Shown: one piece after another, positions 1-64,000 of the stretch
Layout of the letters: each line of letters opens with the position of its first letter
Position numbering within the stretch: position 1 is the stretch's first letter
Assembly: GCA_017634595.1 (NCBI GenBank)
Contig: JAGBNC010000015.1
Location: 124,001-188,000, forward strand
Source: Bacteroidales bacterium
GTDB lineage: Bacteria > Bacteroidota > Bacteroidia > Bacteroidales > UBA932
Length of the DNA stretch: 64,000 nt
Reading direction: 5' to 3'
Program-made: the position numbers and the translations under genes
The notes under the pieces: generated by a model
What the model was told of the DNA's origin: nothing
The model's input: the letters and a program-made list of their open reading frames with translations, nothing else
Database searches by the model: none

Positions 1-63
1 ACAGATTATAAGCCGCGTGTGGCTGAACTCGTGAAGCTGAGCCTTGATAGGCTGACAGCTTAG
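1..63 (+). CDS. C-terminal end of an unidentified protein (partial)
   Basis: An open frame enters from the left edge and ends at the TAG of positions 61-63, giving 20 residues that finish in KLSLDRLTA. The tail looks helical and is too short to assign to a family. Its stop overlaps by 4 bases the stop of the convergent Clp N-domain gene, which suggests a real gene end with no room for a terminator between the two. Confidence 0.5.
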   Translation, partial: TDYKPRVAELVKLSLDRLTA

Positions 64-632
64 CTTAGGTGCGGGTTTTCGGTGCCGTATCCTTCGCGAA
101 TGCGTTTTTCTATTGCGGCAGCCATTAAAAGAGGGTCCGGAGTTGTGTCCGGGCCTTCTTCTTTTTCGCCTCCCTTGATCCCTAACCCGTACTTAGCCCA
201 AGGCAGCCCCGACGCTTCAACCAGACTGCGGAGACTTATGCCTTCAGAGTCCAGCCAGTCGTGGCTGTAACTGCCCGAGATGCGGCTGCAGGCAAGCAGA
301 AAATGCAGCGGCTCTATGCAGGAAGCCCCGCAACGGGCGGCTTCGAGTGATGCGTGCTGGAGCATAGATACTGCTGAGTCGCACAGATTTATGCTTTCCC
401 TCTCCTCCCATGGGATTTGCTCACTTACGAACAGAGCTTCGTCGAGTTGTACCTTAAGCATATCGGGTACTGCCCCTGCCGACTCGAGTGCGAGCACTGC
501 GTTATTGTCGGCATGCCTCAGGATTCCGAGCATAATGTGGTCGGGACATATGTTGTGCCAGCCGGTTCTGAGAGCCTCGTCGCGGCTGAATTCAAGGACT
601 TTCACAAAATCGTGGGAGAGACATAATTCCAT
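60..632 (-). CDS. stand-alone Clp N-domain protein
   Basis: A 190-residue cytoplasmic protein. Two helical repeats typical of the ClpA/ClpC N-terminal domain are visible: residues about 7-68 (FSRDEALRTGW, then HIMLGILRH) and about 84-140 (AVSMLQHASLEAARCG, then EPLHFLLA). The AAA+ modules that follow in ClpC are absent; after a charged linker the protein ends in a short helix (AAAIEKRIREGYG). In the family this domain binds adaptors or substrates, so this could be an adaptor-like protein or the remnant of a ClpC gene. It is divergent from gyrA. A CATATTTG element (complement of 637-644) lies 4 nt before the ATG, close to the TAnnTTTG consensus. The function is inferred from the fold only. Confidence 0.75.
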   Translation of the reverse strand: MELCLSHDFVKVLEFSRDEALRTGWHNICPDHIMLGILRHADNNAVLALESAGAVPDMLKVQLDEALFVSEQIPWEERESINLCDSAVSMLQHASLEAARCGASCIEPLHFLLACSRISGSYSHDWLDSEGISLRSLVEASGLPWAKYGLGIKGGEKEEGPDTTPDPLLMAAAIEKRIREGYGTENPHLS

Positions 633-667
633 GGTGCAAATATGGCAAAAAATACTAATTTTTTTAT

Positions 668-675
668 TATCTTTG
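668..675 (+). promoter_or_regulatory. Bacteroidetes -7 promoter box for gyrA
   Basis: TATCTTTG matches the TAnnTTTG -7 consensus and lies 25 nt before the gyrA ATG in an AT-rich gap between divergent genes. I see no convincing -33 TTTG at the usual spacing. Confidence 0.6.
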
Positions 676-700
676 TACGTTTATAACGATAGGAAATTTT

Positions 701-3220
701 ATGGATAGTGAAGAAATCGTTCACGGCTATATAGAGCCGGTAGAGATAGACCACGAAATGCGCACGGCTTACATCGATTATTCGATGTCCGTTATTGTCT
801 CCAGAGCTTTGCCCGATGTCCGTGACGGCCTTAAACCCGTCCAGAGGCGAGTGCTTTTCGGAATGGACGGCCTTGGCTTAAGTTTCAGCGGCCAGACCAA
901 GAAGTCGGCCCGTATCGTAGGTGAGGTGCTCGGTAAATTCCACCCGCACGGTGATTCAAGCGTATATGATGCCATGGCACGTCTGGCTCAGCCCTGGAAT
1001 CAGCGTTACCCGCTGGTGTTCGGCCAGGGTAACTTCGGCTCCATGGACGGTGACCCTGTGGCGGCCATGCGTTACACTGAGGCCAAGCTTGCCAAGATGA
1101 CAGAGGACATTCTCGCCGACCTGGATAAGGATACGGTTGACATGACCCTCAACTTTGATGACTCCCTCCAGGAGCCTACAGTTCTCCCTACCAAACTTCC
1201 GCTCTTGCTCCTCAACGGATCCAGCGGTATTGCCGTGGGTATGGCCACCAACATGGCCCCTCACAACCTCGGGGAGATTTGTGATGCTATATGCGCCTAT
1301 ATCGACAATCCTGACATTACCACCGAGGAATTGATGGAATATGTCAAGGGACCTGATTTCCCTACGGGAGGCATTATCATGGGCCGCCAGGGCATTATCG
1401 ATGCGTACAATACCGGCCGCGGCAAAGTGGTCGTTCGCGCCCGCACCGAGATTGAAGTGGCCGACAACGGCCGTGAGACAATAGTGGTGACGGAGATCCC
1501 TTATATGGTCAACAAGCGCGATATGATTGCTCATATTGGTGAGCTCGTGCGTGACAAGAAGATTGAGGGAATTGCTGACCTTCTGGAACTTACCAACCGC
1601 GAGGGCATACGTATCGAGATCCCTCTGAAGATGGGTGCAAATTCCAACGTGGTGCTGAACACCCTGTTCAAATATACTGCCCTTCAGTCCAGTTTTGCAA
1701 TCAACAACGTTGCCCTGGTGAAGGGCCGCCCCCGCACGCTTTCCCTGAAGGAAATGATACAGAACTTCGTGGAGTTCCGTCACGAGGTTGTGGTGAGGCG
1801 CACCAAATTCGAGCTCGACAAAGCTCTTAAGCGCGCCCATATCCTGGAAGGCTTGCTGAAAGCTATCGATGTAATTGACGAGATTGTGGCCATTATCCGT
1901 CATTCCAAGAGTGTTGACGACGCCAAGGCGGAACTCATGGCTACCTTCGGATTCACTGATATTCAGGCTTCCGCTATCGTGGAGATGCGTCTGCGTCAGC
2001 TCACAGGACTCGAGAAGGAGCGCCTGCAGGCGGAATACGACGAGCTGGAGAAGTTCATCGCACGCTGCCGCGAGATCCTTGCAAGCGAGGCCGAGCAGCT
2101 CGGAATTGTAAAGCAGGAGTCAGCAGAGATGAAGGCCAAGTATGGCGATCCCCGCCGCACCGAGATTACTCTCAGCGCCGACGAGTTCAATCCTGAGGAT
2201 TTCTATCCCGATGAGGATGTGGTGATTACCATATCCCACATGGGCTATATCAAGCGCACTCCTTTGGCCGAGTTCCGTACCCAGAGCCGCGGGGGAGTGG
2301 GCAAGAAGGCCAGCTCGACCCGAGACGAGGACTTCATAGAGCATATCTATGTAGCCAACATGCATTCAGTCATGCTGTTCTTTACCGACAAGGGCGTACG
2401 TTACTGCAAGAAAGTCTATGAACTTCCGGAAGGTACACGTACTTCAAAGGGCAGGGCAGTGCAGAATCTGCTTGCAATCGATCCTGAAGACAAGATACGT
2501 ACATATCTCAACATCCCTCTGCCGAAGAACGCCGATATGTCTTCCGAACGCTTCGTGATTCTTGTTACAAAGCGCGGTGTCATCAAAAAGACCGATCTGG
2601 CGGACTATACCAATCCACGCAGTTTCAACAAGGGTATCATTGCCATCAATATCCGTGAAGGAGACGAGCTTCTGGATGCTCTGCTTACAGACGGCAACCA
2701 TGAGATCATGATCGCAGCCCGCAAGGGTCGTTGCTGCCGCTTCGACGAGTCCGAACTCAGGTCGCTGGGCAGGAATTCGAGCGGTGTGCGCGGAATAAAT
2801 ATCGACGATGACGATGAGGTGATCGGAGCCAATTCCTGCAACCCTTCATCACCCGATGCTTCGCTCCGTACAATACTGGTAGTCAGCGAGAACGGCTATG
2901 GTAAACGGACCGATCCTTCGGAGTACCGCAAGACTGCCCGAGGAGCCAAGGGCGTGCGCACAATCAACATAACAGAAAAAACTGGCCCGCTTGTTGCAAT
3001 TAAATCAGTGACCGAGGAAAATGACCTTATGATCATTAATAAGTCCGGCCTTACCATCAGGATGTCGGTAAAGGATATAAGGGTTGCCGGTCGTGCGACG
3101 CAAGGCGTCAAACTGATTAACATACGCGAGGGAGACTCGATTGCAGCAGTCTGCCCGGTAGCAGCAGGCGAAGATTCCGCAGAGGAATCGGAGAATATGA
3201 GTGAAGCAAACGTTGAATAA
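701..3220 (+). CDS. gyrA: DNA gyrase subunit A
   Basis: 839 residues, the usual length for Bacteroidales GyrA. This is the cutting and rejoining subunit of type IIA topoisomerase, acting with GyrB to introduce negative supercoils. The N-terminal winged-helix region holds the catalytic tyrosine Y125 in AAMRYTE. The quinolone-determining region reads [10 protein letters not shown] at 81-90, with S86 and D90 (Ser83 and Asp87 of E. coli) both unsubstituted, so it looks quinolone-susceptible at these positions. The C-terminal beta-pinwheel carries a GyrA-box, QSRGGVG at 528-534, which supports GyrA over ParC. The extreme C-terminus is acidic. A -7 box lies 25 nt upstream. The TPR gene follows after 17 nt and may be co-transcribed. 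Confidence 0.98.
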
Positions 3221-3237
3221 AACAAATCATTAAAGAG

Positions 3238-4560
3238 ATGAAAAGAATATTTACAGTTTTGGCCCTTCTGGCAGTGGTGACTGCCGCTGCCAATGGTCAG
3301 GTAAAATCGTTCTCCGCAGCTAAGACGGCTGTCGAGAACGCCAAGAAGGACGTTGACAACCCCAAGAAGAACACCAAGTTTGCCACTTGGATCAAGTATG
3401 GCAAGGCACTTGTCGATGCTTATGACGCTCCTGCCGGGAACGGCTGGATCAATGCTTCCCGCCAGGAACTCCAGCTGGTTTTGGGAAACGAGAAGCCCTC
3501 TTCAACCGAGAGCGTGGTGATCGCCGGCCAGAACTGGGAGAAGGAAGTGTATCCTACCAGGAATTACTATTTCAATCCTGCCGGTCAGCTGGCACTCATC
3601 GAGATAACCAAGCCTGTGTATGACAATGCCCTTGATATGGCACTTGAAGCATATTCAAAGGCTAACGAGCTGGATGTCAAGCACTCCAAAACCAAGGATA
3701 TTACTGGCGCCATCCTCTCGATAGCAGGCAAGTACGTTGACGAAGCCTATACGGCATACACTCTCGGCAACGTGTCCAAAGCATCGGAGTTCTTCGAGAA
3801 GGCTGCTGCAGCAAGCGCCACCGAGCCTGTAGCTCAGATAGATAGCAACTCAGTTTACAACGCTGGTTTCACTGCCTGGCTGTCTGGTGATATGGAGCGT
3901 GCCAAGGGCTTCTTCGAGAAGAGCCGTGAGATTGGTTACTATGGCGAGGATGGTGAGACTTATGCCAAACTTGCTGATATTGCTGAGAAGGCAGGCGATG
4001 CCGAGAAGAGCAAGGATTACCTTGAGGAAGGTTTCCAGAAGTTCCCTCAGAGCCAGAGCATCCTGGTCGGACTTATCAACTACTACCTCAACAACAACGG
4101 CAGCACCGACCGTCTGTTCGAACTGCTTGGCGAGGCAAAGAAGAATGAGCCCAACAATGCTTCCCTCTATTATGTGGAAGGTAATATCTGCAACCAGCTT
4201 GGCAAGACCGAAGAGGCCGTGGCCGCCTACGACCAGTGCGCCGTGATCGATCCTAACTACGCCTACGGTTATATCGGTAAGGGTCAGATGTTCTACAATC
4301 AGGCCATCAAGTACTCCGAGGAGGCCAGCAACGAGATGGACGACGCTAAGTACATGGCACTTGTAGAGAAGTTCGAAAACAGCCTCAAGGCTTGCATCGA
4401 GCCTTTCGAGAAATCTCTTGAAGTCCTTAAGGACGAGCAGACTAAAGTAGCTGTTGCAGAGTATCTTAAGAATGCCTGCTTCCGTTTCCGCGAGTCGGAT
4501 CCCAGCTATCAGGAGAAGTACGACAAGTATGCAGCAATGGTGGCTGCTCCCCAGCAGTAA
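3238..4560 (+). CDS. exported tetratricopeptide-repeat protein
   Basis: 440 residues with an N-terminal signal peptide (hydrophobic core from about residue 4, likely cleavage after NGQ near residue 21). From about residue 145 to 400 the sequence is a series of TPR helices, for example EAYTAYTLGNVSKASEFFEKA and the clear TPR consensus around EGNICNQLGKTEEAVAAYDQCAVIDPNYAYGYIGKG. A periplasmic scaffold or assembly role is usual for such proteins, but no partner can be read from the sequence. It begins 17 nt after gyrA, so co-transcription is possible. Its stop codon abuts the stop of the convergent CapA-like gene with no base between. Confidence 0.85.
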   Translation: MKRIFTVLALLAVVTAAANGQVKSFSAAKTAVENAKKDVDNPKKNTKFATWIKYGKALVDAYDAPAGNGWINASRQELQLVLGNEKPSSTESVVIAGQNWEKEVYPTRNYYFNPAGQLALIEITKPVYDNALDMALEAYSKANELDVKHSKTKDITGAILSIAGKYVDEAYTAYTLGNVSKASEFFEKAAAASATEPVAQIDSNSVYNAGFTAWLSGDMERAKGFFEKSREIGYYGEDGETYAKLADIAEKAGDAEKSKDYLEEGFQKFPQSQSILVGLINYYLNNNGSTDRLFELLGEAKKNEPNNASLYYVEGNICNQLGKTEEAVAAYDQCAVIDPNYAYGYIGKGQMFYNQAIKYSEEASNEMDDAKYMALVEKFENSLKACIEPFEKSLEVLKDEQTKVAVAEYLKNACFRFRESDPSYQEKYDKYAAMVAAPQQ

Positions 4561-5619
4561 TTATTGAATCCCGGTAATTGATTTTACCCGCTCAAGGGTC
4601 TGAATCATATTATCATAATCTGAAGACATGAGCCAATCGCCCCGGCGGTTGGCCCATTCTTTTATCATGATGGTTGCATAGCTGTGGGTCAGACGTCCGG
4701 GAAGGGTACACCACATGAAATCCAGCTGAGGCTCGAGCATTCTCTTCATGCCGCTGTTGCGGTCGAAGATAAAGCGCAGTGTGACTGCCAGTTCCAGACG
4801 TGTGTTTTCGGCACTCATGTTGGAAACAGCGTTGCCCATAGAGTAGATCACAGGGGTTCCCTTGATGTGTGTCGTGTCCTGCACTACATGCGGATGGGCT
4901 CCTACTACCGCGCAGCAGCCTTCGGATACCAGCCACTCGGCCCAGCTTTCTTGAGCCGGACTGTGCCTGAGTTGGTATTCATTGCCCCAATGGGGGAGAG
5001 CCACTATGAAGTCGGCGCCTTTTTCTTGTGCTTTGCCGATAGCCTTGGCTACGTCTTCCTTTCTCATTCGCAGCACGTCGGGACTGCTTACTTCGGGACC
5101 GACATTTGTCCCGTAAGTGAAGTTGACCAGCGCGATGCTTATGCCCCTGCGGCGTATGATCAGAGGCTCGCTGCCCACGCCCGTGTAATGGATACCGAGC
5201 GAGTCAGCCATCTTGTCATACACTTTAAGCGTGCGGCGCAGGCCCTTGAGACCCCGGTCCAATATGTGGTTGTTGGCCGTGAGGAACACATCTGCCCCGC
5301 ACTGGGCCAGGTAGTCGGCGTACCAGTCGGGGGTGGAGAATGCAGGGTAGCCTGTGTAGGGCTTGCCTCCAAGGGAAAATTCCATGTTGGCCACACAGAA
5401 ATCGGCCTTCTGCATGTGTGGCTCTATATATTCCAGGAAGGTCGTATGGTCATGCTCCAACTGTTTGCGGTGCATCATAACGTCTCCGATGATGAAGACG
5501 GTTGTGGTATCGCATGGAGCATAAACCGCCTGAGGCGGCGGCAGTTTGTAAAGAAATTGGGCGGAGGCTCCCTGGAAAGCCAGCGCTATCAGTATAAGTA
5601 TGAATATCGTTTTGCGCAC
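4561..5619 (-). CDS. CapA-family exported metallophosphatase
   Basis: 352 residues from a GTG start, with a signal peptide (IFILILIALAFQGASAQ). The body matches the PGA_cap/CapA family, a calcineurin-like fold: VFIIGDVMMHRKQL near the N-terminus supplies the first metal Asp, followed by VANMEFSLGG, FLTANNHILDRG (the N-H pair), and VVGAHPHVVQDT with YSMGNAV near the C-terminus. Members act in poly-gamma-glutamate or capsule metabolism or have unknown substrates, so the specific role is open. A TTG six bases further upstream (5623-5625) is also in frame, but it forms part of the -7 box TATATTTG (complement of 5623-5630), so GTG at 5619 is the better start. The mRNA would then be nearly leaderless. 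Confidence 0.85.
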   Translation of the reverse strand: MRKTIFILILIALAFQGASAQFLYKLPPPQAVYAPCDTTTVFIIGDVMMHRKQLEHDHTTFLEYIEPHMQKADFCVANMEFSLGGKPYTGYPAFSTPDWYADYLAQCGADVFLTANNHILDRGLKGLRRTLKVYDKMADSLGIHYTGVGSEPLIIRRRGISIALVNFTYGTNVGPEVSSPDVLRMRKEDVAKAIGKAQEKGADFIVALPHWGNEYQLRHSPAQESWAEWLVSEGCCAVVGAHPHVVQDTTHIKGTPVIYSMGNAVSNMSAENTRLELAVTLRFIFDRNSGMKRMLEPQLDFMWCTLPGRLTHSYATIMIKEWANRRGDWLMSSDYDNMIQTLERVKSITGIQ

Positions 5620-5622
5620 TCG

Positions 5623-5630
5623 CAAATATA
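5623..5630 (-). promoter_or_regulatory. -7 promoter box for the CapA-like gene
   Basis: The complement reads TATATTTG, a full match to TAnnTTTG, ending 3 nt before the preferred GTG start. It sits back to back with the box at 5642-5649, with only 11 nt between them. Confidence 0.6.
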
Positions 5631-5641
5631 AGATTTTTATT

Positions 5642-5649
5642 TAACTTTG
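5642..5649 (+). promoter_or_regulatory. -7 promoter box for the SPOR lipoprotein operon
   Basis: TAACTTTG matches TAnnTTTG and ends 6 nt before the ATG at 5656. The TTG inside the box is in frame with the gene and would be called as a start by ORF finders, but it belongs to the promoter. Confidence 0.6.
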
Positions 5650-5655
5650 CGTTTT

Positions 5656-6180
5656 ATGAAGAAGGTCCGTCTTTTATTGTCCTTGTTGCTTTTGCTGTGC
5701 ATGCTTTCGTCGTGCGACTTTGTCCGTCGTATGGCCGAACGCCCGGATTCTGCATGGATAAGGGCCAAGAAGGAGAGGATAGAGCTCTCCGCACGCATGA
5801 GGGATTCGCTCGAGCTTGTGCGGAAAGATTCCGTTCTGAGGGCGGAACGTGCCTATGCTGACTCTTTGCATGCCGTTGACAGCCTGCTGAAAGCCGGCAA
5901 GCTCCGCAAGGCTTCTGAAGTGAGCAGTATCCCGGAGTCATGGCTGGATGCCCGCTGGGGGGTGGTTGTAGGAGCTTTCTCCAATGAGTCAAATGCGGAG
6001 AAGCTTGCTGCGAAATATGGGGCAGAAGGGTACAGGACGCGTATTTTCCGCACGCGCTACGGCCTGAATATATTGTTAGTCGCACCTAGTTCCAATATAG
6101 CAGATGCCATGAAGGCTTTCCGTGAGGTGAAACGGCTTCCGTTTGCATCGAAAGAGTCTTGGATGATAGTTAAAGAATAG
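5656..6180 (+). CDS. SPOR-domain lipoprotein
   Basis: 174 residues from ATG at 5656. The signal peptide ends in the lipobox LSSC, giving a lipidated Cys20. A charged coiled-coil-like stretch follows (RAKKERIELSARMRDSLELV), then a SPOR domain at about 98-172 (WGVVVGAFSNESNAEKLAAKY, then YRTRIF, LLVAPSS). SPOR domains bind peptidoglycan stripped of stem peptides, often at division sites, so this is probably an envelope protein facing the cell wall. It is first in a tightly packed operon: the pseudo-peptidase begins 3 nt after its stop. Confidence 0.85.
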   Translation: MKKVRLLLSLLLLLCMLSSCDFVRRMAERPDSAWIRAKKERIELSARMRDSLELVRKDSVLRAERAYADSLHAVDSLLKAGKLRKASEVSSIPESWLDARWGVVVGAFSNESNAEKLAAKYGAEGYRTRIFRTRYGLNILLVAPSSNIADAMKAFREVKRLPFASKESWMIVKE

Positions 6181-6183
6181 CTT

Positions 6184-7512
6184 ATGAGACGTCTGTTGCT
6201 TTTTATCTCCATGCTCCTGCCGTTGTGCGCTGCCGCTCAATATAAGAATCCCTTGTATTCCGATCTTACAGAGAGTGATGTCGTTCGGGAAATGAAGGAA
6301 GATGTTGGGTATTTGGCCTCTGCAGCATTGGAGGGTCGTGCCGCCGGCTCCGAAGGAGAACTGGAGGCGGCAAGATACATGTACTCCCGCTTCGAAGCTT
6401 CCGGAGTCGATTTGCTGTATGGAGCCGACGGGGACTTGTTCGGAATCAAGCGCGAAGTGGATGGCGATACCCTCAGGTCAAGAAATGTCGCGGCCTTTAT
6501 TACCGGCTATGATAAAAAGCTGAAAGATAAGTATATAGTGGTTTGTGCAAGGCTTGACAACATGGGGACTTCTATTGTCAACGTCAACGGTGAGCAGGTC
6601 CGACGTACATATTATGGCGCCAACGGAAATGCATCCGGACTTGCACTTTTGCTGCAGCTTGCAGGTAAGCTTGAGACCAATAAGGTCCTCCTCAAGCGTT
6701 CCGTGATACTCCTTGCTTCCGGCGCATCACTTAATGATTGCGCAGGGTCGTGGTATTTTCTCAACCGTTCTTTCGGAGCAGTAGGGGATATAGATGCTGC
6801 AGTCGAACTTAACATGCTTGGTACGGCGAGTGGAGGTTTCTATGCCTACACCGCTTCCAATGCCGATCTGAACAAGGTCGTGACCGCTATGTCTTCAACA
6901 CTCCAGCCCCTTCATCCTGAGCTGGTTAATATGGAACCGTGCCCCTCGGACCACAGGATGTTCTATGACAAGAAGATTCCTTCTGTGATGTTTACTACGG
7001 GCATGTACCCTGAGTACAATACCGAGAAGGACACGCCCTCGGTGCTTGAGTACGACTCGATGGAGAGGGAACTGGAGTATATCTACAATTTCATTGTCGA
7101 GCTTGCCAACGGCCCCAAACCCGATTTCGACCCGTCTGAAGCTGCCAAGGAGCTTTATCTGACCGGCAGGAGCGGAGCGGTGCCGTATTATGAATGTGAC
7201 GTGCGTCCCACTTTCCTCGGAAGCCCCGATCCTGCAATGTTCCTTAAGAAGTGGGTATATGTGTATCTGAAGTATCCCAAGCAGGCCGTTGAGCAGGGCA
7301 TCCAGGGCAGGGTGCTGGTGGATTTCGTCATAGATGAAAAGGGCAAGGTGGTAAATGTCAAGGCTGTACGCAGCAGTCACCCCCTGCTGGAAGAAGAAGC
7401 CCTGAGAGTCATCAAGGCCTCGCCCGACTGGAAGCCTGGCCGGGTAAGAGGCAAAAAAGTGAGGTCGGAGATATCTCTTAATGTTGAATTCCGTTTGGAG
7501 AAGAAAAAGTAA
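6184..7512 (+). CDS. degenerate M28 peptidase fused to a TonB C-terminal domain
   Basis: 442 residues with a signal peptide (MRRLLLFISMLLPLCAAAQ). Residues about 35-310 have the M28 zinc aminopeptidase fold, but most active-site residues are replaced: the first His ligand is R123 (ARLDN), the bridging Asp of the DDN motif is G148 (GANGNASG), the catalytic Glu pair is G180-A181, and the later Asp ligand is N210 (ELNML). Only the last His (H257, SDHRMF) remains. Residues about 352-440 form a TonB_C domain (QGRVLVDFVIDEKGKVV, EEEALRVIKASPDWKPGR). I infer a non-catalytic periplasmic binding protein rather than a peptidase. It sits between the SPOR gene and leuS, with gaps of 3 and 6 nt. Confidence 0.85.
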   Translation: MRRLLLFISMLLPLCAAAQYKNPLYSDLTESDVVREMKEDVGYLASAALEGRAAGSEGELEAARYMYSRFEASGVDLLYGADGDLFGIKREVDGDTLRSRNVAAFITGYDKKLKDKYIVVCARLDNMGTSIVNVNGEQVRRTYYGANGNASGLALLLQLAGKLETNKVLLKRSVILLASGASLNDCAGSWYFLNRSFGAVGDIDAAVELNMLGTASGGFYAYTASNADLNKVVTAMSSTLQPLHPELVNMEPCPSDHRMFYDKKIPSVMFTTGMYPEYNTEKDTPSVLEYDSMERELEYIYNFIVELANGPKPDFDPSEAAKELYLTGRSGAVPYYECDVRPTFLGSPDPAMFLKKWVYVYLKYPKQAVEQGIQGRVLVDFVIDEKGKVVNVKAVRSSHPLLEEEALRVIKASPDWKPGRVRGKKVRSEISLNVEFRLEKKK

Positions 7513-7518
7513 ACATAT

Positions 7519-10248
7519 ATGGAGTACGATTTTAAGTCGATAGAAAGCAAGTGGCAGGCATACTGGGCCGCCCATAAGACGTTTAAGGCGGTGGAGGATC
7601 CGTCCAAGCCTAAGTATTATGTGTTGGATATGTTTCCTTACCCTTCTGGGGCAGGCCTGCATGTAGGACATCCGCTGGGCTACATTGCCAGTGACATTTA
7701 CTCCCGCTACAAGCGCTTGAAGGGATTCAATGTGCTTCATCCTATGGGATATGATGCCTTCGGACTTCCGGCAGAGCAGTATGCAATACAGACAGGGCAG
7801 CACCCGGAGAAGACCACCAGCGAGAATATTGCCCGCTACCGCAGCCAGCTTGACCGCATCGGTTTTTCTTACGACTGGGACAGGGAAGTGCGCACCTGCG
7901 ATCCGAATTTTTACAAATGGACGCAGTGGGCTTTCTTGAAAATGTTCGGCAGTTGGTATGATCCGGCAGCCGGGAAGGCACGTCCTATCGAAGAGCTTGT
8001 CCGTAAATTCGAGACAGAGGGCTACGATGATGTCACGCCTGAGCTGTGGGCTGCCGCCGACGAGAAGCAGAAGTCAGATATCCTGATGCGCTATCGTATT
8101 GCATATCAGGGCGAAACATCAGTCAACTGGTGTGAAGGCCTCGGTACCGTGCTGGCAAATGACGAAGTAAAGGACGGTCTGTCGGTGCGCGGCGGATTTC
8201 CTGTGGAACAGAAAAAAATGACACAGTGGCAGTTGCGCGTGTCGGCCTATGCTTCACGTCTTCTGGAATCGCTTGACAAGCTTGACTGGAGCGACTCCTT
8301 GAAAGAGATGCAGCGCAATTGGATAGGCCGTTCTGACGGTACCGAAGTTGAGTTCGATACTGTGTGCGATGGCAGAAACAAAACAGTTACAATATTCACC
8401 ACTCGTGTAGATACGATATTCGGTGTTACTTTCATGGTGCTTGCTCCGGAAAGCGAACTTGTGCAGGAACTGACTTCTGCCGACCGCAAAGCCGAAGTCG
8501 AGGCGTATCTGCAGGAGGTAAAGAAGATGACAGAGCGGGAGCGCATTGCCGGAGGTAAGAGTGTAAGCGGTGTGTTTTCAGGAGCATACGGCATCAATCC
8601 TTTTACTGGGGAGAAGATCCCCGTGTGGATATCCGAATATGTGCTGGCCGGCTACGGTACTGGTGCCATTATGGCAGTGCCAGCCCATGACAGCAGGGAC
8701 TACGCCTTTGCGCGCAAATTCAATTTGCCGATAGTTCCTATTATCGAGGGCTGCGATGTGTCGGAGGAGTCATTCGATGCAAAGGAAGGGAAGATGTGCA
8801 ATTCGGGATTCCTCAACGGTATGGACGTCAAAGACGCAATAGAGGCCGCCAAAGTGTATGTCGAAGAGCATGGACTTGGCCGCCGCAAGACCAACTGGCG
8901 CCTCAGGGACGCTATTTTCTCGCGTCAGCGTTATTGGGGTGAGCCTTTCCCGATTTATTACAAAGACGGTATTCCTTGCCCTGTGCCCGAAGAGGATCTG
9001 CCTTTGACGTTGCCGGAGATCAGCTCTTACAAGCCTACCGGTGAAGCTCCTTTGGCCCGAGCCGAAAACTGGACATATAATGGATATCCTCTTGAGACAT
9101 CTACAATGCCCGGATTTGCAGGCTCAAGCGCATACTACTTACGCTACATGGATCCTCATAATTCAGAGGCACTTGTGTCTAAGCCGGCCGACGATTACTG
9201 GCGCTCGGTCGATCTCTATGTGGGTGGAACAGAGCACGCTACCGGTCACCTTATCTATTCACGCTTCTGGAACAAGTTCCTGTATGACCTTGGTTATGTA
9301 TGCGAGGATGAACCTTTCCGTAAGCTCGTCAACCAGGGAATGATCCAGGGACGTTCCAATTTCGTGTACCGTATCGTGGGCACGAACACTTTTGTTTCAG
9401 CCGGCCTCAAGGACAAGTATGAGACAACTGAGATTCATGTTGACGTGAACATTGTTTACAATGATAAGCTTGACCTTGACGCATTCCGCAAGTGGCGTCC
9501 CGAGTTTGCCGATGCAGAGTTCGTGCTCGAAGACGGTGAGTACCGCTGCGGCTGGGCCATCGAGAAGATGAGCAAATCGATGTACAATGTGGTTAACCCT
9601 GATATAATCTGCGATACCTACGGTGCTGATACCCTCCGACTGTACGAAATGTTCCTCGGTCCTGTAGAGCAGAGCAAGCCTTGGGATACCAAGGGCATTG
9701 ACGGCGTGAACCGCTTCCTCAAGAAGTTCTGGCGTCTCTTCTACTTTAAGGATGAATGGCTGGTAACTGATGACAAACCTGGCCCAGAAGAGCTTAAGGT
9801 GCTTCACAAGCTTATCGGCAAGGAGCAGGAAGATATTGAACATTTCTCGTATAATACAACCATCAGCGCATTCATGATAGCTGTCAACGACCTGACGGCT
9901 CTTAAGTGCAGCAAACGTGCAATCCTTGAGCCTATGGTGGTGCTGCTCAGCCCCTTCGCTCCGCATGTGGCGGAAGAATTGTGGGAGCGCCTAGGCAATG
10001 ACGGCTCTGTGACTTATGCTTCTTTCCCTGAATTCGTGGCTGCTTATGCCGCTGAAGACAATGTGACATATCCTGTTCAGTTCAACGGTAAGATGCGCTT
10101 TACCATTGACATGCCTAAATCGGCGTCGGTGCAGGAAGTGGAGGCCGCCGTGCGCGCGGCGGAACAAACGCCTAAGTATGTGGGTGAACAGAAGATAGTT
10201 AAAGTGATCGTAGTTCCCGGACGTATTGTTAATGTTGTAGTAAAATGA
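7519..10248 (+). CDS. leuS: leucyl-tRNA synthetase
   Basis: 909 residues. Class Ia synthetase that charges tRNA-Leu in the cytoplasm. The HIGH signature appears as HVGH at 48-51 within [15 protein letters not shown], and KMSKS is at 683-687. Between them lies the CP1 editing domain ([17 protein letters not shown]), then the anticodon-binding and C-terminal domains. The length is normal for Bacteroidetes LeuS. It starts 6 nt after the pseudo-M28 gene, and its stop overlaps the first yitT start in an ATGA. Confidence 0.98.
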
Positions 10249-11171
10249 TAAGCAAGAAAGCCTTGAAGCTTGTTTGGGAGTATATGGCTCTCACGATGGC
10301 ATGCTTTGTCTTCGCCATCAGTTGGGAGTGCTTCATGATTCCCAACGGCATGTCGGCCGGAGGCCTCATGGGTCTCAGTACCGTCATACAGTATGCTACC
10401 GGAGGTTTCATCCCGGCTCAATATACATACTTCACGCTCAATGCGTTGCTTATAATTGTGGCTGTGCTGGCCATGGGCATTGGCTTCGGCTTCAAGACAA
10501 TCTATTGCATCATTGTTTCTACTTTGGCTATGCAAGTCATGTCGGGTGCCGTATTCCTTCATTGCGTCCCAGGCGAGTTTTTCTTTGTCAAGGAAACAAT
10601 CCTTATCCCTGTGATTGCCGGTATGCTAGAGGCCGTGGGCATTGGCCTGGTGCTTCGTTATGGCGGCAGTACCGGGGGCACTGACATCATAGCCCTTATG
10701 GTCAATAAATACTGGCCGGTGTCACTCAGCAAGGCGTTCCTGATCTCCGACCTCATAGTTATTTCCCTGCTGTTGTTCCTGCCGGACAAGTCTTTCTCCG
10801 ATGCTTGCTACGGCGTGGTAGAGATAGTGACCTTCGCGCTGATCATTGATTTCGTGGTCGGTGGCCAGAAGTCTTCTTACCAGCTTATGGTCTTCTCCGA
10901 TAAGTATCAGGAAATTGCAGATCATATTGTCAACAAGATGGAGAGGGGAGTTACTGTGCTGGATGCCCAGGGCTGGTACACTAAGCAGTCAAGGAATGTA
11001 CTGCTTATCCTCATAAGCCAAAAAGAATTCCCTGCCCTATCCAGGGTTATCAAAGAAGTCGATCCCCGGGCGTTCATGTCCGTGTCGCCTACAAACAATG
11101 TTTATGGAGAAGGTTTTGACGAAATCAAGACCGGAATAAAAACAAATCGAAAGAAAAATGCCGCAAACTAA
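10245..11171 (+). CDS. YitT-family membrane protein, first copy
   Basis: 308 residues. The N-terminal 215 residues hold five or six membrane segments with the family's [15 protein letters not shown] loop (DUF161). A soluble C-terminal DUF2179 domain follows ([24 protein letters not shown]). YitT proteins are widespread in Firmicutes and Bacteroidetes and their transported substrate is not established. The start overlaps the leuS stop by 4 bases (ATGA), so translation is probably coupled. The next gene is a paralogue overlapping by 14 bases, which raises the possibility of a heteromeric complex. Confidence 0.9.
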
Positions 11172-12120
11172 AAAAAATGCATTGGTAATTCTTAAAGAGT
11201 ATGGACTTATAGCTTTAGGCATCCTGCTCTATGTTACCGGCTGGAATCTTTTCCTCGTTCCCAACAATCTGGTAGGTGGTGGGGTGTCCGGTGTGGCAGC
11301 CATCGTACAGTATGCTACGAAAGGCCTGATCAAGATCGGTACTACTTACTTTTTTGTCAATGCCGTGCTGCTTGTCGTGGCTATGTTCATCCTCGGGAAG
11401 AGTTTCGGCGGCAAGACTGTATTTGCGGTGATTCTGGCTTCTGTGGGATTGAATGTACTCCAAGGCCTTATTCCTCAGGAAATCTGCCAGACCCTGGCTG
11501 TGGATAACGGCAAGCTGATGAGTACCATCATGGGCGGCATCTTGGTCGGCGTCGGAATAGGTATGACCATGTCTCAGGGCGGCAGTACCGGAGGTACTGA
11601 TATTATAGCACTGATAGTCAATAAGTACCGCAATGTTTCGCCGGGGCGGATGATAATGTGGATGGATGTGGTGATAATACTATCTTCGCTGCTGGTTCCG
11701 TCATATTCTGCTGAAGGGGAGTTGCTCCCCTGGACCGAAAAGGTTACGACGGTGGTATATGGTTTTATCCTCGTGGCAGTGAACAGCACGGTGATAGATA
11801 TGTACCTGTCGGGTTCGCGTCAGTCAGTGCAGCTGTTTATCCTTTCTCATAAGTATTCTGAGATTGCCGATGAGATTACTCACAATCTCCACCGCGGTGT
11901 GACCGTGCTTGACGGTAAGGGCTGGTACACCAAGCAAAGCACCGAAGTTTTGATGGTGCTTACTCGCAAATCTGACTTGAGCCTTTTGCTCAAGGTAGTC
12001 AAGTCTATCGACCCCAATGCTTTCCTGTCAGTGTCATCTGTCACCGGTGTCTATGGCAAAGGCTTTGATCAGATCAAGGAGAAAGTCAAGGTAAAAAAAG
12101 ATTTACCGAAAGGATCGTAA
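11158..12120 (+). CDS. YitT-family membrane protein, second copy
   Basis: 320 residues and a clear paralogue of the preceding gene: the same [17 protein letters not shown] loop after about five membrane spans, and the same C-terminal DUF2179 block (RGVTVLDGKGWYTKQSTEVLMVL). It carries an extra hydrophilic loop (SAEGELLPWTEK) before the last span. It overlaps the upstream copy by 14 bases and ends the operon that starts with the SPOR gene. The substrate is unknown. The pair probably arose by tandem duplication. Confidence 0.9.
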   Translation: MPQTKKNALVILKEYGLIALGILLYVTGWNLFLVPNNLVGGGVSGVAAIVQYATKGLIKIGTTYFFVNAVLLVVAMFILGKSFGGKTVFAVILASVGLNVLQGLIPQEICQTLAVDNGKLMSTIMGGILVGVGIGMTMSQGGSTGGTDIIALIVNKYRNVSPGRMIMWMDVVIILSSLLVPSYSAEGELLPWTEKVTTVVYGFILVAVNSTVIDMYLSGSRQSVQLFILSHKYSEIADEITHNLHRGVTVLDGKGWYTKQSTEVLMVLTRKSDLSLLLKVVKSIDPNAFLSVSSVTGVYGKGFDQIKEKVKVKKDLPKGS

Positions 12121-12170
12121 ACATTTGTAAAAACCACCTTGCAGACCACTCTGGAGTGCTTTTAAATACA

Positions 12171-12178
12171 TATTTTTG
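12171..12178 (+). promoter_or_regulatory. -7 promoter box for the AraC-type regulator
   Basis: TATTTTTG matches TAnnTTTG and ends 8 nt before the ATG at 12187, again leaving almost no leader. Confidence 0.55.
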
Positions 12179-12186
12179 GCTTCGCT

Positions 12187-13146
12187 ATGAAACTAAAAAT
12201 ATGTAAACACAGGCTTATACGTCTGCTCTCCCTATTTGTTGTTGTCTTACTTGCGATTCTTGATGTCTTGATGGGGAACGAAACAATCCCTGATTGCCTC
12301 AGAATTGATGTGTACTGTGCTACATTGCTTTTGATGCTGTACCCTGTTAATAAAGATTCGGTACACTTTTCTTTAGCAGTGTCTTTGTCATCGCTGGCGT
12401 TGTTTATTCTTTTAAAGGTCTTGAGGACCCCCGGATGGCTGCTCTTGACTTGCGCGCAGCTGGTGATTCTCTTTTCCGGGGTGCATAAAGTGAAATTCAA
12501 ATATGCGGAGATCCCTCCTTTGTTTCATGTGTCTGCTGTTTGGGGCGGTGTAGAAGACTACATGCACTTGTTCCATGTCGCAGTGTTTCTGTCATTGGGC
12601 TTTCTTATTGTCGCCCCTGTTGGTTCGGCACTGTGGTCATGGCTGTCCCTCGCTCTTGCAGCGTTGTTCTACTCGGTCCAGTATTACCGAGTGTTCACTC
12701 GCTCTACTGTGCTTCTCGGTGCCCGTAAGGAAGAACAAATCAAAAGTGGCCAAAGGGGCTCTGAATTCAAGCAGCCAGTGCAGTATGTCGATTCAGACTG
12801 TCGTTCGGCAGTTCTTTTCAATGAAGTGGTACGTATAATGGAAGTACGAAAGCCGTATCTTCAAGATGATTTTTCAGTCGATGATCTGGCTAGGATGACG
12901 CATACCAATCGTTTGTACCTGTCGCGTTCAATAAATTTCCATTCCGGCCGCAATTTCAATCAGCTTGTGAATCATTATCGCATTAAGTATGCTGTGGCAC
13001 TATTGAAAAAGGACCCCGGACTGAAGATGAATGAATTGTCACAAATGTGCGGATTCCATACCGTGGTGTCGTTCAATATGGCATTCAAGCTGAATGAGCG
13101 CATGACGCCAAGCGAATATGCCCGCTCATTGAAAACAATCAATTGA
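12187..13146 (+). CDS. membrane-anchored AraC-family regulator
   Basis: 319 residues. The N-terminal half (to about residue 175) is hydrophobic, with about six predicted membrane spans and no recognisable ligand domain. The C-terminal 110 residues form an AraC/XylS DNA-binding domain with two helix-turn-helix units: DDFSVDDLARMTHTNRLYLSR, then MNELSQMCGFHTVVSFNMAFK, ending in MTPSEYARSL. This layout (membrane sensor plus AraC domain) is known in Bacteroidetes. The target genes are not evident. It has its own promoter box and its stop lies 5 bp from the convergent pseudouridine synthase gene. Confidence 0.85.
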   Translation: MKLKICKHRLIRLLSLFVVVLLAILDVLMGNETIPDCLRIDVYCATLLLMLYPVNKDSVHFSLAVSLSSLALFILLKVLRTPGWLLLTCAQLVILFSGVHKVKFKYAEIPPLFHVSAVWGGVEDYMHLFHVAVFLSLGFLIVAPVGSALWSWLSLALAALFYSVQYYRVFTRSTVLLGARKEEQIKSGQRGSEFKQPVQYVDSDCRSAVLFNEVVRIMEVRKPYLQDDFSVDDLARMTHTNRLYLSRSINFHSGRNFNQLVNHYRIKYAVALLKKDPGLKMNELSQMCGFHTVVSFNMAFKLNERMTPSEYARSLKTIN

Positions 13147-13151
13147 GACGC

Positions 13152-13850
13152 CTAGATGCCCGGCCAGCTGGAGGGCGGGGGAGCGATGATGTGCACTTCG
13201 GTGTGCTTGACCGGATGTTCGAAGCGAATTTCATGGGCGTGAAGACATATACCTCCGTCCGGATTGGACCTTGGGGCTCCGTATTTCAGGTCGCCTTTGA
13301 TGGGACATCCGATATTACCGAGCTGGCATCTAATCTGGTGGTGCCGTCCTGTGAGTAGTTCCACTTCTACAAGGTGGTAGTGGTCGCTGCTCCTGAGGTA
13401 TCGGTATTTCAGTTTTGCCAGTTTGGCTCCCGGGCGCTCGGTGGTGACGTAGGATTTGTTTTTGGGCTCGTTCTTTATAAGCCAGTCTTCCAACATACCC
13501 TCGGCCGGGTCAGGCTTGGCCGTGCACAAGGCCCAGTAGGTCTTGTGGGCGCAGCCATCTCGAAATATTACACCGAGCCGGCCCAGAGCCTTGCTGGTCT
13601 TGGCCAGGACGCATATGCCGCTGACAGGACGGTCCAGACGGTGCGGAATACCAAGGAATACTTGGCCAGGCTTATTGTCACGGGCCGCTATGAACGCCTT
13701 GTAGGTGTCTGCGAGGCATTCGTCGCCAGTTTTGTCTCCTTGTATAATCTCTCCGTTCCTTTTGTTGACTATCAATAGATGGTTGTCTTCATAGAGGATG
13801 CGGGAGGCCAGGTCGGCATATTCTGTTTCTGTCAACTGTCGGTATGTCAT
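13152..13850 (-). CDS. RluA-family pseudouridine synthase
   Basis: 232 residues from ATG at 13850. The catalytic motif HRLDRPVSG is intact, with the active Asp at residue 73. Later family motifs are present: [33 protein letters not shown] and [11 protein letters not shown]. There is no S4 domain, so it belongs to the compact RluA group that modifies rRNA or tRNA; the target base cannot be told. A TTG at 13857-13859 would extend the protein by 3 residues, but it is part of the -7 box. The gene is divergent from dnaK. Confidence 0.9.
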
Positions 13851-13856
13851 AGGCGG

Positions 13857-13864
13857 CAAAGATA
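13857..13864 (-). promoter_or_regulatory. -7 promoter box for the pseudouridine synthase
   Basis: The complement reads TATCTTTG, a full match to TAnnTTTG, ending 6 nt before the ATG at 13850. Confidence 0.6.
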
Positions 13865-13873
13865 CGCAAAATA

Positions 13874-13886
13874 TGACAATTTGTCA
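13874..13886. promoter_or_regulatory. perfect 13-bp palindrome between the pseudouridine synthase gene and dnaK
   Basis: TGACAATTTGTCA is a perfect 6+1+6 inverted repeat. It lies about 10 bp behind the minus-strand -7 box and 104 bp before the dnaK start. It is not the CIRCE element. It could be an operator for either gene. Confidence 0.35.
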
Positions 13887-13989
13887 CAAAATAGCCGTTG
13901 GCAAAGGATTTGATGTTTCAAGACGCGGACCGAGCTCCGGAAGCGGCGCGAGGTACCGGATAAAAGAAAAACAAAAAGGAATTAAGAAT

Positions 13990-15939
13990 ATGGGAAAAAT
14001 TATTGGAATCGATCTTGGCACCACCAATTCGTGCGTAGCCGTAATGGAAGGCAACCAGCCTACAGTAATTATTAATGATGAAGGCGCCCGTACCACTCCT
14101 TCAGTGGTGGCATTCACCGACGGCGGCGAGCGTAAAGTCGGCTCGCCAGCAAAACGACAGGCTATTACCAACCCTAAGAATACTATCTTCTCCATCAAGA
14201 GGTTCATGGGCGAGACCTATGATCAGGTGAGCAAAGAGGTTGCGCGTGTACCATACAACGTGGCACGCGGCGAGAACAATACTCCTCGTGTTGACATCAA
14301 CGGAAGGCTGTACAGCCCTCAGGAGATATCTGCAATCATTCTTCAGAAGATGAAGAAAACCGCCGAGGATTACCTCCGCCAGCCTGTCACAGAGGCTGTC
14401 ATCACCGTGCCTGCATACTTCTCCGACAGTCAGCGTCAGGCTACCAAGGAAGCAGGCAAGATTGCGGGCCTGGATGTAAAACGTATCATCAATGAGCCTA
14501 CAGCTGCAGCACTTGCTTACGGTCTTGACAAGAAGAACAAGAATATGAAGGTGGCAGTCTATGACCTTGGCGGCGGTACCTTCGATATCTCCATCCTTGA
14601 ACTTGGCGACGGTGTATTCGAAGTTCGTTCAACCAACGGTGACACCCACCTCGGCGGTGACGATTTCGACCAGGCCATCATCGACTGGCTTGCCGGTGAA
14701 TTCGCGTCCGAGAACGGCGGCATGGACCTGAAGAAGGATCCTATGGCCCTCCAGAGGCTTAAGGAAGCTGCCGAGAAGGCAAAGATTGAGCTTTCCAATG
14801 CTGCCAGCGCAGAAATCAACCTTCCTTACATCACTGCGGTCGACGGCATGCCGAAGCACCTCGTAAAGACCCTCAGCCGTGCTAAGTTCGAAGCTCTTTG
14901 CGACGATTTGTTCCGCCGCAGCATCGAGCCTTGCCGCAAGGCCCTCGAGGATGCAAAACTCAGCGCATCCCAGATTGACGAAGTCCTGCTCGTAGGTGGT
15001 TCGACACGTATCCCCAAGGTGCAGCAGATGGTGAAGGAGTTCTTCGGCAAGGAGCCCAACAAGAGCGTCAACCCCGACGAGGTGGTGGCCATCGGTGCTG
15101 CTATCCAGGGCGGTGTGCTTACCGGCGATGTCAAGGATGTTCTTCTTCTCGATGTTACTCCTCTGAGCCTCGGTATCGAGACATTGGGCGGTGTAATGAC
15201 CAAACTCATCGAGTCCAATACTACTATCCCGGCCAAGAAGAGCCAGGTGTTCAGTACTGCGGCCGACAACCAGCCTTCAGTTGAAATCAGGGTACTTCAG
15301 GGCGAGCGTCCCATGGCAAAGGATAACAAGCAGATTGGTGTGTTCCATCTGGACGGAATCGCTCCAGCACCGCGTGGCATACCTCAGATTGAGGTCAGCT
15401 TCGATATCGACGCCAACGGTATTCTGAGCGTGTCTGCACGCGACAAGGCAACCGGCAAGGAGCAGAGCATACGTATCGAGGCCTCCAGCGGCCTTAGCGA
15501 TGCTGAGATCCAGCGCATGCGTGATGAGGCGAAGGCCAATGAAGAGGCGGATAAGGCAGAGAAAGAGCGCGTTGACAAGATCAACAATGCCGATGCCATG
15601 GTGTTCCAGACAGAGAAGAACCTCAAGGAGTACGGCGACAAGATTCCTGCCGAGAAGAAGAGCGCGATCGAGAATGCTTGCTCCGAGCTTAAAAAGGCTG
15701 TCGAGGCCAAGGACCTGAGTGCCATCGAAAGGTGGAATTCAGAGCTCGAGACCGCATGGCATGCGGCTTCTGAAGATATGGCCAAGGCAGCTCAGGGAGG
15801 TGCCCAGGGTGGCCCTCAGGGCGGATTTGGCGGCAACGGCGGCGGATTCAACCCCGGCGGTGAAGGCTCCGGATTCGGCGGAGGCTCCCAGAGTGGTCCC
15901 GGTCCGGATTATGGGAACGGGCAGCCGGATGAACAATAG
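13990..15939 (+). CDS. dnaK: chaperone protein DnaK (Hsp70)
   Basis: 649 residues from ATG at 13990, chosen because [21 protein letters not shown] is the conserved Hsp70 start; upstream in-frame codons encode nothing recognisable. The nucleotide-binding domain shows [13 protein letters not shown] and [12 protein letters not shown]. The substrate-binding domain begins near [14 protein letters not shown] and is followed by the helical lid. The last 45 or so residues are a Gly/Gln/Pro-rich tail ending in GNGQPDEQ, without the acidic EEVK-type end seen in many DnaKs. No dnaJ or grpE is adjacent. A Rho-independent terminator follows at 16015-16037. Confidence 0.97.
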
Positions 15940-15983
15940 TTCGTCACCGAATTACAATCCCCCTGCACCTCCAGGGGACTGAG
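15939..15983 (+). repeat. 45-bp direct repeat, copy 1 (overlaps the dnaK stop)
   Basis: 41 of 45 bases match copy 2 at 16041-16085. Each copy contains the inverted repeat CCCCTG-N6-CAGGGG. Read in one frame this copy encodes SSPNYNPPAPPGD and a stop, and a 17-codon ORF with an ATG runs from 15929 to 15982. Whether it is translated is unknown. Confidence 0.7.
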
Positions 15984-16014
15984 GGACGGACCCCTCAGAC
16001 ACCCTGTAACGAAT

Positions 16015-16037
16015 GGCAGCTTCGGCTGCCTTTTTTT
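16015..16037 (+). terminator. Rho-independent terminator of dnaK
   Basis: GGCAGC, loop TTCG, GCTGCC, then seven T residues. It is a perfect 6-bp stem with a UUCG tetraloop, located between the two copies of the 45-bp repeat. Confidence 0.9.
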
Positions 16038-16040
16038 ATT

Positions 16041-16085
16041 GTTCGTCACCGAACTACGATCCCCCTGCTCCCCCAGGGGACTGAG
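16041..16085 (+). repeat. 45-bp direct repeat, copy 2
   Basis: Differs from copy 1 at four positions. In the shared frame three of these are silent third-base changes and one turns Asn into Asp, so this copy would encode SSPNYDPPAPPGD and a stop. An in-frame ATG lies at 16013, inside the terminator stem. The CCCCTG/CAGGGG inverted repeat is retained with a changed loop. Confidence 0.7.
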
Positions 16086-16108
16086 TATGTATCGCTTTCT
16101 TTCTGGAG

Positions 16109-16130
16109 AAATACCAATATGTTGGTATTT
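16109..16130. promoter_or_regulatory. 9-bp inverted repeat upstream of the fimbrillin-like gene
   Basis: AAATACCAA, spacer TATG, TTGGTATTT: a perfect palindrome ending 20 bp before the -7 box at 16151, so it covers the expected -33 region. A candidate operator. Confidence 0.4.
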
Positions 16131-16150
16131 GCAGATATCTTTAATAGTAG

Positions 16151-16158
16151 TATCTTTG
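16151..16158 (+). promoter_or_regulatory. -7 promoter box for the fimbrillin-like gene
   Basis: TATCTTTG matches TAnnTTTG and ends 35 nt before the ATG at 16194. Confidence 0.6.
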
Positions 16159-16193
16159 GCATCTATTAGTGTTTTTAAAATTATTATTGGTCT

Positions 16194-17123
16194 ATGAAAA
16201 CAATTAGATTTGTTGCAATGCTTGCCTTAACGGTAGCTGTGATGGCTTCTTGCAAAAAGGAACCTCAGGATGTGAAAATAGTTGGTGATATCACCCTCAC
16301 CGGTGAATACACAACTTATTTACATGGCGGTAACGGCTGGCTGGAAAGCGATGTACTCGGTGTCTTTGTGACATCCGACGGCTTCCCCCAGAAGAATCTC
16401 GAATACAAGCCTTCCGAGGTCTTGAAAATGGTAGAATCTCCTTATGTGCCCGGTTATTTCATTCCCGGTGACCCTGTTGGCAATGTGACCCTTACTCCGG
16501 CCGGTACTGCAGCTGGCTTCAAGGCAGGAGAGCATAATATCTATGCCTATGTCCCTTACGCAGCCGGAAACGAAGACCTTAAAGCGATTCCTCTGCCCGA
16601 CCTTACTGTTCAGAACCCTGTTCCCGATCAGTACACTCCCGATGCCAAATATAATTTTGCATACGCTTCAATTGCACCGTTCAGCGAGTACAGCGCAGCC
16701 GCCAAGGACTTCGGCAATTTCAAATCCGCTTTTGTCCAGATGACCGTTCCTTCTCCTGACTTCCCTGCAGAAGTTGAAGGAAAGAAACTTACCAAGGTAG
16801 TAGTGTCAGCTGGCAGCAGCATTGCCACCAAGAAGGCCACCATCGATATTACCAACGGCCAGATCACTGGAGATACTGCTAATTCTATTGAATATGTCTT
16901 TGCCGGAGAGGGTGAGGTCCTTACAAAGGGATTCTTTGGCATCAGCGCCCCCACTCTTTATCTTGTCCTGAGCATTGATGAAGATGCGGCCCTCGCAACT
17001 ACCTTCACCTTCAAATATGTCGTTGACGGCAAGGAGTACACCTGCAGCGGTCGTCCAATCGGCAAGGACAGCAAGATGTACACGGAAGGCAATCTGAATA
17101 TGTACGGCAGCCTTGCTTTCTGA
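16194..17123 (+). CDS. fimbrillin-like surface lipoprotein
   Basis: 309 residues with a signal peptide and lipobox MASC (Cys20). The body is beta-rich. Segments such as GWLESDVLGVFV, AAGFKAGEHNIYAYVPYAAG, FGNFKSAFVQMTV and the two paired lobes resemble the Bacteroidetes fimbrillin/FimA-Mfa superfamily, whose members are exported as lipoproteins and form pili or attach to the surface. The match is by overall pattern, so family membership is tentative. It is flanked by its own promoter and a terminator at 17168-17197, so it is probably transcribed alone. No fimbrial anchor or tip genes lie beside it. Confidence 0.6.
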   Translation: MKTIRFVAMLALTVAVMASCKKEPQDVKIVGDITLTGEYTTYLHGGNGWLESDVLGVFVTSDGFPQKNLEYKPSEVLKMVESPYVPGYFIPGDPVGNVTLTPAGTAAGFKAGEHNIYAYVPYAAGNEDLKAIPLPDLTVQNPVPDQYTPDAKYNFAYASIAPFSEYSAAAKDFGNFKSAFVQMTVPSPDFPAEVEGKKLTKVVVSAGSSIATKKATIDITNGQITGDTANSIEYVFAGEGEVLTKGFFGISAPTLYLVLSIDEDAALATTFTFKYVVDGKEYTCSGRPIGKDSKMYTEGNLNMYGSLAF

Positions 17124-17167
17124 TAAGCAAAATCGGCAGTCTTTAATTATCAATTAAATAATTAAAT

Positions 17168-17197
17168 GGCGACAGCCCGAAAAGGGCTGCCGCCTTT
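17168..17197 (+). terminator. terminator after the fimbrillin-like gene
   Basis: GGCGACAGCCC, loop GAAAA, GGGCTGCCGCC, then TTT. An 11-position stem with one A/C mismatch. It ends 2 nt before the ABC ATPase start codon, so it separates the two units or attenuates the operon. Confidence 0.75.
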
Positions 17198-17199
17198 CA

Positions 17200-18135
17200 A
17201 TGAAAATGGCAATAGTCACAGTAGAACACCTGTCACATAGATATGCCCTGCAATGGGCTGTGCGTGATGTATCTTTCAGCATCGAAGAATGCGGGGTCAC
17301 CGGTCTTCTTGGCTCAAACGGAGCCGGCAAATCAACAATAATGAACGTGATCTGCGGGGCCCTTTCGCCCACGGCCGGTAAAGTGATAATAGGCGGTCAT
17401 AACATCGCCACCGATCCGGTGGCTGCCAAGGCGTGCATCGGTTTCCTCCCGCAGCGTCCACCTCTTTACGGAGATCTTACGGTGAGTGAATACCTGGTGT
17501 TCGCTGCAAGGCTGCGCGATATGAAGGAAAAAGATATTCCCCAGGCTGTGGAGTCTGTACTTCGTCGTTGCGGCCTTACGGACTATGCTAAGCGCCTTAT
17601 ACGCAATCTTTCCGGAGGTTATCAACAGCGCGTCGGAATTGCCCAGGCCATAATACACAATCCAGCCCTCGTGGTTATGGATGAACCTACCAACGGTCTG
17701 GACCCCAATCAGATAATGGAGGTCCGCAAACTCATTACAGACATTTCAAAGGACCGTGCGGTGCTTATTTCTACCCACATCCTTTCGGAAGTACAGGCAC
17801 TGTGCAGCCGCATAATGATGATTGAGCACGGCTCGCTGGTGTTCAACGGCACTATGGACGAGTTCGATTCTTCTGTGCGTCCCGACAGTTTTGTGATATC
17901 GCTGGAAAGAGCCCCGCTTGAAGAGGAAATGATGAAAGTCCCCGGCGTTCTTAGAGTCGAGCCGCTTTCGGAATATGGCGACCGCTTCCGGGTGATCTAC
18001 GACGGCGACCGTGAAACTTTGAGCAGGATGGCTGCAGCCGCTGTGGACGGCGGATGGGGACTATACGGAATAGGAGTCGAGAAAACTTCGATGAACGACA
18101 TTTTCGCCCATCTTGCAGCAACGGGGAAGAGATGA
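17200..18135 (+). CDS. GldA-like ABC transporter ATPase
   Basis: 311 residues. ATP-binding subunit with Walker A GSNGAGKS (38-45), Q-loop LPQRPPLYG, signature LSGGY (137-141), Walker B LVVMDEP with the D-loop NGLDPNQ, and H-loop STHIL. A C-terminal extension of about 90 residues follows. Together with the GldF/GldG-type permeases downstream, this matches the GldA type of Bacteroidetes exporter, which also occurs outside gliding species. A second in-frame ATG at 17206 could be the start. No promoter box is obvious, and a terminator hairpin ends directly upstream. Its stop overlaps the permease start (ATGATGA). Confidence 0.93.
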   Translation: MKMAIVTVEHLSHRYALQWAVRDVSFSIEECGVTGLLGSNGAGKSTIMNVICGALSPTAGKVIIGGHNIATDPVAAKACIGFLPQRPPLYGDLTVSEYLVFAARLRDMKEKDIPQAVESVLRRCGLTDYAKRLIRNLSGGYQQRVGIAQAIIHNPALVVMDEPTNGLDPNQIMEVRKLITDISKDRAVLISTHILSEVQALCSRIMMIEHGSLVFNGTMDEFDSSVRPDSFVISLERAPLEEEMMKVPGVLRVEPLSEYGDRFRVIYDGDRETLSRMAAAAVDGGWGLYGIGVEKTSMNDIFAHLAATGKR

Positions 18136-20423
18136 TGAGAAAGGTTTTGTCTATAGCAAGGACTGAGATCCGTATCCTGTTTACCACGCCGGTAGCCTGG
18201 ATAATGCTCATTTTCTTTGCCGTTTATTGTGCCGTAGTGTTCACGGACACGCTCGGAGCTTACGCAGCAGCGCAGGAGAATGCGGCAGGAGCAGGGCATC
18301 TCAGTTTCATAACGGAGGGACTTTTCGCCTCCAATAGTTCTGGCCTTCTGAATAAGGTTAAATCTTATCTTTTCTTCTTCATCCCGCTTGTGAGCATGGG
18401 AATGTTCCCCAAAGATGCTTCCGGCGGGGCTGCAGCTTTGCTCGGATCTTCTCCGGTGAGGCCGGTGGAAATCGTGCTCGGCAAGTATTCCGCACTGGTC
18501 GTGTATTGCCTTTCGCTCATGGCAGTGCTCGGCGTCTTTGTGCTTACCGGCTGCCTGCTCATAGATAATCCGGGTGTGCCGCTTGTGCTGGGGGGCATGC
18601 TTGGGCTCTTCCTTCTGTGCTGCACCTATGCAGCCGTGGGCCTTTTCATGTCGTCCCTTACATCATATCAGGTCGTCTCCGCCCTTAGCACTTTCGCCGC
18701 TCTGTCTGCCCTCAATTATATAGGTTCCGTAGGACAGGATATAGTGTGGGTGCGCAGAGTGACGTGGCAACTATGTATGAGCGGCCGCGTGAATGAGTTT
18801 GTGACCGGCCTTATATGCAGCGAGGATGTGATTTACTTCCTGGCGGTTTCGGCTTTCTTCGTGTTCATCACCGTGCTTCGCGCTGGGCGTATGACCACTC
18901 GCGGGAAGTTTTGGAAGACTTGTGCCGCCATTGCCGTACTCGTTGCTGTGGTGACGCTTTCTTCAGTGCCCAAACTGATGTTCTTTAAAGACACCACCGC
19001 CACCGGGAAACGCTCTATCACGGTCCCGAGCCAGGAAATCATGCGCAGGGTCGAGGGCCCGGTAGTTATGACCTCCTATGTGAACTTGCTGGACGATGCC
19101 AATCTTTATCTTGGCCTTCCGGGGCGTTTCAACGATGACAGGGCATACCTGAAGAATTACCTGCGCTTCAAGCCCGACATTAAGTTGAAGTATGTGTACT
19201 ACCGTGCCGATGCCGGCAGTCCCTCACTCGAAAAGCGTTTCCCCGGTAAGCCGTTGGAAGAGAAGGCGGTGCTGCTTGCAGATGCGTACGACGTGGACGT
19301 GCGTAAGTTTCCTCCGGTGGAGACACTCCCCGAGGCTGATTCTCTCAAGAAGGAAGGATATCGCCTAGTGCGCAAGATAACCCTTGCCGATGGTTCTTCT
19401 ACTTGGCTGAGAATGTTCGAAGACATGCAGAAGCTGCCGGAAGAGAAAGAAATTTCGGCTGCTTTCAAGCGTCTTGTTGACTCTGCCGTGCGCGTGGGCT
19501 TCAGTACCGGCCACGGCGAAAGGAGCATTGCTTCCATGTCCGACAAGTCCTACAGCATATTTGCCACCTGGCCCTGGTTCCGCCATTCGTTGGTGAACAA
19601 TGGATTCGACCCGGTGAGCATCAGATTGTCTTCCGATATCCCCTCAGATGTGTCTGTGCTTGTCATTGCTGATCCTTCCGAGCCTTTCAGCGGTGAGGAA
19701 ATGGAGCGGCTTCGCTCATTCCTGGACCGTGGCGGAAACCTGCTGTTGTGCGCCGATGCGGCTCATCGCGGAGTAGCAGATCCCGTAGCGAAACTTGTGG
19801 GAGCGAGGCTTGGAGGGGAGGTGCTTGCTTGTGCCGGCACGGACGGCTCTTCGCAGGACCTCATCCATTCGTCTTTCTCAAAAGAATCACTTGACCTCGT
19901 GCCTTCGCTCGATGAGTATGTGCGGGAAGGTTACACCGTGGCCATGCCAGGCTGCGTCGAAGTGAGCGCGGAGTCTTCTGATTATACTGCAATACCGCTC
20001 CTGTTCAGCGGTGACGATGTTTTCCCTATTGCCGGCAATCCTGATTTCGAGGCCGGGCTGGTGGCTCCTGCTGCCGGTGTGCAGGCGGGGGCGAGATGCA
20101 CCGGGCTGTGCCTCAGGCGCCAGGCAGAAGGGCGCACGCAGACCAGTATCGTACTTGGCGATTCTGATTTGTTCTCCAACAAAGAACTGCAGACGGAGCA
20201 TTATGGCAGGCAGGCTGCCAACTTCGGCTTTTTGTACGAGGCCTTCCGGCTCCTCAGTGGCGGGGAATATCCTGTCGAGACCCCCCGCCCGGAATCCACA
20301 GACAATTACCTTGCCATATCCACCCATGGGGTGCTTGTACTCAAGTGGCTGCTGATCGGCCTTTTGCCTCTGCTCATGCTGCTTGCTATGTCCGCCATAA
20401 CTTTCATCAGAAAAACCAGGTAG
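18132..20423 (+). CDS. fused GldF-GldG type ABC permease, first copy
   Basis: 763 residues. The start is placed at ATG 18132 or 18135, inside ATGATGA overlapping the ATPase stop, because MRKVLSIARTEIRILFTTP is the normal beginning of this permease type. Residues 1-270 form an ABC-2 membrane domain of about six spans. Residues about 290-700 are a periplasmic GldG/ABC_transp_aux domain (VSVLVIADPSEPFSGEEMERLRSFLDRGGNLLL), followed by one C-terminal span (LLIGLLPLLMLLAMSAITF). In Flavobacterium GldF and GldG are separate; here they are one chain. The substrate is unknown. Confidence 0.9.
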   Translation: MMRKVLSIARTEIRILFTTPVAWIMLIFFAVYCAVVFTDTLGAYAAAQENAAGAGHLSFITEGLFASNSSGLLNKVKSYLFFFIPLVSMGMFPKDASGGAAALLGSSPVRPVEIVLGKYSALVVYCLSLMAVLGVFVLTGCLLIDNPGVPLVLGGMLGLFLLCCTYAAVGLFMSSLTSYQVVSALSTFAALSALNYIGSVGQDIVWVRRVTWQLCMSGRVNEFVTGLICSEDVIYFLAVSAFFVFITVLRAGRMTTRGKFWKTCAAIAVLVAVVTLSSVPKLMFFKDTTATGKRSITVPSQEIMRRVEGPVVMTSYVNLLDDANLYLGLPGRFNDDRAYLKNYLRFKPDIKLKYVYYRADAGSPSLEKRFPGKPLEEKAVLLADAYDVDVRKFPPVETLPEADSLKKEGYRLVRKITLADGSSTWLRMFEDMQKLPEEKEISAAFKRLVDSAVRVGFSTGHGERSIASMSDKSYSIFATWPWFRHSLVNNGFDPVSIRLSSDIPSDVSVLVIADPSEPFSGEEMERLRSFLDRGGNLLLCADAAHRGVADPVAKLVGARLGGEVLACAGTDGSSQDLIHSSFSKESLDLVPSLDEYVREGYTVAMPGCVEVSAESSDYTAIPLLFSGDDVFPIAGNPDFEAGLVAPAAGVQAGARCTGLCLRRQAEGRTQTSIVLGDSDLFSNKELQTEHYGRQAANFGFLYEAFRLLSGGEYPVETPRPESTDNYLAISTHGVLVLKWLLIGLLPLLMLLAMSAITFIRKTR

Positions 20424-20425
20424 CT

Positions 20426-22651
20426 ATGAGGAAGATAAGAATCATAATGAATAATGAGCTGAAGCTCCTCTTCTGCTCCCCGATTGCATGGCTGCTGCTG
20501 GTTATTCTCTTTGTGCAGACCGGTATCTCTTTCTCCGGAGCGCTGCTTGCCATAATTCGCAGCAAGATACTGGCATACAACATGGAGAATATGTCGGGCG
20601 TTCTGTTCAGCAACGAATGGACCGGCGTGCTGGTGTCTCTGCAGTCTTACCTCTATCTTTATGTGCCGCTGCTGACCATGGGACTTGTGAGCCGCGACCG
20701 TCAGAACGGAACATCGCGACTGCTTGAGTCTTCGCCCGTCACTCCTGTACACATTGTCTTCGGCAAGTTCTTCGCCATGGCCGTATTCGGTCTTGCCTTC
20801 TTGTCCGAAGCATTCATCTTTGCCGCCATATCCTGGCCCCTTGTAGAGAATTTTGATATTCTGGCAGTGTGTACTGGTATCCTCGGCATATATCTGCTCT
20901 TCCTGGCATATTCTGCCATAGGACTTTATATGTCGTCCCTGACATCGTATCCTATTGTCGCCGCCGTAGGCACCCTTGCCGCGCTGTTCGCCATGAACCT
21001 GATTCCGCGTTTCGGGCAGGACATTCCTATCATGCGCGATATTGCGTACTGGATAGGGATTTCCGGCAGGGCCGACAGTTTCATCGCAGGTATGATATGC
21101 AGCGAGGACGTTATATACTATGTGGGGATAACCTTGTTCTTCCTCGCGCTTTGCATTTTCAGGCTGGACTCCTTCCGCACTCGTCCGGGCTTCGGGAAGT
21201 CTTTCCTGCGTCATGGCATAGCGGCTTTGCTGCTCTTCGCCGTGGCGTTTGTAAGCTCGCGTCCTGCTCTGAAGATATATGCTGATGCCACGCAGGTGAA
21301 ATCCAATACGCTTACCGTTCAGAGCCAGGAGGTGGTCTCCAAACTTGACGGCCCTCTGGAGATCACCACTTATGTAAATATCCTTGGTAAGGACGCCTAT
21401 TACGGCTATCCGCGCTACTATCTCAGCGACGTGTCGCGATTCAGCCGCTATAGCAGGTTTAAGCCGGACATCAGCTTCAAATATGTTTATTACTACCATG
21501 ATACGCCTGACGGCAAGTTCGCCTCGCGTCCGAAGTATCGTGGCATGACTACGGAAGAAATTGCCCGCTCAGTGATGAAGACCGAGCGGCTGCGGGAAAA
21601 GATATTCATAGACAGCACAGCTCTGAGAGCGCTTGATTCCGAACTTGACCTTGCATCGGAAGGCTACAATCTCTTCCGGGTCGTAAGATATGGCGGAAGG
21701 GAAGCGCGCCTGAGGATGTATGACGACATGGACAAGCATCCGGCAGAGACTGAAATCACCGCAGCCATGAAGACTCTCTTGAACGGAGCCGTGAAAGTGG
21801 GAGTACTTTCCGGTCATGGCGAGAGGGCGATTGACGCTACCGGCGAGAAGGGCCTGTACACCATGGCAGCGGAAAAGAGTTTCCGCTATTCCCTTATCAA
21901 TCAGGGATTCGAGGTGACCCCTGCGTACTGCGACAGCCTGAACGCATTCGATATTCTTGTTATCGCCGATCCGAGGGAGGACTTCAGCGAGCCGGAAATC
22001 GAAGCCCTACGGGGCTTCATTCAAGGCGGCGGAAGTTTGCTGATAGCGGCCAAGAAATACAGCCGCCAGGTGCTTGCTCCACTTTCTTCCATGCTAGGTG
22101 TCAGTTTCTCGGCAGAGACGCTCGTGGGAAGCAATCCCGAGTTGGAACCGGATCTGTGCGTGGCGGAGTTTACCCATTCTGCATGTTCGCTCACGCCCAT
22201 GATACATAGTTATAAGCATGAAGGCTATGTGGTGTGCGGCAACGGCACCCTTGCCCTTGACTGCACAGATGCTTCTTCGAAAGGCTTTACCGTGACCGAG
22301 CTTCTCCGTGCTCCGGAAGGCTGCGTAGCTTGCGCCCTCAACAGGAACATAGGTGAAACGGAACAGAGGATCATCGTTCTCGGCAATGCCGATTTCATTA
22401 CGAACGGAGAAATGATGACAACCCATACCGGCGTGAATTCAGCCAATTATGGCCTTGTGATGGAGTCCATGCGCTACCTTTCAGGCGGGGAATTCCCTGT
22501 GTATATGTACAGGCAGGCCCCGATTGACAACCACATGAGGCTACTTGACAGGTCATGGAAGAAGCCGGTGAAATATATTTTTAGGTGGATACTGCCGCTC
22601 CTGCTCTTGCTTGCCGGAGCAATATTCTTGATAAGGAGGAGAAGTAGATGA
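20426..22651 (+). CDS. fused GldF-GldG type ABC permease, second copy
   Basis: 741 residues from ATG 20426, 2 nt after the preceding stop. It is a paralogue of the first permease with the same order: N-terminal ABC-2 membrane domain (FCSPIAWLLLVILFV, then YLYVPLLTMGLVSRDRQNGTSRLLESSPV), periplasmic GldG-like domain (VKVGVLSGHGERAI, FDILVIADPREDFSEPEIEALRGF) and a final span. With one ATPase gene and two different permeases, the expected transporter is an ATPase homodimer carrying a permease heterodimer. It overlaps the first MutS-like gene by 4 bases (ATGA). Confidence 0.9.
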   Translation: MRKIRIIMNNELKLLFCSPIAWLLLVILFVQTGISFSGALLAIIRSKILAYNMENMSGVLFSNEWTGVLVSLQSYLYLYVPLLTMGLVSRDRQNGTSRLLESSPVTPVHIVFGKFFAMAVFGLAFLSEAFIFAAISWPLVENFDILAVCTGILGIYLLFLAYSAIGLYMSSLTSYPIVAAVGTLAALFAMNLIPRFGQDIPIMRDIAYWIGISGRADSFIAGMICSEDVIYYVGITLFFLALCIFRLDSFRTRPGFGKSFLRHGIAALLLFAVAFVSSRPALKIYADATQVKSNTLTVQSQEVVSKLDGPLEITTYVNILGKDAYYGYPRYYLSDVSRFSRYSRFKPDISFKYVYYYHDTPDGKFASRPKYRGMTTEEIARSVMKTERLREKIFIDSTALRALDSELDLASEGYNLFRVVRYGGREARLRMYDDMDKHPAETEITAAMKTLLNGAVKVGVLSGHGERAIDATGEKGLYTMAAEKSFRYSLINQGFEVTPAYCDSLNAFDILVIADPREDFSEPEIEALRGFIQGGGSLLIAAKKYSRQVLAPLSSMLGVSFSAETLVGSNPELEPDLCVAEFTHSACSLTPMIHSYKHEGYVVCGNGTLALDCTDASSKGFTVTELLRAPEGCVACALNRNIGETEQRIIVLGNADFITNGEMMTTHTGVNSANYGLVMESMRYLSGGEFPVYMYRQAPIDNHMRLLDRSWKKPVKYIFRWILPLLLLLAGAIFLIRRRSR

Positions 22652-23952
22652 GTGAGCATAGATTCATAAGCGATTCTCAGACGATTGAAGATCTGGCCCT
22701 TTTGAAGCGCTTCCGTAAAGACGGAGTGCTGCCGATATTCGACCGTACCGTTACTCGTAAGGCCTCGGCGCGGCTCGAAGAGATGTTCCGCACCCCTCTT
22801 GCCGATGCCGCTGAAATCAACCGCCGCAGGGCAGCCTTCGATTATTTCCGCAAGGCGGGAACGGTATTCCCATTCGATGCCGGTCAGATAGAAGATGCTT
22901 CCGGCTTTATAGGGCCTTCGGCTATAGGCTTCTTGCCCGCAGTGCTTGAAAACATCGGCTTGAAAATAAAGGGGATAATATACGGCGGAGACATTCAGGA
23001 CAGCCTTAGGCGGGCACGTCTTGCCGTTTATTCGCTGTCAGCTAAGATGCTTGAGTTCCTCAAGGGACTGCCGTCGGAGGATTGTCCTTTCGCAGAGCTG
23101 CGTGACCGTCTGCTGAAGGAGCTTCCCGACATGACATCTCCTCGAAAGAACAGTCTCGGTGATGACATCCTCCTGCGTCATGACAAGGGGGACGTACTTG
23201 CTGCAATGCTTTCGCTGATATACGACATCGACCTCTATACTGCTGTGGCCGGGGTAGCTGAAGAACGTGGTTTCTGCAGTGCCGAAGCTGTGGCGGACGG
23301 CGATGTGCTGGACATAAACGGCGTGTATCATCCGGCGCTTGAGCATCCGGTGGGGAACGACCTTAGGATGGATGCTTCCTCGAACATGCTCTTCCTTACC
23401 GGTGTGAACATGGCGGGCAAGTCCACTTTCATGAAGTCGGTTTCGATTGCCGTTTATCTTGCACATGCCGGATTCCCTGTTCCCGCCAAGTCCATGCGCT
23501 TTACGCCTATGGACGGGCTGTTTACATCCATCAATGTGTCGGACAGCATTGCATTGTCGCTCAGCCATTTCTACGCAGAAGTGCAGAGAGTCAAAGCTGT
23601 TGCACAAAAGGTGGCTTCCGGCGGGCGTTATTTTGTAGCCTTTGATGAACTTTTCAAAGGAACTAATGTCAAGGACGCCTACGACGCCACACTCGAAGTG
23701 ACGGCGGCATTTGCCGGCTTCAAGGCATGCCGCTATATAATCTCCACTCACATAACGGAAGTGGGGCAGGCGTTGAAAGAGCAGTGCCCCGGGGTGCTGT
23801 TCCGCCGTTTGTGCTCTTCTTCTTCAGGTCCTGGAGCCGTGCCGGTGTACAGTTACCGCCTTGAAGACGGGATCTCCACCGAGCGTCATGGTATGGACAT
23901 AATTCGCGCCGAACATATTCTTGAAATCCTGGGAGGGGATATTGACAGATGA
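22648..23952 (+). CDS. short MutS-like ATPase, first of a tandem pair
   Basis: 434 residues, about half the length of MutS. The C-terminal MutS domain V is intact: Walker A GVNMAGKST (252-260), the linker SLSHFYAEVQRV, Walker B FVAFDE (329-334) with LFKGTNVKDAYD, and H-loop STH (366-368). The N-terminal 230 residues resemble only the helical lever/core region; the mismatch-reading domain I is missing, so classical mismatch repair is unlikely. It overlaps both neighbours by 4 bases. The partner may be the next gene, since MutS ATPases work as dimers. The role beside an ABC exporter and SusCD is unknown. Confidence 0.88.
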   Translation: MSEHRFISDSQTIEDLALLKRFRKDGVLPIFDRTVTRKASARLEEMFRTPLADAAEINRRRAAFDYFRKAGTVFPFDAGQIEDASGFIGPSAIGFLPAVLENIGLKIKGIIYGGDIQDSLRRARLAVYSLSAKMLEFLKGLPSEDCPFAELRDRLLKELPDMTSPRKNSLGDDILLRHDKGDVLAAMLSLIYDIDLYTAVAGVAEERGFCSAEAVADGDVLDINGVYHPALEHPVGNDLRMDASSNMLFLTGVNMAGKSTFMKSVSIAVYLAHAGFPVPAKSMRFTPMDGLFTSINVSDSIALSLSHFYAEVQRVKAVAQKVASGGRYFVAFDELFKGTNVKDAYDATLEVTAAFAGFKACRYIISTHITEVGQALKEQCPGVLFRRLCSSSSGPGAVPVYSYRLEDGISTERHGMDIIRAEHILEILGGDIDR

Positions 23953-25271
23953 GCTTTATAATAGACAGACAGACGATAACGGATCTCGGAATAATGTCCG
24001 TGCCCCACGGAAAGGCGGTCGTGTCACTTTTCGGTCCGGCTCGCACGGCGGCAGGCGATGCCATGCTGCGCGAGATGATTTCGACTCCGCTCGACAACTA
24101 TGCCAGGATTTCTACGCGGGCGTCGCTGATAGAATACTTCACCTGCCACAAGACAGCCTTTCCTTTTGAAGGCGAATGGTTTGACACGGCCCACGCCTAT
24201 CTGTCCGAAGAAGATTCGCGGCAGCGCAGTTCGCTTACTGGCGGTGCTGGATTCCGAGGATGGCTTGCAAGGCTCATGAAGGCTGATACCGGTTATATAG
24301 CTGTACTTTCGGGTGCGAGGTCGGTGGCACGTATTGCACGAGCGTCCCGAGGCTTTTTAAAAAGCCTGTCTTCGGACAGTAAGCTTATTGAGCTGTGGCC
24401 GGCCCTTCCCGATATGCTGAAAGTCTCAGAAGAGCTCTGCGCGGTATTCCCGGAAGGGGAGAGATGGAGTTTCTCCAAGCTTGTGGCCACCGACGCCGCC
24501 CTTCACGGTCCGCTGGCTGACAGGGCTCTAGGGCTTCTGGATTTCCTGGGCAAGACAGACGCATGTATAAGCGTAGCGGAAGCCTCGCTTAAGCTTGGAT
24601 TCCATCGTGCAGAAGTGTTGGAAGACGGGCTTGATACGCTTGAAATCAAGGGTTTACGCCATCCGCTCCTGCAGGCTGGAGTGCCTAACGACATTCAGCT
24701 CGGTGCAGAAAAGGGGAACGTCCTTTTCCTTACAGGCGCCAATATGGCTGGAAAATCCACTCTTATGAAAGCATTGGGCATTGCCGTTTACCTTGCTCAC
24801 GTGGGATTCCCGGTGCCTGCCGAGTCCATGAGACTGTCCCTTCGGGACGGAATATGTACCGCCATCAACCTTCCGGACGACATTAGCCGCGGCTACAGCC
24901 ACTTCTACTCAGAAGTACGCCGCCTCAAGAGGGTAGCAATGCTCGCCGGCGCAGGACGCAGGATGCTGGTAATATTTGATGAGTTGTTCAGGGGCACCAA
25001 TGTCAAGGACGCTTATGACGGTACGCTCGAGGTGGTTAAGCGCTTTGCCCGGATACCTTCGTCTATCTTCCTAGTCTCTACGCACATAGTAGAGGTTGCG
25101 GAAGCCCTGAAGAAGGATTCGGGGAACATCTCTTATTGCTATCTTCCCACGGTGATGCACGGCAACAAGCCCGAATACACCTATAAGCTGGAAGAAGGAG
25201 TCTCGTCCGACAGGCACGGGCGCCTTATCATACGTAACGAAGGTCTTTTAGACATACTGAAATCAAGATGA
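23949..25271 (+). CDS. short MutS-like ATPase, second of a tandem pair
   Basis: 440 residues, paralogous to the preceding gene. Walker A is GANMAGKST (263-271), Walker B is LVIFDE (340-345) followed by LFRGTNVKDAYD, and the H-loop is STH (377-379). As in its partner there is no mismatch-recognition domain or Smr nuclease domain. The ATPase parts align closely while the N-terminal halves have diverged, which fits a heterodimer. It overlaps the SusC gene by 4 bases (ATGA), so a cytoplasmic ATPase is translationally coupled to an outer-membrane protein. Confidence 0.88.
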   Translation: MSFIIDRQTITDLGIMSVPHGKAVVSLFGPARTAAGDAMLREMISTPLDNYARISTRASLIEYFTCHKTAFPFEGEWFDTAHAYLSEEDSRQRSSLTGGAGFRGWLARLMKADTGYIAVLSGARSVARIARASRGFLKSLSSDSKLIELWPALPDMLKVSEELCAVFPEGERWSFSKLVATDAALHGPLADRALGLLDFLGKTDACISVAEASLKLGFHRAEVLEDGLDTLEIKGLRHPLLQAGVPNDIQLGAEKGNVLFLTGANMAGKSTLMKALGIAVYLAHVGFPVPAESMRLSLRDGICTAINLPDDISRGYSHFYSEVRRLKRVAMLAGAGRRMLVIFDELFRGTNVKDAYDGTLEVVKRFARIPSSIFLVSTHIVEVAEALKKDSGNISYCYLPTVMHGNKPEYTYKLEEGVSSDRHGRLIIRNEGLLDILKSR

Positions 25272-28200
25272 AGAGAATCTTTTATATAATAGTTTCGCTG
25301 CTGTTTTTGCTGTCAATACCGCCTCTGGCGGCGCAGAATAAAGGCGGAATGGTCTCGGGAACGGTTACGGACAAGCTGAACGGGGATCCTTTGCCCGGTG
25401 TGCTCATCGTATTCGAATCTCATAGCTGGGGAGTCATGACCGATTCTGAAGGGCATTACAGCATCCGCCGCCCGGAAGGTGGCGGTGAACTGGTATTCTC
25501 CTTGATGGGCTTTGAAACCAAAAAGGTTAAGATTACCAATCAGTCCGCACTCAATGTTGCGCTTGTAGAAGCGCAGGAGACCCTCAACGAGGTGGTCGTG
25601 ACAGGCTATTCGCCCATCAGGAAGGAGGGCTTTTCAGGCAACGCCACCCGCGTTACCAAGGATGAACTTGCAGCGGTGAACCCAAACAACCTGGTCTCCG
25701 CGCTGCAGTCTTTCGATCCGTCGTTCCGCTTGGCGGAGAACCTTGTGAACGGTTCCAACCCTAATTCTCTTCCCGAGTTTTCCCTGAGAGGACAGACCAG
25801 CGCGGTCCTGGATGTCACGGACGTGTCGCGCCAGTCCCTCGTGGGAACTTCCAACATGCCTATTTTCATACTGGACGGCTTCGAAGTTGATATAGAGAAG
25901 ATTTATGACCTCGACCCTTCACGTATTCACAGTATAAGCATTTTGAAAGATGCCGCTGCTACTGCTTTCTATGGCTCCCGTGCTGCAAACGGCGTGATAG
26001 TGATAGAATTGCGTGCCCCGGAAGCGGGTCGCTTGAGGGTGACTTACAACGGGTCGCTTCAATTCGAGGTACCTGATCTATCGTCGTACAATCTAATGAA
26101 CGCCAAAGAGAAACTTGAAGCGGAGAGCCTGTCGGGTGTCTATGATTATCCTGAACCCTCTATTTCCCAATATTCCAACGGCTATTATGCCCGTATGAAC
26201 AACATAATAAGGGGGATAGATACTTACTGGCTCTCCATGAGCCTACGTACCGGCGTTAAGCAGAGGCACTCAGTATATGTGGACGGCGGTGAGCAGGATG
26301 TTCGCTGGGGCGTGTCGATGGACGGCAACTTGCACAACGGTGTCATGCAGTTGTCTTCCCGTACAGTGATGGGTGCGGGCTTCTATATCGACTACCGCGT
26401 GGGCAAGGTCCAGATCAAGAACAAGGCCAATTTTACCTACAGGAAGTCCAACGACGTGCCTTTCAATAACTTCGGAGATTACTCCCACCTCCAGCCATAT
26501 CTTTCGCCCTACAACGAGGACGGCAGTTATGCCCGTTCGCTTGAAGCTCTGCCGGGCTATGCCTGGTCGCTGGTGAACCCGCTTTACGAGCTGCATAACT
26601 ACAAGAGCTACGACACTTCCTACCATCAGGAAATTGTTGACAATCTGCTGGTTAACTGGAACATAGTCAGGGGGCTGAAGCTCCGTTTGCAGAGTTCCGC
26701 CACCATTACCGAGGACGGTTCCGATACATTCAAGGACCCAGGGTCTGCATCGTTCGGCAATTCCTCCCTGTCGCTTTCCGGTACCAAGAACACCGGGTAC
26801 GGGAGAGGCTATCTGATAGACGGTACCCTGCAGCTTATGTACAACCAGACTATTGATAAGCACAATATCAACGCCAACCTTTCCGCTAACCTCCGCTCGT
26901 CGGACAACAGCAGGGAGTCAGCTTCCTACAGGGGCTTCCCAGGAGGCGACCTGACCGGAGTGAACCATGCTTCAGAAATAATCGGCAAACCAGTTCGTAC
27001 GGATGACAAGAGCCGTCTGCTTGGTTTCCTCCTGACCGGCAACTACACTTGGGGAGACATCTATTTCGGAGATCTCACCGGCAGAGTTGATGGCGCTTCT
27101 GCTTTCGGCAGCAAGAACCGCTGGTCGCTGTTCTGGTCTGTCGGAGCGGGTATCAACATCCACAATTACTCATTCCTCAAAGACAACAAGGTGCTGTCAA
27201 CCCTCAAGTTGCGCGGCTCCTACGGGCTTACGGGCAAGACCAACATCTCCCAATATTCTGCACTTAACCTGTACGACCTGCAGCCCCAGTGGTTCCCCAC
27301 GGGATATGGAGTGTTCTTGTCGCAGATGGGCAATCCCGACCTCAGGTGGGAACGCACTTACCAGCTGGACTTTGGTGCTGAAATAGGACTTTGGAGAGAC
27401 AGGGTATATCTGAAGGCGTCACGTTACCATGAGCGTACAGTGGACCTCATCACTGACTTCGCCTTGCCGTCATCGTCCGGATTCACTTCACGTAAGCAGA
27501 ACATGGGTGTGGTACAGAACGTGGGTACTGAGCTCGACCTTCGCGTACGTGCATATCAGGACAAGGATTTCCTAGTCACCGTATTCGGCAGTTTTGCCAG
27601 CAACAAGAATACCGTAGTGGAGATCTCCGAGGCTATGGAGGCATACAACAAAAAGGTTGAGGAGTTGTTCAAGGACTTCAACCCCTCTTCTTCGAGTTCC
27701 GCCGAATTCGCCCGTCCCTATCTTAAGTATTATGAGGGTGCATCCATGACTGCCATAGCCGGTATGCGTTCACTGGGCATCAGTCCTTCCAACGGAAAGG
27801 AAATATATCTGCGGCCCAACGGCGAGCCCACCGACAAATGGTCTGCAAGTGACTGGGTCGTGATCGGCGACACGGCACCCAAGGGCCAGGGTTCCTTCGG
27901 CGCCAGCTTCAGCTGGAAGAAGCTTACCCTGTATTCCACATTCCTCTACCATTTCGGTGGCGACGCCTACAACTCCACCCTCGTGAACTATGTGGAGAAT
28001 GTCAATATGGCAAGAGACAATGTGGATCGCCGCGTGCTGCTGGACAGGTGGCAGAAGCCTGGCGATGTGACGACCCTTAAGGACATCCGCGACAGGAATG
28101 TAACCACCGGATCCACCTCGCGCTTCATCCAGAAGGATAACACCCTGCAGATGAGCGCCCTTACGCTGTCCTACGATATGGATCCGCAGTTCCTCAAAAA

Positions 28201-28333
28201 GCTGCATGTCTCTATGTGCCGCCTTTCCCTGACGGCGAACGATGTGTTCTACGCTTCCACCATACGCAGGGAGCGCGGACTTTCATATCCCTTCGCCCGT
28301 TCTTTTAGTTTTTCACTTAATTTGTCGTTCTGA
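25268..28333 (+). CDS. SusC/RagA-type TonB-dependent outer-membrane transporter
   Basis: 1021 residues with a signal peptide (IVSLLFLLSIPPLAAQ). An N-terminal carboxypeptidase-regulatory-like domain (GTVTDKLNGDPLPGVLIVFES) is followed by the TonB-box region LNEVVVTGY, the plug (SLRGQTSAV, PIFILDGFEV, SISILKDAAATAFYGSRAANGVIVI) and a 22-strand barrel ending in SFSFSLNLSF. It pairs with the SusD lipoprotein directly downstream. No glycosidase or peptidase in the operon reveals the ligand. Unlike polysaccharide loci, no sigma/anti-sigma pair or hybrid sensor is adjacent. Confidence 0.95.
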   Translation: MKRIFYIIVSLLFLLSIPPLAAQNKGGMVSGTVTDKLNGDPLPGVLIVFESHSWGVMTDSEGHYSIRRPEGGGELVFSLMGFETKKVKITNQSALNVALVEAQETLNEVVVTGYSPIRKEGFSGNATRVTKDELAAVNPNNLVSALQSFDPSFRLAENLVNGSNPNSLPEFSLRGQTSAVLDVTDVSRQSLVGTSNMPIFILDGFEVDIEKIYDLDPSRIHSISILKDAAATAFYGSRAANGVIVIELRAPEAGRLRVTYNGSLQFEVPDLSSYNLMNAKEKLEAESLSGVYDYPEPSISQYSNGYYARMNNIIRGIDTYWLSMSLRTGVKQRHSVYVDGGEQDVRWGVSMDGNLHNGVMQLSSRTVMGAGFYIDYRVGKVQIKNKANFTYRKSNDVPFNNFGDYSHLQPYLSPYNEDGSYARSLEALPGYAWSLVNPLYELHNYKSYDTSYHQEIVDNLLVNWNIVRGLKLRLQSSATITEDGSDTFKDPGSASFGNSSLSLSGTKNTGYGRGYLIDGTLQLMYNQTIDKHNINANLSANLRSSDNSRESASYRGFPGGDLTGVNHASEIIGKPVRTDDKSRLLGFLLTGNYTWGDIYFGDLTGRVDGASAFGSKNRWSLFWSVGAGINIHNYSFLKDNKVLSTLKLRGSYGLTGKTNISQYSALNLYDLQPQWFPTGYGVFLSQMGNPDLRWERTYQLDFGAEIGLWRDRVYLKASRYHERTVDLITDFALPSSSGFTSRKQNMGVVQNVGTELDLRVRAYQDKDFLVTVFGSFASNKNTVVEISEAMEAYNKKVEELFKDFNPSSSSSAEFARPYLKYYEGASMTAIAGMRSLGISPSNGKEIYLRPNGEPTDKWSASDWVVIGDTAPKGQGSFGASFSWKKLTLYSTFLYHFGGDAYNSTLVNYVENVNMARDNVDRRVLLDRWQKPGDVTTLKDIRDRNVTTGSTSRFIQKDNTLQMSALTLSYDMDPQFLKKLHVSMCRLSLTANDVFYASTIRRERGLSYPFARSFSFSLNLSF

Positions 28334-28334
28334 T

Positions 28335-29867
28335 ATGAGAAAGATTTTGCATGTTTTCACGCTTTCCCTGCTGCTAACTGTTGCAGGAGGCTGCGGGTGG
28401 CTGGATGTCACTCCGGAGAACGTCATTGCGCAGGACGACCTGTTCTCGACCGGATACGGCTTCCGTAACGCCTTGAACGGAGTTTACCTTAAGATAGGGG
28501 AGAATGCCCTCTATGGCAGGAACCTTTCATGGGGATTCCTCAGCGCAGCCGGACAGGAATATGTTACCGATGCCTCGGTTCAGGGCATGAATACCTTGCA
28601 GGAGTTCAAGGACGCCGCCGCTTTCCAGTACAATTCATCTACTACCGAGGGGGTGGTGCAGGAGATATGGGATTCGCAGTATTCGGCCATAGCCAACCTT
28701 AACAACCTCCTGTCTTCACTGGAGGATTGCCCGGCATCCGAATTCGCCTACGGCGAGGATGAGAAAAACCTTATCCGAGGCGAGGCCCTTGCGCTCAGGG
28801 CGTTTCTGCACTTTGATTTGTTGAGGCTCTTCGCCCCTGCGCCCGCCACATCTCCGTCCGGTGCGTGGATTCCGTACAGGACCGAGTTTGAAGCATCGGC
28901 CGGAACGCCCCTGGGCGTGACGCCTTTCCTTGAGAAGGTGATTGCGGATATCTCTACTGCAATGCCGTTGCTGAAGGACTTCGACACGCGCATGCATCCG
29001 GAGGCCATGTACTCTTCCATGATGAGTTCGGCCACCCCGCATTGGTGCGCCCGCTACCGATTCGAAAGCCGCTCCTATATTGACAATATGGGGCAGTTCT
29101 TCTGGTACCGTGGCTGGAGGATGAACTATATGGCATCGCTTGCCCTCATGGCCCGGGTGTGCCTCTATGCCGGCAAACCCTATTACCCCAACGCCAAGGC
29201 TGCCGCGAGGGAATTGTATAACGATTTCGCTACCACCCGCCGATGGTTGGGTTTCACCCCTTCGGAGAACATCACGGCGCAGAGTGCCAACCGCTTTGCG
29301 AAATTGAGCGACGACGTGATTCTGGCAGCCTACCATAAAGATCTCGCAGCTGAGTACGAAGGTGTGCTGTGGGGCTCCAACAATATTATTCGCATGCCGC
29401 TCAACGGCATCCCTGAGCTGTATGCCAGCGACAACACCGGCATTTATGCCGATTACAGGCTCGGCTATACGATCTCACAGAGCAATGCCTCCAACCGCAC
29501 TTATTACTCAAGAAAATACCTCGTGTCCTCTGACCAGGTGGTGGAGAGCATCGAAAACCCTATGATACCGCTGATCCGTTTCAGTGAAGTCTGCCACATC
29601 CTTGCGGAGATCGCCGCATCGGAAAACGATGTCAAAGGCGGAATCTCCTATCTTGAGACCGTCAGGCGTGCCCGCGGGGCCGAAAGGTCGCTGTCGCTTT
29701 CCGTGACCGATACCGCCTCCCTCATGGACGAGATCACCCTGGATGCCCGCAAAGAATACATCTGCGAGGGCGGGATGTTCTTTTTCTACAAGCGCCGTGT
29801 CCTTACGGACATGCTGCCGCTTGATGCCGCCGTGCTGCCAATACCCAAAAGCGAGAATCCCTTATGA
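28335..29867 (+). CDS. SusD/RagB-type substrate-binding lipoprotein
   Basis: 510 residues from ATG 28335, one base after the SusC stop. Upstream in-frame codons lie within the SusC gene and lack a signal sequence. The lipobox is GGC (Cys20) before GWLDVTPE, the standard SusD start. TPR-like helices follow, for example IRGEALALRAFLHFDLLRLFAP, and the C-terminal part has IPLIRFSEVCHILAEIAA and the family end motif EITLDARKEYICEGGMFFFYKRR. It caps the SusC barrel at the cell surface. It overlaps the next lipoprotein by 4 bases. Confidence 0.95.
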   Translation: MRKILHVFTLSLLLTVAGGCGWLDVTPENVIAQDDLFSTGYGFRNALNGVYLKIGENALYGRNLSWGFLSAAGQEYVTDASVQGMNTLQEFKDAAAFQYNSSTTEGVVQEIWDSQYSAIANLNNLLSSLEDCPASEFAYGEDEKNLIRGEALALRAFLHFDLLRLFAPAPATSPSGAWIPYRTEFEASAGTPLGVTPFLEKVIADISTAMPLLKDFDTRMHPEAMYSSMMSSATPHWCARYRFESRSYIDNMGQFFWYRGWRMNYMASLALMARVCLYAGKPYYPNAKAAARELYNDFATTRRWLGFTPSENITAQSANRFAKLSDDVILAAYHKDLAAEYEGVLWGSNNIIRMPLNGIPELYASDNTGIYADYRLGYTISQSNASNRTYYSRKYLVSSDQVVESIENPMIPLIRFSEVCHILAEIAASENDVKGGISYLETVRRARGAERSLSLSVTDTASLMDEITLDARKEYICEGGMFFFYKRRVLTDMLPLDAAVLPIPKSENPL

Positions 29868-30547
29868 AAAAGTATATCTATTTGTTGCTTGTAGCCTTGT
29901 CCTTCCTGGCCGTCTCCTGCGAAGAAAGCAAGCTGGAGACCTGGCACGGAAAGAATTTTCTGCACTTTGTGCCTGGGCCGGATGGAAGCGTGAAGACAAG
30001 GTATAATTTCGCCACAGAGGGCACTACGGACCAGATTTCGGATTCGGTGCCTCTGCCCATCGAGATATGGGGATTCATGGCGGAGAACGATTTCAGCCTC
30101 TCTGTGACAATCAACGGCAAACCGGTCACTGCTACCTTCCGGGCCGGCCATCCTGTAGATACCCTGTGGGTGCCGGTGACCCGCAATGCTGAGCTTCTGT
30201 CTACATCCTATGCAGTCGAAGTTGAGATTACCGGAGCCGGCTCCGATTATGAAGTCTCGCCTGCATCGTGCTGCAAGGCGGAAATACTGGTGGAAGACAC
30301 CCTGGAAGGCTTGCAGCCCGCGTGGTGGGCGACGACTCAGGCTCTGGGACCCTATTCTCCACTTAAATTCAGGCTTTTCAATATTTATTCACGGGGATTC
30401 GTAAAGAGCATCGATAACTATACGGCCATAGTATTCAAGGACTTCGCCCTTGAGTTCCGCGAATGGCTGCGCGGGTTGTGGGATGCCGGTCAAAAGTATT
30501 ACGATACCGATGGCACTACTCCCCTTTATGAAAGCATACCGTTATGA
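29864..30547 (+). CDS. DUF4843-like lipoprotein of the SusCD operon
   Basis: 227 residues, signal peptide with lipobox AVSC (Cys19). The beta-rich body (PLPIEIWGFMAENDFSLSVTING, YAVEVEITGAGSDYEVSPAS) and a C-terminal helical part (FKDFALEFREWLRGLWDAGQ) resemble the DUF4843 family, which typically follows SusD and precedes a PKD-like lipoprotein in Bacteroidetes operons. That is exactly its position here, with 4-base overlaps on both sides. A surface-exposed accessory to the SusCD importer is likely. The molecular function is unknown. Confidence 0.75.
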   Translation: MKKYIYLLLVALSFLAVSCEESKLETWHGKNFLHFVPGPDGSVKTRYNFATEGTTDQISDSVPLPIEIWGFMAENDFSLSVTINGKPVTATFRAGHPVDTLWVPVTRNAELLSTSYAVEVEITGAGSDYEVSPASCCKAEILVEDTLEGLQPAWWATTQALGPYSPLKFRLFNIYSRGFVKSIDNYTAIVFKDFALEFREWLRGLWDAGQKYYDTDGTTPLYESIPL

Positions 30548-32199
30548 TTTTCAAGAAGTTCATTTGCCCGTTACTGGTCCTGCTGGCCGTATGCTCCTGC
30601 TATAGGAAATCAGAAATTGTGGCCCCGGACCCTTCGCCAGTAACCTTCTTGTCCATGCTTGAAGGCTTTACCGTGTTGTCCGGCGAGACGGCCCAGCTTA
30701 CCGCGCCCGTCAAATTCCCCGACGGCTACACTGATCGTGAGACTATAGATAAAGATTTCGACGTGCAGTGGTATATAGACGGGGTCTATGCCGCTTCCGG
30801 GTACGAAGTGTCCCTTACCATCGATAAAATCGGCGGTTGCAACGTGGTGCTCAAGGTCATACGCCGTGCTACCGGCGAGACCTGGCTCAGCGACGGTTAT
30901 CCCCTTAACTCCAAGAGTTCCATCGGCTGGGGATGGATGGTGCTGTCCGACCACGGCGACGGTCGGTCTTCGCTCGGATTTGTGAATCCAAGGACTATGC
31001 ATGTGCATCATAATCTGGAGCTTCAGGTGGAAGGCGGCATAGGCACCGGCCCTAAATCCATGTACTATTACTATGTGCTAGGCTCTATTCCCAATTCCTA
31101 CATCTCGGGACTTCCAAAGATTCTCATCAACCAGTCGAGCGGGAGCGTCACCTTGGACGGTTCTACTCTGCAGAAGGATATGTGGCTGAAAGATGAGTTC
31201 GAAGGGGGAGCGGAGCCGGAACAGGATTTTACGATAAGTGGATTCGCATGGAAGAGCAGTTATTACCTCATTGCGAGTGCGACGGGCAATATCTACATGC
31301 GTTGCATGAACAGTTCGTTCACTTCCATTCCGTATTACGGCACGTACTCATCCATGCCCATGCTTTTCGACGGAGGTTGCCGTGCTGACTATTTCCAGGG
31401 ATTCCAGAATGTGAGTTACTGGTGTGCCGACGAAGACCTTGTGCTTGTGTACGACGGAGCCTCCTCCCGCTTCCTGGTCATTACCAAAGGGGGATACGGC
31501 CAGAGTTTTGACTCATACCGGCCTAAGGTGGTGTACCTTTCGTATTACGATGTTGACGGCAGTTTCGACCCTGCCATGCGCCATGTTGATAATCTTGGCG
31601 CCGGCACCCGTTGCCTTGCTGCAGGGGCCTATGAGAAGGTGGGAACGGACGAGAGCGGACTGGGCCTGAATTTCTATCCTTCCTATGTGGCACTCATGGA
31701 CTTCGATGGAGTCGGCAACTATCAGCTGCTTCGTTTTACCGTTGATCCAGTAAACCCCGATGCCCACGTCATTACCGAGGCTTCTCAGACAGCTTTTTCC
31801 GGAGCCTCCCTGCTTAAGGATTCGAGCCTTGTGAGGATGTCTGCCAATTTCGAGGCCAATCCCTTCTTCTACTTCACAGACGGTGGCAAGAACCTGTATG
31901 CATACAGCATGGAGGCTGGAACACACAGGCTGCTCTACAGCGCCGAAGCTGATATTGTCTCACTTTGCTCCAGCCCCGTGAACAGCTCTTTCTCAGCCTA
32001 CGGCGGCAACCCGTCCGATGTCAACTGGAGGCTTGCAGTAGGCCTTTCTGACGGTAGCATAGACTTCCTGGATGTCTCCACATCTACCATGGTGCGAGTC
32101 TTCGAAGGTCTCTCGACTGTAAGTCCTATGGCTTCCGTCCCGGGATTCGGGAGCATCAAAACTATAGTCTGGGCTACCAACTACGAGTCGGAATATTAA
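30544..32199 (+). CDS. PKD-like lipoprotein of the SusCD operon
   Basis: 551 residues, lipobox VCSC (Cys19). An Ig/PKD-like beta domain at about 35-115 (GETAQLTAPVKFPDGY, then VQWYIDGVYAASGYEV) is followed by repeats that look like a beta-propeller (GWMVLSDHGDGRSSLGFVNP, DEDLVLVYDGASSRFLVITKGG, WRLAVGLSDGSIDFLDVSTST). This corresponds to the PKD-like proteins that end SusC-SusD-DUF4843 operons. A surface binding role is inferred. It closes the run that begins at 17200; a 23-bp gap with TATATTAG, one mismatch from the -7 consensus, separates it from the next gene. Confidence 0.75.
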   Translation: MIFKKFICPLLVLLAVCSCYRKSEIVAPDPSPVTFLSMLEGFTVLSGETAQLTAPVKFPDGYTDRETIDKDFDVQWYIDGVYAASGYEVSLTIDKIGGCNVVLKVIRRATGETWLSDGYPLNSKSSIGWGWMVLSDHGDGRSSLGFVNPRTMHVHHNLELQVEGGIGTGPKSMYYYYVLGSIPNSYISGLPKILINQSSGSVTLDGSTLQKDMWLKDEFEGGAEPEQDFTISGFAWKSSYYLIASATGNIYMRCMNSSFTSIPYYGTYSSMPMLFDGGCRADYFQGFQNVSYWCADEDLVLVYDGASSRFLVITKGGYGQSFDSYRPKVVYLSYYDVDGSFDPAMRHVDNLGAGTRCLAAGAYEKVGTDESGLGLNFYPSYVALMDFDGVGNYQLLRFTVDPVNPDAHVITEASQTAFSGASLLKDSSLVRMSANFEANPFFYFTDGGKNLYAYSMEAGTHRLLYSAEADIVSLCSSPVNSSFSAYGGNPSDVNWRLAVGLSDGSIDFLDVSTSTMVRVFEGLSTVSPMASVPGFGSIKTIVWATNYESEY

Positions 32200-32222
32200 G
32201 AGTTTTTGGCTATATTAGCGCG

Positions 32223-33254
32223 ATGAAACTAATAATCGCCGTGCTGCTGGGAAGTTCCTTATTGTTATCTTGTTCGGGGCCAGGTAATGAGTTCCGCTAC
32301 CAGACCGATGCTCTGGACTGGGGGACAGACACTTGCCTGGTGTACGGACATAAGGCTCCCGATGTGGATGCAGTGGCCAGTTCCATTGCTCTCTCTCGCC
32401 TGATGTGCAGCCTTGGCCATTATTGTGAGCCCAGGCTTGCCGGCCCGGCCAACCGTGAGACCAAGTTCGTGAGCGGACGTTTGGGCTTCAGCCTTCCCAT
32501 TGTGCAGGAGAGTGTCCTCCCCGGTACCCGGATCATTCTCACAGATCATTCGGAATATGCCCAGAGCGTAAACGGCGTCAAGGAAGCCAAGGTGCTGCAG
32601 ATCATCGATCACCATCCGGGTGGCGACATTGATGGAGTACCCTTTGTTGTCTGCGATAAAATCGGAGCCGCTTCGACCCTTGTGTGGGAGTTGTATGGCA
32701 AAGCCGGAGTGGAGGTGGATAATGCTACAGCGTCGGTGCTGCTCTCAGGTATTCTCTCTGATACTCACTTCCTTACCAAAAACGCCACACAGCGCGACAG
32801 CACGGCCCTTCTCTCTCTTGCCGCCCAATTGGACATGGGTGCAGAGCAGCTGGCCGAACTGAGTAAGGGGATGTCGGAGGCTGACAGTGACTACTCGGGG
32901 ATGAGCGACACGGAGATGTATCTCGACGATGTGAGGGATTATGTCATGTCCGGCCGTCAGGTTAGGATTGGAAGCCTCGACTGGGCAGGCCATGAAGCGC
33001 TTGACGCCTTCCTTGACCGCGTACTCGGAGCCATGCATTCGCTTGATGACGGTAAGACCTTGTATTTTGCCAAGGTGGATGCTCGTGCTGACGACGGAAC
33101 CGCCGTCAGTTATATTCTGTACAGCGGTGCTGAAGCTGAAAAAACAGCGCTTGCTTGTTTTGGCAAGCCGGTGCGTGAAGGCGTGTGCCGCTCCTCACGC
33201 AAGATCAACCGCAAGTACGATCTGGTGCCTATGCTTACAAAAGCCCTTGAGTGA
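32223..33254 (+). CDS. lipoprotein family II (DHH-DHHA2) inorganic pyrophosphatase
   Basis: 343 residues. The N-terminus is a signal peptide with lipobox LLSC (Cys17), whereas known family II pyrophosphatases are cytosolic. The DHH domain keeps the metal-binding motifs: GHKAPDVDA (H43, D47, D49), LTDHSE, IIDHHP (D129, H130, H131) and SGILSDTHF. The C-terminal DHHA2 domain ends in SSRKINRKYDLVPML, resembling the phosphate-binding SRKxQ motif. The likely reaction is Mn-dependent hydrolysis of pyrophosphate or short polyphosphate on the periplasmic or outer face. The next gene, another exported phosphoesterase, starts 1 nt after its stop. Confidence 0.85.
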   Translation: MKLIIAVLLGSSLLLSCSGPGNEFRYQTDALDWGTDTCLVYGHKAPDVDAVASSIALSRLMCSLGHYCEPRLAGPANRETKFVSGRLGFSLPIVQESVLPGTRIILTDHSEYAQSVNGVKEAKVLQIIDHHPGGDIDGVPFVVCDKIGAASTLVWELYGKAGVEVDNATASVLLSGILSDTHFLTKNATQRDSTALLSLAAQLDMGAEQLAELSKGMSEADSDYSGMSDTEMYLDDVRDYVMSGRQVRIGSLDWAGHEALDAFLDRVLGAMHSLDDGKTLYFAKVDARADDGTAVSYILYSGAEAEKTALACFGKPVREGVCRSSRKINRKYDLVPMLTKALE

Positions 33255-33255
33255 T

Positions 33256-35001
33256 ATGAGCTTAGGGAGGATTATAAGCGCTTTATGCCTTGCCGCCACA
33301 GTATATGGATGCTCCGGCAGCAGGATCGATGACTTGAAGCCGAAGGAGCAGGTCCCTGAAGAGAAGACTCCCGACACCCAGGATCCTCAGCCGGGCGATG
33401 TGCTGTGGGAAGAGAATTTCGACCTGTTTACTGTGGACGAAGGACCTGACATTCAGTCCGATGACTTCAGAAACGACATACAGAATCCGCTAAGTCATGT
33501 GGATTTCAAGTCAAGCGTTTGGAAGACTGTGGCTACTTCTCATGTGTGCTCGGATGACTATATCCGGCAGAAGAATCTCGGCGAATGGGTGTACCTTTTC
33601 CGCTGCCGGGAATACAAGGGATGCCTGGGCTGCGGCATAAATGACAGGGGAAAGAGGGGAATAGCTCAGTCTCCTATGCTGACGGCCATATCCGAGGTCT
33701 CCGACATCAAGGTCAGTTTCAGGGTTAAGACTGTGGACGGGTTCAGCGACCAGCTCGGGTTCAGGGTTATGTTGAGCGGCGTTATCCGGGCCGTTTCTCT
33801 TGACGGCAAGCCACTGGAGGTCAATACAGCGCATGACGGTCTCGAACATGCTTTCCTGTTCGACGCAGCCCAGTTGAAGGCGGGTTGGCATGACATAAGC
33901 GTTGAAATAGAAAAAGCGACAAACGGCACTATGCTCCAATGGTGCGGCAACTCCAAGGAGACCAATCTTGTGCACGGATTCTGGCTTGACGATATCAAAG
34001 TCGTACGGTTGAGGGACATGACACGCCCGGCAAAGAGCCTGAGAGTGCTGTTCTGGAACATTCAGAACGGTATGTGGAGCGACCAGCCACAGCAGTTCAG
34101 CAACTTCCGCAAGTTTATCCAGAAATACGATCCTGACGTGTGCGTGTGGTGCGAGGCGCAAAGCATATACAGGGACCATTCCACGGAGAAGAAACTGCCT
34201 CAGGATTGGTACTTCCCGTCTCACTGGAAAGGATTTGCAAAGGCTTACGGCCACGATTATACGGCAATTGGCGGCTACAGGCTTTATGCTGATGACTATT
34301 ATCCGCAGGTCATTACTTCCAAGTACCCTATAAAGACTCTGCTGAAGATAACCGAGACTGATCCGGGCGTAGATACGGTGAGCTTCACTCATTCTGACAA
34401 GGATCAGAGTTATATGCCTGTTGCGCACGGGGCCGGTGTTTTCGAGGTCGATGCCGGCGGTACCAAGGTCAATTTCGTGACTCTGCATCTCTGGCCCCAT
34501 GCATATAGCTATTATGCCAAATTCGTAATCAAGAAAACGAGTTACGACTCGGCCCAGAGCAAGGGCGGGAACGCCCAGCGGGAAGCCGAGATTAAGTATA
34601 TTTGCTCGAAGAGCATATTCAACCCCGACTTCAAAGACCAGGACAACTGGCTGATGATGGGAGACTTCAATACCCGCTCCCGGATTGACAACTGGCATTA
34701 CGGGCTCCCTGAAGACAGTCCCTTCCTGAGCTCACACGATTACATACTTCAGCAGACTCCATATCAGGATATTATCGGCCTGACCTATCCCGGGCACTTC
34801 TTTGCAACCCGTACCTGGGCTAACGATGCTGCTGGCAACACGCCTCCTCGGTATGATTTCATGTACGCCTCGCCGTCAATGTTTGCCCGTGTGAGGAACG
34901 CCATGATCCTGAATGAAAAGTGGACCAACATGGTATGGGAGCGGAGCAATTATTACAACTCTTCGGACCATCGTCCGATACTGGTGGACTTTGAACTGTA
35001 A
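33256..35001 (+). CDS. lipoprotein endonuclease/exonuclease/phosphatase-fold hydrolase
   Basis: 581 residues from ATG 33256; the 105 in-frame codons upstream lie within the pyrophosphatase gene. The lipobox is YGC (Cys19), followed by a Pro/Glu-rich linker. Residues about 60-250 form a beta-sandwich (VLWEENFD, VSFRVKTVDG, HDISVEIEKA) resembling a carbohydrate-binding or jelly-roll module. The EEP catalytic domain follows: LRVLFWNIQNG, DVCVWCEAQS, GDFNTRS (D470, N472) and SSDHRPI (D571, H572). It is an exported phosphoesterase or nuclease; the substrate is unknown. Its neighbours suggest a phosphate-bearing glycan or nucleotide. Confidence 0.85.
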   Translation: MSLGRIISALCLAATVYGCSGSRIDDLKPKEQVPEEKTPDTQDPQPGDVLWEENFDLFTVDEGPDIQSDDFRNDIQNPLSHVDFKSSVWKTVATSHVCSDDYIRQKNLGEWVYLFRCREYKGCLGCGINDRGKRGIAQSPMLTAISEVSDIKVSFRVKTVDGFSDQLGFRVMLSGVIRAVSLDGKPLEVNTAHDGLEHAFLFDAAQLKAGWHDISVEIEKATNGTMLQWCGNSKETNLVHGFWLDDIKVVRLRDMTRPAKSLRVLFWNIQNGMWSDQPQQFSNFRKFIQKYDPDVCVWCEAQSIYRDHSTEKKLPQDWYFPSHWKGFAKAYGHDYTAIGGYRLYADDYYPQVITSKYPIKTLLKITETDPGVDTVSFTHSDKDQSYMPVAHGAGVFEVDAGGTKVNFVTLHLWPHAYSYYAKFVIKKTSYDSAQSKGGNAQREAEIKYICSKSIFNPDFKDQDNWLMMGDFNTRSRIDNWHYGLPEDSPFLSSHDYILQQTPYQDIIGLTYPGHFFATRTWANDAAGNTPPRYDFMYASPSMFARVRNAMILNEKWTNMVWERSNYYNSSDHRPILVDFEL

Positions 35002-35012
35002 AGCTATACATT

Positions 35013-36101
35013 ATGAACCTTGAGAACATTGCAAAACACTTTGACATCCAAGGCGAAGTCAAGGAGATAAAGCCGCTCGGGAACGGCCTTATCAACGACA
35101 CTTATAAGATAACTACCGACGGCCCCCAGGCCTATGTGCTTCAAAGAGTCAATAATGCCATCTTCCAGGACGTAGAACTGCTCCAGAACAATATTGTGGC
35201 GGTGACACGCCACATACGCCGCAAGCTTGAGGCGGACAATGAATGCGATATCGACCGCAAAGTCCTGAGATTCGTGACACTTAAGGGTGAAGACCGCACT
35301 TGGTTCGAGGAGGACGGCAAATACTGGCGCATATCTGTTTTCATTCCTGATGCTTATACGTACGAGACCGTCGATCCGAAGTATTCCCGCTTTGCCGGAG
35401 AGGCATTCGGACGTTTCGAAGCTATGCTGTCCGACTTGGAAGAGACCCTTGGTGAGACTATTCCGGATTTCCATAATATGGAGCTTCGCGCCCGCCAGCT
35501 GCGTGAAGCTGTAGCATCTGACAGAGCCGGCCGTATGGCTGATCCTGAGGTTAAGGCCATTCTGGAAGAACTGCTGCCCTTCGAGGAAGAGATGTGCAAG
35601 GCGGAACGGCTGCATCGCGAGGGCGTATTGCCAAAGCGTATCTGTCACTGCGATACCAAGGTCAACAATATGCTGTTCGATGCCGATGGCAAAGTACTGT
35701 GCGTGATTGATCTGGATACTGTGATGCCGAGTTTCGTGTTTTCCGATTTCGGAGACTTCCTGCGTACAGCAGCCAATACAGTGGCCGAAGACGATCCTGC
35801 CGTTGATAGAATAGATTTCCGTATGGATATCTTTGAGGCATTTGCTCAAGGCTATATCAAGTCTGCAAATGTGTTCCTGACAGATGTGGAGCGTGACAAT
35901 CTTCCGTATGCCGCCTGCCTCTTCCCGTATATGCAGTGCGTACGCTTCTTCGCCGATTATATCAACGGTGACACTTACTACAAAATCAAATATCCCGAGC
36001 ATAATCTGGTGCGGACCCGCAATCAGCTTGCCCTCTTCAAGGCGGCACGTGCCAAGATGCCGGAAATGCGCAGAATCATAGAAAATCTTGCCTCATTATG
36101 A
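35013..36101 (+). CDS. NahK-like sugar kinase of the aminoglycoside phosphotransferase fold
   Basis: 362 residues, no signal peptide, so cytoplasmic. Kinase motifs: PLGNGLINDTYKI (nucleotide loop), the catalytic loop HCDTKVNN (H212, D214, N219) and the metal-binding VIDLDTVMP (D233) followed by FSDFGDFLR. The catalytic-loop and VIDLDTVMP blocks match N-acetylhexosamine 1-kinases (NahK), which phosphorylate GlcNAc or GalNAc at C1 for salvage. The GH109 gene overlapping it by 4 bases would supply GalNAc, which supports this reading. Specificity is not proven. Confidence 0.75.
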   Translation: MNLENIAKHFDIQGEVKEIKPLGNGLINDTYKITTDGPQAYVLQRVNNAIFQDVELLQNNIVAVTRHIRRKLEADNECDIDRKVLRFVTLKGEDRTWFEEDGKYWRISVFIPDAYTYETVDPKYSRFAGEAFGRFEAMLSDLEETLGETIPDFHNMELRARQLREAVASDRAGRMADPEVKAILEELLPFEEEMCKAERLHREGVLPKRICHCDTKVNNMLFDADGKVLCVIDLDTVMPSFVFSDFGDFLRTAANTVAEDDPAVDRIDFRMDIFEAFAQGYIKSANVFLTDVERDNLPYAACLFPYMQCVRFFADYINGDTYYKIKYPEHNLVRTRNQLALFKAARAKMPEMRRIIENLASL

Positions 36102-37477
36102 AAGCATTTAGATTTTTAGCCATTATGGCCGTTTTGTCTGTTCTGTCGGCATCTTGTGCGCAGAAGCAGACACTTATCCGTACCGAAGTGCCTCCCCGTC
36201 CAGCCGGACAGGAGGATATGATTCAATTCCGTGCCGAACCTATAGCGGACGTGGGTGTTGGTATTGTAGGTCTCGGAGACAGGGGCAGCAGTGCCGTTAA
36301 GCGCATCTCTTATGTCCCAGGCTGCCATATTGCGGCAGTATGCGATGTAGAGCCTGACCGAGCTCAGGCAGGCGTGGATTTTCTTGCCGGCAGGGGCATT
36401 GAGACCAAGGCCTATTCCGGCTCTGAAGAGATTTACAAAGAGTTGTGCGAGGATCCAGGGGTGGATCTGGTATATATTTGCACCGATTGGGTACATCATG
36501 TGCCTATCGCCCTTTATGCAATGGAGCATGGCAAGCATGTCGCCCTGGAAGTGCCGTCGGCCGAGTCGCTTCAGGCCTGTTGGGACCTTGTGAATACCTC
36601 CGAGCGTACGCGCAAGCACTGCATGATTCTCGAGAATTGCTGTTATGACTTCTTTGAGCTTACGGCTCTTACCATGGCGCAGGCCGGTTTGTTTGGAGAG
36701 ATTATCCATGCAGAGGGCGCTTACAATCATAATCTTGATCCTTTCTGGGACGGATACTGGCGCAACTGGCGTCTGGACTTCAACCAGAAGCATCGTGGCG
36801 ACTTGTATCCTACTCATGGATTCGGGCCCGTCTGCCAGGCTTTAAACATCCATCGAGGGGATCGCCTTACCACTCTCGTGTCCATGGATACAGATCCGTT
36901 TAACGGCCCCAGGCTCGTGGAGAAGCGCACCGGTCAGCCTTGTACTGATTTCAAGAACGGCGACGTGACCATGACCATGCTCCGTACTGCAAAAGGCAAG
37001 ACCATCCTGATAGAACATGATGTCATGACTCCCAGACCCTATGACCGCATGTATCAGCTTGTCGGCACTGACGGATATGCAGGCAAGTATCCTACTAAAC
37101 AGATATGCCTTCGTGCCGAAAACACCGGTGATGTTGATTATCAGAATCTTGAGTTTGAGAAGATTTATGCCGGAGATGAGCTGAAAGAGCTTATGGCAAA
37201 GTACCGTAGTCCTATTCTGACTCCGGAGCTGGAGGAGAAGGCAAAGGAAGTTGGCGGACACGGCGGCATGGACTTCATTATGGATTACCGCCTGATGTAT
37301 TGCCTCAATCACGGACTGCCTCTGGATATGGACGTGTACGACCTTGCCGAGTGGTGCTGCGTGACCGAACTCAGCCGTATTTCACTGGAAAATGATTGTC
37401 TGCCGGTGGAAGTTCCGGATTTCACCCGCGGGGCATGGGACCGCGTCAAAGGTTTCAGCTACGCCTTTGCTGAGTAA
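36098..37477 (+). CDS. GH109 family alpha-N-acetylgalactosaminidase (lipoprotein)
   Basis: 459 residues, signal peptide with lipobox SASC (Cys20). The NAD-binding Rossmann motif VGIVGLGDRGSS and the Gfo/Idh/MocA fold (HVALEVPSAES) are present. GH109 enzymes use NAD(H) as a bound cofactor; the family block around the catalytic region appears as GDLYPTHGFGPV (Y237, H240). The enzyme removes terminal alpha-GalNAc from mucin O-glycans or blood-group A antigen, with periplasmic or surface location from the lipobox. A simple MocA-type dehydrogenase is less likely given the YPTHG motif and the signal peptide. Confidence 0.85.
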   Translation: MKAFRFLAIMAVLSVLSASCAQKQTLIRTEVPPRPAGQEDMIQFRAEPIADVGVGIVGLGDRGSSAVKRISYVPGCHIAAVCDVEPDRAQAGVDFLAGRGIETKAYSGSEEIYKELCEDPGVDLVYICTDWVHHVPIALYAMEHGKHVALEVPSAESLQACWDLVNTSERTRKHCMILENCCYDFFELTALTMAQAGLFGEIIHAEGAYNHNLDPFWDGYWRNWRLDFNQKHRGDLYPTHGFGPVCQALNIHRGDRLTTLVSMDTDPFNGPRLVEKRTGQPCTDFKNGDVTMTMLRTAKGKTILIEHDVMTPRPYDRMYQLVGTDGYAGKYPTKQICLRAENTGDVDYQNLEFEKIYAGDELKELMAKYRSPILTPELEEKAKEVGGHGGMDFIMDYRLMYCLNHGLPLDMDVYDLAEWCCVTELSRISLENDCLPVEVPDFTRGAWDRVKGFSYAFAE

Positions 37478-37484
37478 ACGATAG

Positions 37485-38123
37485 TTACATCATCCAACTG
37501 CTCATATCCTCGCCCGCAGCAATTCCTTGACGTATGCGGGTCGAGGATATGTCAATTATTGGGGCGTCAATGATGTCAATCTTGTACATGCGGTCGCTCT
37601 CTTCAAGCCCTACCGTGCCGGGAGTGTCATGCAGCGACGAGTAGTCCAGGGTATAAGGGGAGGGGAGTTCCTTCATCTTTTGATAGAGGAAAGAGCGTAT
37701 GGACTCCACGTCGAAGCCCTTTCTGGGGTACACAGCCACTCCGTATTCGGTAAGGATGCGGGGGGCGTCCCTCCACTGCAGCATGCGCTCCAGATTGTCG
37801 GCTCCGACTACCAGGGTGAAGTCGTTTTCGGGCTCCCGGCGCCTGAGCGCATCGAGGGTTCGGATAGTGTAGTGGGGGGGATCCATGGCAAGCTCGATGT
37901 TGTCCACCCATACATGCAGTTCAGGATGCCTGCGCACGGCGTCGATAGCGGCCCTGTAACGCTGCTCGCCCGTAAGCGCCTTGGAAGGGTCTTTGAAAGG
38001 GTTCTGCGGGGATATCACAAGGTAAACCCAATCGAAAGCCTTCTCGTGCGTCAGGTATTCCATGATTGCCTGATGCCCGACGTGCAAGGGGTCGAAGGAT
38101 CCTGAGTAAACAGCTATTCGCAT
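37485..38123 (-). CDS. nadD: nicotinate-nucleotide adenylyltransferase
   Basis: 212 residues. Transfers AMP from ATP to nicotinate mononucleotide in NAD synthesis. The nucleotidyltransferase motif is SGSFDPLHVGH near residue 8, and the second signature is ISSTRIRQG near the C-terminus; YLVISPQNPFK and VVGADNLERMLQW are typical of NadD. It overlaps gmk by 10 bases, the common Bacteroidetes gmk-nadD order. It ends 7 bp from the convergent GH109 gene. Confidence 0.95.
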   Translation of the reverse strand: MRIAVYSGSFDPLHVGHQAIMEYLTHEKAFDWVYLVISPQNPFKDPSKALTGEQRYRAAIDAVRRHPELHVWVDNIELAMDPPHYTIRTLDALRRREPENDFTLVVGADNLERMLQWRDAPRILTEYGVAVYPRKGFDVESIRSFLYQKMKELPSPYTLDYSSLHDTPGTVGLEESDRMYKIDIIDAPIIDISSTRIRQGIAAGEDMSSWMM

Positions 38124-38686
38124 AAAAAACCGTCAACAATGGCTTCTGCTTCTGAGAAAGTATCTTCCAGTTTATCGTTGACCAGTTCGCGGTCGAACTG
38201 GCCGGAGGCGTAGTCAAGCTCCCATTGAGCCTTGGCGAGGCGTTCGGCAATGGCTTCTTCGCTGTCGGTGCCCCTGCCGCGGAGGCGCTTTTCCAGTACT
38301 TCCATGGATGGCGGGACGATCAGAACGGAAAGTGCTGCATCCCCGAAGTATTTCTTGAGACTTACTCCGCCCTTCACATCCACGTCGAATATAATCACAT
38401 GACCTTTGGCCCAGATACGTTCGACTTCGCTCTTGAGCGTCCCGTAGAAACGGTTCTCGTACACTTCCTCATACTCTACGAACGCATCCTGGGCTATGAG
38501 CTCGCGGAAGCGGTCGGCACTAATAAAATAGTATTCAACGCCGTCCTTCTCGGTGCCGCGAGGCTGCCGCGAGGTAGCGCTGATGGAGAATTCAAATTGG
38601 GGGTACAAGCCCAGGAGGTGGCGTACCACTGTGCTTTTGCCTGCTCCTGAGGGGGCCGAGAAAATAAAGACTTTGCCGTTCATCAT
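38114..38686 (-). CDS. gmk: guanylate kinase
   Basis: 190 residues. Converts GMP to GDP with ATP. The P-loop is APSGAGKST (11-19), followed by SISATSRQPRGTEKDGVEYYF (GMP-binding region) and the lid (RLRGRGTDSEEAIAERL). It is translationally coupled to nadD. In many relatives a yicC-like gene precedes gmk; here the 5' side instead holds a 27-bp-stem hairpin at 38706-38775, whose nearer edge is 19 nt from the start codon. Either of two consecutive ATG codons (38686, 38683) may be used. Confidence 0.96.
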   Translation of the reverse strand: MMNGKVFIFSAPSGAGKSTVVRHLLGLYPQFEFSISATSRQPRGTEKDGVEYYFISADRFRELIAQDAFVEYEEVYENRFYGTLKSEVERIWAKGHVIIFDVDVKGGVSLKKYFGDAALSVLIVPPSMEVLEKRLRGRGTDSEEAIAERLAKAQWELDYASGQFDRELVNDKLEDTFSEAEAIVDGFLCE

Positions 38687-38705
38687 TGTAGATTGTTATC
38701 GTTCT

Positions 38706-38775
38706 TCCGGCAGGGCACCGTTCCTTCAGCCCATAAAACATGGGCAAAGGGCTGAAGGAACGGTGCCCTGCCGGA
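38706..38775. repeat. long intergenic hairpin 1: 27-bp perfect stem, conserved 16-nt loop
   Basis: Left arm 38706-38732 and right arm 38749-38775 are perfect reverse complements. The loop at 38733-38748 is ATAAAACATGGGCAAA. The loop can also form a small inner hairpin with the arm end (GCCCAT/ATGGGC). No T-run follows on either strand. It lies between divergent genes, gmk and fba. Confidence 0.9.
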
Positions 38776-38790
38776 GAAAATATCGAGGCT

Positions 38791-38833
38791 AAGATAGCAA
38801 TTATTTCACAAAGTTGAAAAGAATTGCTATCTT
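38791..38833. promoter_or_regulatory. 12-bp inverted repeat overlapping the fba promoter
   Basis: AAGATAGCAATT (38791-38802) and AATTGCTATCTT (38822-38833) are perfect reverse complements separated by 19 nt. The right half contains most of the -7 box at 38828-38835. Read on the other strand, the left half gives TATCTTAG, one mismatch from a -7 box facing gmk. Confidence 0.5.
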
Positions 38834-38835
38834 TG
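38828..38835 (+). promoter_or_regulatory. -7 promoter box for fba
   Basis: TATCTTTG, full TAnnTTTG match, 40 nt before the ATG at 38876. Confidence 0.65.
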
Positions 38836-38875
38836 TATGATTTAACGGAACGTTAGTTATATCAGTATAAATATT

Positions 38876-39880
38876 ATGAAAGTTTCTTTTAAAGATCTTG
38901 GCCTTGTAAACACCCGCGAGATGTTTGCCAAGGCCGTCAAGGGCGGTTACGCCATCCCCGCATTCAACTTCAACAACATGGAACAGCTGCAGGCCATTAT
39001 CCAGGCTTCTGCAGAGACTAAGTCTCCGGTTATCCTCCAGGTGAGCAAGGGCGCACGCAACTATGCCAACCAGACCCTTCTCCGCTACATGGCCCAGGGA
39101 GCAGTTGAGTATGCCAAGGAACTTGGTTGGAAGCACCCTCAGATCGTCCTTCATCTTGACCACGGCGACAGTTACGAACTCTGCAAGAGCTGTGTCGATT
39201 TTGGTTTCTCTTCCGTTATGATCGACGGTTCCGCTCTCCCTTACGAGGAGAACGTGGCCCTGTCCCGCAAGGTTGTGAACTATGCTCACAAGTATGATGT
39301 TACCGTTGAGGCCGAACTCGGTGTTCTGGCAGGCGTAGAGGACGAGGTCTCTTCTGAGGCCTCCCATTACACCAAGCCTGAGGATGTTATCGACTTCGTC
39401 AAGAAGACCAAGTGCGACTCCCTCGCTATCTCCATCGGTACCAGCCACGGAGCTTACAAATTCAAGCCCGAGCAGTGCACCCGCGACCCCAAGACCGGCA
39501 AGCTCGTTCCGCCGCCCCTTGCTTTCGACGTGCTCAAGGCCATTGAGAAGAAACTCCCCGGATTCCCTATCGTCCTTCACGGATCTTCATCCGTCCCTCA
39601 GGAATATGTTGACATCATCAATGCTCACGGCGGCAAATTGCCCGATGCTATCGGTATTCCCGAAGAGCAGCTCCGCAAAGCGGCCAAGAGCGCAGTTTGC
39701 AAGATCAACATCGACTCCGACAGCCGTCTGGCCATGACTGCTGCCATCCGTCAGCACTTCGACGAATTCCCCGGTCACTTCGATCCCCGTCAGTATCTGA
39801 AGCCTGCCCGTGAGGAGATGAAGAAGATGTACATGCACAAGATTATCAATGTGCTCGGATCCAACGGAAAAGCCCGTTAA
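38876..39880 (+). CDS. fba: class II fructose-bisphosphate aldolase
   Basis: 334 residues. Zinc-dependent cleavage of fructose 1,6-bisphosphate to dihydroxyacetone phosphate and glyceraldehyde 3-phosphate in glycolysis. Class II motifs: HLDHGDS (93-99, catalytic Asp95 and zinc ligand His96), VEAELGVLAGVEDE (144-157), IGTSHGAYKF (187-196) and LHGSSSVP (234-241). It is a single-gene unit: -7 box at 38828 and a strong terminator at 39900. Codon use looks optimised, as expected for a highly expressed gene. Confidence 0.97.
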   Translation: MKVSFKDLGLVNTREMFAKAVKGGYAIPAFNFNNMEQLQAIIQASAETKSPVILQVSKGARNYANQTLLRYMAQGAVEYAKELGWKHPQIVLHLDHGDSYELCKSCVDFGFSSVMIDGSALPYEENVALSRKVVNYAHKYDVTVEAELGVLAGVEDEVSSEASHYTKPEDVIDFVKKTKCDSLAISIGTSHGAYKFKPEQCTRDPKTGKLVPPPLAFDVLKAIEKKLPGFPIVLHGSSSVPQEYVDIINAHGGKLPDAIGIPEEQLRKAAKSAVCKINIDSDSRLAMTAAIRQHFDEFPGHFDPRQYLKPAREEMKKMYMHKIINVLGSNGKAR

Positions 39881-39899
39881 TCAAAAGATTGTTACTAAA

Positions 39900-39934
39900 A
39901 ATAAGCAACCTCGTCCGGGGTTGCTTATTTTTTT
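39900..39934 (+). terminator. Rho-independent terminator of fba
   Basis: AATAAGCAACC, short loop, GGTTGCTTATT, continuing into a run of T. An 11-bp perfect stem. Confidence 0.9.
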
Positions 39935-39946
39935 ATAAAAATTATT

Positions 39947-39954
39947 TACCTTTG
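39947..39954 (+). promoter_or_regulatory. -7 promoter box for corA
   Basis: TACCTTTG, full TAnnTTTG match, located 13 nt after the fba terminator and 63 nt before the corA ATG. Confidence 0.6.
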
Positions 39955-40017
39955 CAGCGCTAACACGAAAGTTCAACCCCTTCCGACAAGTGTGCCGGGA
40001 ACAAAAAGGAAGGCAAG

Positions 40018-40971
40018 ATGATCAGGATTTTCTATCGGAGCGGAGGCGAGATTCTGCTCGCCCAGTCAGAAAAGAAATTTGCTGCCATCGGCAAGGAAAA
40101 TGTGCTTTGGATTGACCTCATCTCCCCGAGCGGAGAGGAAAAACGTGCTACGGAGAGTTTCCTTGATGTGGAAATACAGAGCCGTGCGCAAGCCGAAGAG
40201 ATTGAAAGTTCCTCCCGTTTCTCGGAGGACGACAAGGCTATTTACGCAAACACCAACTTCCTTTCGCCTGCTGACGACGAGATGCTTATGGATCCCGTCT
40301 CCTTCATCCTTACCGATAGGATTCTTGCTACGTTGAGGGAGATTCCGCTGCGTTCCTTCGACACTCTGCAGCGTAAGATTCAGGCTCTCCCGGACCAGTT
40401 CCCTGACGGTTTCACCGTGTTTGTGGAGATCATGGACAAGCGTGTCGATCTGGATGCCGATATTGTGGAGCTGATATCCAAAGATGTCTCCCAGTTCAGC
40501 AAGCGTATCAACCAGCAGGAAGATATCAACGAGGAATTCCTTCTGGATATCAACCAGTTGCAGGAAAACGCCATGTTCGTAAGGGAGAACGTTGTGGATA
40601 AGCAGCGACTGATTTCCAACATAGTCAAGAGCAAACGCTGTCCCAAGAATTCGGATCTCCGCGAAGACTTGTCGGTTATCCTTCAGGATATTGCATCCCT
40701 TATCAACCATACCAATTTCGCTTTCGAAAGGCTGGAATACCTCCAGGACACCGTAGTGGGTCTTATTAATTTGGAGCAGAACAGGATCATGAAGATTTTC
40801 ACGCTTATATCCCTGCTCCTTATGCCTGCGACGCTGGTAGCCAGCTTCTATGGTATGAATGTGACTTTGCCCTTCGCCGAAAAGTGGTGGGCGTGGATAG
40901 CCATCGCCCTTGTGATGGTCTTCCTGGTATTCAGCATCTGGCTGATTTTCAAACACAAGAAAATGTTATGA
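40018..40971 (+). CDS. corA: CorA-type magnesium/cobalt transporter
   Basis: 317 residues. A large cytoplasmic N-terminal domain rich in long helices (about 130-255) is followed by two membrane spans at the C-terminus (LISLLLMPATLVASFYG and IAIALVMVFLVFSIWLIF). The selectivity signature GMN is present at 279-281 between the spans. Members form pentamers that admit Mg2+ or Co2+. It overlaps the galactose epimerase by 4 bases (ATGA). Confidence 0.93.
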   Translation: MIRIFYRSGGEILLAQSEKKFAAIGKENVLWIDLISPSGEEKRATESFLDVEIQSRAQAEEIESSSRFSEDDKAIYANTNFLSPADDEMLMDPVSFILTDRILATLREIPLRSFDTLQRKIQALPDQFPDGFTVFVEIMDKRVDLDADIVELISKDVSQFSKRINQQEDINEEFLLDINQLQENAMFVRENVVDKQRLISNIVKSKRCPKNSDLREDLSVILQDIASLINHTNFAFERLEYLQDTVVGLINLEQNRIMKIFTLISLLLMPATLVASFYGMNVTLPFAEKWWAWIAIALVMVFLVFSIWLIFKHKKML

Positions 40972-42092
40972 AAAAATTGTTTCTCCCTTTTCTTGCCCTC
41001 TTCGTCGCTGCATGCAGCACAGATCAGGGCGTCAAGCTCATTCCTGAACTGGCCTTCCAAACTGAAATCGACGGGAAGGAGGTATCGATTTATACCCTGC
41101 AGGGTGGCGGCCTCACGGCTCAGATTACAAACTATGGCGCCCGCGTAGTCAGCCTCTGGGCTCCCGATAGGGACGGCTGCCTTCGTGATGTGGTGATAGG
41201 ACGTGCAAGCATTGACGATTATATCAACGGAGAAGGGGAGCGCTTCCTCGGTGCTTGTGTTGGGCCTGTGGCAAACCGTATCGGCGGAGCCAGTTTCAGC
41301 CTGGACGGGGTGGAATATGTACTCGACAAGAATGATGGCGACAATACGCTCCACGGCGGCTTCGTGGGCATAGACCGGCTCGTATGGGATGTGGTTGAAC
41401 AGAGCGAGTCCAGCATCAAGTTTCAGGTCGTGCATCCTGACGGTTTGGGCGGCTTTCCCGGCAACAAAACGATCAGCGTCCGCTACACTCTTACGTCGCA
41501 GCATGACCTTAAAGTTGAGTTCGAGGCTACGACTGATGCGCCTACTCCCATAAACCTTGCCCACCACCCGTTCTTCAATCTTAAGGGCAGCGGCGAGGGT
41601 GACATTCTCGGACATGAGATGCAGATTCTGGCGTCTGGGGTGTCAGCTGTAGACGAGAACCTTATTCCGCTCGGCAGGACCGTCATTATTGACGGAGGCC
41701 CGCTGGATTTCCGTAAGCCCAGGCCTATAGGCCAGTTCATCGACGCCGACGACGAGCAGCTTAGGAACGGCCATGGATATGACCACAACTGGATTATCGA
41801 TATTGACGGCAGCAAGGCCATGAGCCTTGACGCCCGCGTACATGACCCTGTGTCGGGACGCATTCTGGAGGTTTATTCCGACCAGCCCGGTCTTCAGTTC
41901 TACAGTGGCAATTTCTTCGGTGACGGCAAGACTGTTGATCAGTTTGGAAATACAGTTGCCTACCGTGGAGCTTTTGCGCTTGAGACCCAGAAATTCCCTG
42001 ATGCTGTGCACTTCCCTCAGTTCCCGGATACTATCCTGCGTCCTGGCGACGTGTATAAGCACACCTGTCTGTACAGGTTGACAGCAGAGTAG
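40968..42092 (+). CDS. galM: aldose 1-epimerase (galactose mutarotase) lipoprotein
   Basis: 374 residues from ATG 40968, in an ATGA overlap with corA. The N-terminus is a signal peptide with lipobox VAAC (Cys16), so this mutarotase acts outside the cytoplasm. Family motifs: ITNYGARVVSLWAPD, GPVANRIGGASFSLDG, NLAHHPFFNL (catalytic His), GHGYDHNWI and AFALETQKFPDAVH (catalytic Glu in LETQ). It interconverts alpha and beta anomers of released sugars. Its stop codon is the first triplet of the left arm of hairpin 4. Confidence 0.93.
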   Translation: MKKLFLPFLALFVAACSTDQGVKLIPELAFQTEIDGKEVSIYTLQGGGLTAQITNYGARVVSLWAPDRDGCLRDVVIGRASIDDYINGEGERFLGACVGPVANRIGGASFSLDGVEYVLDKNDGDNTLHGGFVGIDRLVWDVVEQSESSIKFQVVHPDGLGGFPGNKTISVRYTLTSQHDLKVEFEATTDAPTPINLAHHPFFNLKGSGEGDILGHEMQILASGVSAVDENLIPLGRTVIIDGGPLDFRKPRPIGQFIDADDEQLRNGHGYDHNWIIDIDGSKAMSLDARVHDPVSGRILEVYSDQPGLQFYSGNFFGDGKTVDQFGNTVAYRGAFALETQKFPDAVHFPQFPDTILRPGDVYKHTCLYRLTAE

Positions 42093-42198
42093 CTTATTCC
42101 GGCAGCCGCAGCGCTATGCAGACATTGGCTCCCGAAAAGGGAGGGGACCCACGGAGTGGGGAGGATCTGCAAGGTGCTGCGGCTGCCGGAATAAGCTA
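42090..42198. repeat. long intergenic hairpin 4: 23-bp perfect stem closing a structured insert
   Basis: Left arm 42090-42112 and right arm 42176-42198 are perfect reverse complements. The 63-nt interior has a 5-bp stem (42118-42122 with 42166-42170) and two small hairpins, CTCCC-GAAAA-GGGAG (42129-42143) and CCCAC-GGA-GTGGG (42148-42160). The left arm includes the galM stop codon. It lies between convergent genes and has no T-run. Confidence 0.85.
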
Positions 42199-42211
42199 TG
42201 GGGTGTGAATC

Positions 42212-42760
42212 TTACAACAGAAGGGAGATACCGATTCCGACCAGGATACAGCCGCCTATTATCTCGGCTGCGGGACCAGTGCGGCGCCCTATGGCTTTAC
42301 CACCGCATATGCCGAGAACGGCAGACAGAGCTGTGATGACGAAGACGGAAATCAGCAGCGGAACAAAATCATGGAATGATTGATCTGCAAGAGAGTGCGC
42401 CACGCCCACGGCCAGAGCGTCAATGCTCGTAGCCACGCCGCCCAGCAGAATACCTTTCCAGGCGCTGAGGTCGCGGATCTCTTCATTGCCCTTGGCGCCA
42501 TCCCATATCATTGATCCTCCTACATAAAGAAGCAGAAGGAATCCAAGTATGTGGGATACTCTGATTACATACGATGCCAGCAGGCTCCCGAATGCCCATC
42601 CGGCCCAGAGCAGGCCGGCCTGTATCACGGCAAAACAAAGCGCAACCTTAAGCACCGTGGTCCAGCGCAGGTTCTTCAATGTGATGCTTGAGCACAGTGA
42701 CACCGCGAAGCAGTCTGCGCAAAGCGAAGCGGCAATGAGTATTGCTTCAAGTATTCCCAC
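42212..42760 (-). CDS. mntP: MntP-type manganese efflux pump
   Basis: 182 residues from GTG at 42760. An ATG further upstream at 42808 would lie inside recR and add residues foreign to the family. Six membrane spans, with the conserved ASLCADCFAVSLC near the N-terminus and ATSIDALAVGVAHSL in the middle, whose Asp residues line the Mn2+ path in MntP. It follows recR by 7 nt in the pnuC-recR-mntP unit. I see no yybP-ykoY-type manganese riboswitch, as expected for a gene inside an operon. Confidence 0.9.
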   Translation of the reverse strand: MGILEAILIAASLCADCFAVSLCSSITLKNLRWTTVLKVALCFAVIQAGLLWAGWAFGSLLASYVIRVSHILGFLLLLYVGGSMIWDGAKGNEEIRDLSAWKGILLGGVATSIDALAVGVAHSLADQSFHDFVPLLISVFVITALSAVLGICGGKAIGRRTGPAAEIIGGCILVGIGISLLL

Positions 42761-42767
42761 TGTGGCG

Positions 42768-43379
42768 CTAAGGTTTGAAAATCTGCCTGTTAGTGATTGA
42801 CCGCCCAAGAGTCATTGAGTCAGCGTATTCCAAGTCGTCGCCGAATCCCAGGCCGCGGGCAAGGGTAGTGACCTTGCAGCCTGAGGGAGCAATCTGCCGG
42901 TAAATGTAGAAAGACGTGGTCTCGCCTTCAACGTCTCCAGACAGGGCCAGGATCACTTCTGTGCCGGCAGATACCCGCTCTACAAGCTCTTTGATGGTCA
43001 GATCGGAGGGACCAATTCCGGCAATGGGGGAAATAATGCCCCCCAGAACATGGTACACCCCGTGGTACTGCCCCGTGGCCTCTATGCTCATAACATCGCG
43101 CACACTTTCCACCACACAGATAGTGTCATGATCCCGCTTGGCGTCGGCGCAGATGGAGCAAGTGTCGCCGTCGGAGACCATCATGCATGTCTTGCAGTAG
43201 TGGACAGAGTCGGCCAGCCCTCCGATAGCTGCGGAAAAACGGTGTATCTTGTCCGCCGGCTGCTTGAGCAGGTGGAGGGCAAGGCGAAGGGCGCTCCTTT
43301 TCCCTACACCGGGCAGGGAACTGATGGCCTCCACAGCCTCCTTAAGTGCGGTCGAAGGATAGTTGTCGGCGGAAATCAT
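42768..43379 (-). CDS. recR: recombination mediator RecR
   Basis: 203 residues from ATG 43379 (MISADNYPSTALKEAVEAISSLPGVGKRSA). The further upstream in-frame codons lie within pnuC. It has a helix-hairpin-helix (LPGVGKRSALRLALHLL), a four-Cys zinc finger (CKTCMMVSDGDTCSIC), a Toprim domain (ICVVESVRDVMSIEAT) and the conserved C-terminal TTLARGLGFGDDLEYADSMTL. It loads RecA with RecO/RecF at gaps. It starts within a 4-base overlap with the pnuC stop. Confidence 0.97.
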   Translation of the reverse strand: MISADNYPSTALKEAVEAISSLPGVGKRSALRLALHLLKQPADKIHRFSAAIGGLADSVHYCKTCMMVSDGDTCSICADAKRDHDTICVVESVRDVMSIEATGQYHGVYHVLGGIISPIAGIGPSDLTIKELVERVSAGTEVILALSGDVEGETTSFYIYRQIAPSGCKVTTLARGLGFGDDLEYADSMTLGRSITNRQIFKP

Positions 43380-43996
43380 TCTTCTACAATCACTCCGTTC
43401 TTCTTCCAGTTGATGAACCCAATGACACAGGTGACGATGTAGTATGAATACATCACCGCCATGAGCCATTTGGACTGAGTGGCATAGACGGAAATTATAA
43501 GGATATTGGCAATCACCCAAAGGGGATACTGTTCGATGTGGGAGCGAGACAGCAGCCAGGCTGCCACGAAGCTCAGGACGAGCGAGGTCCCATCAAGCAC
43601 GGGGGCGGGGTCGCTTGTCTTGCTGAGGATGAAAGACACCAAGGGAGCTCCCACCGCTATGATGGCCAGCACGATAAGCAAGCGCTTGCGCTTGAGGGGG
43701 ACTACATGCAGCTGTCCGCCGGCTTCGCCGTCAAGCTTGCGCCAGCGGATAATGCCCAATATTGCAATGACTATCAAATAGATATTCAGTATGACCTGAG
43801 CCCAGAGGGGAGCCCACTGCGCCCCCTCGTGGTTGGTGGAGGCGACTATAAGGGCGGTGGTGGAGGTTGCTATGCTGAAATACCACATCCATTTGTGCTG
43901 GAAGATCTGCAAAGTCATGTATGTTACGCCGCAGAAAAGTGATATGGCCTGGATCCAGGAACTGTTGGCGCTAAGCCAGGTTACGATATTTTCCAT
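43376..43996 (-). CDS. pnuC: PnuC-type nicotinamide riboside transporter
   Basis: 206 residues from ATG 43996; the longer frame begins upstream of the promoter box. About seven membrane spans. Family features include WYFSIATSTTALIVAS, the ILNIYLIVIAILGIIRW block and VIANILIISVYATQSKW near the end. PnuC imports vitamin B3 ribosides by facilitated diffusion, trapped by phosphorylation inside. No kinase gene such as nadR is adjacent, so specificity is by family only. No riboswitch is possible here because the leader is only about 5 nt. Confidence 0.88.
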   Translation of the reverse strand: MENIVTWLSANSSWIQAISLFCGVTYMTLQIFQHKWMWYFSIATSTTALIVASTNHEGAQWAPLWAQVILNIYLIVIAILGIIRWRKLDGEAGGQLHVVPLKRKRLLIVLAIIAVGAPLVSFILSKTSDPAPVLDGTSLVLSFVAAWLLSRSHIEQYPLWVIANILIISVYATQSKWLMAVMYSYYIVTCVIGFINWKKNGVIVEE

Positions 43997-44000
43997 TCTG

Positions 44001-44008
44001 CAAAAATA
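44001..44008 (-). promoter_or_regulatory. -7 promoter box for pnuC-recR-mntP
   Basis: The complement reads TATTTTTG (TAnnTTTG), ending 4 nt before the ATG at 43996. Confidence 0.6.
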
Positions 44009-44054
44009 GCAATAAAAAGTGATATATAAGTTTTCGTAAATCAAATAATTTGTC

Positions 44055-44062
44055 TAAATTTG
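44055..44062 (+). promoter_or_regulatory. -7 promoter box for rpsA
   Basis: TAAATTTG, full TAnnTTTG match, with a leader of about 65-70 nt that contains the small hairpin GGGAA-ACTG-TTCCC at 44074-44087. That leader could be a site of S1 autoregulation (inference). Confidence 0.6.
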
Positions 44063-44135
44063 CGCGCCTTTTAGGGAAACTGTTCCCGCGGGCACAAAAC
44101 ATAATGTCAAATTACTAATTCAAATTATTGAAACA

Positions 44136-45917
44136 ATGGCAAATGAAGAAAAAAGACTGAATGCATCCATTCCCCCCGAGGAGTTTGATTGGGATGCTTT
44201 CGAAAGCGGTTCCGAAGTTTATGGAACATCCGAAAAAGCGGAGATAGACGCCGCTTATGACAAAACCCTTGCAAGGATCGACGCAAACGAGACCAAGGAA
44301 GGTGAAGTTACCGCCATCAACAAGCGCGAAGTGGTGGTTTCCGTCGGTGGAAAGAGCGAGGGTGTCATCATGGCAACCGAGTTCCGTTACAACCCCGACC
44401 TCAAGGTGGGCGACAAGGTGGAAGTCCTTGTAGAGTCTCCTGAGGACAAGAAGGGCCAGATCGTCCTTTCCCACAAGAAGGCACGCGCCCTCAAGTCTTG
44501 GGACAGGGTCAACGAGGCATTCGAGAACGACGAGGTGGTAAAGGGTTTCGTGAAGACCCGCACCAAGGGCGGAATGATCGTGGACGTTTTCGGCATCGAG
44601 GCTTTCCTCCCCGGCAGTCAAATAGATATTAAGCCTATCCGTGATTACGACCAGTTCGTTAACCAGACGATAGACTTCAAGATCGTTAAGATCAACAATG
44701 AGTACCGTAACGTGGTCGTTTCCCACAAGGCTCTGCTCGAGGCTGAGCAGGAGGCCAAGAGGGCTGAGCTCATCGGCAAGCTCGAGAAGGGTCAGGTCCT
44801 CGAGGGCGTGGTCAAGAACATCACCAACTACGGCGTATTCGTGGACCTCGGCGGCGTGGACGGTCTGATCCACATCACCGACCTCAGCTGGGGCCGCGTC
44901 AACCATCCCGAGGAGATCGTCTCCCTGGATCAGAAGATCAAGGTGGTCGTGCTCGACTTCAACGAGCAGCAGAAGCGTATCGCCCTCGGTCTCAAGCAGC
45001 TTACTCCTCATCCTTGGGACAACCTGGATCCCAACCTCAAAGTTGGCGACAAGGTCAAGGGTAAGGTTATCCTTCTTGCCGACTACGGCGCATTCATCGA
45101 GATTGAGCCCGGCGTGGAAGGTCTCGTGCATGTCAGCGAAATGTCCTGGAGCCCCAGGCTTCACAGCGCTCAGGAATTCCTGAAGCAGGGACAGGAAGTT
45201 GAGGCACAGGTGCTCAGCATCGACCGCGAGGCCCGCAAGATCTCCCTCGGTCTCAAGCAGCTCACTCCCAACCCTTGGGAGAACATCCGCGAGAAGTATC
45301 CCGTCGGCAGCCGTCATACCGCTACCGTGCGCAATGTCACCAACTTCGGCGTATTTGCCGAGCTTGAGGACGGCGTAGAAGGCCTTGTTCACATCAGCGA
45401 TCTGAGCTGGAACAAGATCAAGCACCCTTCAGAGGTTGTTAACTCCGGTGACACCATCGATGTCCAGATTCTTGACTTCGACGAGGCCAACCACAAACTC
45501 AGCCTCGGACACAAGCAGCTCACCACCAACCCTTGGGACGAGGTCGAGGCCAAGTTCCCTGTGGGATCAGTAGTAGAGGGAACTATCGCTTCCGTGACCG
45601 ACAAGGGCGCAATGATCACCCTGGCCGACGGTGCTGAGGGCTTTGCCTTCAACCGTGAGATTGTCAAGGAAGACGGTAAGCCTGCAGTCGCCGGTGAGAC
45701 CCTTCCGTTCAAGGTGGTCGAACTCCGCCGCAGCACCCGCCGCATCATCCTCAGCCACCTGCGTACTTACCAGGAGGTAAAGGAGAAGGCCGCTGTCAGC
45801 GAGGCCGAGTCCACCAAGAAGGCCGTCAAGAAAGTCAACGCCAACGTGGAGAAGACCACTCTCGGTGACATCGACGCTCTTGCAGCCCTCAAGGAGAAAC
45901 TCGAGAAAGGCGAGTAA
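44136..45917 (+). CDS. rpsA: 30S ribosomal protein S1
   Basis: 593 residues with six S1 RNA-binding repeats. The first two are divergent and bind the ribosome (EGEVTAINKREVVVSVGGKSEG, VKGFVKTRTKGGMIVDVFG). Repeats 3-5 are canonical (GVVKNITNYGVFVDLGGVDGLIHITDLSW, GKVILLADYGAFIEIEPGVEGLVHVSEMSW, ATVRNVTNFGVFAELEDGVEGLVHISDLSW). The sixth is weaker (GTIASVTDKGAMITLADGAEGF). S1 helps recruit mRNAs, important in this phylum where Shine-Dalgarno sequences are scarce. The stop overlaps the rnz start (TAATG). Confidence 0.97.
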   Translation: MANEEKRLNASIPPEEFDWDAFESGSEVYGTSEKAEIDAAYDKTLARIDANETKEGEVTAINKREVVVSVGGKSEGVIMATEFRYNPDLKVGDKVEVLVESPEDKKGQIVLSHKKARALKSWDRVNEAFENDEVVKGFVKTRTKGGMIVDVFGIEAFLPGSQIDIKPIRDYDQFVNQTIDFKIVKINNEYRNVVVSHKALLEAEQEAKRAELIGKLEKGQVLEGVVKNITNYGVFVDLGGVDGLIHITDLSWGRVNHPEEIVSLDQKIKVVVLDFNEQQKRIALGLKQLTPHPWDNLDPNLKVGDKVKGKVILLADYGAFIEIEPGVEGLVHVSEMSWSPRLHSAQEFLKQGQEVEAQVLSIDREARKISLGLKQLTPNPWENIREKYPVGSRHTATVRNVTNFGVFAELEDGVEGLVHISDLSWNKIKHPSEVVNSGDTIDVQILDFDEANHKLSLGHKQLTTNPWDEVEAKFPVGSVVEGTIASVTDKGAMITLADGAEGFAFNREIVKEDGKPAVAGETLPFKVVELRRSTRRIILSHLRTYQEVKEKAAVSEAESTKKAVKKVNANVEKTTLGDIDALAALKEKLEKGE

Positions 45918-46720
45918 TGATATTTACCGTAACTACAATGGGCACAGCTTCGGCTATGCCCATTTCTGATAGAAATCCAAGCGCCCAAATGCTGTCTGCT
46001 GGCGGGCGCTTGTTTCTTATAGATTGCGGTGAAGGCACGCAGCAGCAGATGCGGCGCTGCCATTTGTCATTCCTGCGGGTCGAGGCTATTTTCATTTCCC
46101 ACATTCACGGAGATCATGTGTTCGGCTTATTCGGCCTCCTCAATTCTATGGCCATGTACGGCCGTACAGCGCCGCTTGATATATATGGTCCGTCGGCGTT
46201 GGGGGGCGTACTGCATTTTTATTCGTCTTACTTCGGGTCTGACGATAATTTCGAGATCCGTTTCCATAAACTGGACTGCAAGGAGCCTCAGTTGGTACAT
46301 ACGTCCAAGTACCTGACTGTCAGCGCTTTCCCGTTGAATCACAAGATCGAGTGCTACGGTTTTCGCTTCGATGAAATTGTGTCGGCACGACATGCTGAGG
46401 CCAATCCTGAATATCGTGCCAAGTCCTATGCCTATTGCTCTGATACGGCACCGTTCCCTGAGCTTGCGGGCTGGGTGAGGGCTGTGACCTGCCTGTACCA
46501 TGAGGCCACGTATCCGGATTCTATGGCGGACAAAGCCGCCCATCGTTACCATTCCACCTCTGTCCAGGCCGCACGCTGCGCACTCGAGGCAGGGGCAGGC
46601 CGTTTGATTGTTGGCCACTATTCTTCGCGTATTACTGATTTTGAAGCACTTGCAGATGAGTGCCGTGCAATTTTCCCTGATACAGTTGCGGCATCTGATT
46701 GTGATGTGTTCGAAATTTAG
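45917..46720 (+). CDS. rnz: ribonuclease Z
   Basis: 267 residues. A metallo-beta-lactamase fold enzyme that trims tRNA 3' ends. Metal motifs: SHIHGDHVFG (H62, H64, D66, H67), NHKIECYGFR, SYAYCSDTAPF, LYHEATY and GHYSSR. It is about 35 residues shorter than the usual ~305-residue bacterial form, and the shortening falls after NHKIECYGFRFDE, where other family members have a longer insert. It is translationally coupled to rpsA (one shared base in TAATG). Confidence 0.93.
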   Translation: MIFTVTTMGTASAMPISDRNPSAQMLSAGGRLFLIDCGEGTQQQMRRCHLSFLRVEAIFISHIHGDHVFGLFGLLNSMAMYGRTAPLDIYGPSALGGVLHFYSSYFGSDDNFEIRFHKLDCKEPQLVHTSKYLTVSAFPLNHKIECYGFRFDEIVSARHAEANPEYRAKSYAYCSDTAPFPELAGWVRAVTCLYHEATYPDSMADKAAHRYHSTSVQAARCALEAGAGRLIVGHYSSRITDFEALADECRAIFPDTVAASDCDVFEI

Positions 46721-46733
46721 TATATTTACGCCC

Positions 46734-47660
46734 GTGAAAAGAATAGTTGTACTTATTTGCGCACTGGTGCTGTTCTTTGCAGCGGCATCAGGCCCATACG
46801 AGAATTATATACAGAAGTACTCTTCGGTAGCAGTATCGGAGATGCATCGTTCAGGCGTACCTGCTTCTATCACTCTGGCCCAGGGGCTTGTGGAATCTGC
46901 GGCAGGGCAGTCTTCGCTGGCGGTCAAGGCCAACAACCATTTCGGTATAAAATGTCACTCCGACTGGAAGGGGAAGAAGACCTATCGTGACGATGACAAG
47001 GCCAATGAGTGCTTCAGGGTGTACTCCAATGCCGCTGCATCATTTAAGGATCATTCTGATTTCCTGCGTTACCAGGACCGTTATAAATTCCTGTTCGACC
47101 TTGATCCTACTGATTATAAGGCCTGGGCCAGGGGACTCAAGAAGGCAGGCTATGCCACCGACCGCCTGTATGCCGATAAACTCATAAAGGTGATTGAAGA
47201 TTATGAGTTGTATCGTTTCGATACAGAGGCGGGGGAGATCCCCGAGTCACCAAATCAGATCGAGGCTCCTGTGGAGCTTGCACCGGTAGCTGCCAGGGAA
47301 GAGTATCGTTTCTCGCTCTCCCGCAAGGTGTTTAAAGTCAATGGTGTGCCTTGTGTGTACGCTGTGCAGGGGGATACTTACCAGTCAATTGCTCAGTCGA
47401 ACGGTTTATTTGCAAACGAGATTCTTCGCTACAATGATGCTACGGGCAGCGACCAGCCTGCTGCTGGCGACGTGGTGTTCCTGCAGGCCAAGAAGAAGCG
47501 TGCTGCGCGTGGAATGGATAAGTATATTGCCGGCGAGGACGGTGTTTCACTTCGTGACATTGCCCAGCGCTTCGGCGTGAAGCTGTCGGCCATCAAGCGC
47601 TTCAACAATCTCCCCGATGATTATGTGCCCCTGGAGGGCGATACAATACGTCTCCGCTGA
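46734..47660 (+). CDS. GH73 N-acetylglucosaminidase with LysM domains
   Basis: 308 residues from GTG 46734, chosen because a signal peptide follows at once (KRIVVLICALVLFFAAASG). A TATATTTA element just upstream is one mismatch from the -7 consensus. The glucosaminidase domain covers about 22-160, with the probable catalytic Glu54 (AQGLVESAAGQSSLAVKANNHFGIK). Two LysM domains bind peptidoglycan: about 205-250 (YAVQGDTYQSIAQSNGLFANEILRYN) and about 260-305 (YIAGEDGVSLRDIAQRFGVKLSAIKRFNNLP). A cell-wall hydrolase in the periplasm. It overlaps mltG by one base (TGATG). Confidence 0.9.
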   Translation: MKRIVVLICALVLFFAAASGPYENYIQKYSSVAVSEMHRSGVPASITLAQGLVESAAGQSSLAVKANNHFGIKCHSDWKGKKTYRDDDKANECFRVYSNAAASFKDHSDFLRYQDRYKFLFDLDPTDYKAWARGLKKAGYATDRLYADKLIKVIEDYELYRFDTEAGEIPESPNQIEAPVELAPVAAREEYRFSLSRKVFKVNGVPCVYAVQGDTYQSIAQSNGLFANEILRYNDATGSDQPAAGDVVFLQAKKKRAARGMDKYIAGEDGVSLRDIAQRFGVKLSAIKRFNNLPDDYVPLEGDTIRLR

Positions 47661-48670
47661 TGAAAAACATCTTGAAAATCCTTGCCCTGGTGCTTGGCGC
47701 CGTGGCTATACTTGTCGGATTTAATTGGCTGCGTGACAATAAGATGTCTAACTTCTACGGGACGGCGGACTTGTATGTTACTGAGTCCAATACACCTGAT
47801 GACGTGATAGAGTCCCTAAAGAGTCAGCTGAAAATACTCAGCGAGAGGCGCTTGAGGAAGGTGTTTGCTCAGAAGGATGTGGCTTCATACATTAAGCCGG
47901 GCCATTATCGCGTGAGCAGCTCCAGTACCAGCGTGTATGTGGCGCGTATGCTGAATAATGGTTGGCAAAGCCCCGTAAGCTTTACCTTGGCTGGTTCTTT
48001 GAGAAGCAGGGAAGAGATAGCCCGCAAGATCTCCCGCCAGCTTGATCTGGATTCTGCATCGGTGTACGCGGCTCTTCAAGATTCCGCTTTGATGGCGGCG
48101 TATGATGCCACCCCTGATACTTTCTTCGAGGCCCTTTACCCTGCTACTTATGAATTGTACTGGACAGCTAGCATCCAAGACGTGCTGGATCGGTGCAAGA
48201 AGGCTTCGGACAACTTCTGGACGGACGACAATCTGGTAAAGGCGGCACGTGCCGGACTCTCCCGCAGGCAGGCCGTGATCCTCGCTTCGATTGTGAAAGG
48301 GGAGTCTCACTATAAGCCGGAACTTGCCAAGATTGCCGGTGTTTACCTTAACCGTATTGCCCGCAATATGCTTCTGCAGGCCGATCCTACCGTCGCCTAC
48401 TGTTATGATTATAAGTTGAATCGTATCCTGTTCAGGCACTTGGAATTCGACTCACCATATAATACATATAAGTATCCCGGGTTGCCTCCCGGGCCGATAT
48501 GCGTCCCCGACAGAGAGTATCTGGAGGCTGTGATCAATCCCGATTACGGCGGGGGCAATTTGTATTTCTGCGCCAGCAAGCATCTGGACGGTACACATGT
48601 GTTCGCCAAGACCTTGGAGGCGCATAACCGTAATGCAAAAGCTTTCCAAGATGCAATCAGTAAACGTTGA
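47660..48670 (+). CDS. mltG: endolytic murein transglycosylase MltG
   Basis: 336 residues, one N-terminal membrane span (about 4-23) and a periplasmic YceG domain. The active region reads LASIVKGESHYKPELAKIAGVYLNRI with Glu215, followed by LLQADPTVAY and YNTYKYPGLPPGPICVPD, all typical of MltG, which cuts nascent glycan strands and sets their length. The first Glu of the common EKE triplet is Lys here, but the second is kept. The overlap with the GH73 gene suggests a joint role in cell-wall turnover. Hairpin 2 begins 2 nt after its stop. Confidence 0.92.
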   Translation: MKNILKILALVLGAVAILVGFNWLRDNKMSNFYGTADLYVTESNTPDDVIESLKSQLKILSERRLRKVFAQKDVASYIKPGHYRVSSSSTSVYVARMLNNGWQSPVSFTLAGSLRSREEIARKISRQLDLDSASVYAALQDSALMAAYDATPDTFFEALYPATYELYWTASIQDVLDRCKKASDNFWTDDNLVKAARAGLSRRQAVILASIVKGESHYKPELAKIAGVYLNRIARNMLLQADPTVAYCYDYKLNRILFRHLEFDSPYNTYKYPGLPPGPICVPDREYLEAVINPDYGGGNLYFCASKHLDGTHVFAKTLEAHNRNAKAFQDAISKR

Positions 48671-48672
48671 AA

Positions 48673-48742
48673 TACTAAGTTAATATCCTTCCGGGGACCA
48701 TAAAACATGGGAAAAGGTCCCCGGAAGGATATTAACTTAGTA
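48673..48742. repeat. long intergenic hairpin 2: 27-bp perfect stem, conserved 16-nt loop
   Basis: Left arm 48673-48699 and right arm 48716-48742 are perfect reverse complements. The loop at 48700-48715 is ATAAAACATGGGAAAA, identical to hairpin 1 except for one base. The arms are unrelated to those of hairpin 1. The outer half is AT-rich, the inner half GC-rich. No T-run follows. It lies between mltG and the M16 protease, both on the plus strand. Confidence 0.92.
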
Positions 48743-48773
48743 ATAAAATTGTTGAATTTTAATAATTGTTTAT

Positions 48774-48781
48774 TATATTTG
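48774..48781 (+). promoter_or_regulatory. promoter for the M16 protease
   Basis: TATATTTG -7 box with a TTG at 48752-48754 placed 19 nt upstream, matching the Bacteroides -33/-7 spacing. The start codon is 22 nt downstream. The -33 element is only 9 bp from hairpin 2. Confidence 0.65.
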
Positions 48782-48803
48782 CGAAAATTATTATCGAAAA
48801 ACG

Positions 48804-51623
48804 ATGAAGAAAGTTTTGTTTTTCCTTGCGGCTCTCATTGGAGCCGCCATCGTGGGAAACGCACAGACTGCGCTTCCCAATGATCCTGCCGTGAAGGTTG
48901 GCAAGCTCGACAACGGAATGACTTATTACATCCGTCACAACGACAAGCCGGCCCAGCGTGCTGAGTTCTACCTTGCCACTCACGTGGGTGCCATTCAGGA
49001 GACCCCCGATCAGGATGGTCTTGCGCACTTCCTTGAGCACATGTGCTTCAACGGACTTAAGAACCTTCCGGGCAAGCAGATGCTGGAGTATCTTCAGAGC
49101 ATCGGCGCCGAGTTCGGCCGCAACATCAATGCTTCTACCGGCGTTGAGTCCACACAGTATATGCTGAACAACATTCCTGTGACTCGTGAGGGCATCATCG
49201 ATACCTGCCTCCTCGTGATGCATGATTATTCCCACTTCGTGCTCTGTGAGCAGGAAGAAATCGACAGCGAAAGGGGAGTCATCCTTGAGGAGCGCCGTAC
49301 CCGCCGCAACGCTTCATGGCGTATGTATGAGCAGAACAAGCAGTATATGTACAAAGGATCGAAGTTCGCCGACTGCTCCCTTATCGGAAGCCAGGAGAAC
49401 CTTGAGACCTTCAAGCGCGAGAGCTTGGTTAATTTCTATCAGACCTGGTATCGTCCTGACAATCAGGCACTCATCGTTGTCGGTGATGTGGATCCCGACC
49501 AGATTCTCAGCAAGATTCAGAAACTCTTTGCCGATATTCCCGCCCCTGTCAATCCCAAGGCAAAGGATGTCATAAAGGTTCCGGACAACGTAGAGCCTAT
49601 AGTCGGTATCGTCACCGATCCTGAGACACCCAATTCCGAGGTCACCATTCTCTGGAAGAGCGAGCCCCTCCCCAGGGAACTCAACAATACAGATGTTGCC
49701 CTGCTGACCAATATTCTTAAGGATATCATCGGCAACGTGATGAGCGAACGTTTCCAGGATATTACCTCCAAACCTGATGCACCATTCCTCAACGGCGTGC
49801 TGATGTGCTCCCAGATATGCGAGACCTGCGACGTTGTGCTCGGCGATGTGGCCTTCAAGGAAGGCGAATTCGCTCCCGCCCTCAAAGCTTTCTATACCGA
49901 GGTTGAGAAGATGAAACGTTATGGTTTCACCGACAGCGAGGTGCAGAGGGCCAAGGACGAAATCCTGAGCGGCTATGAGAAGCGTGCAGAAGGTGCTGAA
50001 AGCCGTAAGAATTCCGAGTTCGTATATCCTCTTATCAGCAACTTCTTCAACAATACTCCTTACATGGATCCGGCCACCGCGCTTCAGGTTGTAAAGTCTG
50101 TGCTCCAGATGGTTCCTGCCGCTGCAATCAATCAGGTGGTTCCCCAGCTCATCACCGATGAGAATATGGTGGTTATCTACAACGGCCCCAAGAAAGAAGG
50201 TCTTGTCAACCCCACTGAGGAGCAGCTTCTGAGCATCATCAACGATGTCAAGGGCTCCGAAATCGCCGCCAACGCGGAGGAGCAGATTGCTTCTGAATTC
50301 GTAGATCCTTCCACTCTTAAGGGCTCCAAAGTCAAGAAGACTCATCAGCTTATCAAGGGCATCACCGAGTGGACACTCCGCAACGGCGTGAAAGTCGCCT
50401 TCCTGCCCACTGAGTTCAAGAAGGACCAGGTGCTTATCCGCCTTACTATGGATGGTGGCTCTTCCCTTATTCCTACTGAGGATCTGCCTTCATTTGAAGA
50501 CAATCTCTGGAGCCTCTGGCAGAGCAACAGCGGTATTTCCAAGTTTAATTCCGCTACCTTCAGCAAGATGCTTGCCGGAAAGCAGGTTAACATGGCCCCC
50601 TACATCAACTCTATCCGTCATGGCATCTCCGGCAGCTGCCAGCCCAAGGATCTTGAGACAGCCCTGCAGCTTCTCTATCTTAACTTCGTTGATCCCCGCT
50701 TCGACGCTGATGAGTACAATGTGGGCAAGCAGCAGATATCCGCTGTGCTTCCCAATCTGCTTCAGACTCCTAATTTCAAGTTCCAGCGTGAGCTGACCAA
50801 GACCATCTACGGTGACAATCCCCGCGCCATTGTCATTGATGATGACGTTCTCGCCAAGGCCGACGTGGCTGTGCTCGAGCGCAACTACAGGAAGCTCTTC
50901 AAGGACGCTGCAGGCGCCAAGGTATATATCGTCGGCAATGTGGATCCTGAGACCCTCAAGCCTCTGGTGGAGAAGTATATAGGCTCTCTGCCTAAGGGAC
51001 GCAAGGCTCTCAAGTACGTTGATACTGGCGAGCGCTTTGTCCAGGGCGATGTGGCCAATGAGTTCAAGGCTGACATGCAGACACCTATGACCACTGTCTT
51101 CCAGCTTTATAACAATTACTCCGACAAGTACAGCGTGGCACGTGAGGTCAACCTCGATGCAGCCAAGTCGATACTCGACATGATCTACACCGATACTCTC
51201 CGTGAGTCCGAAGGCGGTACCTATGGCGCTTCAGTGAGCACTTCCATTACTAAGTATCCTGTGGACAGGTCTGTCATCCAGGTGTACTTCACCACCAATC
51301 CTTCTTCATCTGCTAAATTGCGTGAGATGGCGGTGGCTGAGCTTAAGAAGTTTGCCCAGAACGGTCCTACCGAGGAGCAGCTTACCCGCGTCAAGGAGAA
51401 TTTCAAGAAGAATCTTCCCGAGAGCCGTATCCAGAACAATCACTGGATGAACGAGATTTCTTACTTCTACAACTACGGCGGCATTGATTACGATGCCGAG
51501 TACGAGGCTGCTGTGAATGCACTGTCGGCAGACAGCATCCGTGAGGCAGTGGCTTCAGTGCTTGCTTCCGGCAACCTTGCAGAGGTGGTTATGTCTCCTG
51601 ACAAAACTGCAGAGAGAGAATAG
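48804..51623 (+). CDS. exported M16 family zinc protease (two-lobed)
   Basis: 939 residues with a signal peptide (LFFLAALIGAAIVGNAQ). The N-terminal lobe carries the inverted zinc motif HFLEH (75-79, DGLAHFLEHMCFNG) and the downstream Glu in ERGVILEERR. Four M16-type domains follow, the C-terminal half (VKVAFLPTEFKKDQVLIRL onward) lacking a zinc site, as in pitrilysin-type proteases. It ends with the TLRESEGGTYGASVS block typical of the substrate-binding lobe. Probably degrades peptides in the periplasm. It has its own promoter and no co-directional neighbour. Confidence 0.94.
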   Translation: MKKVLFFLAALIGAAIVGNAQTALPNDPAVKVGKLDNGMTYYIRHNDKPAQRAEFYLATHVGAIQETPDQDGLAHFLEHMCFNGLKNLPGKQMLEYLQSIGAEFGRNINASTGVESTQYMLNNIPVTREGIIDTCLLVMHDYSHFVLCEQEEIDSERGVILEERRTRRNASWRMYEQNKQYMYKGSKFADCSLIGSQENLETFKRESLVNFYQTWYRPDNQALIVVGDVDPDQILSKIQKLFADIPAPVNPKAKDVIKVPDNVEPIVGIVTDPETPNSEVTILWKSEPLPRELNNTDVALLTNILKDIIGNVMSERFQDITSKPDAPFLNGVLMCSQICETCDVVLGDVAFKEGEFAPALKAFYTEVEKMKRYGFTDSEVQRAKDEILSGYEKRAEGAESRKNSEFVYPLISNFFNNTPYMDPATALQVVKSVLQMVPAAAINQVVPQLITDENMVVIYNGPKKEGLVNPTEEQLLSIINDVKGSEIAANAEEQIASEFVDPSTLKGSKVKKTHQLIKGITEWTLRNGVKVAFLPTEFKKDQVLIRLTMDGGSSLIPTEDLPSFEDNLWSLWQSNSGISKFNSATFSKMLAGKQVNMAPYINSIRHGISGSCQPKDLETALQLLYLNFVDPRFDADEYNVGKQQISAVLPNLLQTPNFKFQRELTKTIYGDNPRAIVIDDDVLAKADVAVLERNYRKLFKDAAGAKVYIVGNVDPETLKPLVEKYIGSLPKGRKALKYVDTGERFVQGDVANEFKADMQTPMTTVFQLYNNYSDKYSVAREVNLDAAKSILDMIYTDTLRESEGGTYGASVSTSITKYPVDRSVIQVYFTTNPSSSAKLREMAVAELKKFAQNGPTEEQLTRVKENFKKNLPESRIQNNHWMNEISYFYNYGGIDYDAEYEAAVNALSADSIREAVASVLASGNLAEVVMSPDKTAERE

Positions 51624-51631
51624 ACAATAAG

Positions 51632-52024
51632 CTATTTCTTACCTTTATAGGCCGTACCTTTTACGTGAAGGATTACAGGCTTGTCAAGGTCGGAAATATA
51701 GACGGTGAGGGTCTTATCGAAAGGATAAGGCCCTTCGTCGTTTGTGTAGGTGACATCAATGCTTCCTTTGGCGGCGGGAGCGATATCAGTTCTGGTCCAC
51801 TTGACAGAAGTGCAGCCGCAGGTCGTGATGACTGCGAAGATATTGAGCGGCTTGTCGCCTGTATTGGTAACTTCGAAACTGCAGCTTACGGCCCCGTCTT
51901 TGGTATTGATTTTGCCAAAGTCGTACACGGTGCGGTCGAAGCGTGCCGCGCCAAAATCTTTCTGCGCTGCAGCGGGGAGGGCTGCAAGGACGCAGAGGAA
52001 CAGAAAGATGATGTGCTTTTTCAT
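51632..52024 (-). CDS. DUF1573 family exported protein
   Basis: 130 residues from ATG 52024 with a signal peptide (HIIFLFLCVLAALPAAAQ). One Ig-like DUF1573 domain: FDRTVYDFGKINTKDGAVSCSFEVTNTGDKPLNIFAVITTCGCTSVKW, then VTYTNDEGPYPFDKTLTVYI. The TTCGCT motif is characteristic of the family, which is abundant in Bacteroidetes and has no settled function. A further upstream ATG is possible, but the -7 box TATATTTG lies between it and this start. It is divergent from the ferredoxin gene. Confidence 0.85.
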   Translation of the reverse strand: MKKHIIFLFLCVLAALPAAAQKDFGAARFDRTVYDFGKINTKDGAVSCSFEVTNTGDKPLNIFAVITTCGCTSVKWTRTDIAPAAKGSIDVTYTNDEGPYPFDKTLTVYISDLDKPVILHVKGTAYKGKK

Positions 52025-52029
52025 GGCTG

Positions 52030-52037
52030 CAAATATA
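52030..52037 (-). promoter_or_regulatory. -7 promoter box for the DUF1573 gene
   Basis: The complement reads TATATTTG, ending 5 nt before the ATG at 52024. Confidence 0.6.
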
Positions 52038-52080
52038 AAAATAAATTCTCTTAAGGCTTGATTATTCAAATTCAATACCG

Positions 52081-52088
52081 TAAATTTG
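52081..52088 (+). promoter_or_regulatory. -7 promoter box for the ferredoxin gene
   Basis: TAAATTTG, full TAnnTTTG match, 25 nt before the ferredoxin ATG at 52114. Confidence 0.6.
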
Positions 52089-52113
52089 CGATGTTTAAAT
52101 TTTTAAAAGAATT

Positions 52114-52287
52114 ATGGCTTACAAAATTTCTGCAGACACCTGTGTTGCTTGCGGCACCTGTCAGGGCGAATGCCCTACCGGAGCTATCAAAGAAGGCGAT
52201 GTTTACTCAATCGATCCTGATATTTGTATAGATTGTGGCACTTGTGCCGATGCTTGCCCGATGGGCGCTATTACACCGGGAGAATAA
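52114..52287 (+). CDS. 2[4Fe-4S] ferredoxin, 57 residues
   Basis: A small complete gene from ATG 52114 to TAA 52287. It encodes two clostridial-type cluster motifs, CVACGTCQGECP (10-21) and CIDCGTCADACP (38-49), with the internal two-fold repeat normal for this family. A low-potential electron carrier in the cytoplasm, fitting an anaerobe; likely partners are pyruvate:ferredoxin oxidoreductase or Rnf, neither of which is in the window. The next gene starts 1 nt after its stop, so the two are probably co-transcribed although functionally unrelated. Confidence 0.95.
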   Translation: MAYKISADTCVACGTCQGECPTGAIKEGDVYSIDPDICIDCGTCADACPMGAITPGE

Positions 52288-52288
52288 G

Positions 52289-53230
52289 ATGCGTAAATTG
52301 ATCTTAGGGGCCTTTACGGCCCTTTTTGCTTTCTGTGCGGCGGCGCAGAACGTCAAACCCAATGTGACCCTGAAGCTTTATCCTGAAGGGCAGACTGTTG
52401 ACAAGGGTATTGTGGAAAACGGAGTGGCAGTGACTCTCGGCCCTTGTGATGATAACGGACTTCGCGGTGATGTGGAAATGAGCGGAGACGGCAATATGGG
52501 CAATATCAATGACCCGTATATCGATATCTATCTTCCCAAGAAGGGCAACGGTCAGATGCTCGTATGCTGTCCTGGCGGAGGTTATAGATACTGTTCCTCC
52601 TATAATGAGGGTACCCGCGTGGCGGCATGGTGCCTTAAGCACGGGATCGCTTGCTGCGTGGTTCTGTACCGCATGCCCAACCATCATTGCAAAGTGCCTC
52701 TGACCGATGTGCAGAACGCATTTCGTTACTGCCGTGCTCATCAGGCCGAATGGGGCATCAAGCAGCTTGGAATCATCGGGTTCTCTGCCGGAGGTCATCT
52801 GGCGGCAAGCGCTTCCACTCTGTGGGTGGATGCAGTCACCAGACCCGATTTCAGTGTGCTGGTTTACCCTGTCATAACCCTTGAGCAGGACGTGACTCAT
52901 AAGGGCACCCGTTCCAATCTTACCGACAACAAGGTGGACCTCGTGACTTACTATTCACTTGAAAATCAGGTTAATGCATCGACTCCCCAGACTCTTCTCA
53001 TCCTTTGCCAGGACGATAAGGTAGTCCCCCCGGAAAACAGCCTTCGCTACTATTTCAAGATGATCAAGTGCAAGGTCCCCGGAGAGCTGCATATACTCAC
53101 TGACGGCGGCCATGGCTGGGGCTTTACTACTCCCGAATATGGTCATGACAAGCTCAGTCCCGGGCAGAGGAATGACTTCTTCCGCATCCTTGAACGCTGG
53201 CTTGCCGACCGCAGGGCAGAGATGAATTGA
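52289..53230 (+). CDS. exported alpha/beta-hydrolase (esterase)
   Basis: 313 residues from ATG 52289 with a signal peptide (LILGAFTALFAFCAAAQ). Catalytic features: oxyanion motif CCPGGGYRYCS, nucleophile elbow GFSAGGH, acid in LCQDDKVVP and His in GGHGWGF. This corresponds to the BD-FAE/acetyl-xylan-esterase-like group common in Bacteroidetes, which removes acyl groups from carbohydrates. The actual substrate is unknown and no glycosidase is adjacent. Upstream in-frame codons lie in the ferredoxin gene and were not used. Hairpin 3 begins 14 bp after its stop. Confidence 0.88.
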   Translation: MRKLILGAFTALFAFCAAAQNVKPNVTLKLYPEGQTVDKGIVENGVAVTLGPCDDNGLRGDVEMSGDGNMGNINDPYIDIYLPKKGNGQMLVCCPGGGYRYCSSYNEGTRVAAWCLKHGIACCVVLYRMPNHHCKVPLTDVQNAFRYCRAHQAEWGIKQLGIIGFSAGGHLAASASTLWVDAVTRPDFSVLVYPVITLEQDVTHKGTRSNLTDNKVDLVTYYSLENQVNASTPQTLLILCQDDKVVPPENSLRYYFKMIKCKVPGELHILTDGGHGWGFTTPEYGHDKLSPGQRNDFFRILERWLADRRAEMN

Positions 53231-53244
53231 TTTTTTAGCAATAC

Positions 53245-53318
53245 GTAAATAAGCCGTTGTGCTCCGGGGCCCGTTAAGCAAGGGAAAAAGGGCCCCCGGA
53301 GCACAACGGCTTATTTAC
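53245..53318. repeat. long intergenic hairpin 3: 28-bp stem with one bulge, related 17-nt loop
   Basis: Left arm 53245-53272 pairs with right arm 53290-53318, with a single extra C in the right arm. The loop at 53273-53289 is GTTAAGCAAGGGAAAAA, clearly related to the loops of hairpins 1 and 2. The arms are locus-specific. It lies between convergent genes (esterase and LacI regulator), with no T-run. Confidence 0.9.
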
Positions 53319-53360
53319 AAATCTATTAAAACGATTGACCTTATCGCTTTTGCTTATGGG

Positions 53361-54368
53361 CTACAGACGTCCTACCGATTCTCCCTGGATAATAGTGGGG
53401 GAGAGTCGGAGCTGGGATGCGCCAGGAGTCAGACCGTCGATACGGTCAAACAGAATCTTGGCCGCCAAGATCGCCATATCTTCCACAGGCTGACTCACCC
53501 TGGTCAGCGGCGGCTCCATATAGTCCATGTAGGCATAATTGTCAAATGACACCAGCGACAAGTCGTCCGGAATCCTAAGGCGTGCTTCCCTAAGAGCTTT
53601 GAGCACTCCGAGGGATATGTTGTTGGACAAAGCGAATATAGCTGTCGGCCTCTGGTGCCTGGAGAGCAATAGTTTAGTCTCCAGATAGCCGTTCTGAATC
53701 GAAAACTCGTTGCCGGCCACAAACTCGAAGGCGCTGAGCTTCGCCTCTTCCATAGCATCGCGATAGCCCCTGACGCGTTCATTGTTGGGGGCGGATGTAC
53801 GCACGCCCTGGATGCAGGCGATACTTTTGTGCCCGGCATCAATGAGCAGACTGGTGGCGTCGAATCCTCCCTTGTAGTTATTGGTGGTGACATACGGGAG
53901 GGCATAATCCTCATAATAGCGGTCCACAAGCATCACAGGCACGAAGTCGTTGTTGATGCCATCTACAAGTGTGTGGTCCTGGCCGCATGGCACGGCTATG
54001 ATGCCGTCCACCTGCCGGGCGACAAGCTGGGTGAGGCCCTCGTTGAAATTGCCCTCGTCTTCCATTGTATCTATGACGATGGTGGTGTAGCCGCGTCTAT
54101 GGACCTCGGAAATGATAGAACTCGCCATTTCCGCAAAATAAGGGTTGGACAGCGAAGGGGTGAGTAACCCGATAGTGCGTGTCTTCCGTTTGCGCAAATT
54201 TTGCGCAACTATACTTGGTGCGTAATTGCAGCGGGCCGCTTCTGCCTTGATGCGCTCTGCAGTGGCATTTGAGATGCGATATTTACTGGCGTTTCCGCTA
54301 AGGACACGAGATACCGTAGTGATGGAGACACCCGTGCGGGACGCGATTGTGGACAGGTTTTCTTTCAT
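53361..54368 (-). CDS. LacI-family transcriptional regulator
   Basis: 335 residues. The N-terminal helix-turn-helix is TIASRTGVSITTVSRVLSG with the hinge helix region NYAPSIVAQNLRKRKTRTIG. The ligand-binding domain (GLLTPSLSNPYFAEMASSII, GIIAVPCGQDH, RVRGYRDAMEEA, SFDNYAYMDYMEPPLTRVSQP) resembles the ribose/purine repressor group. It is divergent from ribokinase, with candidate operators overlapping both promoters, so I infer a ribose- or nucleoside-responsive repressor of the downstream locus that also controls itself. Confidence 0.92.
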   Translation of the reverse strand: MKENLSTIASRTGVSITTVSRVLSGNASKYRISNATAERIKAEAARCNYAPSIVAQNLRKRKTRTIGLLTPSLSNPYFAEMASSIISEVHRRGYTTIVIDTMEDEGNFNEGLTQLVARQVDGIIAVPCGQDHTLVDGINNDFVPVMLVDRYYEDYALPYVTTNNYKGGFDATSLLIDAGHKSIACIQGVRTSAPNNERVRGYRDAMEEAKLSAFEFVAGNEFSIQNGYLETKLLLSRHQRPTAIFALSNNISLGVLKALREARLRIPDDLSLVSFDNYAYMDYMEPPLTRVSQPVEDMAILAAKILFDRIDGLTPGASQLRLSPTIIQGESVGRL

Positions 54369-54392
54369 GTGAGGAAAAAATCAAGCGCAAAC

Positions 54393-54407
54393 TTTTGTGC
54401 AAAAATA
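54393..54407. promoter_or_regulatory. lacI promoter overlapped by a candidate operator
   Basis: On the minus strand TATTTTTG (complement of 54400-54407) is a -7 box for the LacI gene. The near-palindrome TTTTGTGCAAAA at 54393-54404 covers most of it, the expected layout for autorepression. Confidence 0.5.
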
Positions 54408-54442
54408 TCGAATAAAAAACATCTTTTCAAAAAAAATAATCG

Positions 54443-54472
54443 TTTTGCACATGAACTTTTTAATTAATTTTG
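54443..54472 (+). promoter_or_regulatory. candidate promoter of the ribokinase operon
   Basis: TAATTTTG at 54465-54472 is a TAnnTTTG -7 box. TTTTG at 54443-54447, 17 nt upstream, can serve as the -33 element and is part of TTTTGCACA, a half-site like those in the other candidate operators. Confidence 0.5.
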
Positions 54473-54488
54473 AAAAACCGCTCAAACG

Positions 54489-54498
54489 ATTGTGCAAT
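54489..54498. promoter_or_regulatory. candidate operator downstream of the ribokinase promoter
   Basis: ATTGTGCAAT, sharing the TTGTGCAA core with the site at 54393-54404. It lies 16 nt past the -7 box and 13 nt before the ribokinase ATG. Confidence 0.4.
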
Positions 54499-54511
54499 TT
54501 TAATTAACCAT

Positions 54512-55414
54512 ATGGAAAAAATAATTGTTATCGGAAGTTCGAATGTTGATATCACGGCCAGGGTCAAAACACTTCCCAGGCCTGGTGAAACTATCGGAGG
54601 AGCTACCTTGCTGCAGGCAAATGGCGGCAAGGGTGCAAACCAGTCCGTGGCTGCGGCCCGGCTTGGTGCCGATGTTACCTTCCTTACCTGCCTCGGCAAT
54701 GATGCGAACGGTGAGCGCCTCTCATCGCAATTTGCTGCCGATGGCATTGACACGTCCCGAATCAAATTCTCGGCAACTCCTACTGGTACCGCCTTAATCT
54801 TTGTTGATGATAAGGCTGAGAATTGTATTGCCGTGGCCCCGGGGTCGAATAACGACCTGCTTCCTTCCGACGTGGATGCTATTTCAGACTGCATTGCAGG
54901 TGCGAAGTATCTGCTTGTCCAGCTGGAGATTCCTATCCCTACGGTTGTGCGTGCAGTGGAACTTGCTGATTCATGCGGCGTAAAGGTAGTGCTTAATCCG
55001 GCCCCTATGAATCCCTTCCCGGAGTCGCTCCTGAGTCATCTGTGGCTTATTACACCTAACGAGACAGAGGCCGAGACACTCACAGGCGTGAAGATCAGCG
55101 GCGAGGCCGATGCCCGCAAAGCTGCCTCACTGTTGATGGAGCGTGGAGTCGGGAATGTAATCATTACTATGGGATGCAAGGGCTCTCTTGTGTGTACTCC
55201 CGAAAGTGTCGATTTCGTGCCATCACGTAAGGTTGACGCCGTTGATACTACCGGCGCAGGCGATGTGTACAACGGCGCGCTCGTAGCTGCGCTTTCGGAA
55301 GGGAAGAGCCTTCTGGAGGCTGCCAAGATAGCCACTCTAGCTTCGTCTGTGGCCGTGACACGCATGGGCGCGCAGACTTCGGCTCCTTTTAAGAAAGAAA
55401 TTGAAAACATCTAA
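54512..55414 (+). CDS. rbsK: ribokinase
   Basis: 300 residues from ATG 54512. PfkB family: GSSNVDITARVKTLPRPGET and the substrate-binding NGGKGANQSVAAARLGAD near the start, and DTTGAGD (245-251) with catalytic Asp251 near the end. It phosphorylates D-ribose at O5 so it can enter the pentose phosphate pathway. First gene of the plus-strand unit; the transporter follows after 12 nt. Confidence 0.93.
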   Translation: MEKIIVIGSSNVDITARVKTLPRPGETIGGATLLQANGGKGANQSVAAARLGADVTFLTCLGNDANGERLSSQFAADGIDTSRIKFSATPTGTALIFVDDKAENCIAVAPGSNNDLLPSDVDAISDCIAGAKYLLVQLEIPIPTVVRAVELADSCGVKVVLNPAPMNPFPESLLSHLWLITPNETEAETLTGVKISGEADARKAASLLMERGVGNVIITMGCKGSLVCTPESVDFVPSRKVDAVDTTGAGDVYNGALVAALSEGKSLLEAAKIATLASSVAVTRMGAQTSAPFKKEIENI

Positions 55415-55426
55415 ATAGAAACACTT

Positions 55427-56449
55427 ATGTTTATCGTCAATAGTTACGCCCTTGCCGTCGTCCTGTGCTTTGTGACGATGCTCTGCTGGGGATCATGGGG
55501 AAATACCCAGAAGCTTGCCGCCAAGAGCTGGCGCTACGAACTATTCTACTGGGACTATGTTATAGGCATGGTCATCTTCGCGCTGCTTCTTGCTTTCACG
55601 CTGGGCAGCATTGGCTCTGAAGGACGTCCTTTCCTGCAGGATCTCGGACAGGCTTCAGCATCCAGCATCCTGTGGATATTGCTCGGCGGCGTTATTTTCA
55701 ATGCCTCCAACATTCTCCTCTCCGCTTCGACATCCATTGCTGGTATGTCGGTGGCTTTCCCCTTGGGAGTCGGCCTCGCGCTGGTGCTCGGTGTCATTAA
55801 TAATTACCGCGTAGCAGTACAGCAGGGCTCCAAGACTGGCAATGTAGTGCTTCTGATAATAGGAGTGGCGCTGGTTGTATGCGCAATCGTATTTAACGGC
55901 ATTGCTGCCGGTCGTAAGGGAGAGAGCAATATCTCCAAAGCTGACCAGAAGAAGGGTATCATTCTCGCTCTCATAGCGGGCGTCGTGATGTCGTTCTTCT
56001 CTTCATTTGTCATGAGGGCCATGGATACCACCAATTTCGTGGCTCCTGCCGCCGGAAAGGTCACTCCGTACACAGCCATAGTCATTTTCACCGTGGGTGT
56101 GCTGCTGAGTAACTTTATCTTCAACACTATAGTCATGCGCAAGCCCTTCGTGGGCGAGCCGGTGAGCTACAGTCAGTATTTCAAAGGTGATTTCAAAACT
56201 CATCTCGTGGGCATGCTCGGAGGCGCTATCTGGTGTCTCGGTACAGCTCTCAGCTACATTACCGCCGAAAAGGCGGGCCCGGCCGTGTCCTATGCGCTTG
56301 GCCAGGGTGCTCCCATGATCGCCGCCATCTGGGGCGTGTTTATCTGGAAAGAATTCAAAGGCGCAAAGAAGAGTGTGTACTGGCTGCTTGCAGCTATGTT
56401 CTGCTTCTTCGTAGCCGGTCTTGCAACTATCGTAATAGCTGGAAACTAA
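55427..56449 (+). CDS. sugar or nucleoside permease of the DMT/GRP type
   Basis: 340 residues with about ten membrane spans. Features of the glucose/ribose porter and RhaT-like branch of the drug/metabolite superfamily: FVTMLCWGSWGNTQKL at the N-terminus, YWDYVIG, NASNILLSASTSIAGMSVAFPLGVG, and a C-terminal repeat AVSYALGQGAPMIAAIWGVFIWKEF. Its place between ribokinase and a nucleoside hydrolase makes ribose or a nucleoside the probable substrate. The family match is good, the substrate is inferred from context. Confidence 0.85.
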   Translation: MFIVNSYALAVVLCFVTMLCWGSWGNTQKLAAKSWRYELFYWDYVIGMVIFALLLAFTLGSIGSEGRPFLQDLGQASASSILWILLGGVIFNASNILLSASTSIAGMSVAFPLGVGLALVLGVINNYRVAVQQGSKTGNVVLLIIGVALVVCAIVFNGIAAGRKGESNISKADQKKGIILALIAGVVMSFFSSFVMRAMDTTNFVAPAAGKVTPYTAIVIFTVGVLLSNFIFNTIVMRKPFVGEPVSYSQYFKGDFKTHLVGMLGGAIWCLGTALSYITAEKAGPAVSYALGQGAPMIAAIWGVFIWKEFKGAKKSVYWLLAAMFCFFVAGLATIVIAGN

Positions 56450-56450
56450 T

Positions 56451-58142
56451 ATGAGAAAACTGTTGATTTCCATCATAGGCTTGGCCTTGGCCGTCTGCTC
56501 CTGCAGTCAGAGTGAGCAGGCGGTTCAGGCCCCGCTTAAGATGATCATCGAGACTGATATGGGCAATGACATAGACGATGCCCTTGCCCTGGCTCTTGCA
56601 TTGCGCGCCGTGGACAACGGTCAGGCCGAGCTGCTTGCCGTCGGCTGCCACAAGAATTGTCCTACCGCCGCTGCTTATACCGATGCCGTGTGCACCTTCT
56701 ACGGTCACCCCGAAGTTCCCGTGGCCATGAGCCTCACTCCCGTGCAGGAGTTTTCTAACTATGTGGATTATAGCGCCACCGAGAAGGGTTTCGTCAAGTC
56801 TCATACGGAGTATCCCGAGCCCGTGGCCCTGTATCGTAAGATATTGGCTGCTCAACCCGACCGATCCGTTACCTTTGTGAGCCTCGGTTTCGGTACTACC
56901 ATTGCGCAACTGCTCGAGAGCGGCCCCGATGAGTATTCGCCCCTCAGCGGCGTGGACCTTGTGGCCCTCAAGACTACAGGCCTGTCTATCATGGCCGGCA
57001 GCTATGGCGAGAAGAAGCGTTCTGAGTACAATGTCCGCAATGACATTCCTGCCATGCAGAAGGTGTTCGAGCTGTGGCCTACTATGATTTGGCAGAATCC
57101 TTTTGAGATAGGCAAGCAGACCATGTATCCGGGAGCTCTGATAGAGAAGAATCTCGGTTACTACGAACCCAACCCTGTGGTAGCCGGCTACGAGGCTTAT
57201 CAGCAGATGCCTTACGACCGTCCCAGCTGGGATATCCTCAGCGTCCTGTACCCGATTCATCCCGAGCTGTTCACACACAGCGTGAAGGGCACCGTGAAGG
57301 TGGATGACGAGGGCTATACCTGGTTTACACCTGATGAGAACGGACGCCATATTGTGCTTAGCGCTACTCTGGACCAGCCTCAGGCTCTCATGAAGGCGGA
57401 GCAGGATATGACCTTGCGTTATGGTGAGTGGGCCGGAAAGAAGAAACTCCTTTGCTTCGACCTCGACGCCACCTTGACCGCTCATCGCTGCCCGCTGGAA
57501 CCGGCAAACCGTCAGCTACTTGACACGCTTAGGCAGAAGTACGACGTCATAATGGTCTGCGCCGGCAACTGCCAGAGGGTTTACAAGCAGATGGGTGAGT
57601 ATCCCATAACGATACTCGGCAACTACGGCATGCAGGAAAGCACCGTAGAGAACGGCGAGTTCAAGATTGTACGCGAGGATGTGTTCCCGGCCGACACGGC
57701 ATTCTTCCGTAAGCAGAATGACTATCTGCGTGCCAAGTATGGCTACACGAAGTACTACGGCGAGCCTCTGGAGTTCCACAAGACAGGTATGGTTACCATG
57801 GGCCTGCTTGGCACAGAGGCACCTGTGGAGCTTAAGCACGCCTTTGATCCCGACCGCGCCAAGCGCCGCGTGATGTATCCCGAGGTGTGCGAAATCTTCA
57901 AAGACTACAGCGTGTACATCGGCGGCTCCTCTTCCTTTGATTTCTCCGCCAAACAGTACAACAAGTTCGATGCTGTGATGCGTTACGCAGGTGAGCACGG
58001 CTACACTGAAGATCAGGTACTCTTTGTCGGCGATGACTTTGATGACGGCGGCGGTGACTCCCACGTGCGCATCAAAGGCATGGACTACATACGCATTTAT
58101 GATTACACTAAAGCTCCTGAAGTGTTGAGTTTTCTGTATTGA
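56451..58142 (+). CDS. nucleoside hydrolase fused to a HAD phosphatase (lipoprotein)
   Basis: 563 residues, lipobox VCSC (Cys18), so exported. Residues about 30-320 form a nucleoside-hydrolase domain: IIETDMGNDIDDALALALA supplies the Ca2+-binding Asp cluster (D36, D40, D42, D43), followed by LAVGCHKNCPTAAAYTDAVCTFYG and VSLGFGTTIAQLL. Residues about 330-563 form a HAD-superfamily domain close to the phosphomannomutase/HAD-IIB branch: FDLDATLTAHRCPLE (nucleophile D337, D339), and FVGDDFDDGGGD (D528, D529). One chain could therefore cut N-ribosyl bonds and remove a phosphate. The HAD substrate is unknown. No frameshift joins the parts, so the fusion looks genuine. Confidence 0.88.
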   Translation: MRKLLISIIGLALAVCSCSQSEQAVQAPLKMIIETDMGNDIDDALALALALRAVDNGQAELLAVGCHKNCPTAAAYTDAVCTFYGHPEVPVAMSLTPVQEFSNYVDYSATEKGFVKSHTEYPEPVALYRKILAAQPDRSVTFVSLGFGTTIAQLLESGPDEYSPLSGVDLVALKTTGLSIMAGSYGEKKRSEYNVRNDIPAMQKVFELWPTMIWQNPFEIGKQTMYPGALIEKNLGYYEPNPVVAGYEAYQQMPYDRPSWDILSVLYPIHPELFTHSVKGTVKVDDEGYTWFTPDENGRHIVLSATLDQPQALMKAEQDMTLRYGEWAGKKKLLCFDLDATLTAHRCPLEPANRQLLDTLRQKYDVIMVCAGNCQRVYKQMGEYPITILGNYGMQESTVENGEFKIVREDVFPADTAFFRKQNDYLRAKYGYTKYYGEPLEFHKTGMVTMGLLGTEAPVELKHAFDPDRAKRRVMYPEVCEIFKDYSVYIGGSSSFDFSAKQYNKFDAVMRYAGEHGYTEDQVLFVGDDFDDGGGDSHVRIKGMDYIRIYDYTKAPEVLSFLY

Positions 58143-58144
58143 TT

Positions 58145-60157
58145 ATGAAAAACAAGCTACTTCTTATCCTTCCTCTGATTCTGGCTGTGGCTTGTGGCCC
58201 GGAAGTCAAACCCGAGCCAAGTCCAGGACCAGAGCCTACGCCAACACCCACTCCGAGTCCCGAACCGACTCCCGCCGGACTGCCGGATGCGAACTCTTTC
58301 AAACTCGGAGACAGTTTCATCGTACCCTTCGACAGGCCGTTGAATATGCCTTATAAGGGATTCAAGAAAGGGGATAAGATCACTCTTACCGCGCGTTGGG
58401 ATTCATCATTGTCTTATGAGCTAGAGTGTACTGAAGCTTCTGATGACAAGGGAGCGCTTTTCAGTACTCCCAGACATTTCATCGGAGGCATGTGCAATGT
58501 AAACTGCTCGCGTTTCACTGGCGGGACGACTTTTGTTGACGTGGTTGACAGTACCGTAGTCGATAAAGTTCCCGGAAAAACTACTTATGGAAGGGTAGTT
58601 GACTGGGACGGCAAGCCCATTAAGGGCGTGGCTGTTTCGGACGGTGCAATGGTGACTGTGACCGATGACAACGGTTGTTACTGGCTTGCGTCACAACGCA
58701 AGTACGGATATGTGTTCATATCTGTACCAGGAGGCTACAGGGTGTCGGTTAACCGTACTATTCCACAGTTCTTCAGGCGTTTTAAAGCGGCAAGGTACAC
58801 GGAGTATGAAATCAACAACTTCATTCTTGAACCCGAGAATAACAAGACTCATCGTGTGGTAGCTTTTACCGATTGCCATTTGGCTAACCGGACCGATGAT
58901 ATCAGCCAGTTTACCGCAACATTCAAGCCTGACCTGAAGTCTCAGGCTGATAAGGCGCGGCAGGAAGGTGTACCTTTCTACGGACTGACACTCGGCGACC
59001 TTGCATGGGACCAGTTTTGGTATGACAACCAGTATTCGCTTGAAAACTACCAAAAGACCCTCTTGGATCTGGATTTCCCGATTTATAATGTACCGGGTAA
59101 CCATGACAACGATCCATACGTGGCTAATGACTTCGGTGCAGAAGCTGCGTTCCGCAAGTGGATCGGCCCAACATATTACTCTTTCAACATCGGCGACGTC
59201 CATTACATTTTGATGGATAATACGGTGTTCAATAACAAAGGCGGTGCGCAGGGAGTAATAGGGGATGTTCAGGACTATACAGAAGGTTTTACTCCTGACG
59301 AGATGAAATGGCTGCGTGCCGATCTTGCGCTTGTCCCTGCGGGATCGACCGTTTTCTTCGGTACTCATATTCAGTATTCGAACAGGCCGTCGCTCAAAAG
59401 CGGGGGAGAATTCAGTTATTCTTTCGCTATGCCGGCACAGTTCCGTACTGAGCTGGTTGATCTTTTTGCTCCATTCAAGGTGCATTACTTGTCGGGACAT
59501 ACTCATATTGCTTATACCAATGAGTTTTCCGATAAACTTATGGAGCATAACGTTGCGGCCGTATGCGGAACCTGGTGGTGGACTGGCTATTACACTAAAG
59601 GACGCTGCAACATCTGCCGTGATGGTACCCCACAGGGAAGCAAGGTCTTTGATGTAAACGGCTCTGATGTGAAGTGGCGTTGGAAGTCAATGGGACACGA
59701 CGATAACTATCAGTTCCGTGTTTATGACTTGAACAACTGCTTGATCTCGAAGTCCTTGTATTGCAAGTCAGGCACTAAGATTTCCGATGCTTTCTTCTCT
59801 GAGCATGTCCACGGCTATGATGCCCAGCGCTCAGATAATAAGCTGCTTGTCAATGTGTTTGACTACGATGATGGCTGGACCATTTCCGCTATGGAATCGG
59901 GCAAGCCTTTGACAATAAGGCGAGTAGATGCTTATGACCCTTTGCATATTGTGCATTTCAACACAAGGCGAATGAATACGAACTCTACTGCCATGACCTT
60001 CCCCACAGTGCTTACTTCACACATGTTCGAAGTTAGTTCTCCTACTTCTGATGGTTCTGTGACCATCACGGTGACTGACAGGTTCGGGCGTCAATATGTC
60101 GAGACCGTTACTCGTCCGAGGCGCTTGTATGATATGACAACATCTAACAAGTATTAA
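58145..60157 (+). CDS. calcineurin-like metallophosphoesterase lipoprotein
   Basis: 670 residues from ATG 58145. The lipobox AVAC (Cys17) is followed by a Pro/Glu/Thr-rich linker (about 20-45) that should hold the enzyme off the membrane. An N-terminal beta domain (about 135-225, YGRVVDWDGKPIKGVAVSDGAMVTV) precedes the metallophosphatase core: FTDCHLAN (D243, H245), LGDLAWD (D285), PGNHDND (N319, H320) and SGHTHIAY (H452, H454). A C-terminal beta domain completes the MetallophosN-core-MetallophosC layout. In this locus it may remove phosphate from nucleotides before nucleoside cleavage (inference). Confidence 0.88.
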   Translation: MKNKLLLILPLILAVACGPEVKPEPSPGPEPTPTPTPSPEPTPAGLPDANSFKLGDSFIVPFDRPLNMPYKGFKKGDKITLTARWDSSLSYELECTEASDDKGALFSTPRHFIGGMCNVNCSRFTGGTTFVDVVDSTVVDKVPGKTTYGRVVDWDGKPIKGVAVSDGAMVTVTDDNGCYWLASQRKYGYVFISVPGGYRVSVNRTIPQFFRRFKAARYTEYEINNFILEPENNKTHRVVAFTDCHLANRTDDISQFTATFKPDLKSQADKARQEGVPFYGLTLGDLAWDQFWYDNQYSLENYQKTLLDLDFPIYNVPGNHDNDPYVANDFGAEAAFRKWIGPTYYSFNIGDVHYILMDNTVFNNKGGAQGVIGDVQDYTEGFTPDEMKWLRADLALVPAGSTVFFGTHIQYSNRPSLKSGGEFSYSFAMPAQFRTELVDLFAPFKVHYLSGHTHIAYTNEFSDKLMEHNVAAVCGTWWWTGYYTKGRCNICRDGTPQGSKVFDVNGSDVKWRWKSMGHDDNYQFRVYDLNNCLISKSLYCKSGTKISDAFFSEHVHGYDAQRSDNKLLVNVFDYDDGWTISAMESGKPLTIRRVDAYDPLHIVHFNTRRMNTNSTAMTFPTVLTSHMFEVSSPTSDGSVTITVTDRFGRQYVETVTRPRRLYDMTTSNKY

Positions 60158-60162
60158 TAACC

Positions 60163-61521
60163 ATGAAGCGAATTTCATTCATCTTCCTTGCTGTGGCTGC
60201 GGCTTTGGCCTTGCACTCCTGCAAGCAGGTTCCCGAGTATTACACAACCCGGGTACCTATTTTCAGGGTGCTGCCGCCTGAAGGCGCTACGGATAATACC
60301 GTGACAATCGACGGCAAGGCTCAGTCCGTTAATTTTACGGTGCTTTCTACTGAAGAGTGGAGGGCAGAAGTCAGCGGTCCGGAAGCTTTTACTTTGCCTC
60401 TGCAGACCGGTGGAGTGGGTAAGACCACTGTCAGCATGCTTGCCGCAAGTAATGAAAGCGGTGCAGTCAGGACTGGCAAAGTGTCATTCTATCTGGGGAA
60501 TGAGCTCAAATATGAGTTTAATGTTTCTCAAGAAGAACAGTTCCCTTATCTTGACGTTCAGCCTGCAGATGTTGCTGTGGGAGCAGATGGTGACGTGTTT
60601 ACGGTGACGGTAGATACCAATCAGTCGTCTTGGTCATACGACCTTGGTGACGCTAAATCCTGGATATCAGAATCGGCCCGTACGGATAATTCCGTCAGCT
60701 TTACAGTGCCTGAGAATACCACAGGATCTCGTCGTATGGCAGAGATTCGTTTCTATGCTGTCGAAGCGCCTGAACTTATGGGCTATGTTACTGTGAACCA
60801 GGCTATTCCTGCAGTTCCTCCAACCGATTACATACTTGATGTAGTGTTCAATGATGACCGTAGCGCCACCGATAAGTCATCCCTCGGCATGACCGTTGAC
60901 AATAGTCGTCTCGATGCTGACGTGGCTGTTAAGTATAGTGAAAAGTTCGGACGCTATGTTGCGCAGTTTACCAACGAAAAGATCGCCCGCAGTGGCCTCA
61001 CCAGCGGATACTATATGATTCCTTACAAGACTACCGATGTGTTCGCTCAGAAACTTGCTGACGGATTCTCTTATGAGCTTGTGTTCTGCTGCTACAATGA
61101 CGCTACGGCTACTCAAGTCAAGCCATTCTCTTCAACTCAGGCCGGTGGTACAGGAATGTGCTTCCGCGCTAAGACTGGAGAGATCAACTTTGAGTGTCAT
61201 GTGGGTGGCAGCTGGAAAGAGCTGTACAGCGGTATCCTTCCTGTCAAGAACCAGTACTACCATGTGATTGGTACCTGGGACAAGGCAAATGGTATGTGCA
61301 ACCTTTACGTAGATGGGCAGCTTACAGCGACCGTTAATGCTACCGGAGATTTTAAGTTCATGGATACTAGCGTCGATGCCAGATGGTTCGGTATAGGCGC
61401 CGATCCCAGCGGAAATGACAACGGCGAAGCCTCATTCTACGGCGAAGTCGTGATAGCGCGTTTGTACGACAACCCCATGCGCGCAGAAGAGGTGAAGGCT
61501 TTGTATAAACTTGTAAAATGA
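60163..61521 (+). CDS. BACON and LamG-like surface lipoprotein
   Basis: 452 residues, lipobox LHSC (Cys19). Two BACON-like beta domains (about 40-125, VTIDGKAQSVNFTVLSTEEWRAEVSGPEA; and about 127-215, FTVTVDTNQSSWSYDLGDAKSWI) end in VNQAIP. A LamG/concanavalin-like domain follows (about 225-450, FSYELVFCCYND, YYHVIGTWDKANGMCNLYVDGQLTATV). BACON domains in Bacteroidetes surface proteins act as spacers or bind glycans; LamG domains bind ligands. Probably a surface accessory of the SusC encoded next, with which it overlaps by 4 bases (ATGA). Confidence 0.82.
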   Translation: MKRISFIFLAVAAALALHSCKQVPEYYTTRVPIFRVLPPEGATDNTVTIDGKAQSVNFTVLSTEEWRAEVSGPEAFTLPLQTGGVGKTTVSMLAASNESGAVRTGKVSFYLGNELKYEFNVSQEEQFPYLDVQPADVAVGADGDVFTVTVDTNQSSWSYDLGDAKSWISESARTDNSVSFTVPENTTGSRRMAEIRFYAVEAPELMGYVTVNQAIPAVPPTDYILDVVFNDDRSATDKSSLGMTVDNSRLDADVAVKYSEKFGRYVAQFTNEKIARSGLTSGYYMIPYKTTDVFAQKLADGFSYELVFCCYNDATATQVKPFSSTQAGGTGMCFRAKTGEINFECHVGGSWKELYSGILPVKNQYYHVIGTWDKANGMCNLYVDGQLTATVNATGDFKFMDTSVDARWFGIGADPSGNDNGEASFYGEVVIARLYDNPMRAEEVKALYKLVK

Positions 61522-64000
61522 CGGCTATGAAGAATTTAGAATTCAGAATTCTTACTGTGGTCCTGCTGTTGGCCGGACTGCTGACATCCATGTCCGCTGC
61601 AGCTCAGCAGAAGACTGTTTCGGGCCGTGTCGTGGACGATAAGGGTGTATCTGTCATCAGTGCAGCAGTTGTCAATACTGCTACTCGTGACGGTGTTATT
61701 ACCGATTATGACGGACGTTTCTCAATCAAAGCTTCTGAGGGTCAGACCCTGCGCGTAGAGCTTCTGGGCTATCAGACTCAGGAAGTGAAGGTCGGTTCCG
61801 GAGACAGCATTACAATTGTACTTGCAGAAGATGCAGAAATGCTTGACGATGTGGTGGTTGTGGGTTATGCCGTCCAGAAGAAGGTTAATGTTACAGGTGC
61901 CGTGTCGTCTATCTCTGGCGATGAACTTAATGCCCGCCCTGTTACCTCTGCTATGCAGGCCCTGCAGGGTGCGGATCCGTCGATGAATATTACATTAAGT
62001 TCAGGTAGTCCTGTGGGCGGCAGTTCGGTGAACATTCGTGGCGTCCCTTCTGTAAACGGCGGTTCCCCTCTGGTGTTGATAGACGGTGTGCCTGGAGTTT
62101 CGCTCGACCATATCAATGCTGCCGACATCGAATCTGTCTCGGTTCTGAAAGATGCTTCTGCAAGCGCAATCTACGGTGCAAGGGCTTCTGCCGGTGTAAT
62201 CTTGGTTACCACCAAGAGCGGCTCGAGCGGAAAGACCAAGGTGTCGTATTCCAATAGCTTCGGATGGATTAAGCCCACAACGAGCACTGATTTTATCTCG
62301 ACCGGCTATGATTGGGCCAAAGCTGTGGATGAAGTGTATTACGCCCGTTACGGTTACAGTGCCTTCCGTTACACAGAGGCTGACTGGGCTGAGCTTGAAG
62401 CTAGAAGGAACGATAAAGTCGAAGATCCTTCGCGTCCTTGGGTAGTAGTTGATGATAGCGGACAGTACCATTATTATGGTAATTATGACTGGTATAATGC
62501 CCTGTTCAACAGCAGCCGTTTCCAACAGCAACATGATCTTTCAGTATCTGGAGGAAATAAGACTGTGAAGTATTATGTCAGCGGCAAGTACTACGACCAG
62601 GAAGGTCTCCTCAGCGGTCCCGCCATTCCTGTCAAGGAACACTACGAGAACTACGCTTTCCGTGCAAAGCTGGATGCGCAGTTGTTCAAATGGGCCAAGT
62701 GGTCTACGAATGCTTCGATTCACCGTGTCCATCAGGTATATCCCGGCACTACAGGCGAAGCAATGTCTATCTCCGCTCTGGACCAGGCTCTTGGACCCAT
62801 GTTCCCTCCCACTAATCCTGACGGATCATATGTGATTTATCCTTACGATATAAGGGGAGTCGGTATTGGCAAGGGCCGTGGAGCCCTCCTCACTAATCCT
62901 GATATGCGCCATGACATTGACAACCGTACGCTTACTCTGTCTAACAGTCTGGAACTTACACCGTTCAAGGGCTTTTCCATCAAGGGTACTTACAATATCA
63001 CAAATTACTGGCGCTTGTATCGTGACCGCAATCAGGCTGCTACTTATTCCGATAAGATAGGTACGATAGTTACCAATACCGCCTATTCCAAGGACGAGTA
63101 CCGTGAACGTCACTATGAGTACAATGTGCATAGCTTCGATCTGGTTGCTACCTATCGTGCTACATGGGCCGATAAGCATCATTTCCAGGCTCTGGCAGGT
63201 ATGAACTATGAGCACAGAAGAACGACTGACCTTACAGTGGACCAATTCGGGGTCGGCAACAAGTCGCTCAGTACCTTTAATTCTGTGACTGATGATACTT
63301 ACTATACTATCACACAGGATATTACGGCATACAAGACGCTTGGCTTCTTCGGCCGTATAAACTATGACTACATGGAAAAATACCTCTTTGAGGCTTCTTT
63401 CCGTGCAGACGGTACTTCTCGTTTCGCCTATGGTCATAGGTGGGGCTATTTCCCCTCTGCATCGTTGGGCTGGCGCTTCACTCGGGAGCCTTTCATGGCC
63501 GCGACCAGGTCATGGCTCGCCGACGGCAAACTCCGTCTCTCGTACGGTTCTCTTGGTAACCAGCAAGTGTCTGACTACAGCTATCTGGAGACTATATCAT
63601 CATCTCAGCTGTCATATTTGTTCGATAATAGCGGCAGGCCTAAGTATGCTTCAGTTACTGACCCTGTGTCTTCCAACCTTACATGGGAGACCGTGAGCAC
63701 GTGGAACCTTGGCCTTGACCTCAGTTTCCTTGACGGCAGGCTTAATTTCACCGGTGACTGGTTTATCCGCCAGACGAAGGACATGCTTACCACATCCCTT
63801 ACACTGCCGAGCACCTATGGTGCCTCGACACCGAAGGAGAACTGTGCCGACCTGCGGACTAATGGCTGGGAAATCAGCCTTGGGTGGAAGGACCAGTTCA
63901 AACTTGGCTCCAAACCATTCCACTATGGTATTACTGCTACTCTTGGCGACTACAGGACGATCATAACCAAATTCAATAATCCTGAACGCATATTCAGTAA
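61518..64000 (+). CDS. SusC/RagA-type TonB-dependent transporter (3' end beyond the window)
   Basis: 827 codons are visible, open to the right edge. The start is ATG 61518 (ATGA overlap) or ATG 61527; the second gives a cleaner signal peptide (ILTVVLLLAGLLTSMSAAAQ). A carboxypeptidase-regulatory-like domain (VSGRVVDDKGVSVISAAVVNTATRDGVITDYDGRF), the TonB-box region LDDVVVVGY, the plug (VNIRGVPSVNGGSPLVLIDGVPG, SVSVLKDASASAIYGARASAGVILVTTK) and most of the barrel follow. A SusD partner is expected just past the window. The context suggests uptake of nucleosides, nucleotides or ribosylated compounds. Confidence 0.94.
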   Translation, partial: MTAMKNLEFRILTVVLLLAGLLTSMSAAAQQKTVSGRVVDDKGVSVISAAVVNTATRDGVITDYDGRFSIKASEGQTLRVELLGYQTQEVKVGSGDSITIVLAEDAEMLDDVVVVGYAVQKKVNVTGAVSSISGDELNARPVTSAMQALQGADPSMNITLSSGSPVGGSSVNIRGVPSVNGGSPLVLIDGVPGVSLDHINAADIESVSVLKDASASAIYGARASAGVILVTTKSGSSGKTKVSYSNSFGWIKPTTSTDFISTGYDWAKAVDEVYYARYGYSAFRYTEADWAELEARRNDKVEDPSRPWVVVDDSGQYHYYGNYDWYNALFNSSRFQQQHDLSVSGGNKTVKYYVSGKYYDQEGLLSGPAIPVKEHYENYAFRAKLDAQLFKWAKWSTNASIHRVHQVYPGTTGEAMSISALDQALGPMFPPTNPDGSYVIYPYDIRGVGIGKGRGALLTNPDMRHDIDNRTLTLSNSLELTPFKGFSIKGTYNITNYWRLYRDRNQAATYSDKIGTIVTNTAYSKDEYRERHYEYNVHSFDLVATYRATWADKHHFQALAGMNYEHRRTTDLTVDQFGVGNKSLSTFNSVTDDTYYTITQDITAYKTLGFFGRINYDYMEKYLFEASFRADGTSRFAYGHRWGYFPSASLGWRFTREPFMAATRSWLADGKLRLSYGSLGNQQVSDYSYLETISSSQLSYLFDNSGRPKYASVTDPVSSNLTWETVSTWNLGLDLSFLDGRLNFTGDWFIRQTKDMLTTSLTLPSTYGASTPKENCADLRTNGWEISLGWKDQFKLGSKPFHYGITATLGDYRTIITKFNNPERIFS

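Follow-up and report, generated by a model that had tools for sequence, protein, structure and literature searches.

Long hairpins in the window

The window, that is, the whole stretch of 64,000 nucleotides analysed here, carries four long hairpins (Table 1). Sites 1–3 are type I elements, with a nearly perfect stem of about 27 bp around a conserved core of 16–17 nt. The fourth hairpin belongs to a second family, type II, which has the same architecture with a larger structured head of about 40–80 nt. In both types, the conserved head sits on a stem of roughly 24–33 bp.

Table 1. Positions and features of the hairpin elements in the window
Element	Position	Strand	Arms	Core or head	Stem	Core sequence	Score (bits)	Context
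Type I, site 1	38706..38775	+	38706-38732, 38749-38775	38733-38748 (16 nt)	perfect, 27 bp	ATAAAACATGGGCAAA	79.3	guanylate kinase gene (-), fructose-bisphosphate aldolase gene (+)
Type I, site 2	48673..48742	+	48673-48699, 48716-48742	48700-48715	perfect, 27 bp	ATAAAACATGGGAAAA	88.8	starts 3 nt past the stop of a YceG-like gene
Type I, site 3	53245..53318	+	53245-53272, 53290-53318	53273-53289	arms 28/29 nt, one bulged base	GTTAAGCAAGGGAAAAA	64.6	between convergent genes
Type II (IIa)	42090..42198	+	42090-42122, 42166-42198	42123-42165 (43 nt, two hairpins)	3 mismatches

A scan of the whole window for ungapped hairpins (stem at least 14, at most one mismatch, loop below 60) returned these four and no others with a stem of at least 20 bp. 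Their DNA-fold z-scores range from -9.9 to -13.4. Coordinates and scan confirm the three hairpins described in the first-pass annotation, with stems of 27–28 bp that are perfect or carry one bulge. An inner mini-hairpin (CCAT/ATGG), which had also been proposed, does not form when sites 1 and 2 are folded at minimum energy.

A dispersed family with copy-specific stems

As had been predicted, the type I hairpins belong to a family that recurs in many copies, with a constant core and with arms specific to each copy. There are 46 distinct sites in the genome of origin (2.59 Mb) and 54 in the sister genome G041, and the family is present in 22 of the 400 genomes searched within the genus. That the loops are alike beyond chance is borne out by the core pattern (at most two mismatches), which matches 30 times in the genome of origin versus 5 times when read backwards; by inspection, long hairpins enclose 26 of the 30 matches.

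The arms had been considered completely different between loci apart from a shared TCCGG. This proved wrong for the 12 bp adjoining the core, which carry the consensus CCCTCCGGGGCCC at about 0.3–1.7 bits per position. Agreement falls to chance level in the outer arm alone, where it is 0.23–0.31 between different copies, compared to 0.95–0.96 between the two arms within one copy. The consensus is based on 99 of 134 elements, those with a core matching a regular expression. Among these 99, aligned from the core, no position outside the arms is informative (maximum 0.29 bits), although such an alignment, with its varying arm lengths, would blur a tag located at the foot of the stem. Since only the short head and the inner arm are shared, repeat finders that rely on sequence can miss elements of this kind. 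The GC content is 0.507 in outer arms versus 0.382 in the adjacent flanks. Two palindromes extending to the end of a contig (L249 and L268) were left out of the mismatch counts, the divergence of 33 orthologous pairs, the arm-match recount and the type I empty-site comparison, and are included in arm agreement, gene context, stop distances, the first orthologue comparison and GC content.

For type II, 26 loci were collected and a stem was assigned in 23. These elements also have perfect copy-specific arms. Four type II heads in genome G044 are identical or one base apart on arms that are almost wholly different, and in a sister genus type II arms are shared among copies. One whole type II element, searched against six genomes, gave matches covering the core with at most about 7 bases of the arm; its outer arms gave nothing beyond one match of 15 nt where arm and core join (E = 0.64).

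Orthologous and empty sites

Outer arms are more alike between orthologues than between non-orthologues (p = 3e-5), indicating a tendency for sites to be inherited from a common ancestor. Pairs were accepted as orthologous if the flank alignment came within 40 bp of the element. In 33 such pairs, divergence is equal for the arms and the adjacent 30 bp of unpaired flank (0.65 vs. 0.66; unrelated baselines 0.52 and 0.51), near-flank alignments of this length being noisy. An early impression in this analysis that arms evolve faster than flanks was dropped, as matched baselines led to these equal levels. The two arms inside the elements of these pairs differ by only 4.3%.

In 17 of the 33 pairs, the two cores point in opposite directions (18 of 34 with one contig-end artefact kept); nearly all genomes are drafts in which short inverted repeats may be mis-oriented, so that an assembly error is possible for inversions. 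In the pair G023/G128, an inverted core lies between identical arms, and the flanks are 98.9% identical (97.8% over 3084 bp). Among type II orthologues, the head is inverted in one of three pairs. The related locus L077 is occupied at site 1, with the core inverted, and at site 2, where the element is at the same place with a conserved inner arm and a different outer arm. It lacks an element at the place corresponding to site 3, and at the site of the type II element it has a copy in which the head is inverted and the changes in the arms are coupled.

Empty sites in relatives, which had been anticipated, were found for site 1 (L080–L084, L087, L110, L114, L126; L106 has a 1.4-kb insertion at this position) and for site 2 (L078–L089 and L093). 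In the empty sites inspected, neither arm is present, and the inspected ones at site 1, site 2, L177, L232 and L147 lack a long hairpin. No target-site duplication is apparent by eye, with flanks far from identical and the target undefined. As both arms are missing from the inspected empty sites, the arms did not arise by copying of the flanks; and since some relatives (G111 and the sister genus) have arms shared between copies, these belong to the element.

Capture of arms from elsewhere is not shown in the parts of the genomes compared. When 154 arms were matched against these parts, hits near a known core excluded, 207 matches were obtained versus 150–199 in three shuffled controls (at least 17 nt: 32 vs. 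5–21; at least 20 nt: 10 vs. 1–4). Among the best 10 of the 207 matches, five of the six loci with the longest matches are family members (L303, L222, L264, L299, L295); the remainder of these ten are 15–16 nt long.

Gene context and stem mismatches

Elements lie at a median of 10 nt past a predicted stop codon (quartiles 4–28, n = 110 stop-facing sides), and many are therefore probably transcribed. A rough ORF caller placed 33 of 134 elements within predicted ORFs (left out) and 6 at an ORF edge; by the same rough calls, stems extend over a predicted stop codon, by 1–7 nt on nine sides and by 32–34 nt on two. Convergent genes flank 26 of the 134 elements, divergent genes 16. The core is oriented randomly relative to tandem genes (26 vs. 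27). On gene-end-facing sides, TTTT occurs within the next 8 nt in 2 of 82 cases and five or more T in 5, with a T fraction of 0.27.

In 16 aligned sequences, double changes occur at 26 of 27 stem pairs (164 double-changed cells, 5 one-sided). Type I stems contain 158 mismatches among 4222 pairs in 154 elements (G.T 55, A.C 57, transversions 46). They show no preference for G.U over A.C, nor do the 60 elements read in gene-sense orientation (27 against 20, p = 0.38), as judged with weak positive controls: the control with 44 ordinary terminators (G.T 5, A.C 9) failed because mismatches were too few, and tRNAs gave 35 usable acceptor pairs with G.U 2 and A.C 0. In type II, the mismatches tend towards G.T (9 vs. 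5 in 17 long-armed elements; 10 vs. 5 in all 23).

Probable template switching and alternative explanations

We consider it probable that the stems are kept perfect at the DNA level by template switching in inverted repeats. The arms would fold or meet during replication, and the polymerase would switch template between them. A mutation in one arm would be copied into the other arm or erased, and a double template switch would turn the head round. The arms would then drift in lock-step at about the flank rate until copies share no outer-arm sequence, and the head would stay recognisable, so that old dispersed copies would appear as distinct hairpins sharing one loop. The head may be conserved for binding of a protein, for a function of the hairpin or for an ability to disperse. 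Arm homogenisation together with spacer inversion is a signature of template switching as outlined in PMC8604942 and PMC8794818. Spacer inversion is seen here in about half of the orthologous pairs, and arm homogenisation without wobble preference in type I, with type II leaning to G.T. A DNA copying process is indicated because the stems covary almost completely, in lock-step and at flank divergence, and because type I has no wobble preference. RNA compensation is a poor explanation of the arms; the pattern observed is the one that DNA template switching within inverted repeats predicts. Snap-back copying around a fixed core, one option of the first-pass annotation, is supported. Counting against lock-step drift at the flank rate is the pair G023/G042, in which the 28-bp arms are identical at flanks of 92.8% identity; in this one pair, there are fewer arm changes than the flanks suggest. 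The G.T lean of type II and the inversion of only one of its three orthologous pairs also weigh against template switching.

If the stem had to pair in a transcript, compensatory mutations would be selected one after another. The strong covariation, the conserved head, the probable transcription of many elements and the G.T lean of type II would fit such a structured RNA. The missing wobble preference in type I, the random orientation relative to tandem genes, the inversion between orthologues and arms as diverged as the flanks argue against it, and at gathering score Rfam had no match in the window and only a tRNA in 14 loci. We thus regard strict compensatory RNA evolution, as proposed in the first-pass annotation, as unlikely. 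Intrinsic terminators with ordinary turnover are very unlikely: placement just past stop codons or between convergent genes would suit them, as would the site downstream of fba in L077, which ends in a T-run, but U-tracts are nearly absent from the gene-end-facing sides, some elements lie between divergent genes, and termination needs no conserved head.

A mobile head might insert at the apex of locus-specific hairpins that already exist, a choice of target comparable to that of insertion sequences that enter REP palindromes. The four G044 copies fit this, as does the fba site in L077, where the core lies inside a terminator-like stem and relatives have simple terminators, and also the second type II site of L082, where the hairpins of L081, L085 and L088 are simple and unrelated. 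We nevertheless find it improbable, given empty sites without a long hairpin, the lack of any head-less stem of at least 20 bp in the window, and arms common to several copies in G111 and in the sister genus. The near-identical G044 heads on different arms also fit heads that move without arms, and it is conceivable but rather doubtful that heads are mobile and that each move remakes the stem, one arm serving as template for the other, with two unrelated head families sharing this route. Each new copy would then be born perfect with a new stem, via a single-arm intermediate and a possibly error-prone process. That an insertion duplicated the neighbouring DNA as inverted copies about the core, as had also been suggested, is highly improbable: copy-specific, perfectly inverted arms and stems overlapping a predicted stop codon would agree with it, but it is contradicted by the armless empty sites, by the GC difference between arms and flanks, by arms shared between copies and by the type II outer arms, which were unmatched in six genomes save for the 15-nt junction.

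Relation to known repeats

The hairpin family is known in kind and unusual in degree; the literature searched, mostly titles and abstract openings, contained no description of it. REP/BIME elements are outlined in PMC3733652 as small multi-copy intergenic palindromes, mostly near gene 3' ends, at tandem or convergent genes. The present elements resemble them (GTAG and CGTC super-families) as intergenic palindromes near gene 3' ends, but they are longer (about 65–110 bp), their outer stem is not conserved between copies, and there is no conserved GTAG or CGTC tag base outside the arms. A REP/RAYT link was rejected since Y1 transposase matches do not track the hairpin family: there are none in G111 (13 model matches for the element) and five in G045 (no element), and the best element match at 26 Y1 loci has E = 0.11. 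The elements are similar to MITEs in being short, non-coding and dispersed with inverted repeats, but these repeats differ between copies and a search of the Y1 family found no partner transposase.

Mitochondrial mobile hairpin elements, judging by the titles of PMC2800124 and PMC4478555, are also dispersed intergenic hairpins, but these repetitive hairpin-forming elements are organellar and the present ones bacterial. The pattern also resembles that of template-switched quasi-palindromes, with identical arms, changes in both arms and a turned spacer, described in the available parts of PMC8604942 and PMC8794818 for yeast coding genes and RNA genes. Here, unlike there, the pattern recurs in more than a hundred dispersed elements of one bacterial genus.

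The family provides more than a hundred natural replicates in which template switching and head inversion can be measured in bacteria. Stem covariation is usually taken as proof of RNA-level selection. The hairpins warn that such covariation, taken by itself, can be the trace of a mutational process.

Hairpin families in the window

The three intergenic hairpins claimed in the first-pass annotation were confirmed (sites 1–3 in the table). Their arms are 27–29 nt, and we refer to them as type I elements: near-perfect stems with copy-specific arms and a conserved core of 16–17 nt at the tip. A fourth hairpin has a larger structured head and represents a second family (type II). An ungapped scan of the 64-kb window revealed no further stem of at least 20 bp. 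All four are much more stable than their shuffled sequences, whether folded as single-stranded DNA or as RNA (z-scores −9.9 to −13.9; 200 shuffles each).

Long hairpins in the window
Feature	Coordinates	Family	Structure
Site 1	38706–38775	type I	perfect stem
Site 2	48673–48742	type I	perfect stem
Site 3	53245–53318	type I	one bulge in the arms
Type II element	42090–42198	type II	43-nt head folding into two small hairpins

Copy number and distribution of type I elements

The core pattern occurs at 30 places in the source genome (G000); reading the pattern backwards gives 5. A covariance model (R1) built from 16 copies gave 61 matches in this genome, which represent 46 distinct sites because several sites match on both strands; in the sister genome G041, 60 matches represent 54 sites. 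Many of the relatives searched are rumen or gut Bacteroidales MAGs. Between 2 and 19 matches were obtained in G042, G043 (the same as G023), G044, G046, and G048, and none in G045 and G047; further searches gave 21 (G218), 15 (G072), 13 (G111), 9 (G299), and 1 (G128). With the best 12 candidates of each genome scored, 22 of 400 genomes of the genus had a match. In the order (14 candidates scored each), the source genome was the only one of 344 to match. The search thus supports the proposal of a multi-copy family. Several contigs start or stop inside or directly beside elements (loci L062, L065, and L076; contigs G023:C22, G042:C29, G299:C49, G072:C104, and G072:C197). It is thus likely that draft assemblies are interrupted at the hairpins and that the copy numbers given may be too low.

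Anatomy of type I elements

Among 134 elements (139 hairpins prior to orientation filtering), stems range from 21 to 45 bp (24–30 bp in 115) and are free of defects in 51. Two of the longest (L249 and L268) are palindromes reaching the contig end; they are probable snap-back assembly artefacts of the draft genome and were handled as such in subsequent analyses. Conservation decreases outward: in 99 elements, most core positions carry 1–2 bits and the first 12 arm positions about 0.3–1.7 bits, with little farther out. At arm positions 13–24, elements of one genome are identical at chance level (0.23–0.31), compared to 0.954–0.960 between the two arms of one element (G000, G041, and G023). Outer-arm sequence is common to few copy pairs (17 of 780 in G000 and 17 of 1275 in G041 score at least 8; shuffled, 0). 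Type I-like copies with shared arms occur in G111.

Empty and orthologous sites

Empty sites, which had been anticipated in close relatives, were found. At site 1, the sister-genome locus L077 carries an element with inverted core; by eye, its left arm is alignable with many differences and its right arm apparently partly lost. Judged likewise, site 1 is empty in L080–L084, L087, L110, L114, and L126. In L106, this position, flanked by the guanylate kinase gene and the aldolase gene, holds an insertion of about 1.4 kb with a DDE-transposase gene (PF01609, 2026–3213, minus strand). Site 2 is occupied in L077, with conserved inner and different outer arm, and is empty in L078–L089 and L093; L077 has no element at the position corresponding to site 3 (all by eye). 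At the fructose-bisphosphate aldolase terminator (window 39897–39932), L077 (5755–5832) has a type I core in a terminator-like stem with a T-run behind it; by eye, other relatives have simple terminators there. A stem similar to that of L077 occurs in L309 of G072, with no orthology implied.

A flank screen listed 74 element/locus rows, which are redundant and include some with the other locus occupied. Among the rows listed, clear cases are L177 (G048) versus L010 (G000), with flank identity of 83–84%, L232 versus L075, and L147 versus L154; in these, the empty allele contains nothing of either arm. The arms therefore came with the element or formed later, and the suggestion that they arose by an insertion duplicating flanking DNA in inverted orientation was not borne out at these sites.

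Pairs of elements from different genomes were defined by their flanks (34, or 33 without one artefact). Of the 33, 17 have their cores in opposite orientations. In the most telling pair (G023 vs. G128), flanks are 98.9% identical and arms identical, with the core reversed. Outer arms are more alike between orthologous than between unrelated elements (p = 3e-5), which indicates that sites tend to go back to a common ancestor.

Coupled evolution of the arms

Across 16 aligned copies, both-sided changes affect 26 of 27 pairs (164 cells vs. 5 one-sided changes). Selected RNA pairing should tolerate G.U but not A.C. Type I stems contain 55 G.T, 57 A.C, and 46 transversion mismatches (158 in 4222 pairs of 154 elements). 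Where exactly one neighbouring gene end reads into the element (60 elements), G.T and A.C number 27 and 20 (p = 0.38). Positive controls were too few to calibrate this wobble test (44 ordinary terminators: 5 G.T, 9 A.C; 35 tRNA acceptor pairs: 2 G.U, 0 A.C). With respect to tandem genes, the core points either way about equally often (26 vs. 27), and U-tracts are rare (TTTT at 2 of 82 gene-end-facing sides). In the 33 orthologous pairs, identity is 0.65 for arms and 0.66 for the adjacent 30 bp (unrelated baselines 0.52 and 0.51), and the arms within an element differ by just 4.3%. Arm divergence is thus on a par with that of unpaired intergenic DNA, with the two arms changing in step. If only selection for pairing were at work, slower arm change would be expected; under arm-to-arm copying it would not. 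In one counter-case, a single pair (G023/G042, flanks 92.8% identical), the arms had not changed at all.

Template switching between short inverted repeats is described, in the parts of the sources consulted, as homogenising arms and inverting spacers (PMC8604942) and as able to create and maintain perfect stems (PMC8794818). These published outcomes match the lock-step arms and head inversion observed here, alongside the lack of wobble preference in type I and the flank-like arm divergence. We infer that template switching during replication is the probable cause of this pattern.

The type II family

Besides the window copy, type II elements occur in L231, L240, L048, L074, L255, L088, L147, and some of L338–L386. 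The exact head motif was found in five of six genomes tested (source genome 8, G041 7, G013 5, G016 3, G045 3, G047 0), the backwards motif in none of the six. Within the order, 3 of 344 genomes contain the head motif: the source genome plus two from a sister genus. Heads are structured and about 40–80 nt long, and arms are mostly copy-specific. A stem was assigned in 23 of 26 copies, 17 with arms of 21–33 bp; the five G013 copies have short arms. Seven of the 17 long-armed copies are mismatch-free, and the others have 9 G.T, 5 A.C, and 4 transversion mismatches. The surplus of G.T is slight (9 of 14) but points toward the RNA side, which weakens the template-switching reading a little.

In the orthologous pair L359/L360, the 43-nt head is identical, with flanks 75–82% identical. 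At the window site, L077 has an inverted head and coupled arm changes; a third pair (L346/L352) has kept its orientation. The four copies read from sister genus g19 (G630, one contig; G711) have much arm sequence in common, which makes the arms look like an ancestral part of the element. Two G016 copies match at 19 of 27 arm positions. In G044, four of five heads are within one base of each other, on unrelated arms. Such near-identical heads on different arms within one genome are the hardest observation to account for: the heads may change slowly while their arms drift, or they may move independently of the arms.

At one intergenic site between convergent genes, where L082 has its second type II element, L081, L085, and L088 from related species carry unrelated simple hairpins, which we read as fast turnover of 3′ hairpins.

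Relation to known repeats

The position just after stop codons resembles that of REP elements, as far as described in the part of the source consulted (PMC3733652). Unlike in these, neither a REP tag nor an associated Y1 transposase was found for the family. A description of the family was not found in the literature searched, mostly by titles and abstract openings. We file it under extragenic palindromic repeats, as a new variant with an unusual mode of evolution.

L064/L070 (G023:C10:13484–13637) comprises two back-to-back elements in opposite orientation; this site is also occupied in G041 and in G042, where one copy is intact and the other apparently partial. In L161 and L177, elements end about 2 and 12 nt upstream of the ATG of the next gene, and L161 has a promoter-like motif directly at the other side of the element.
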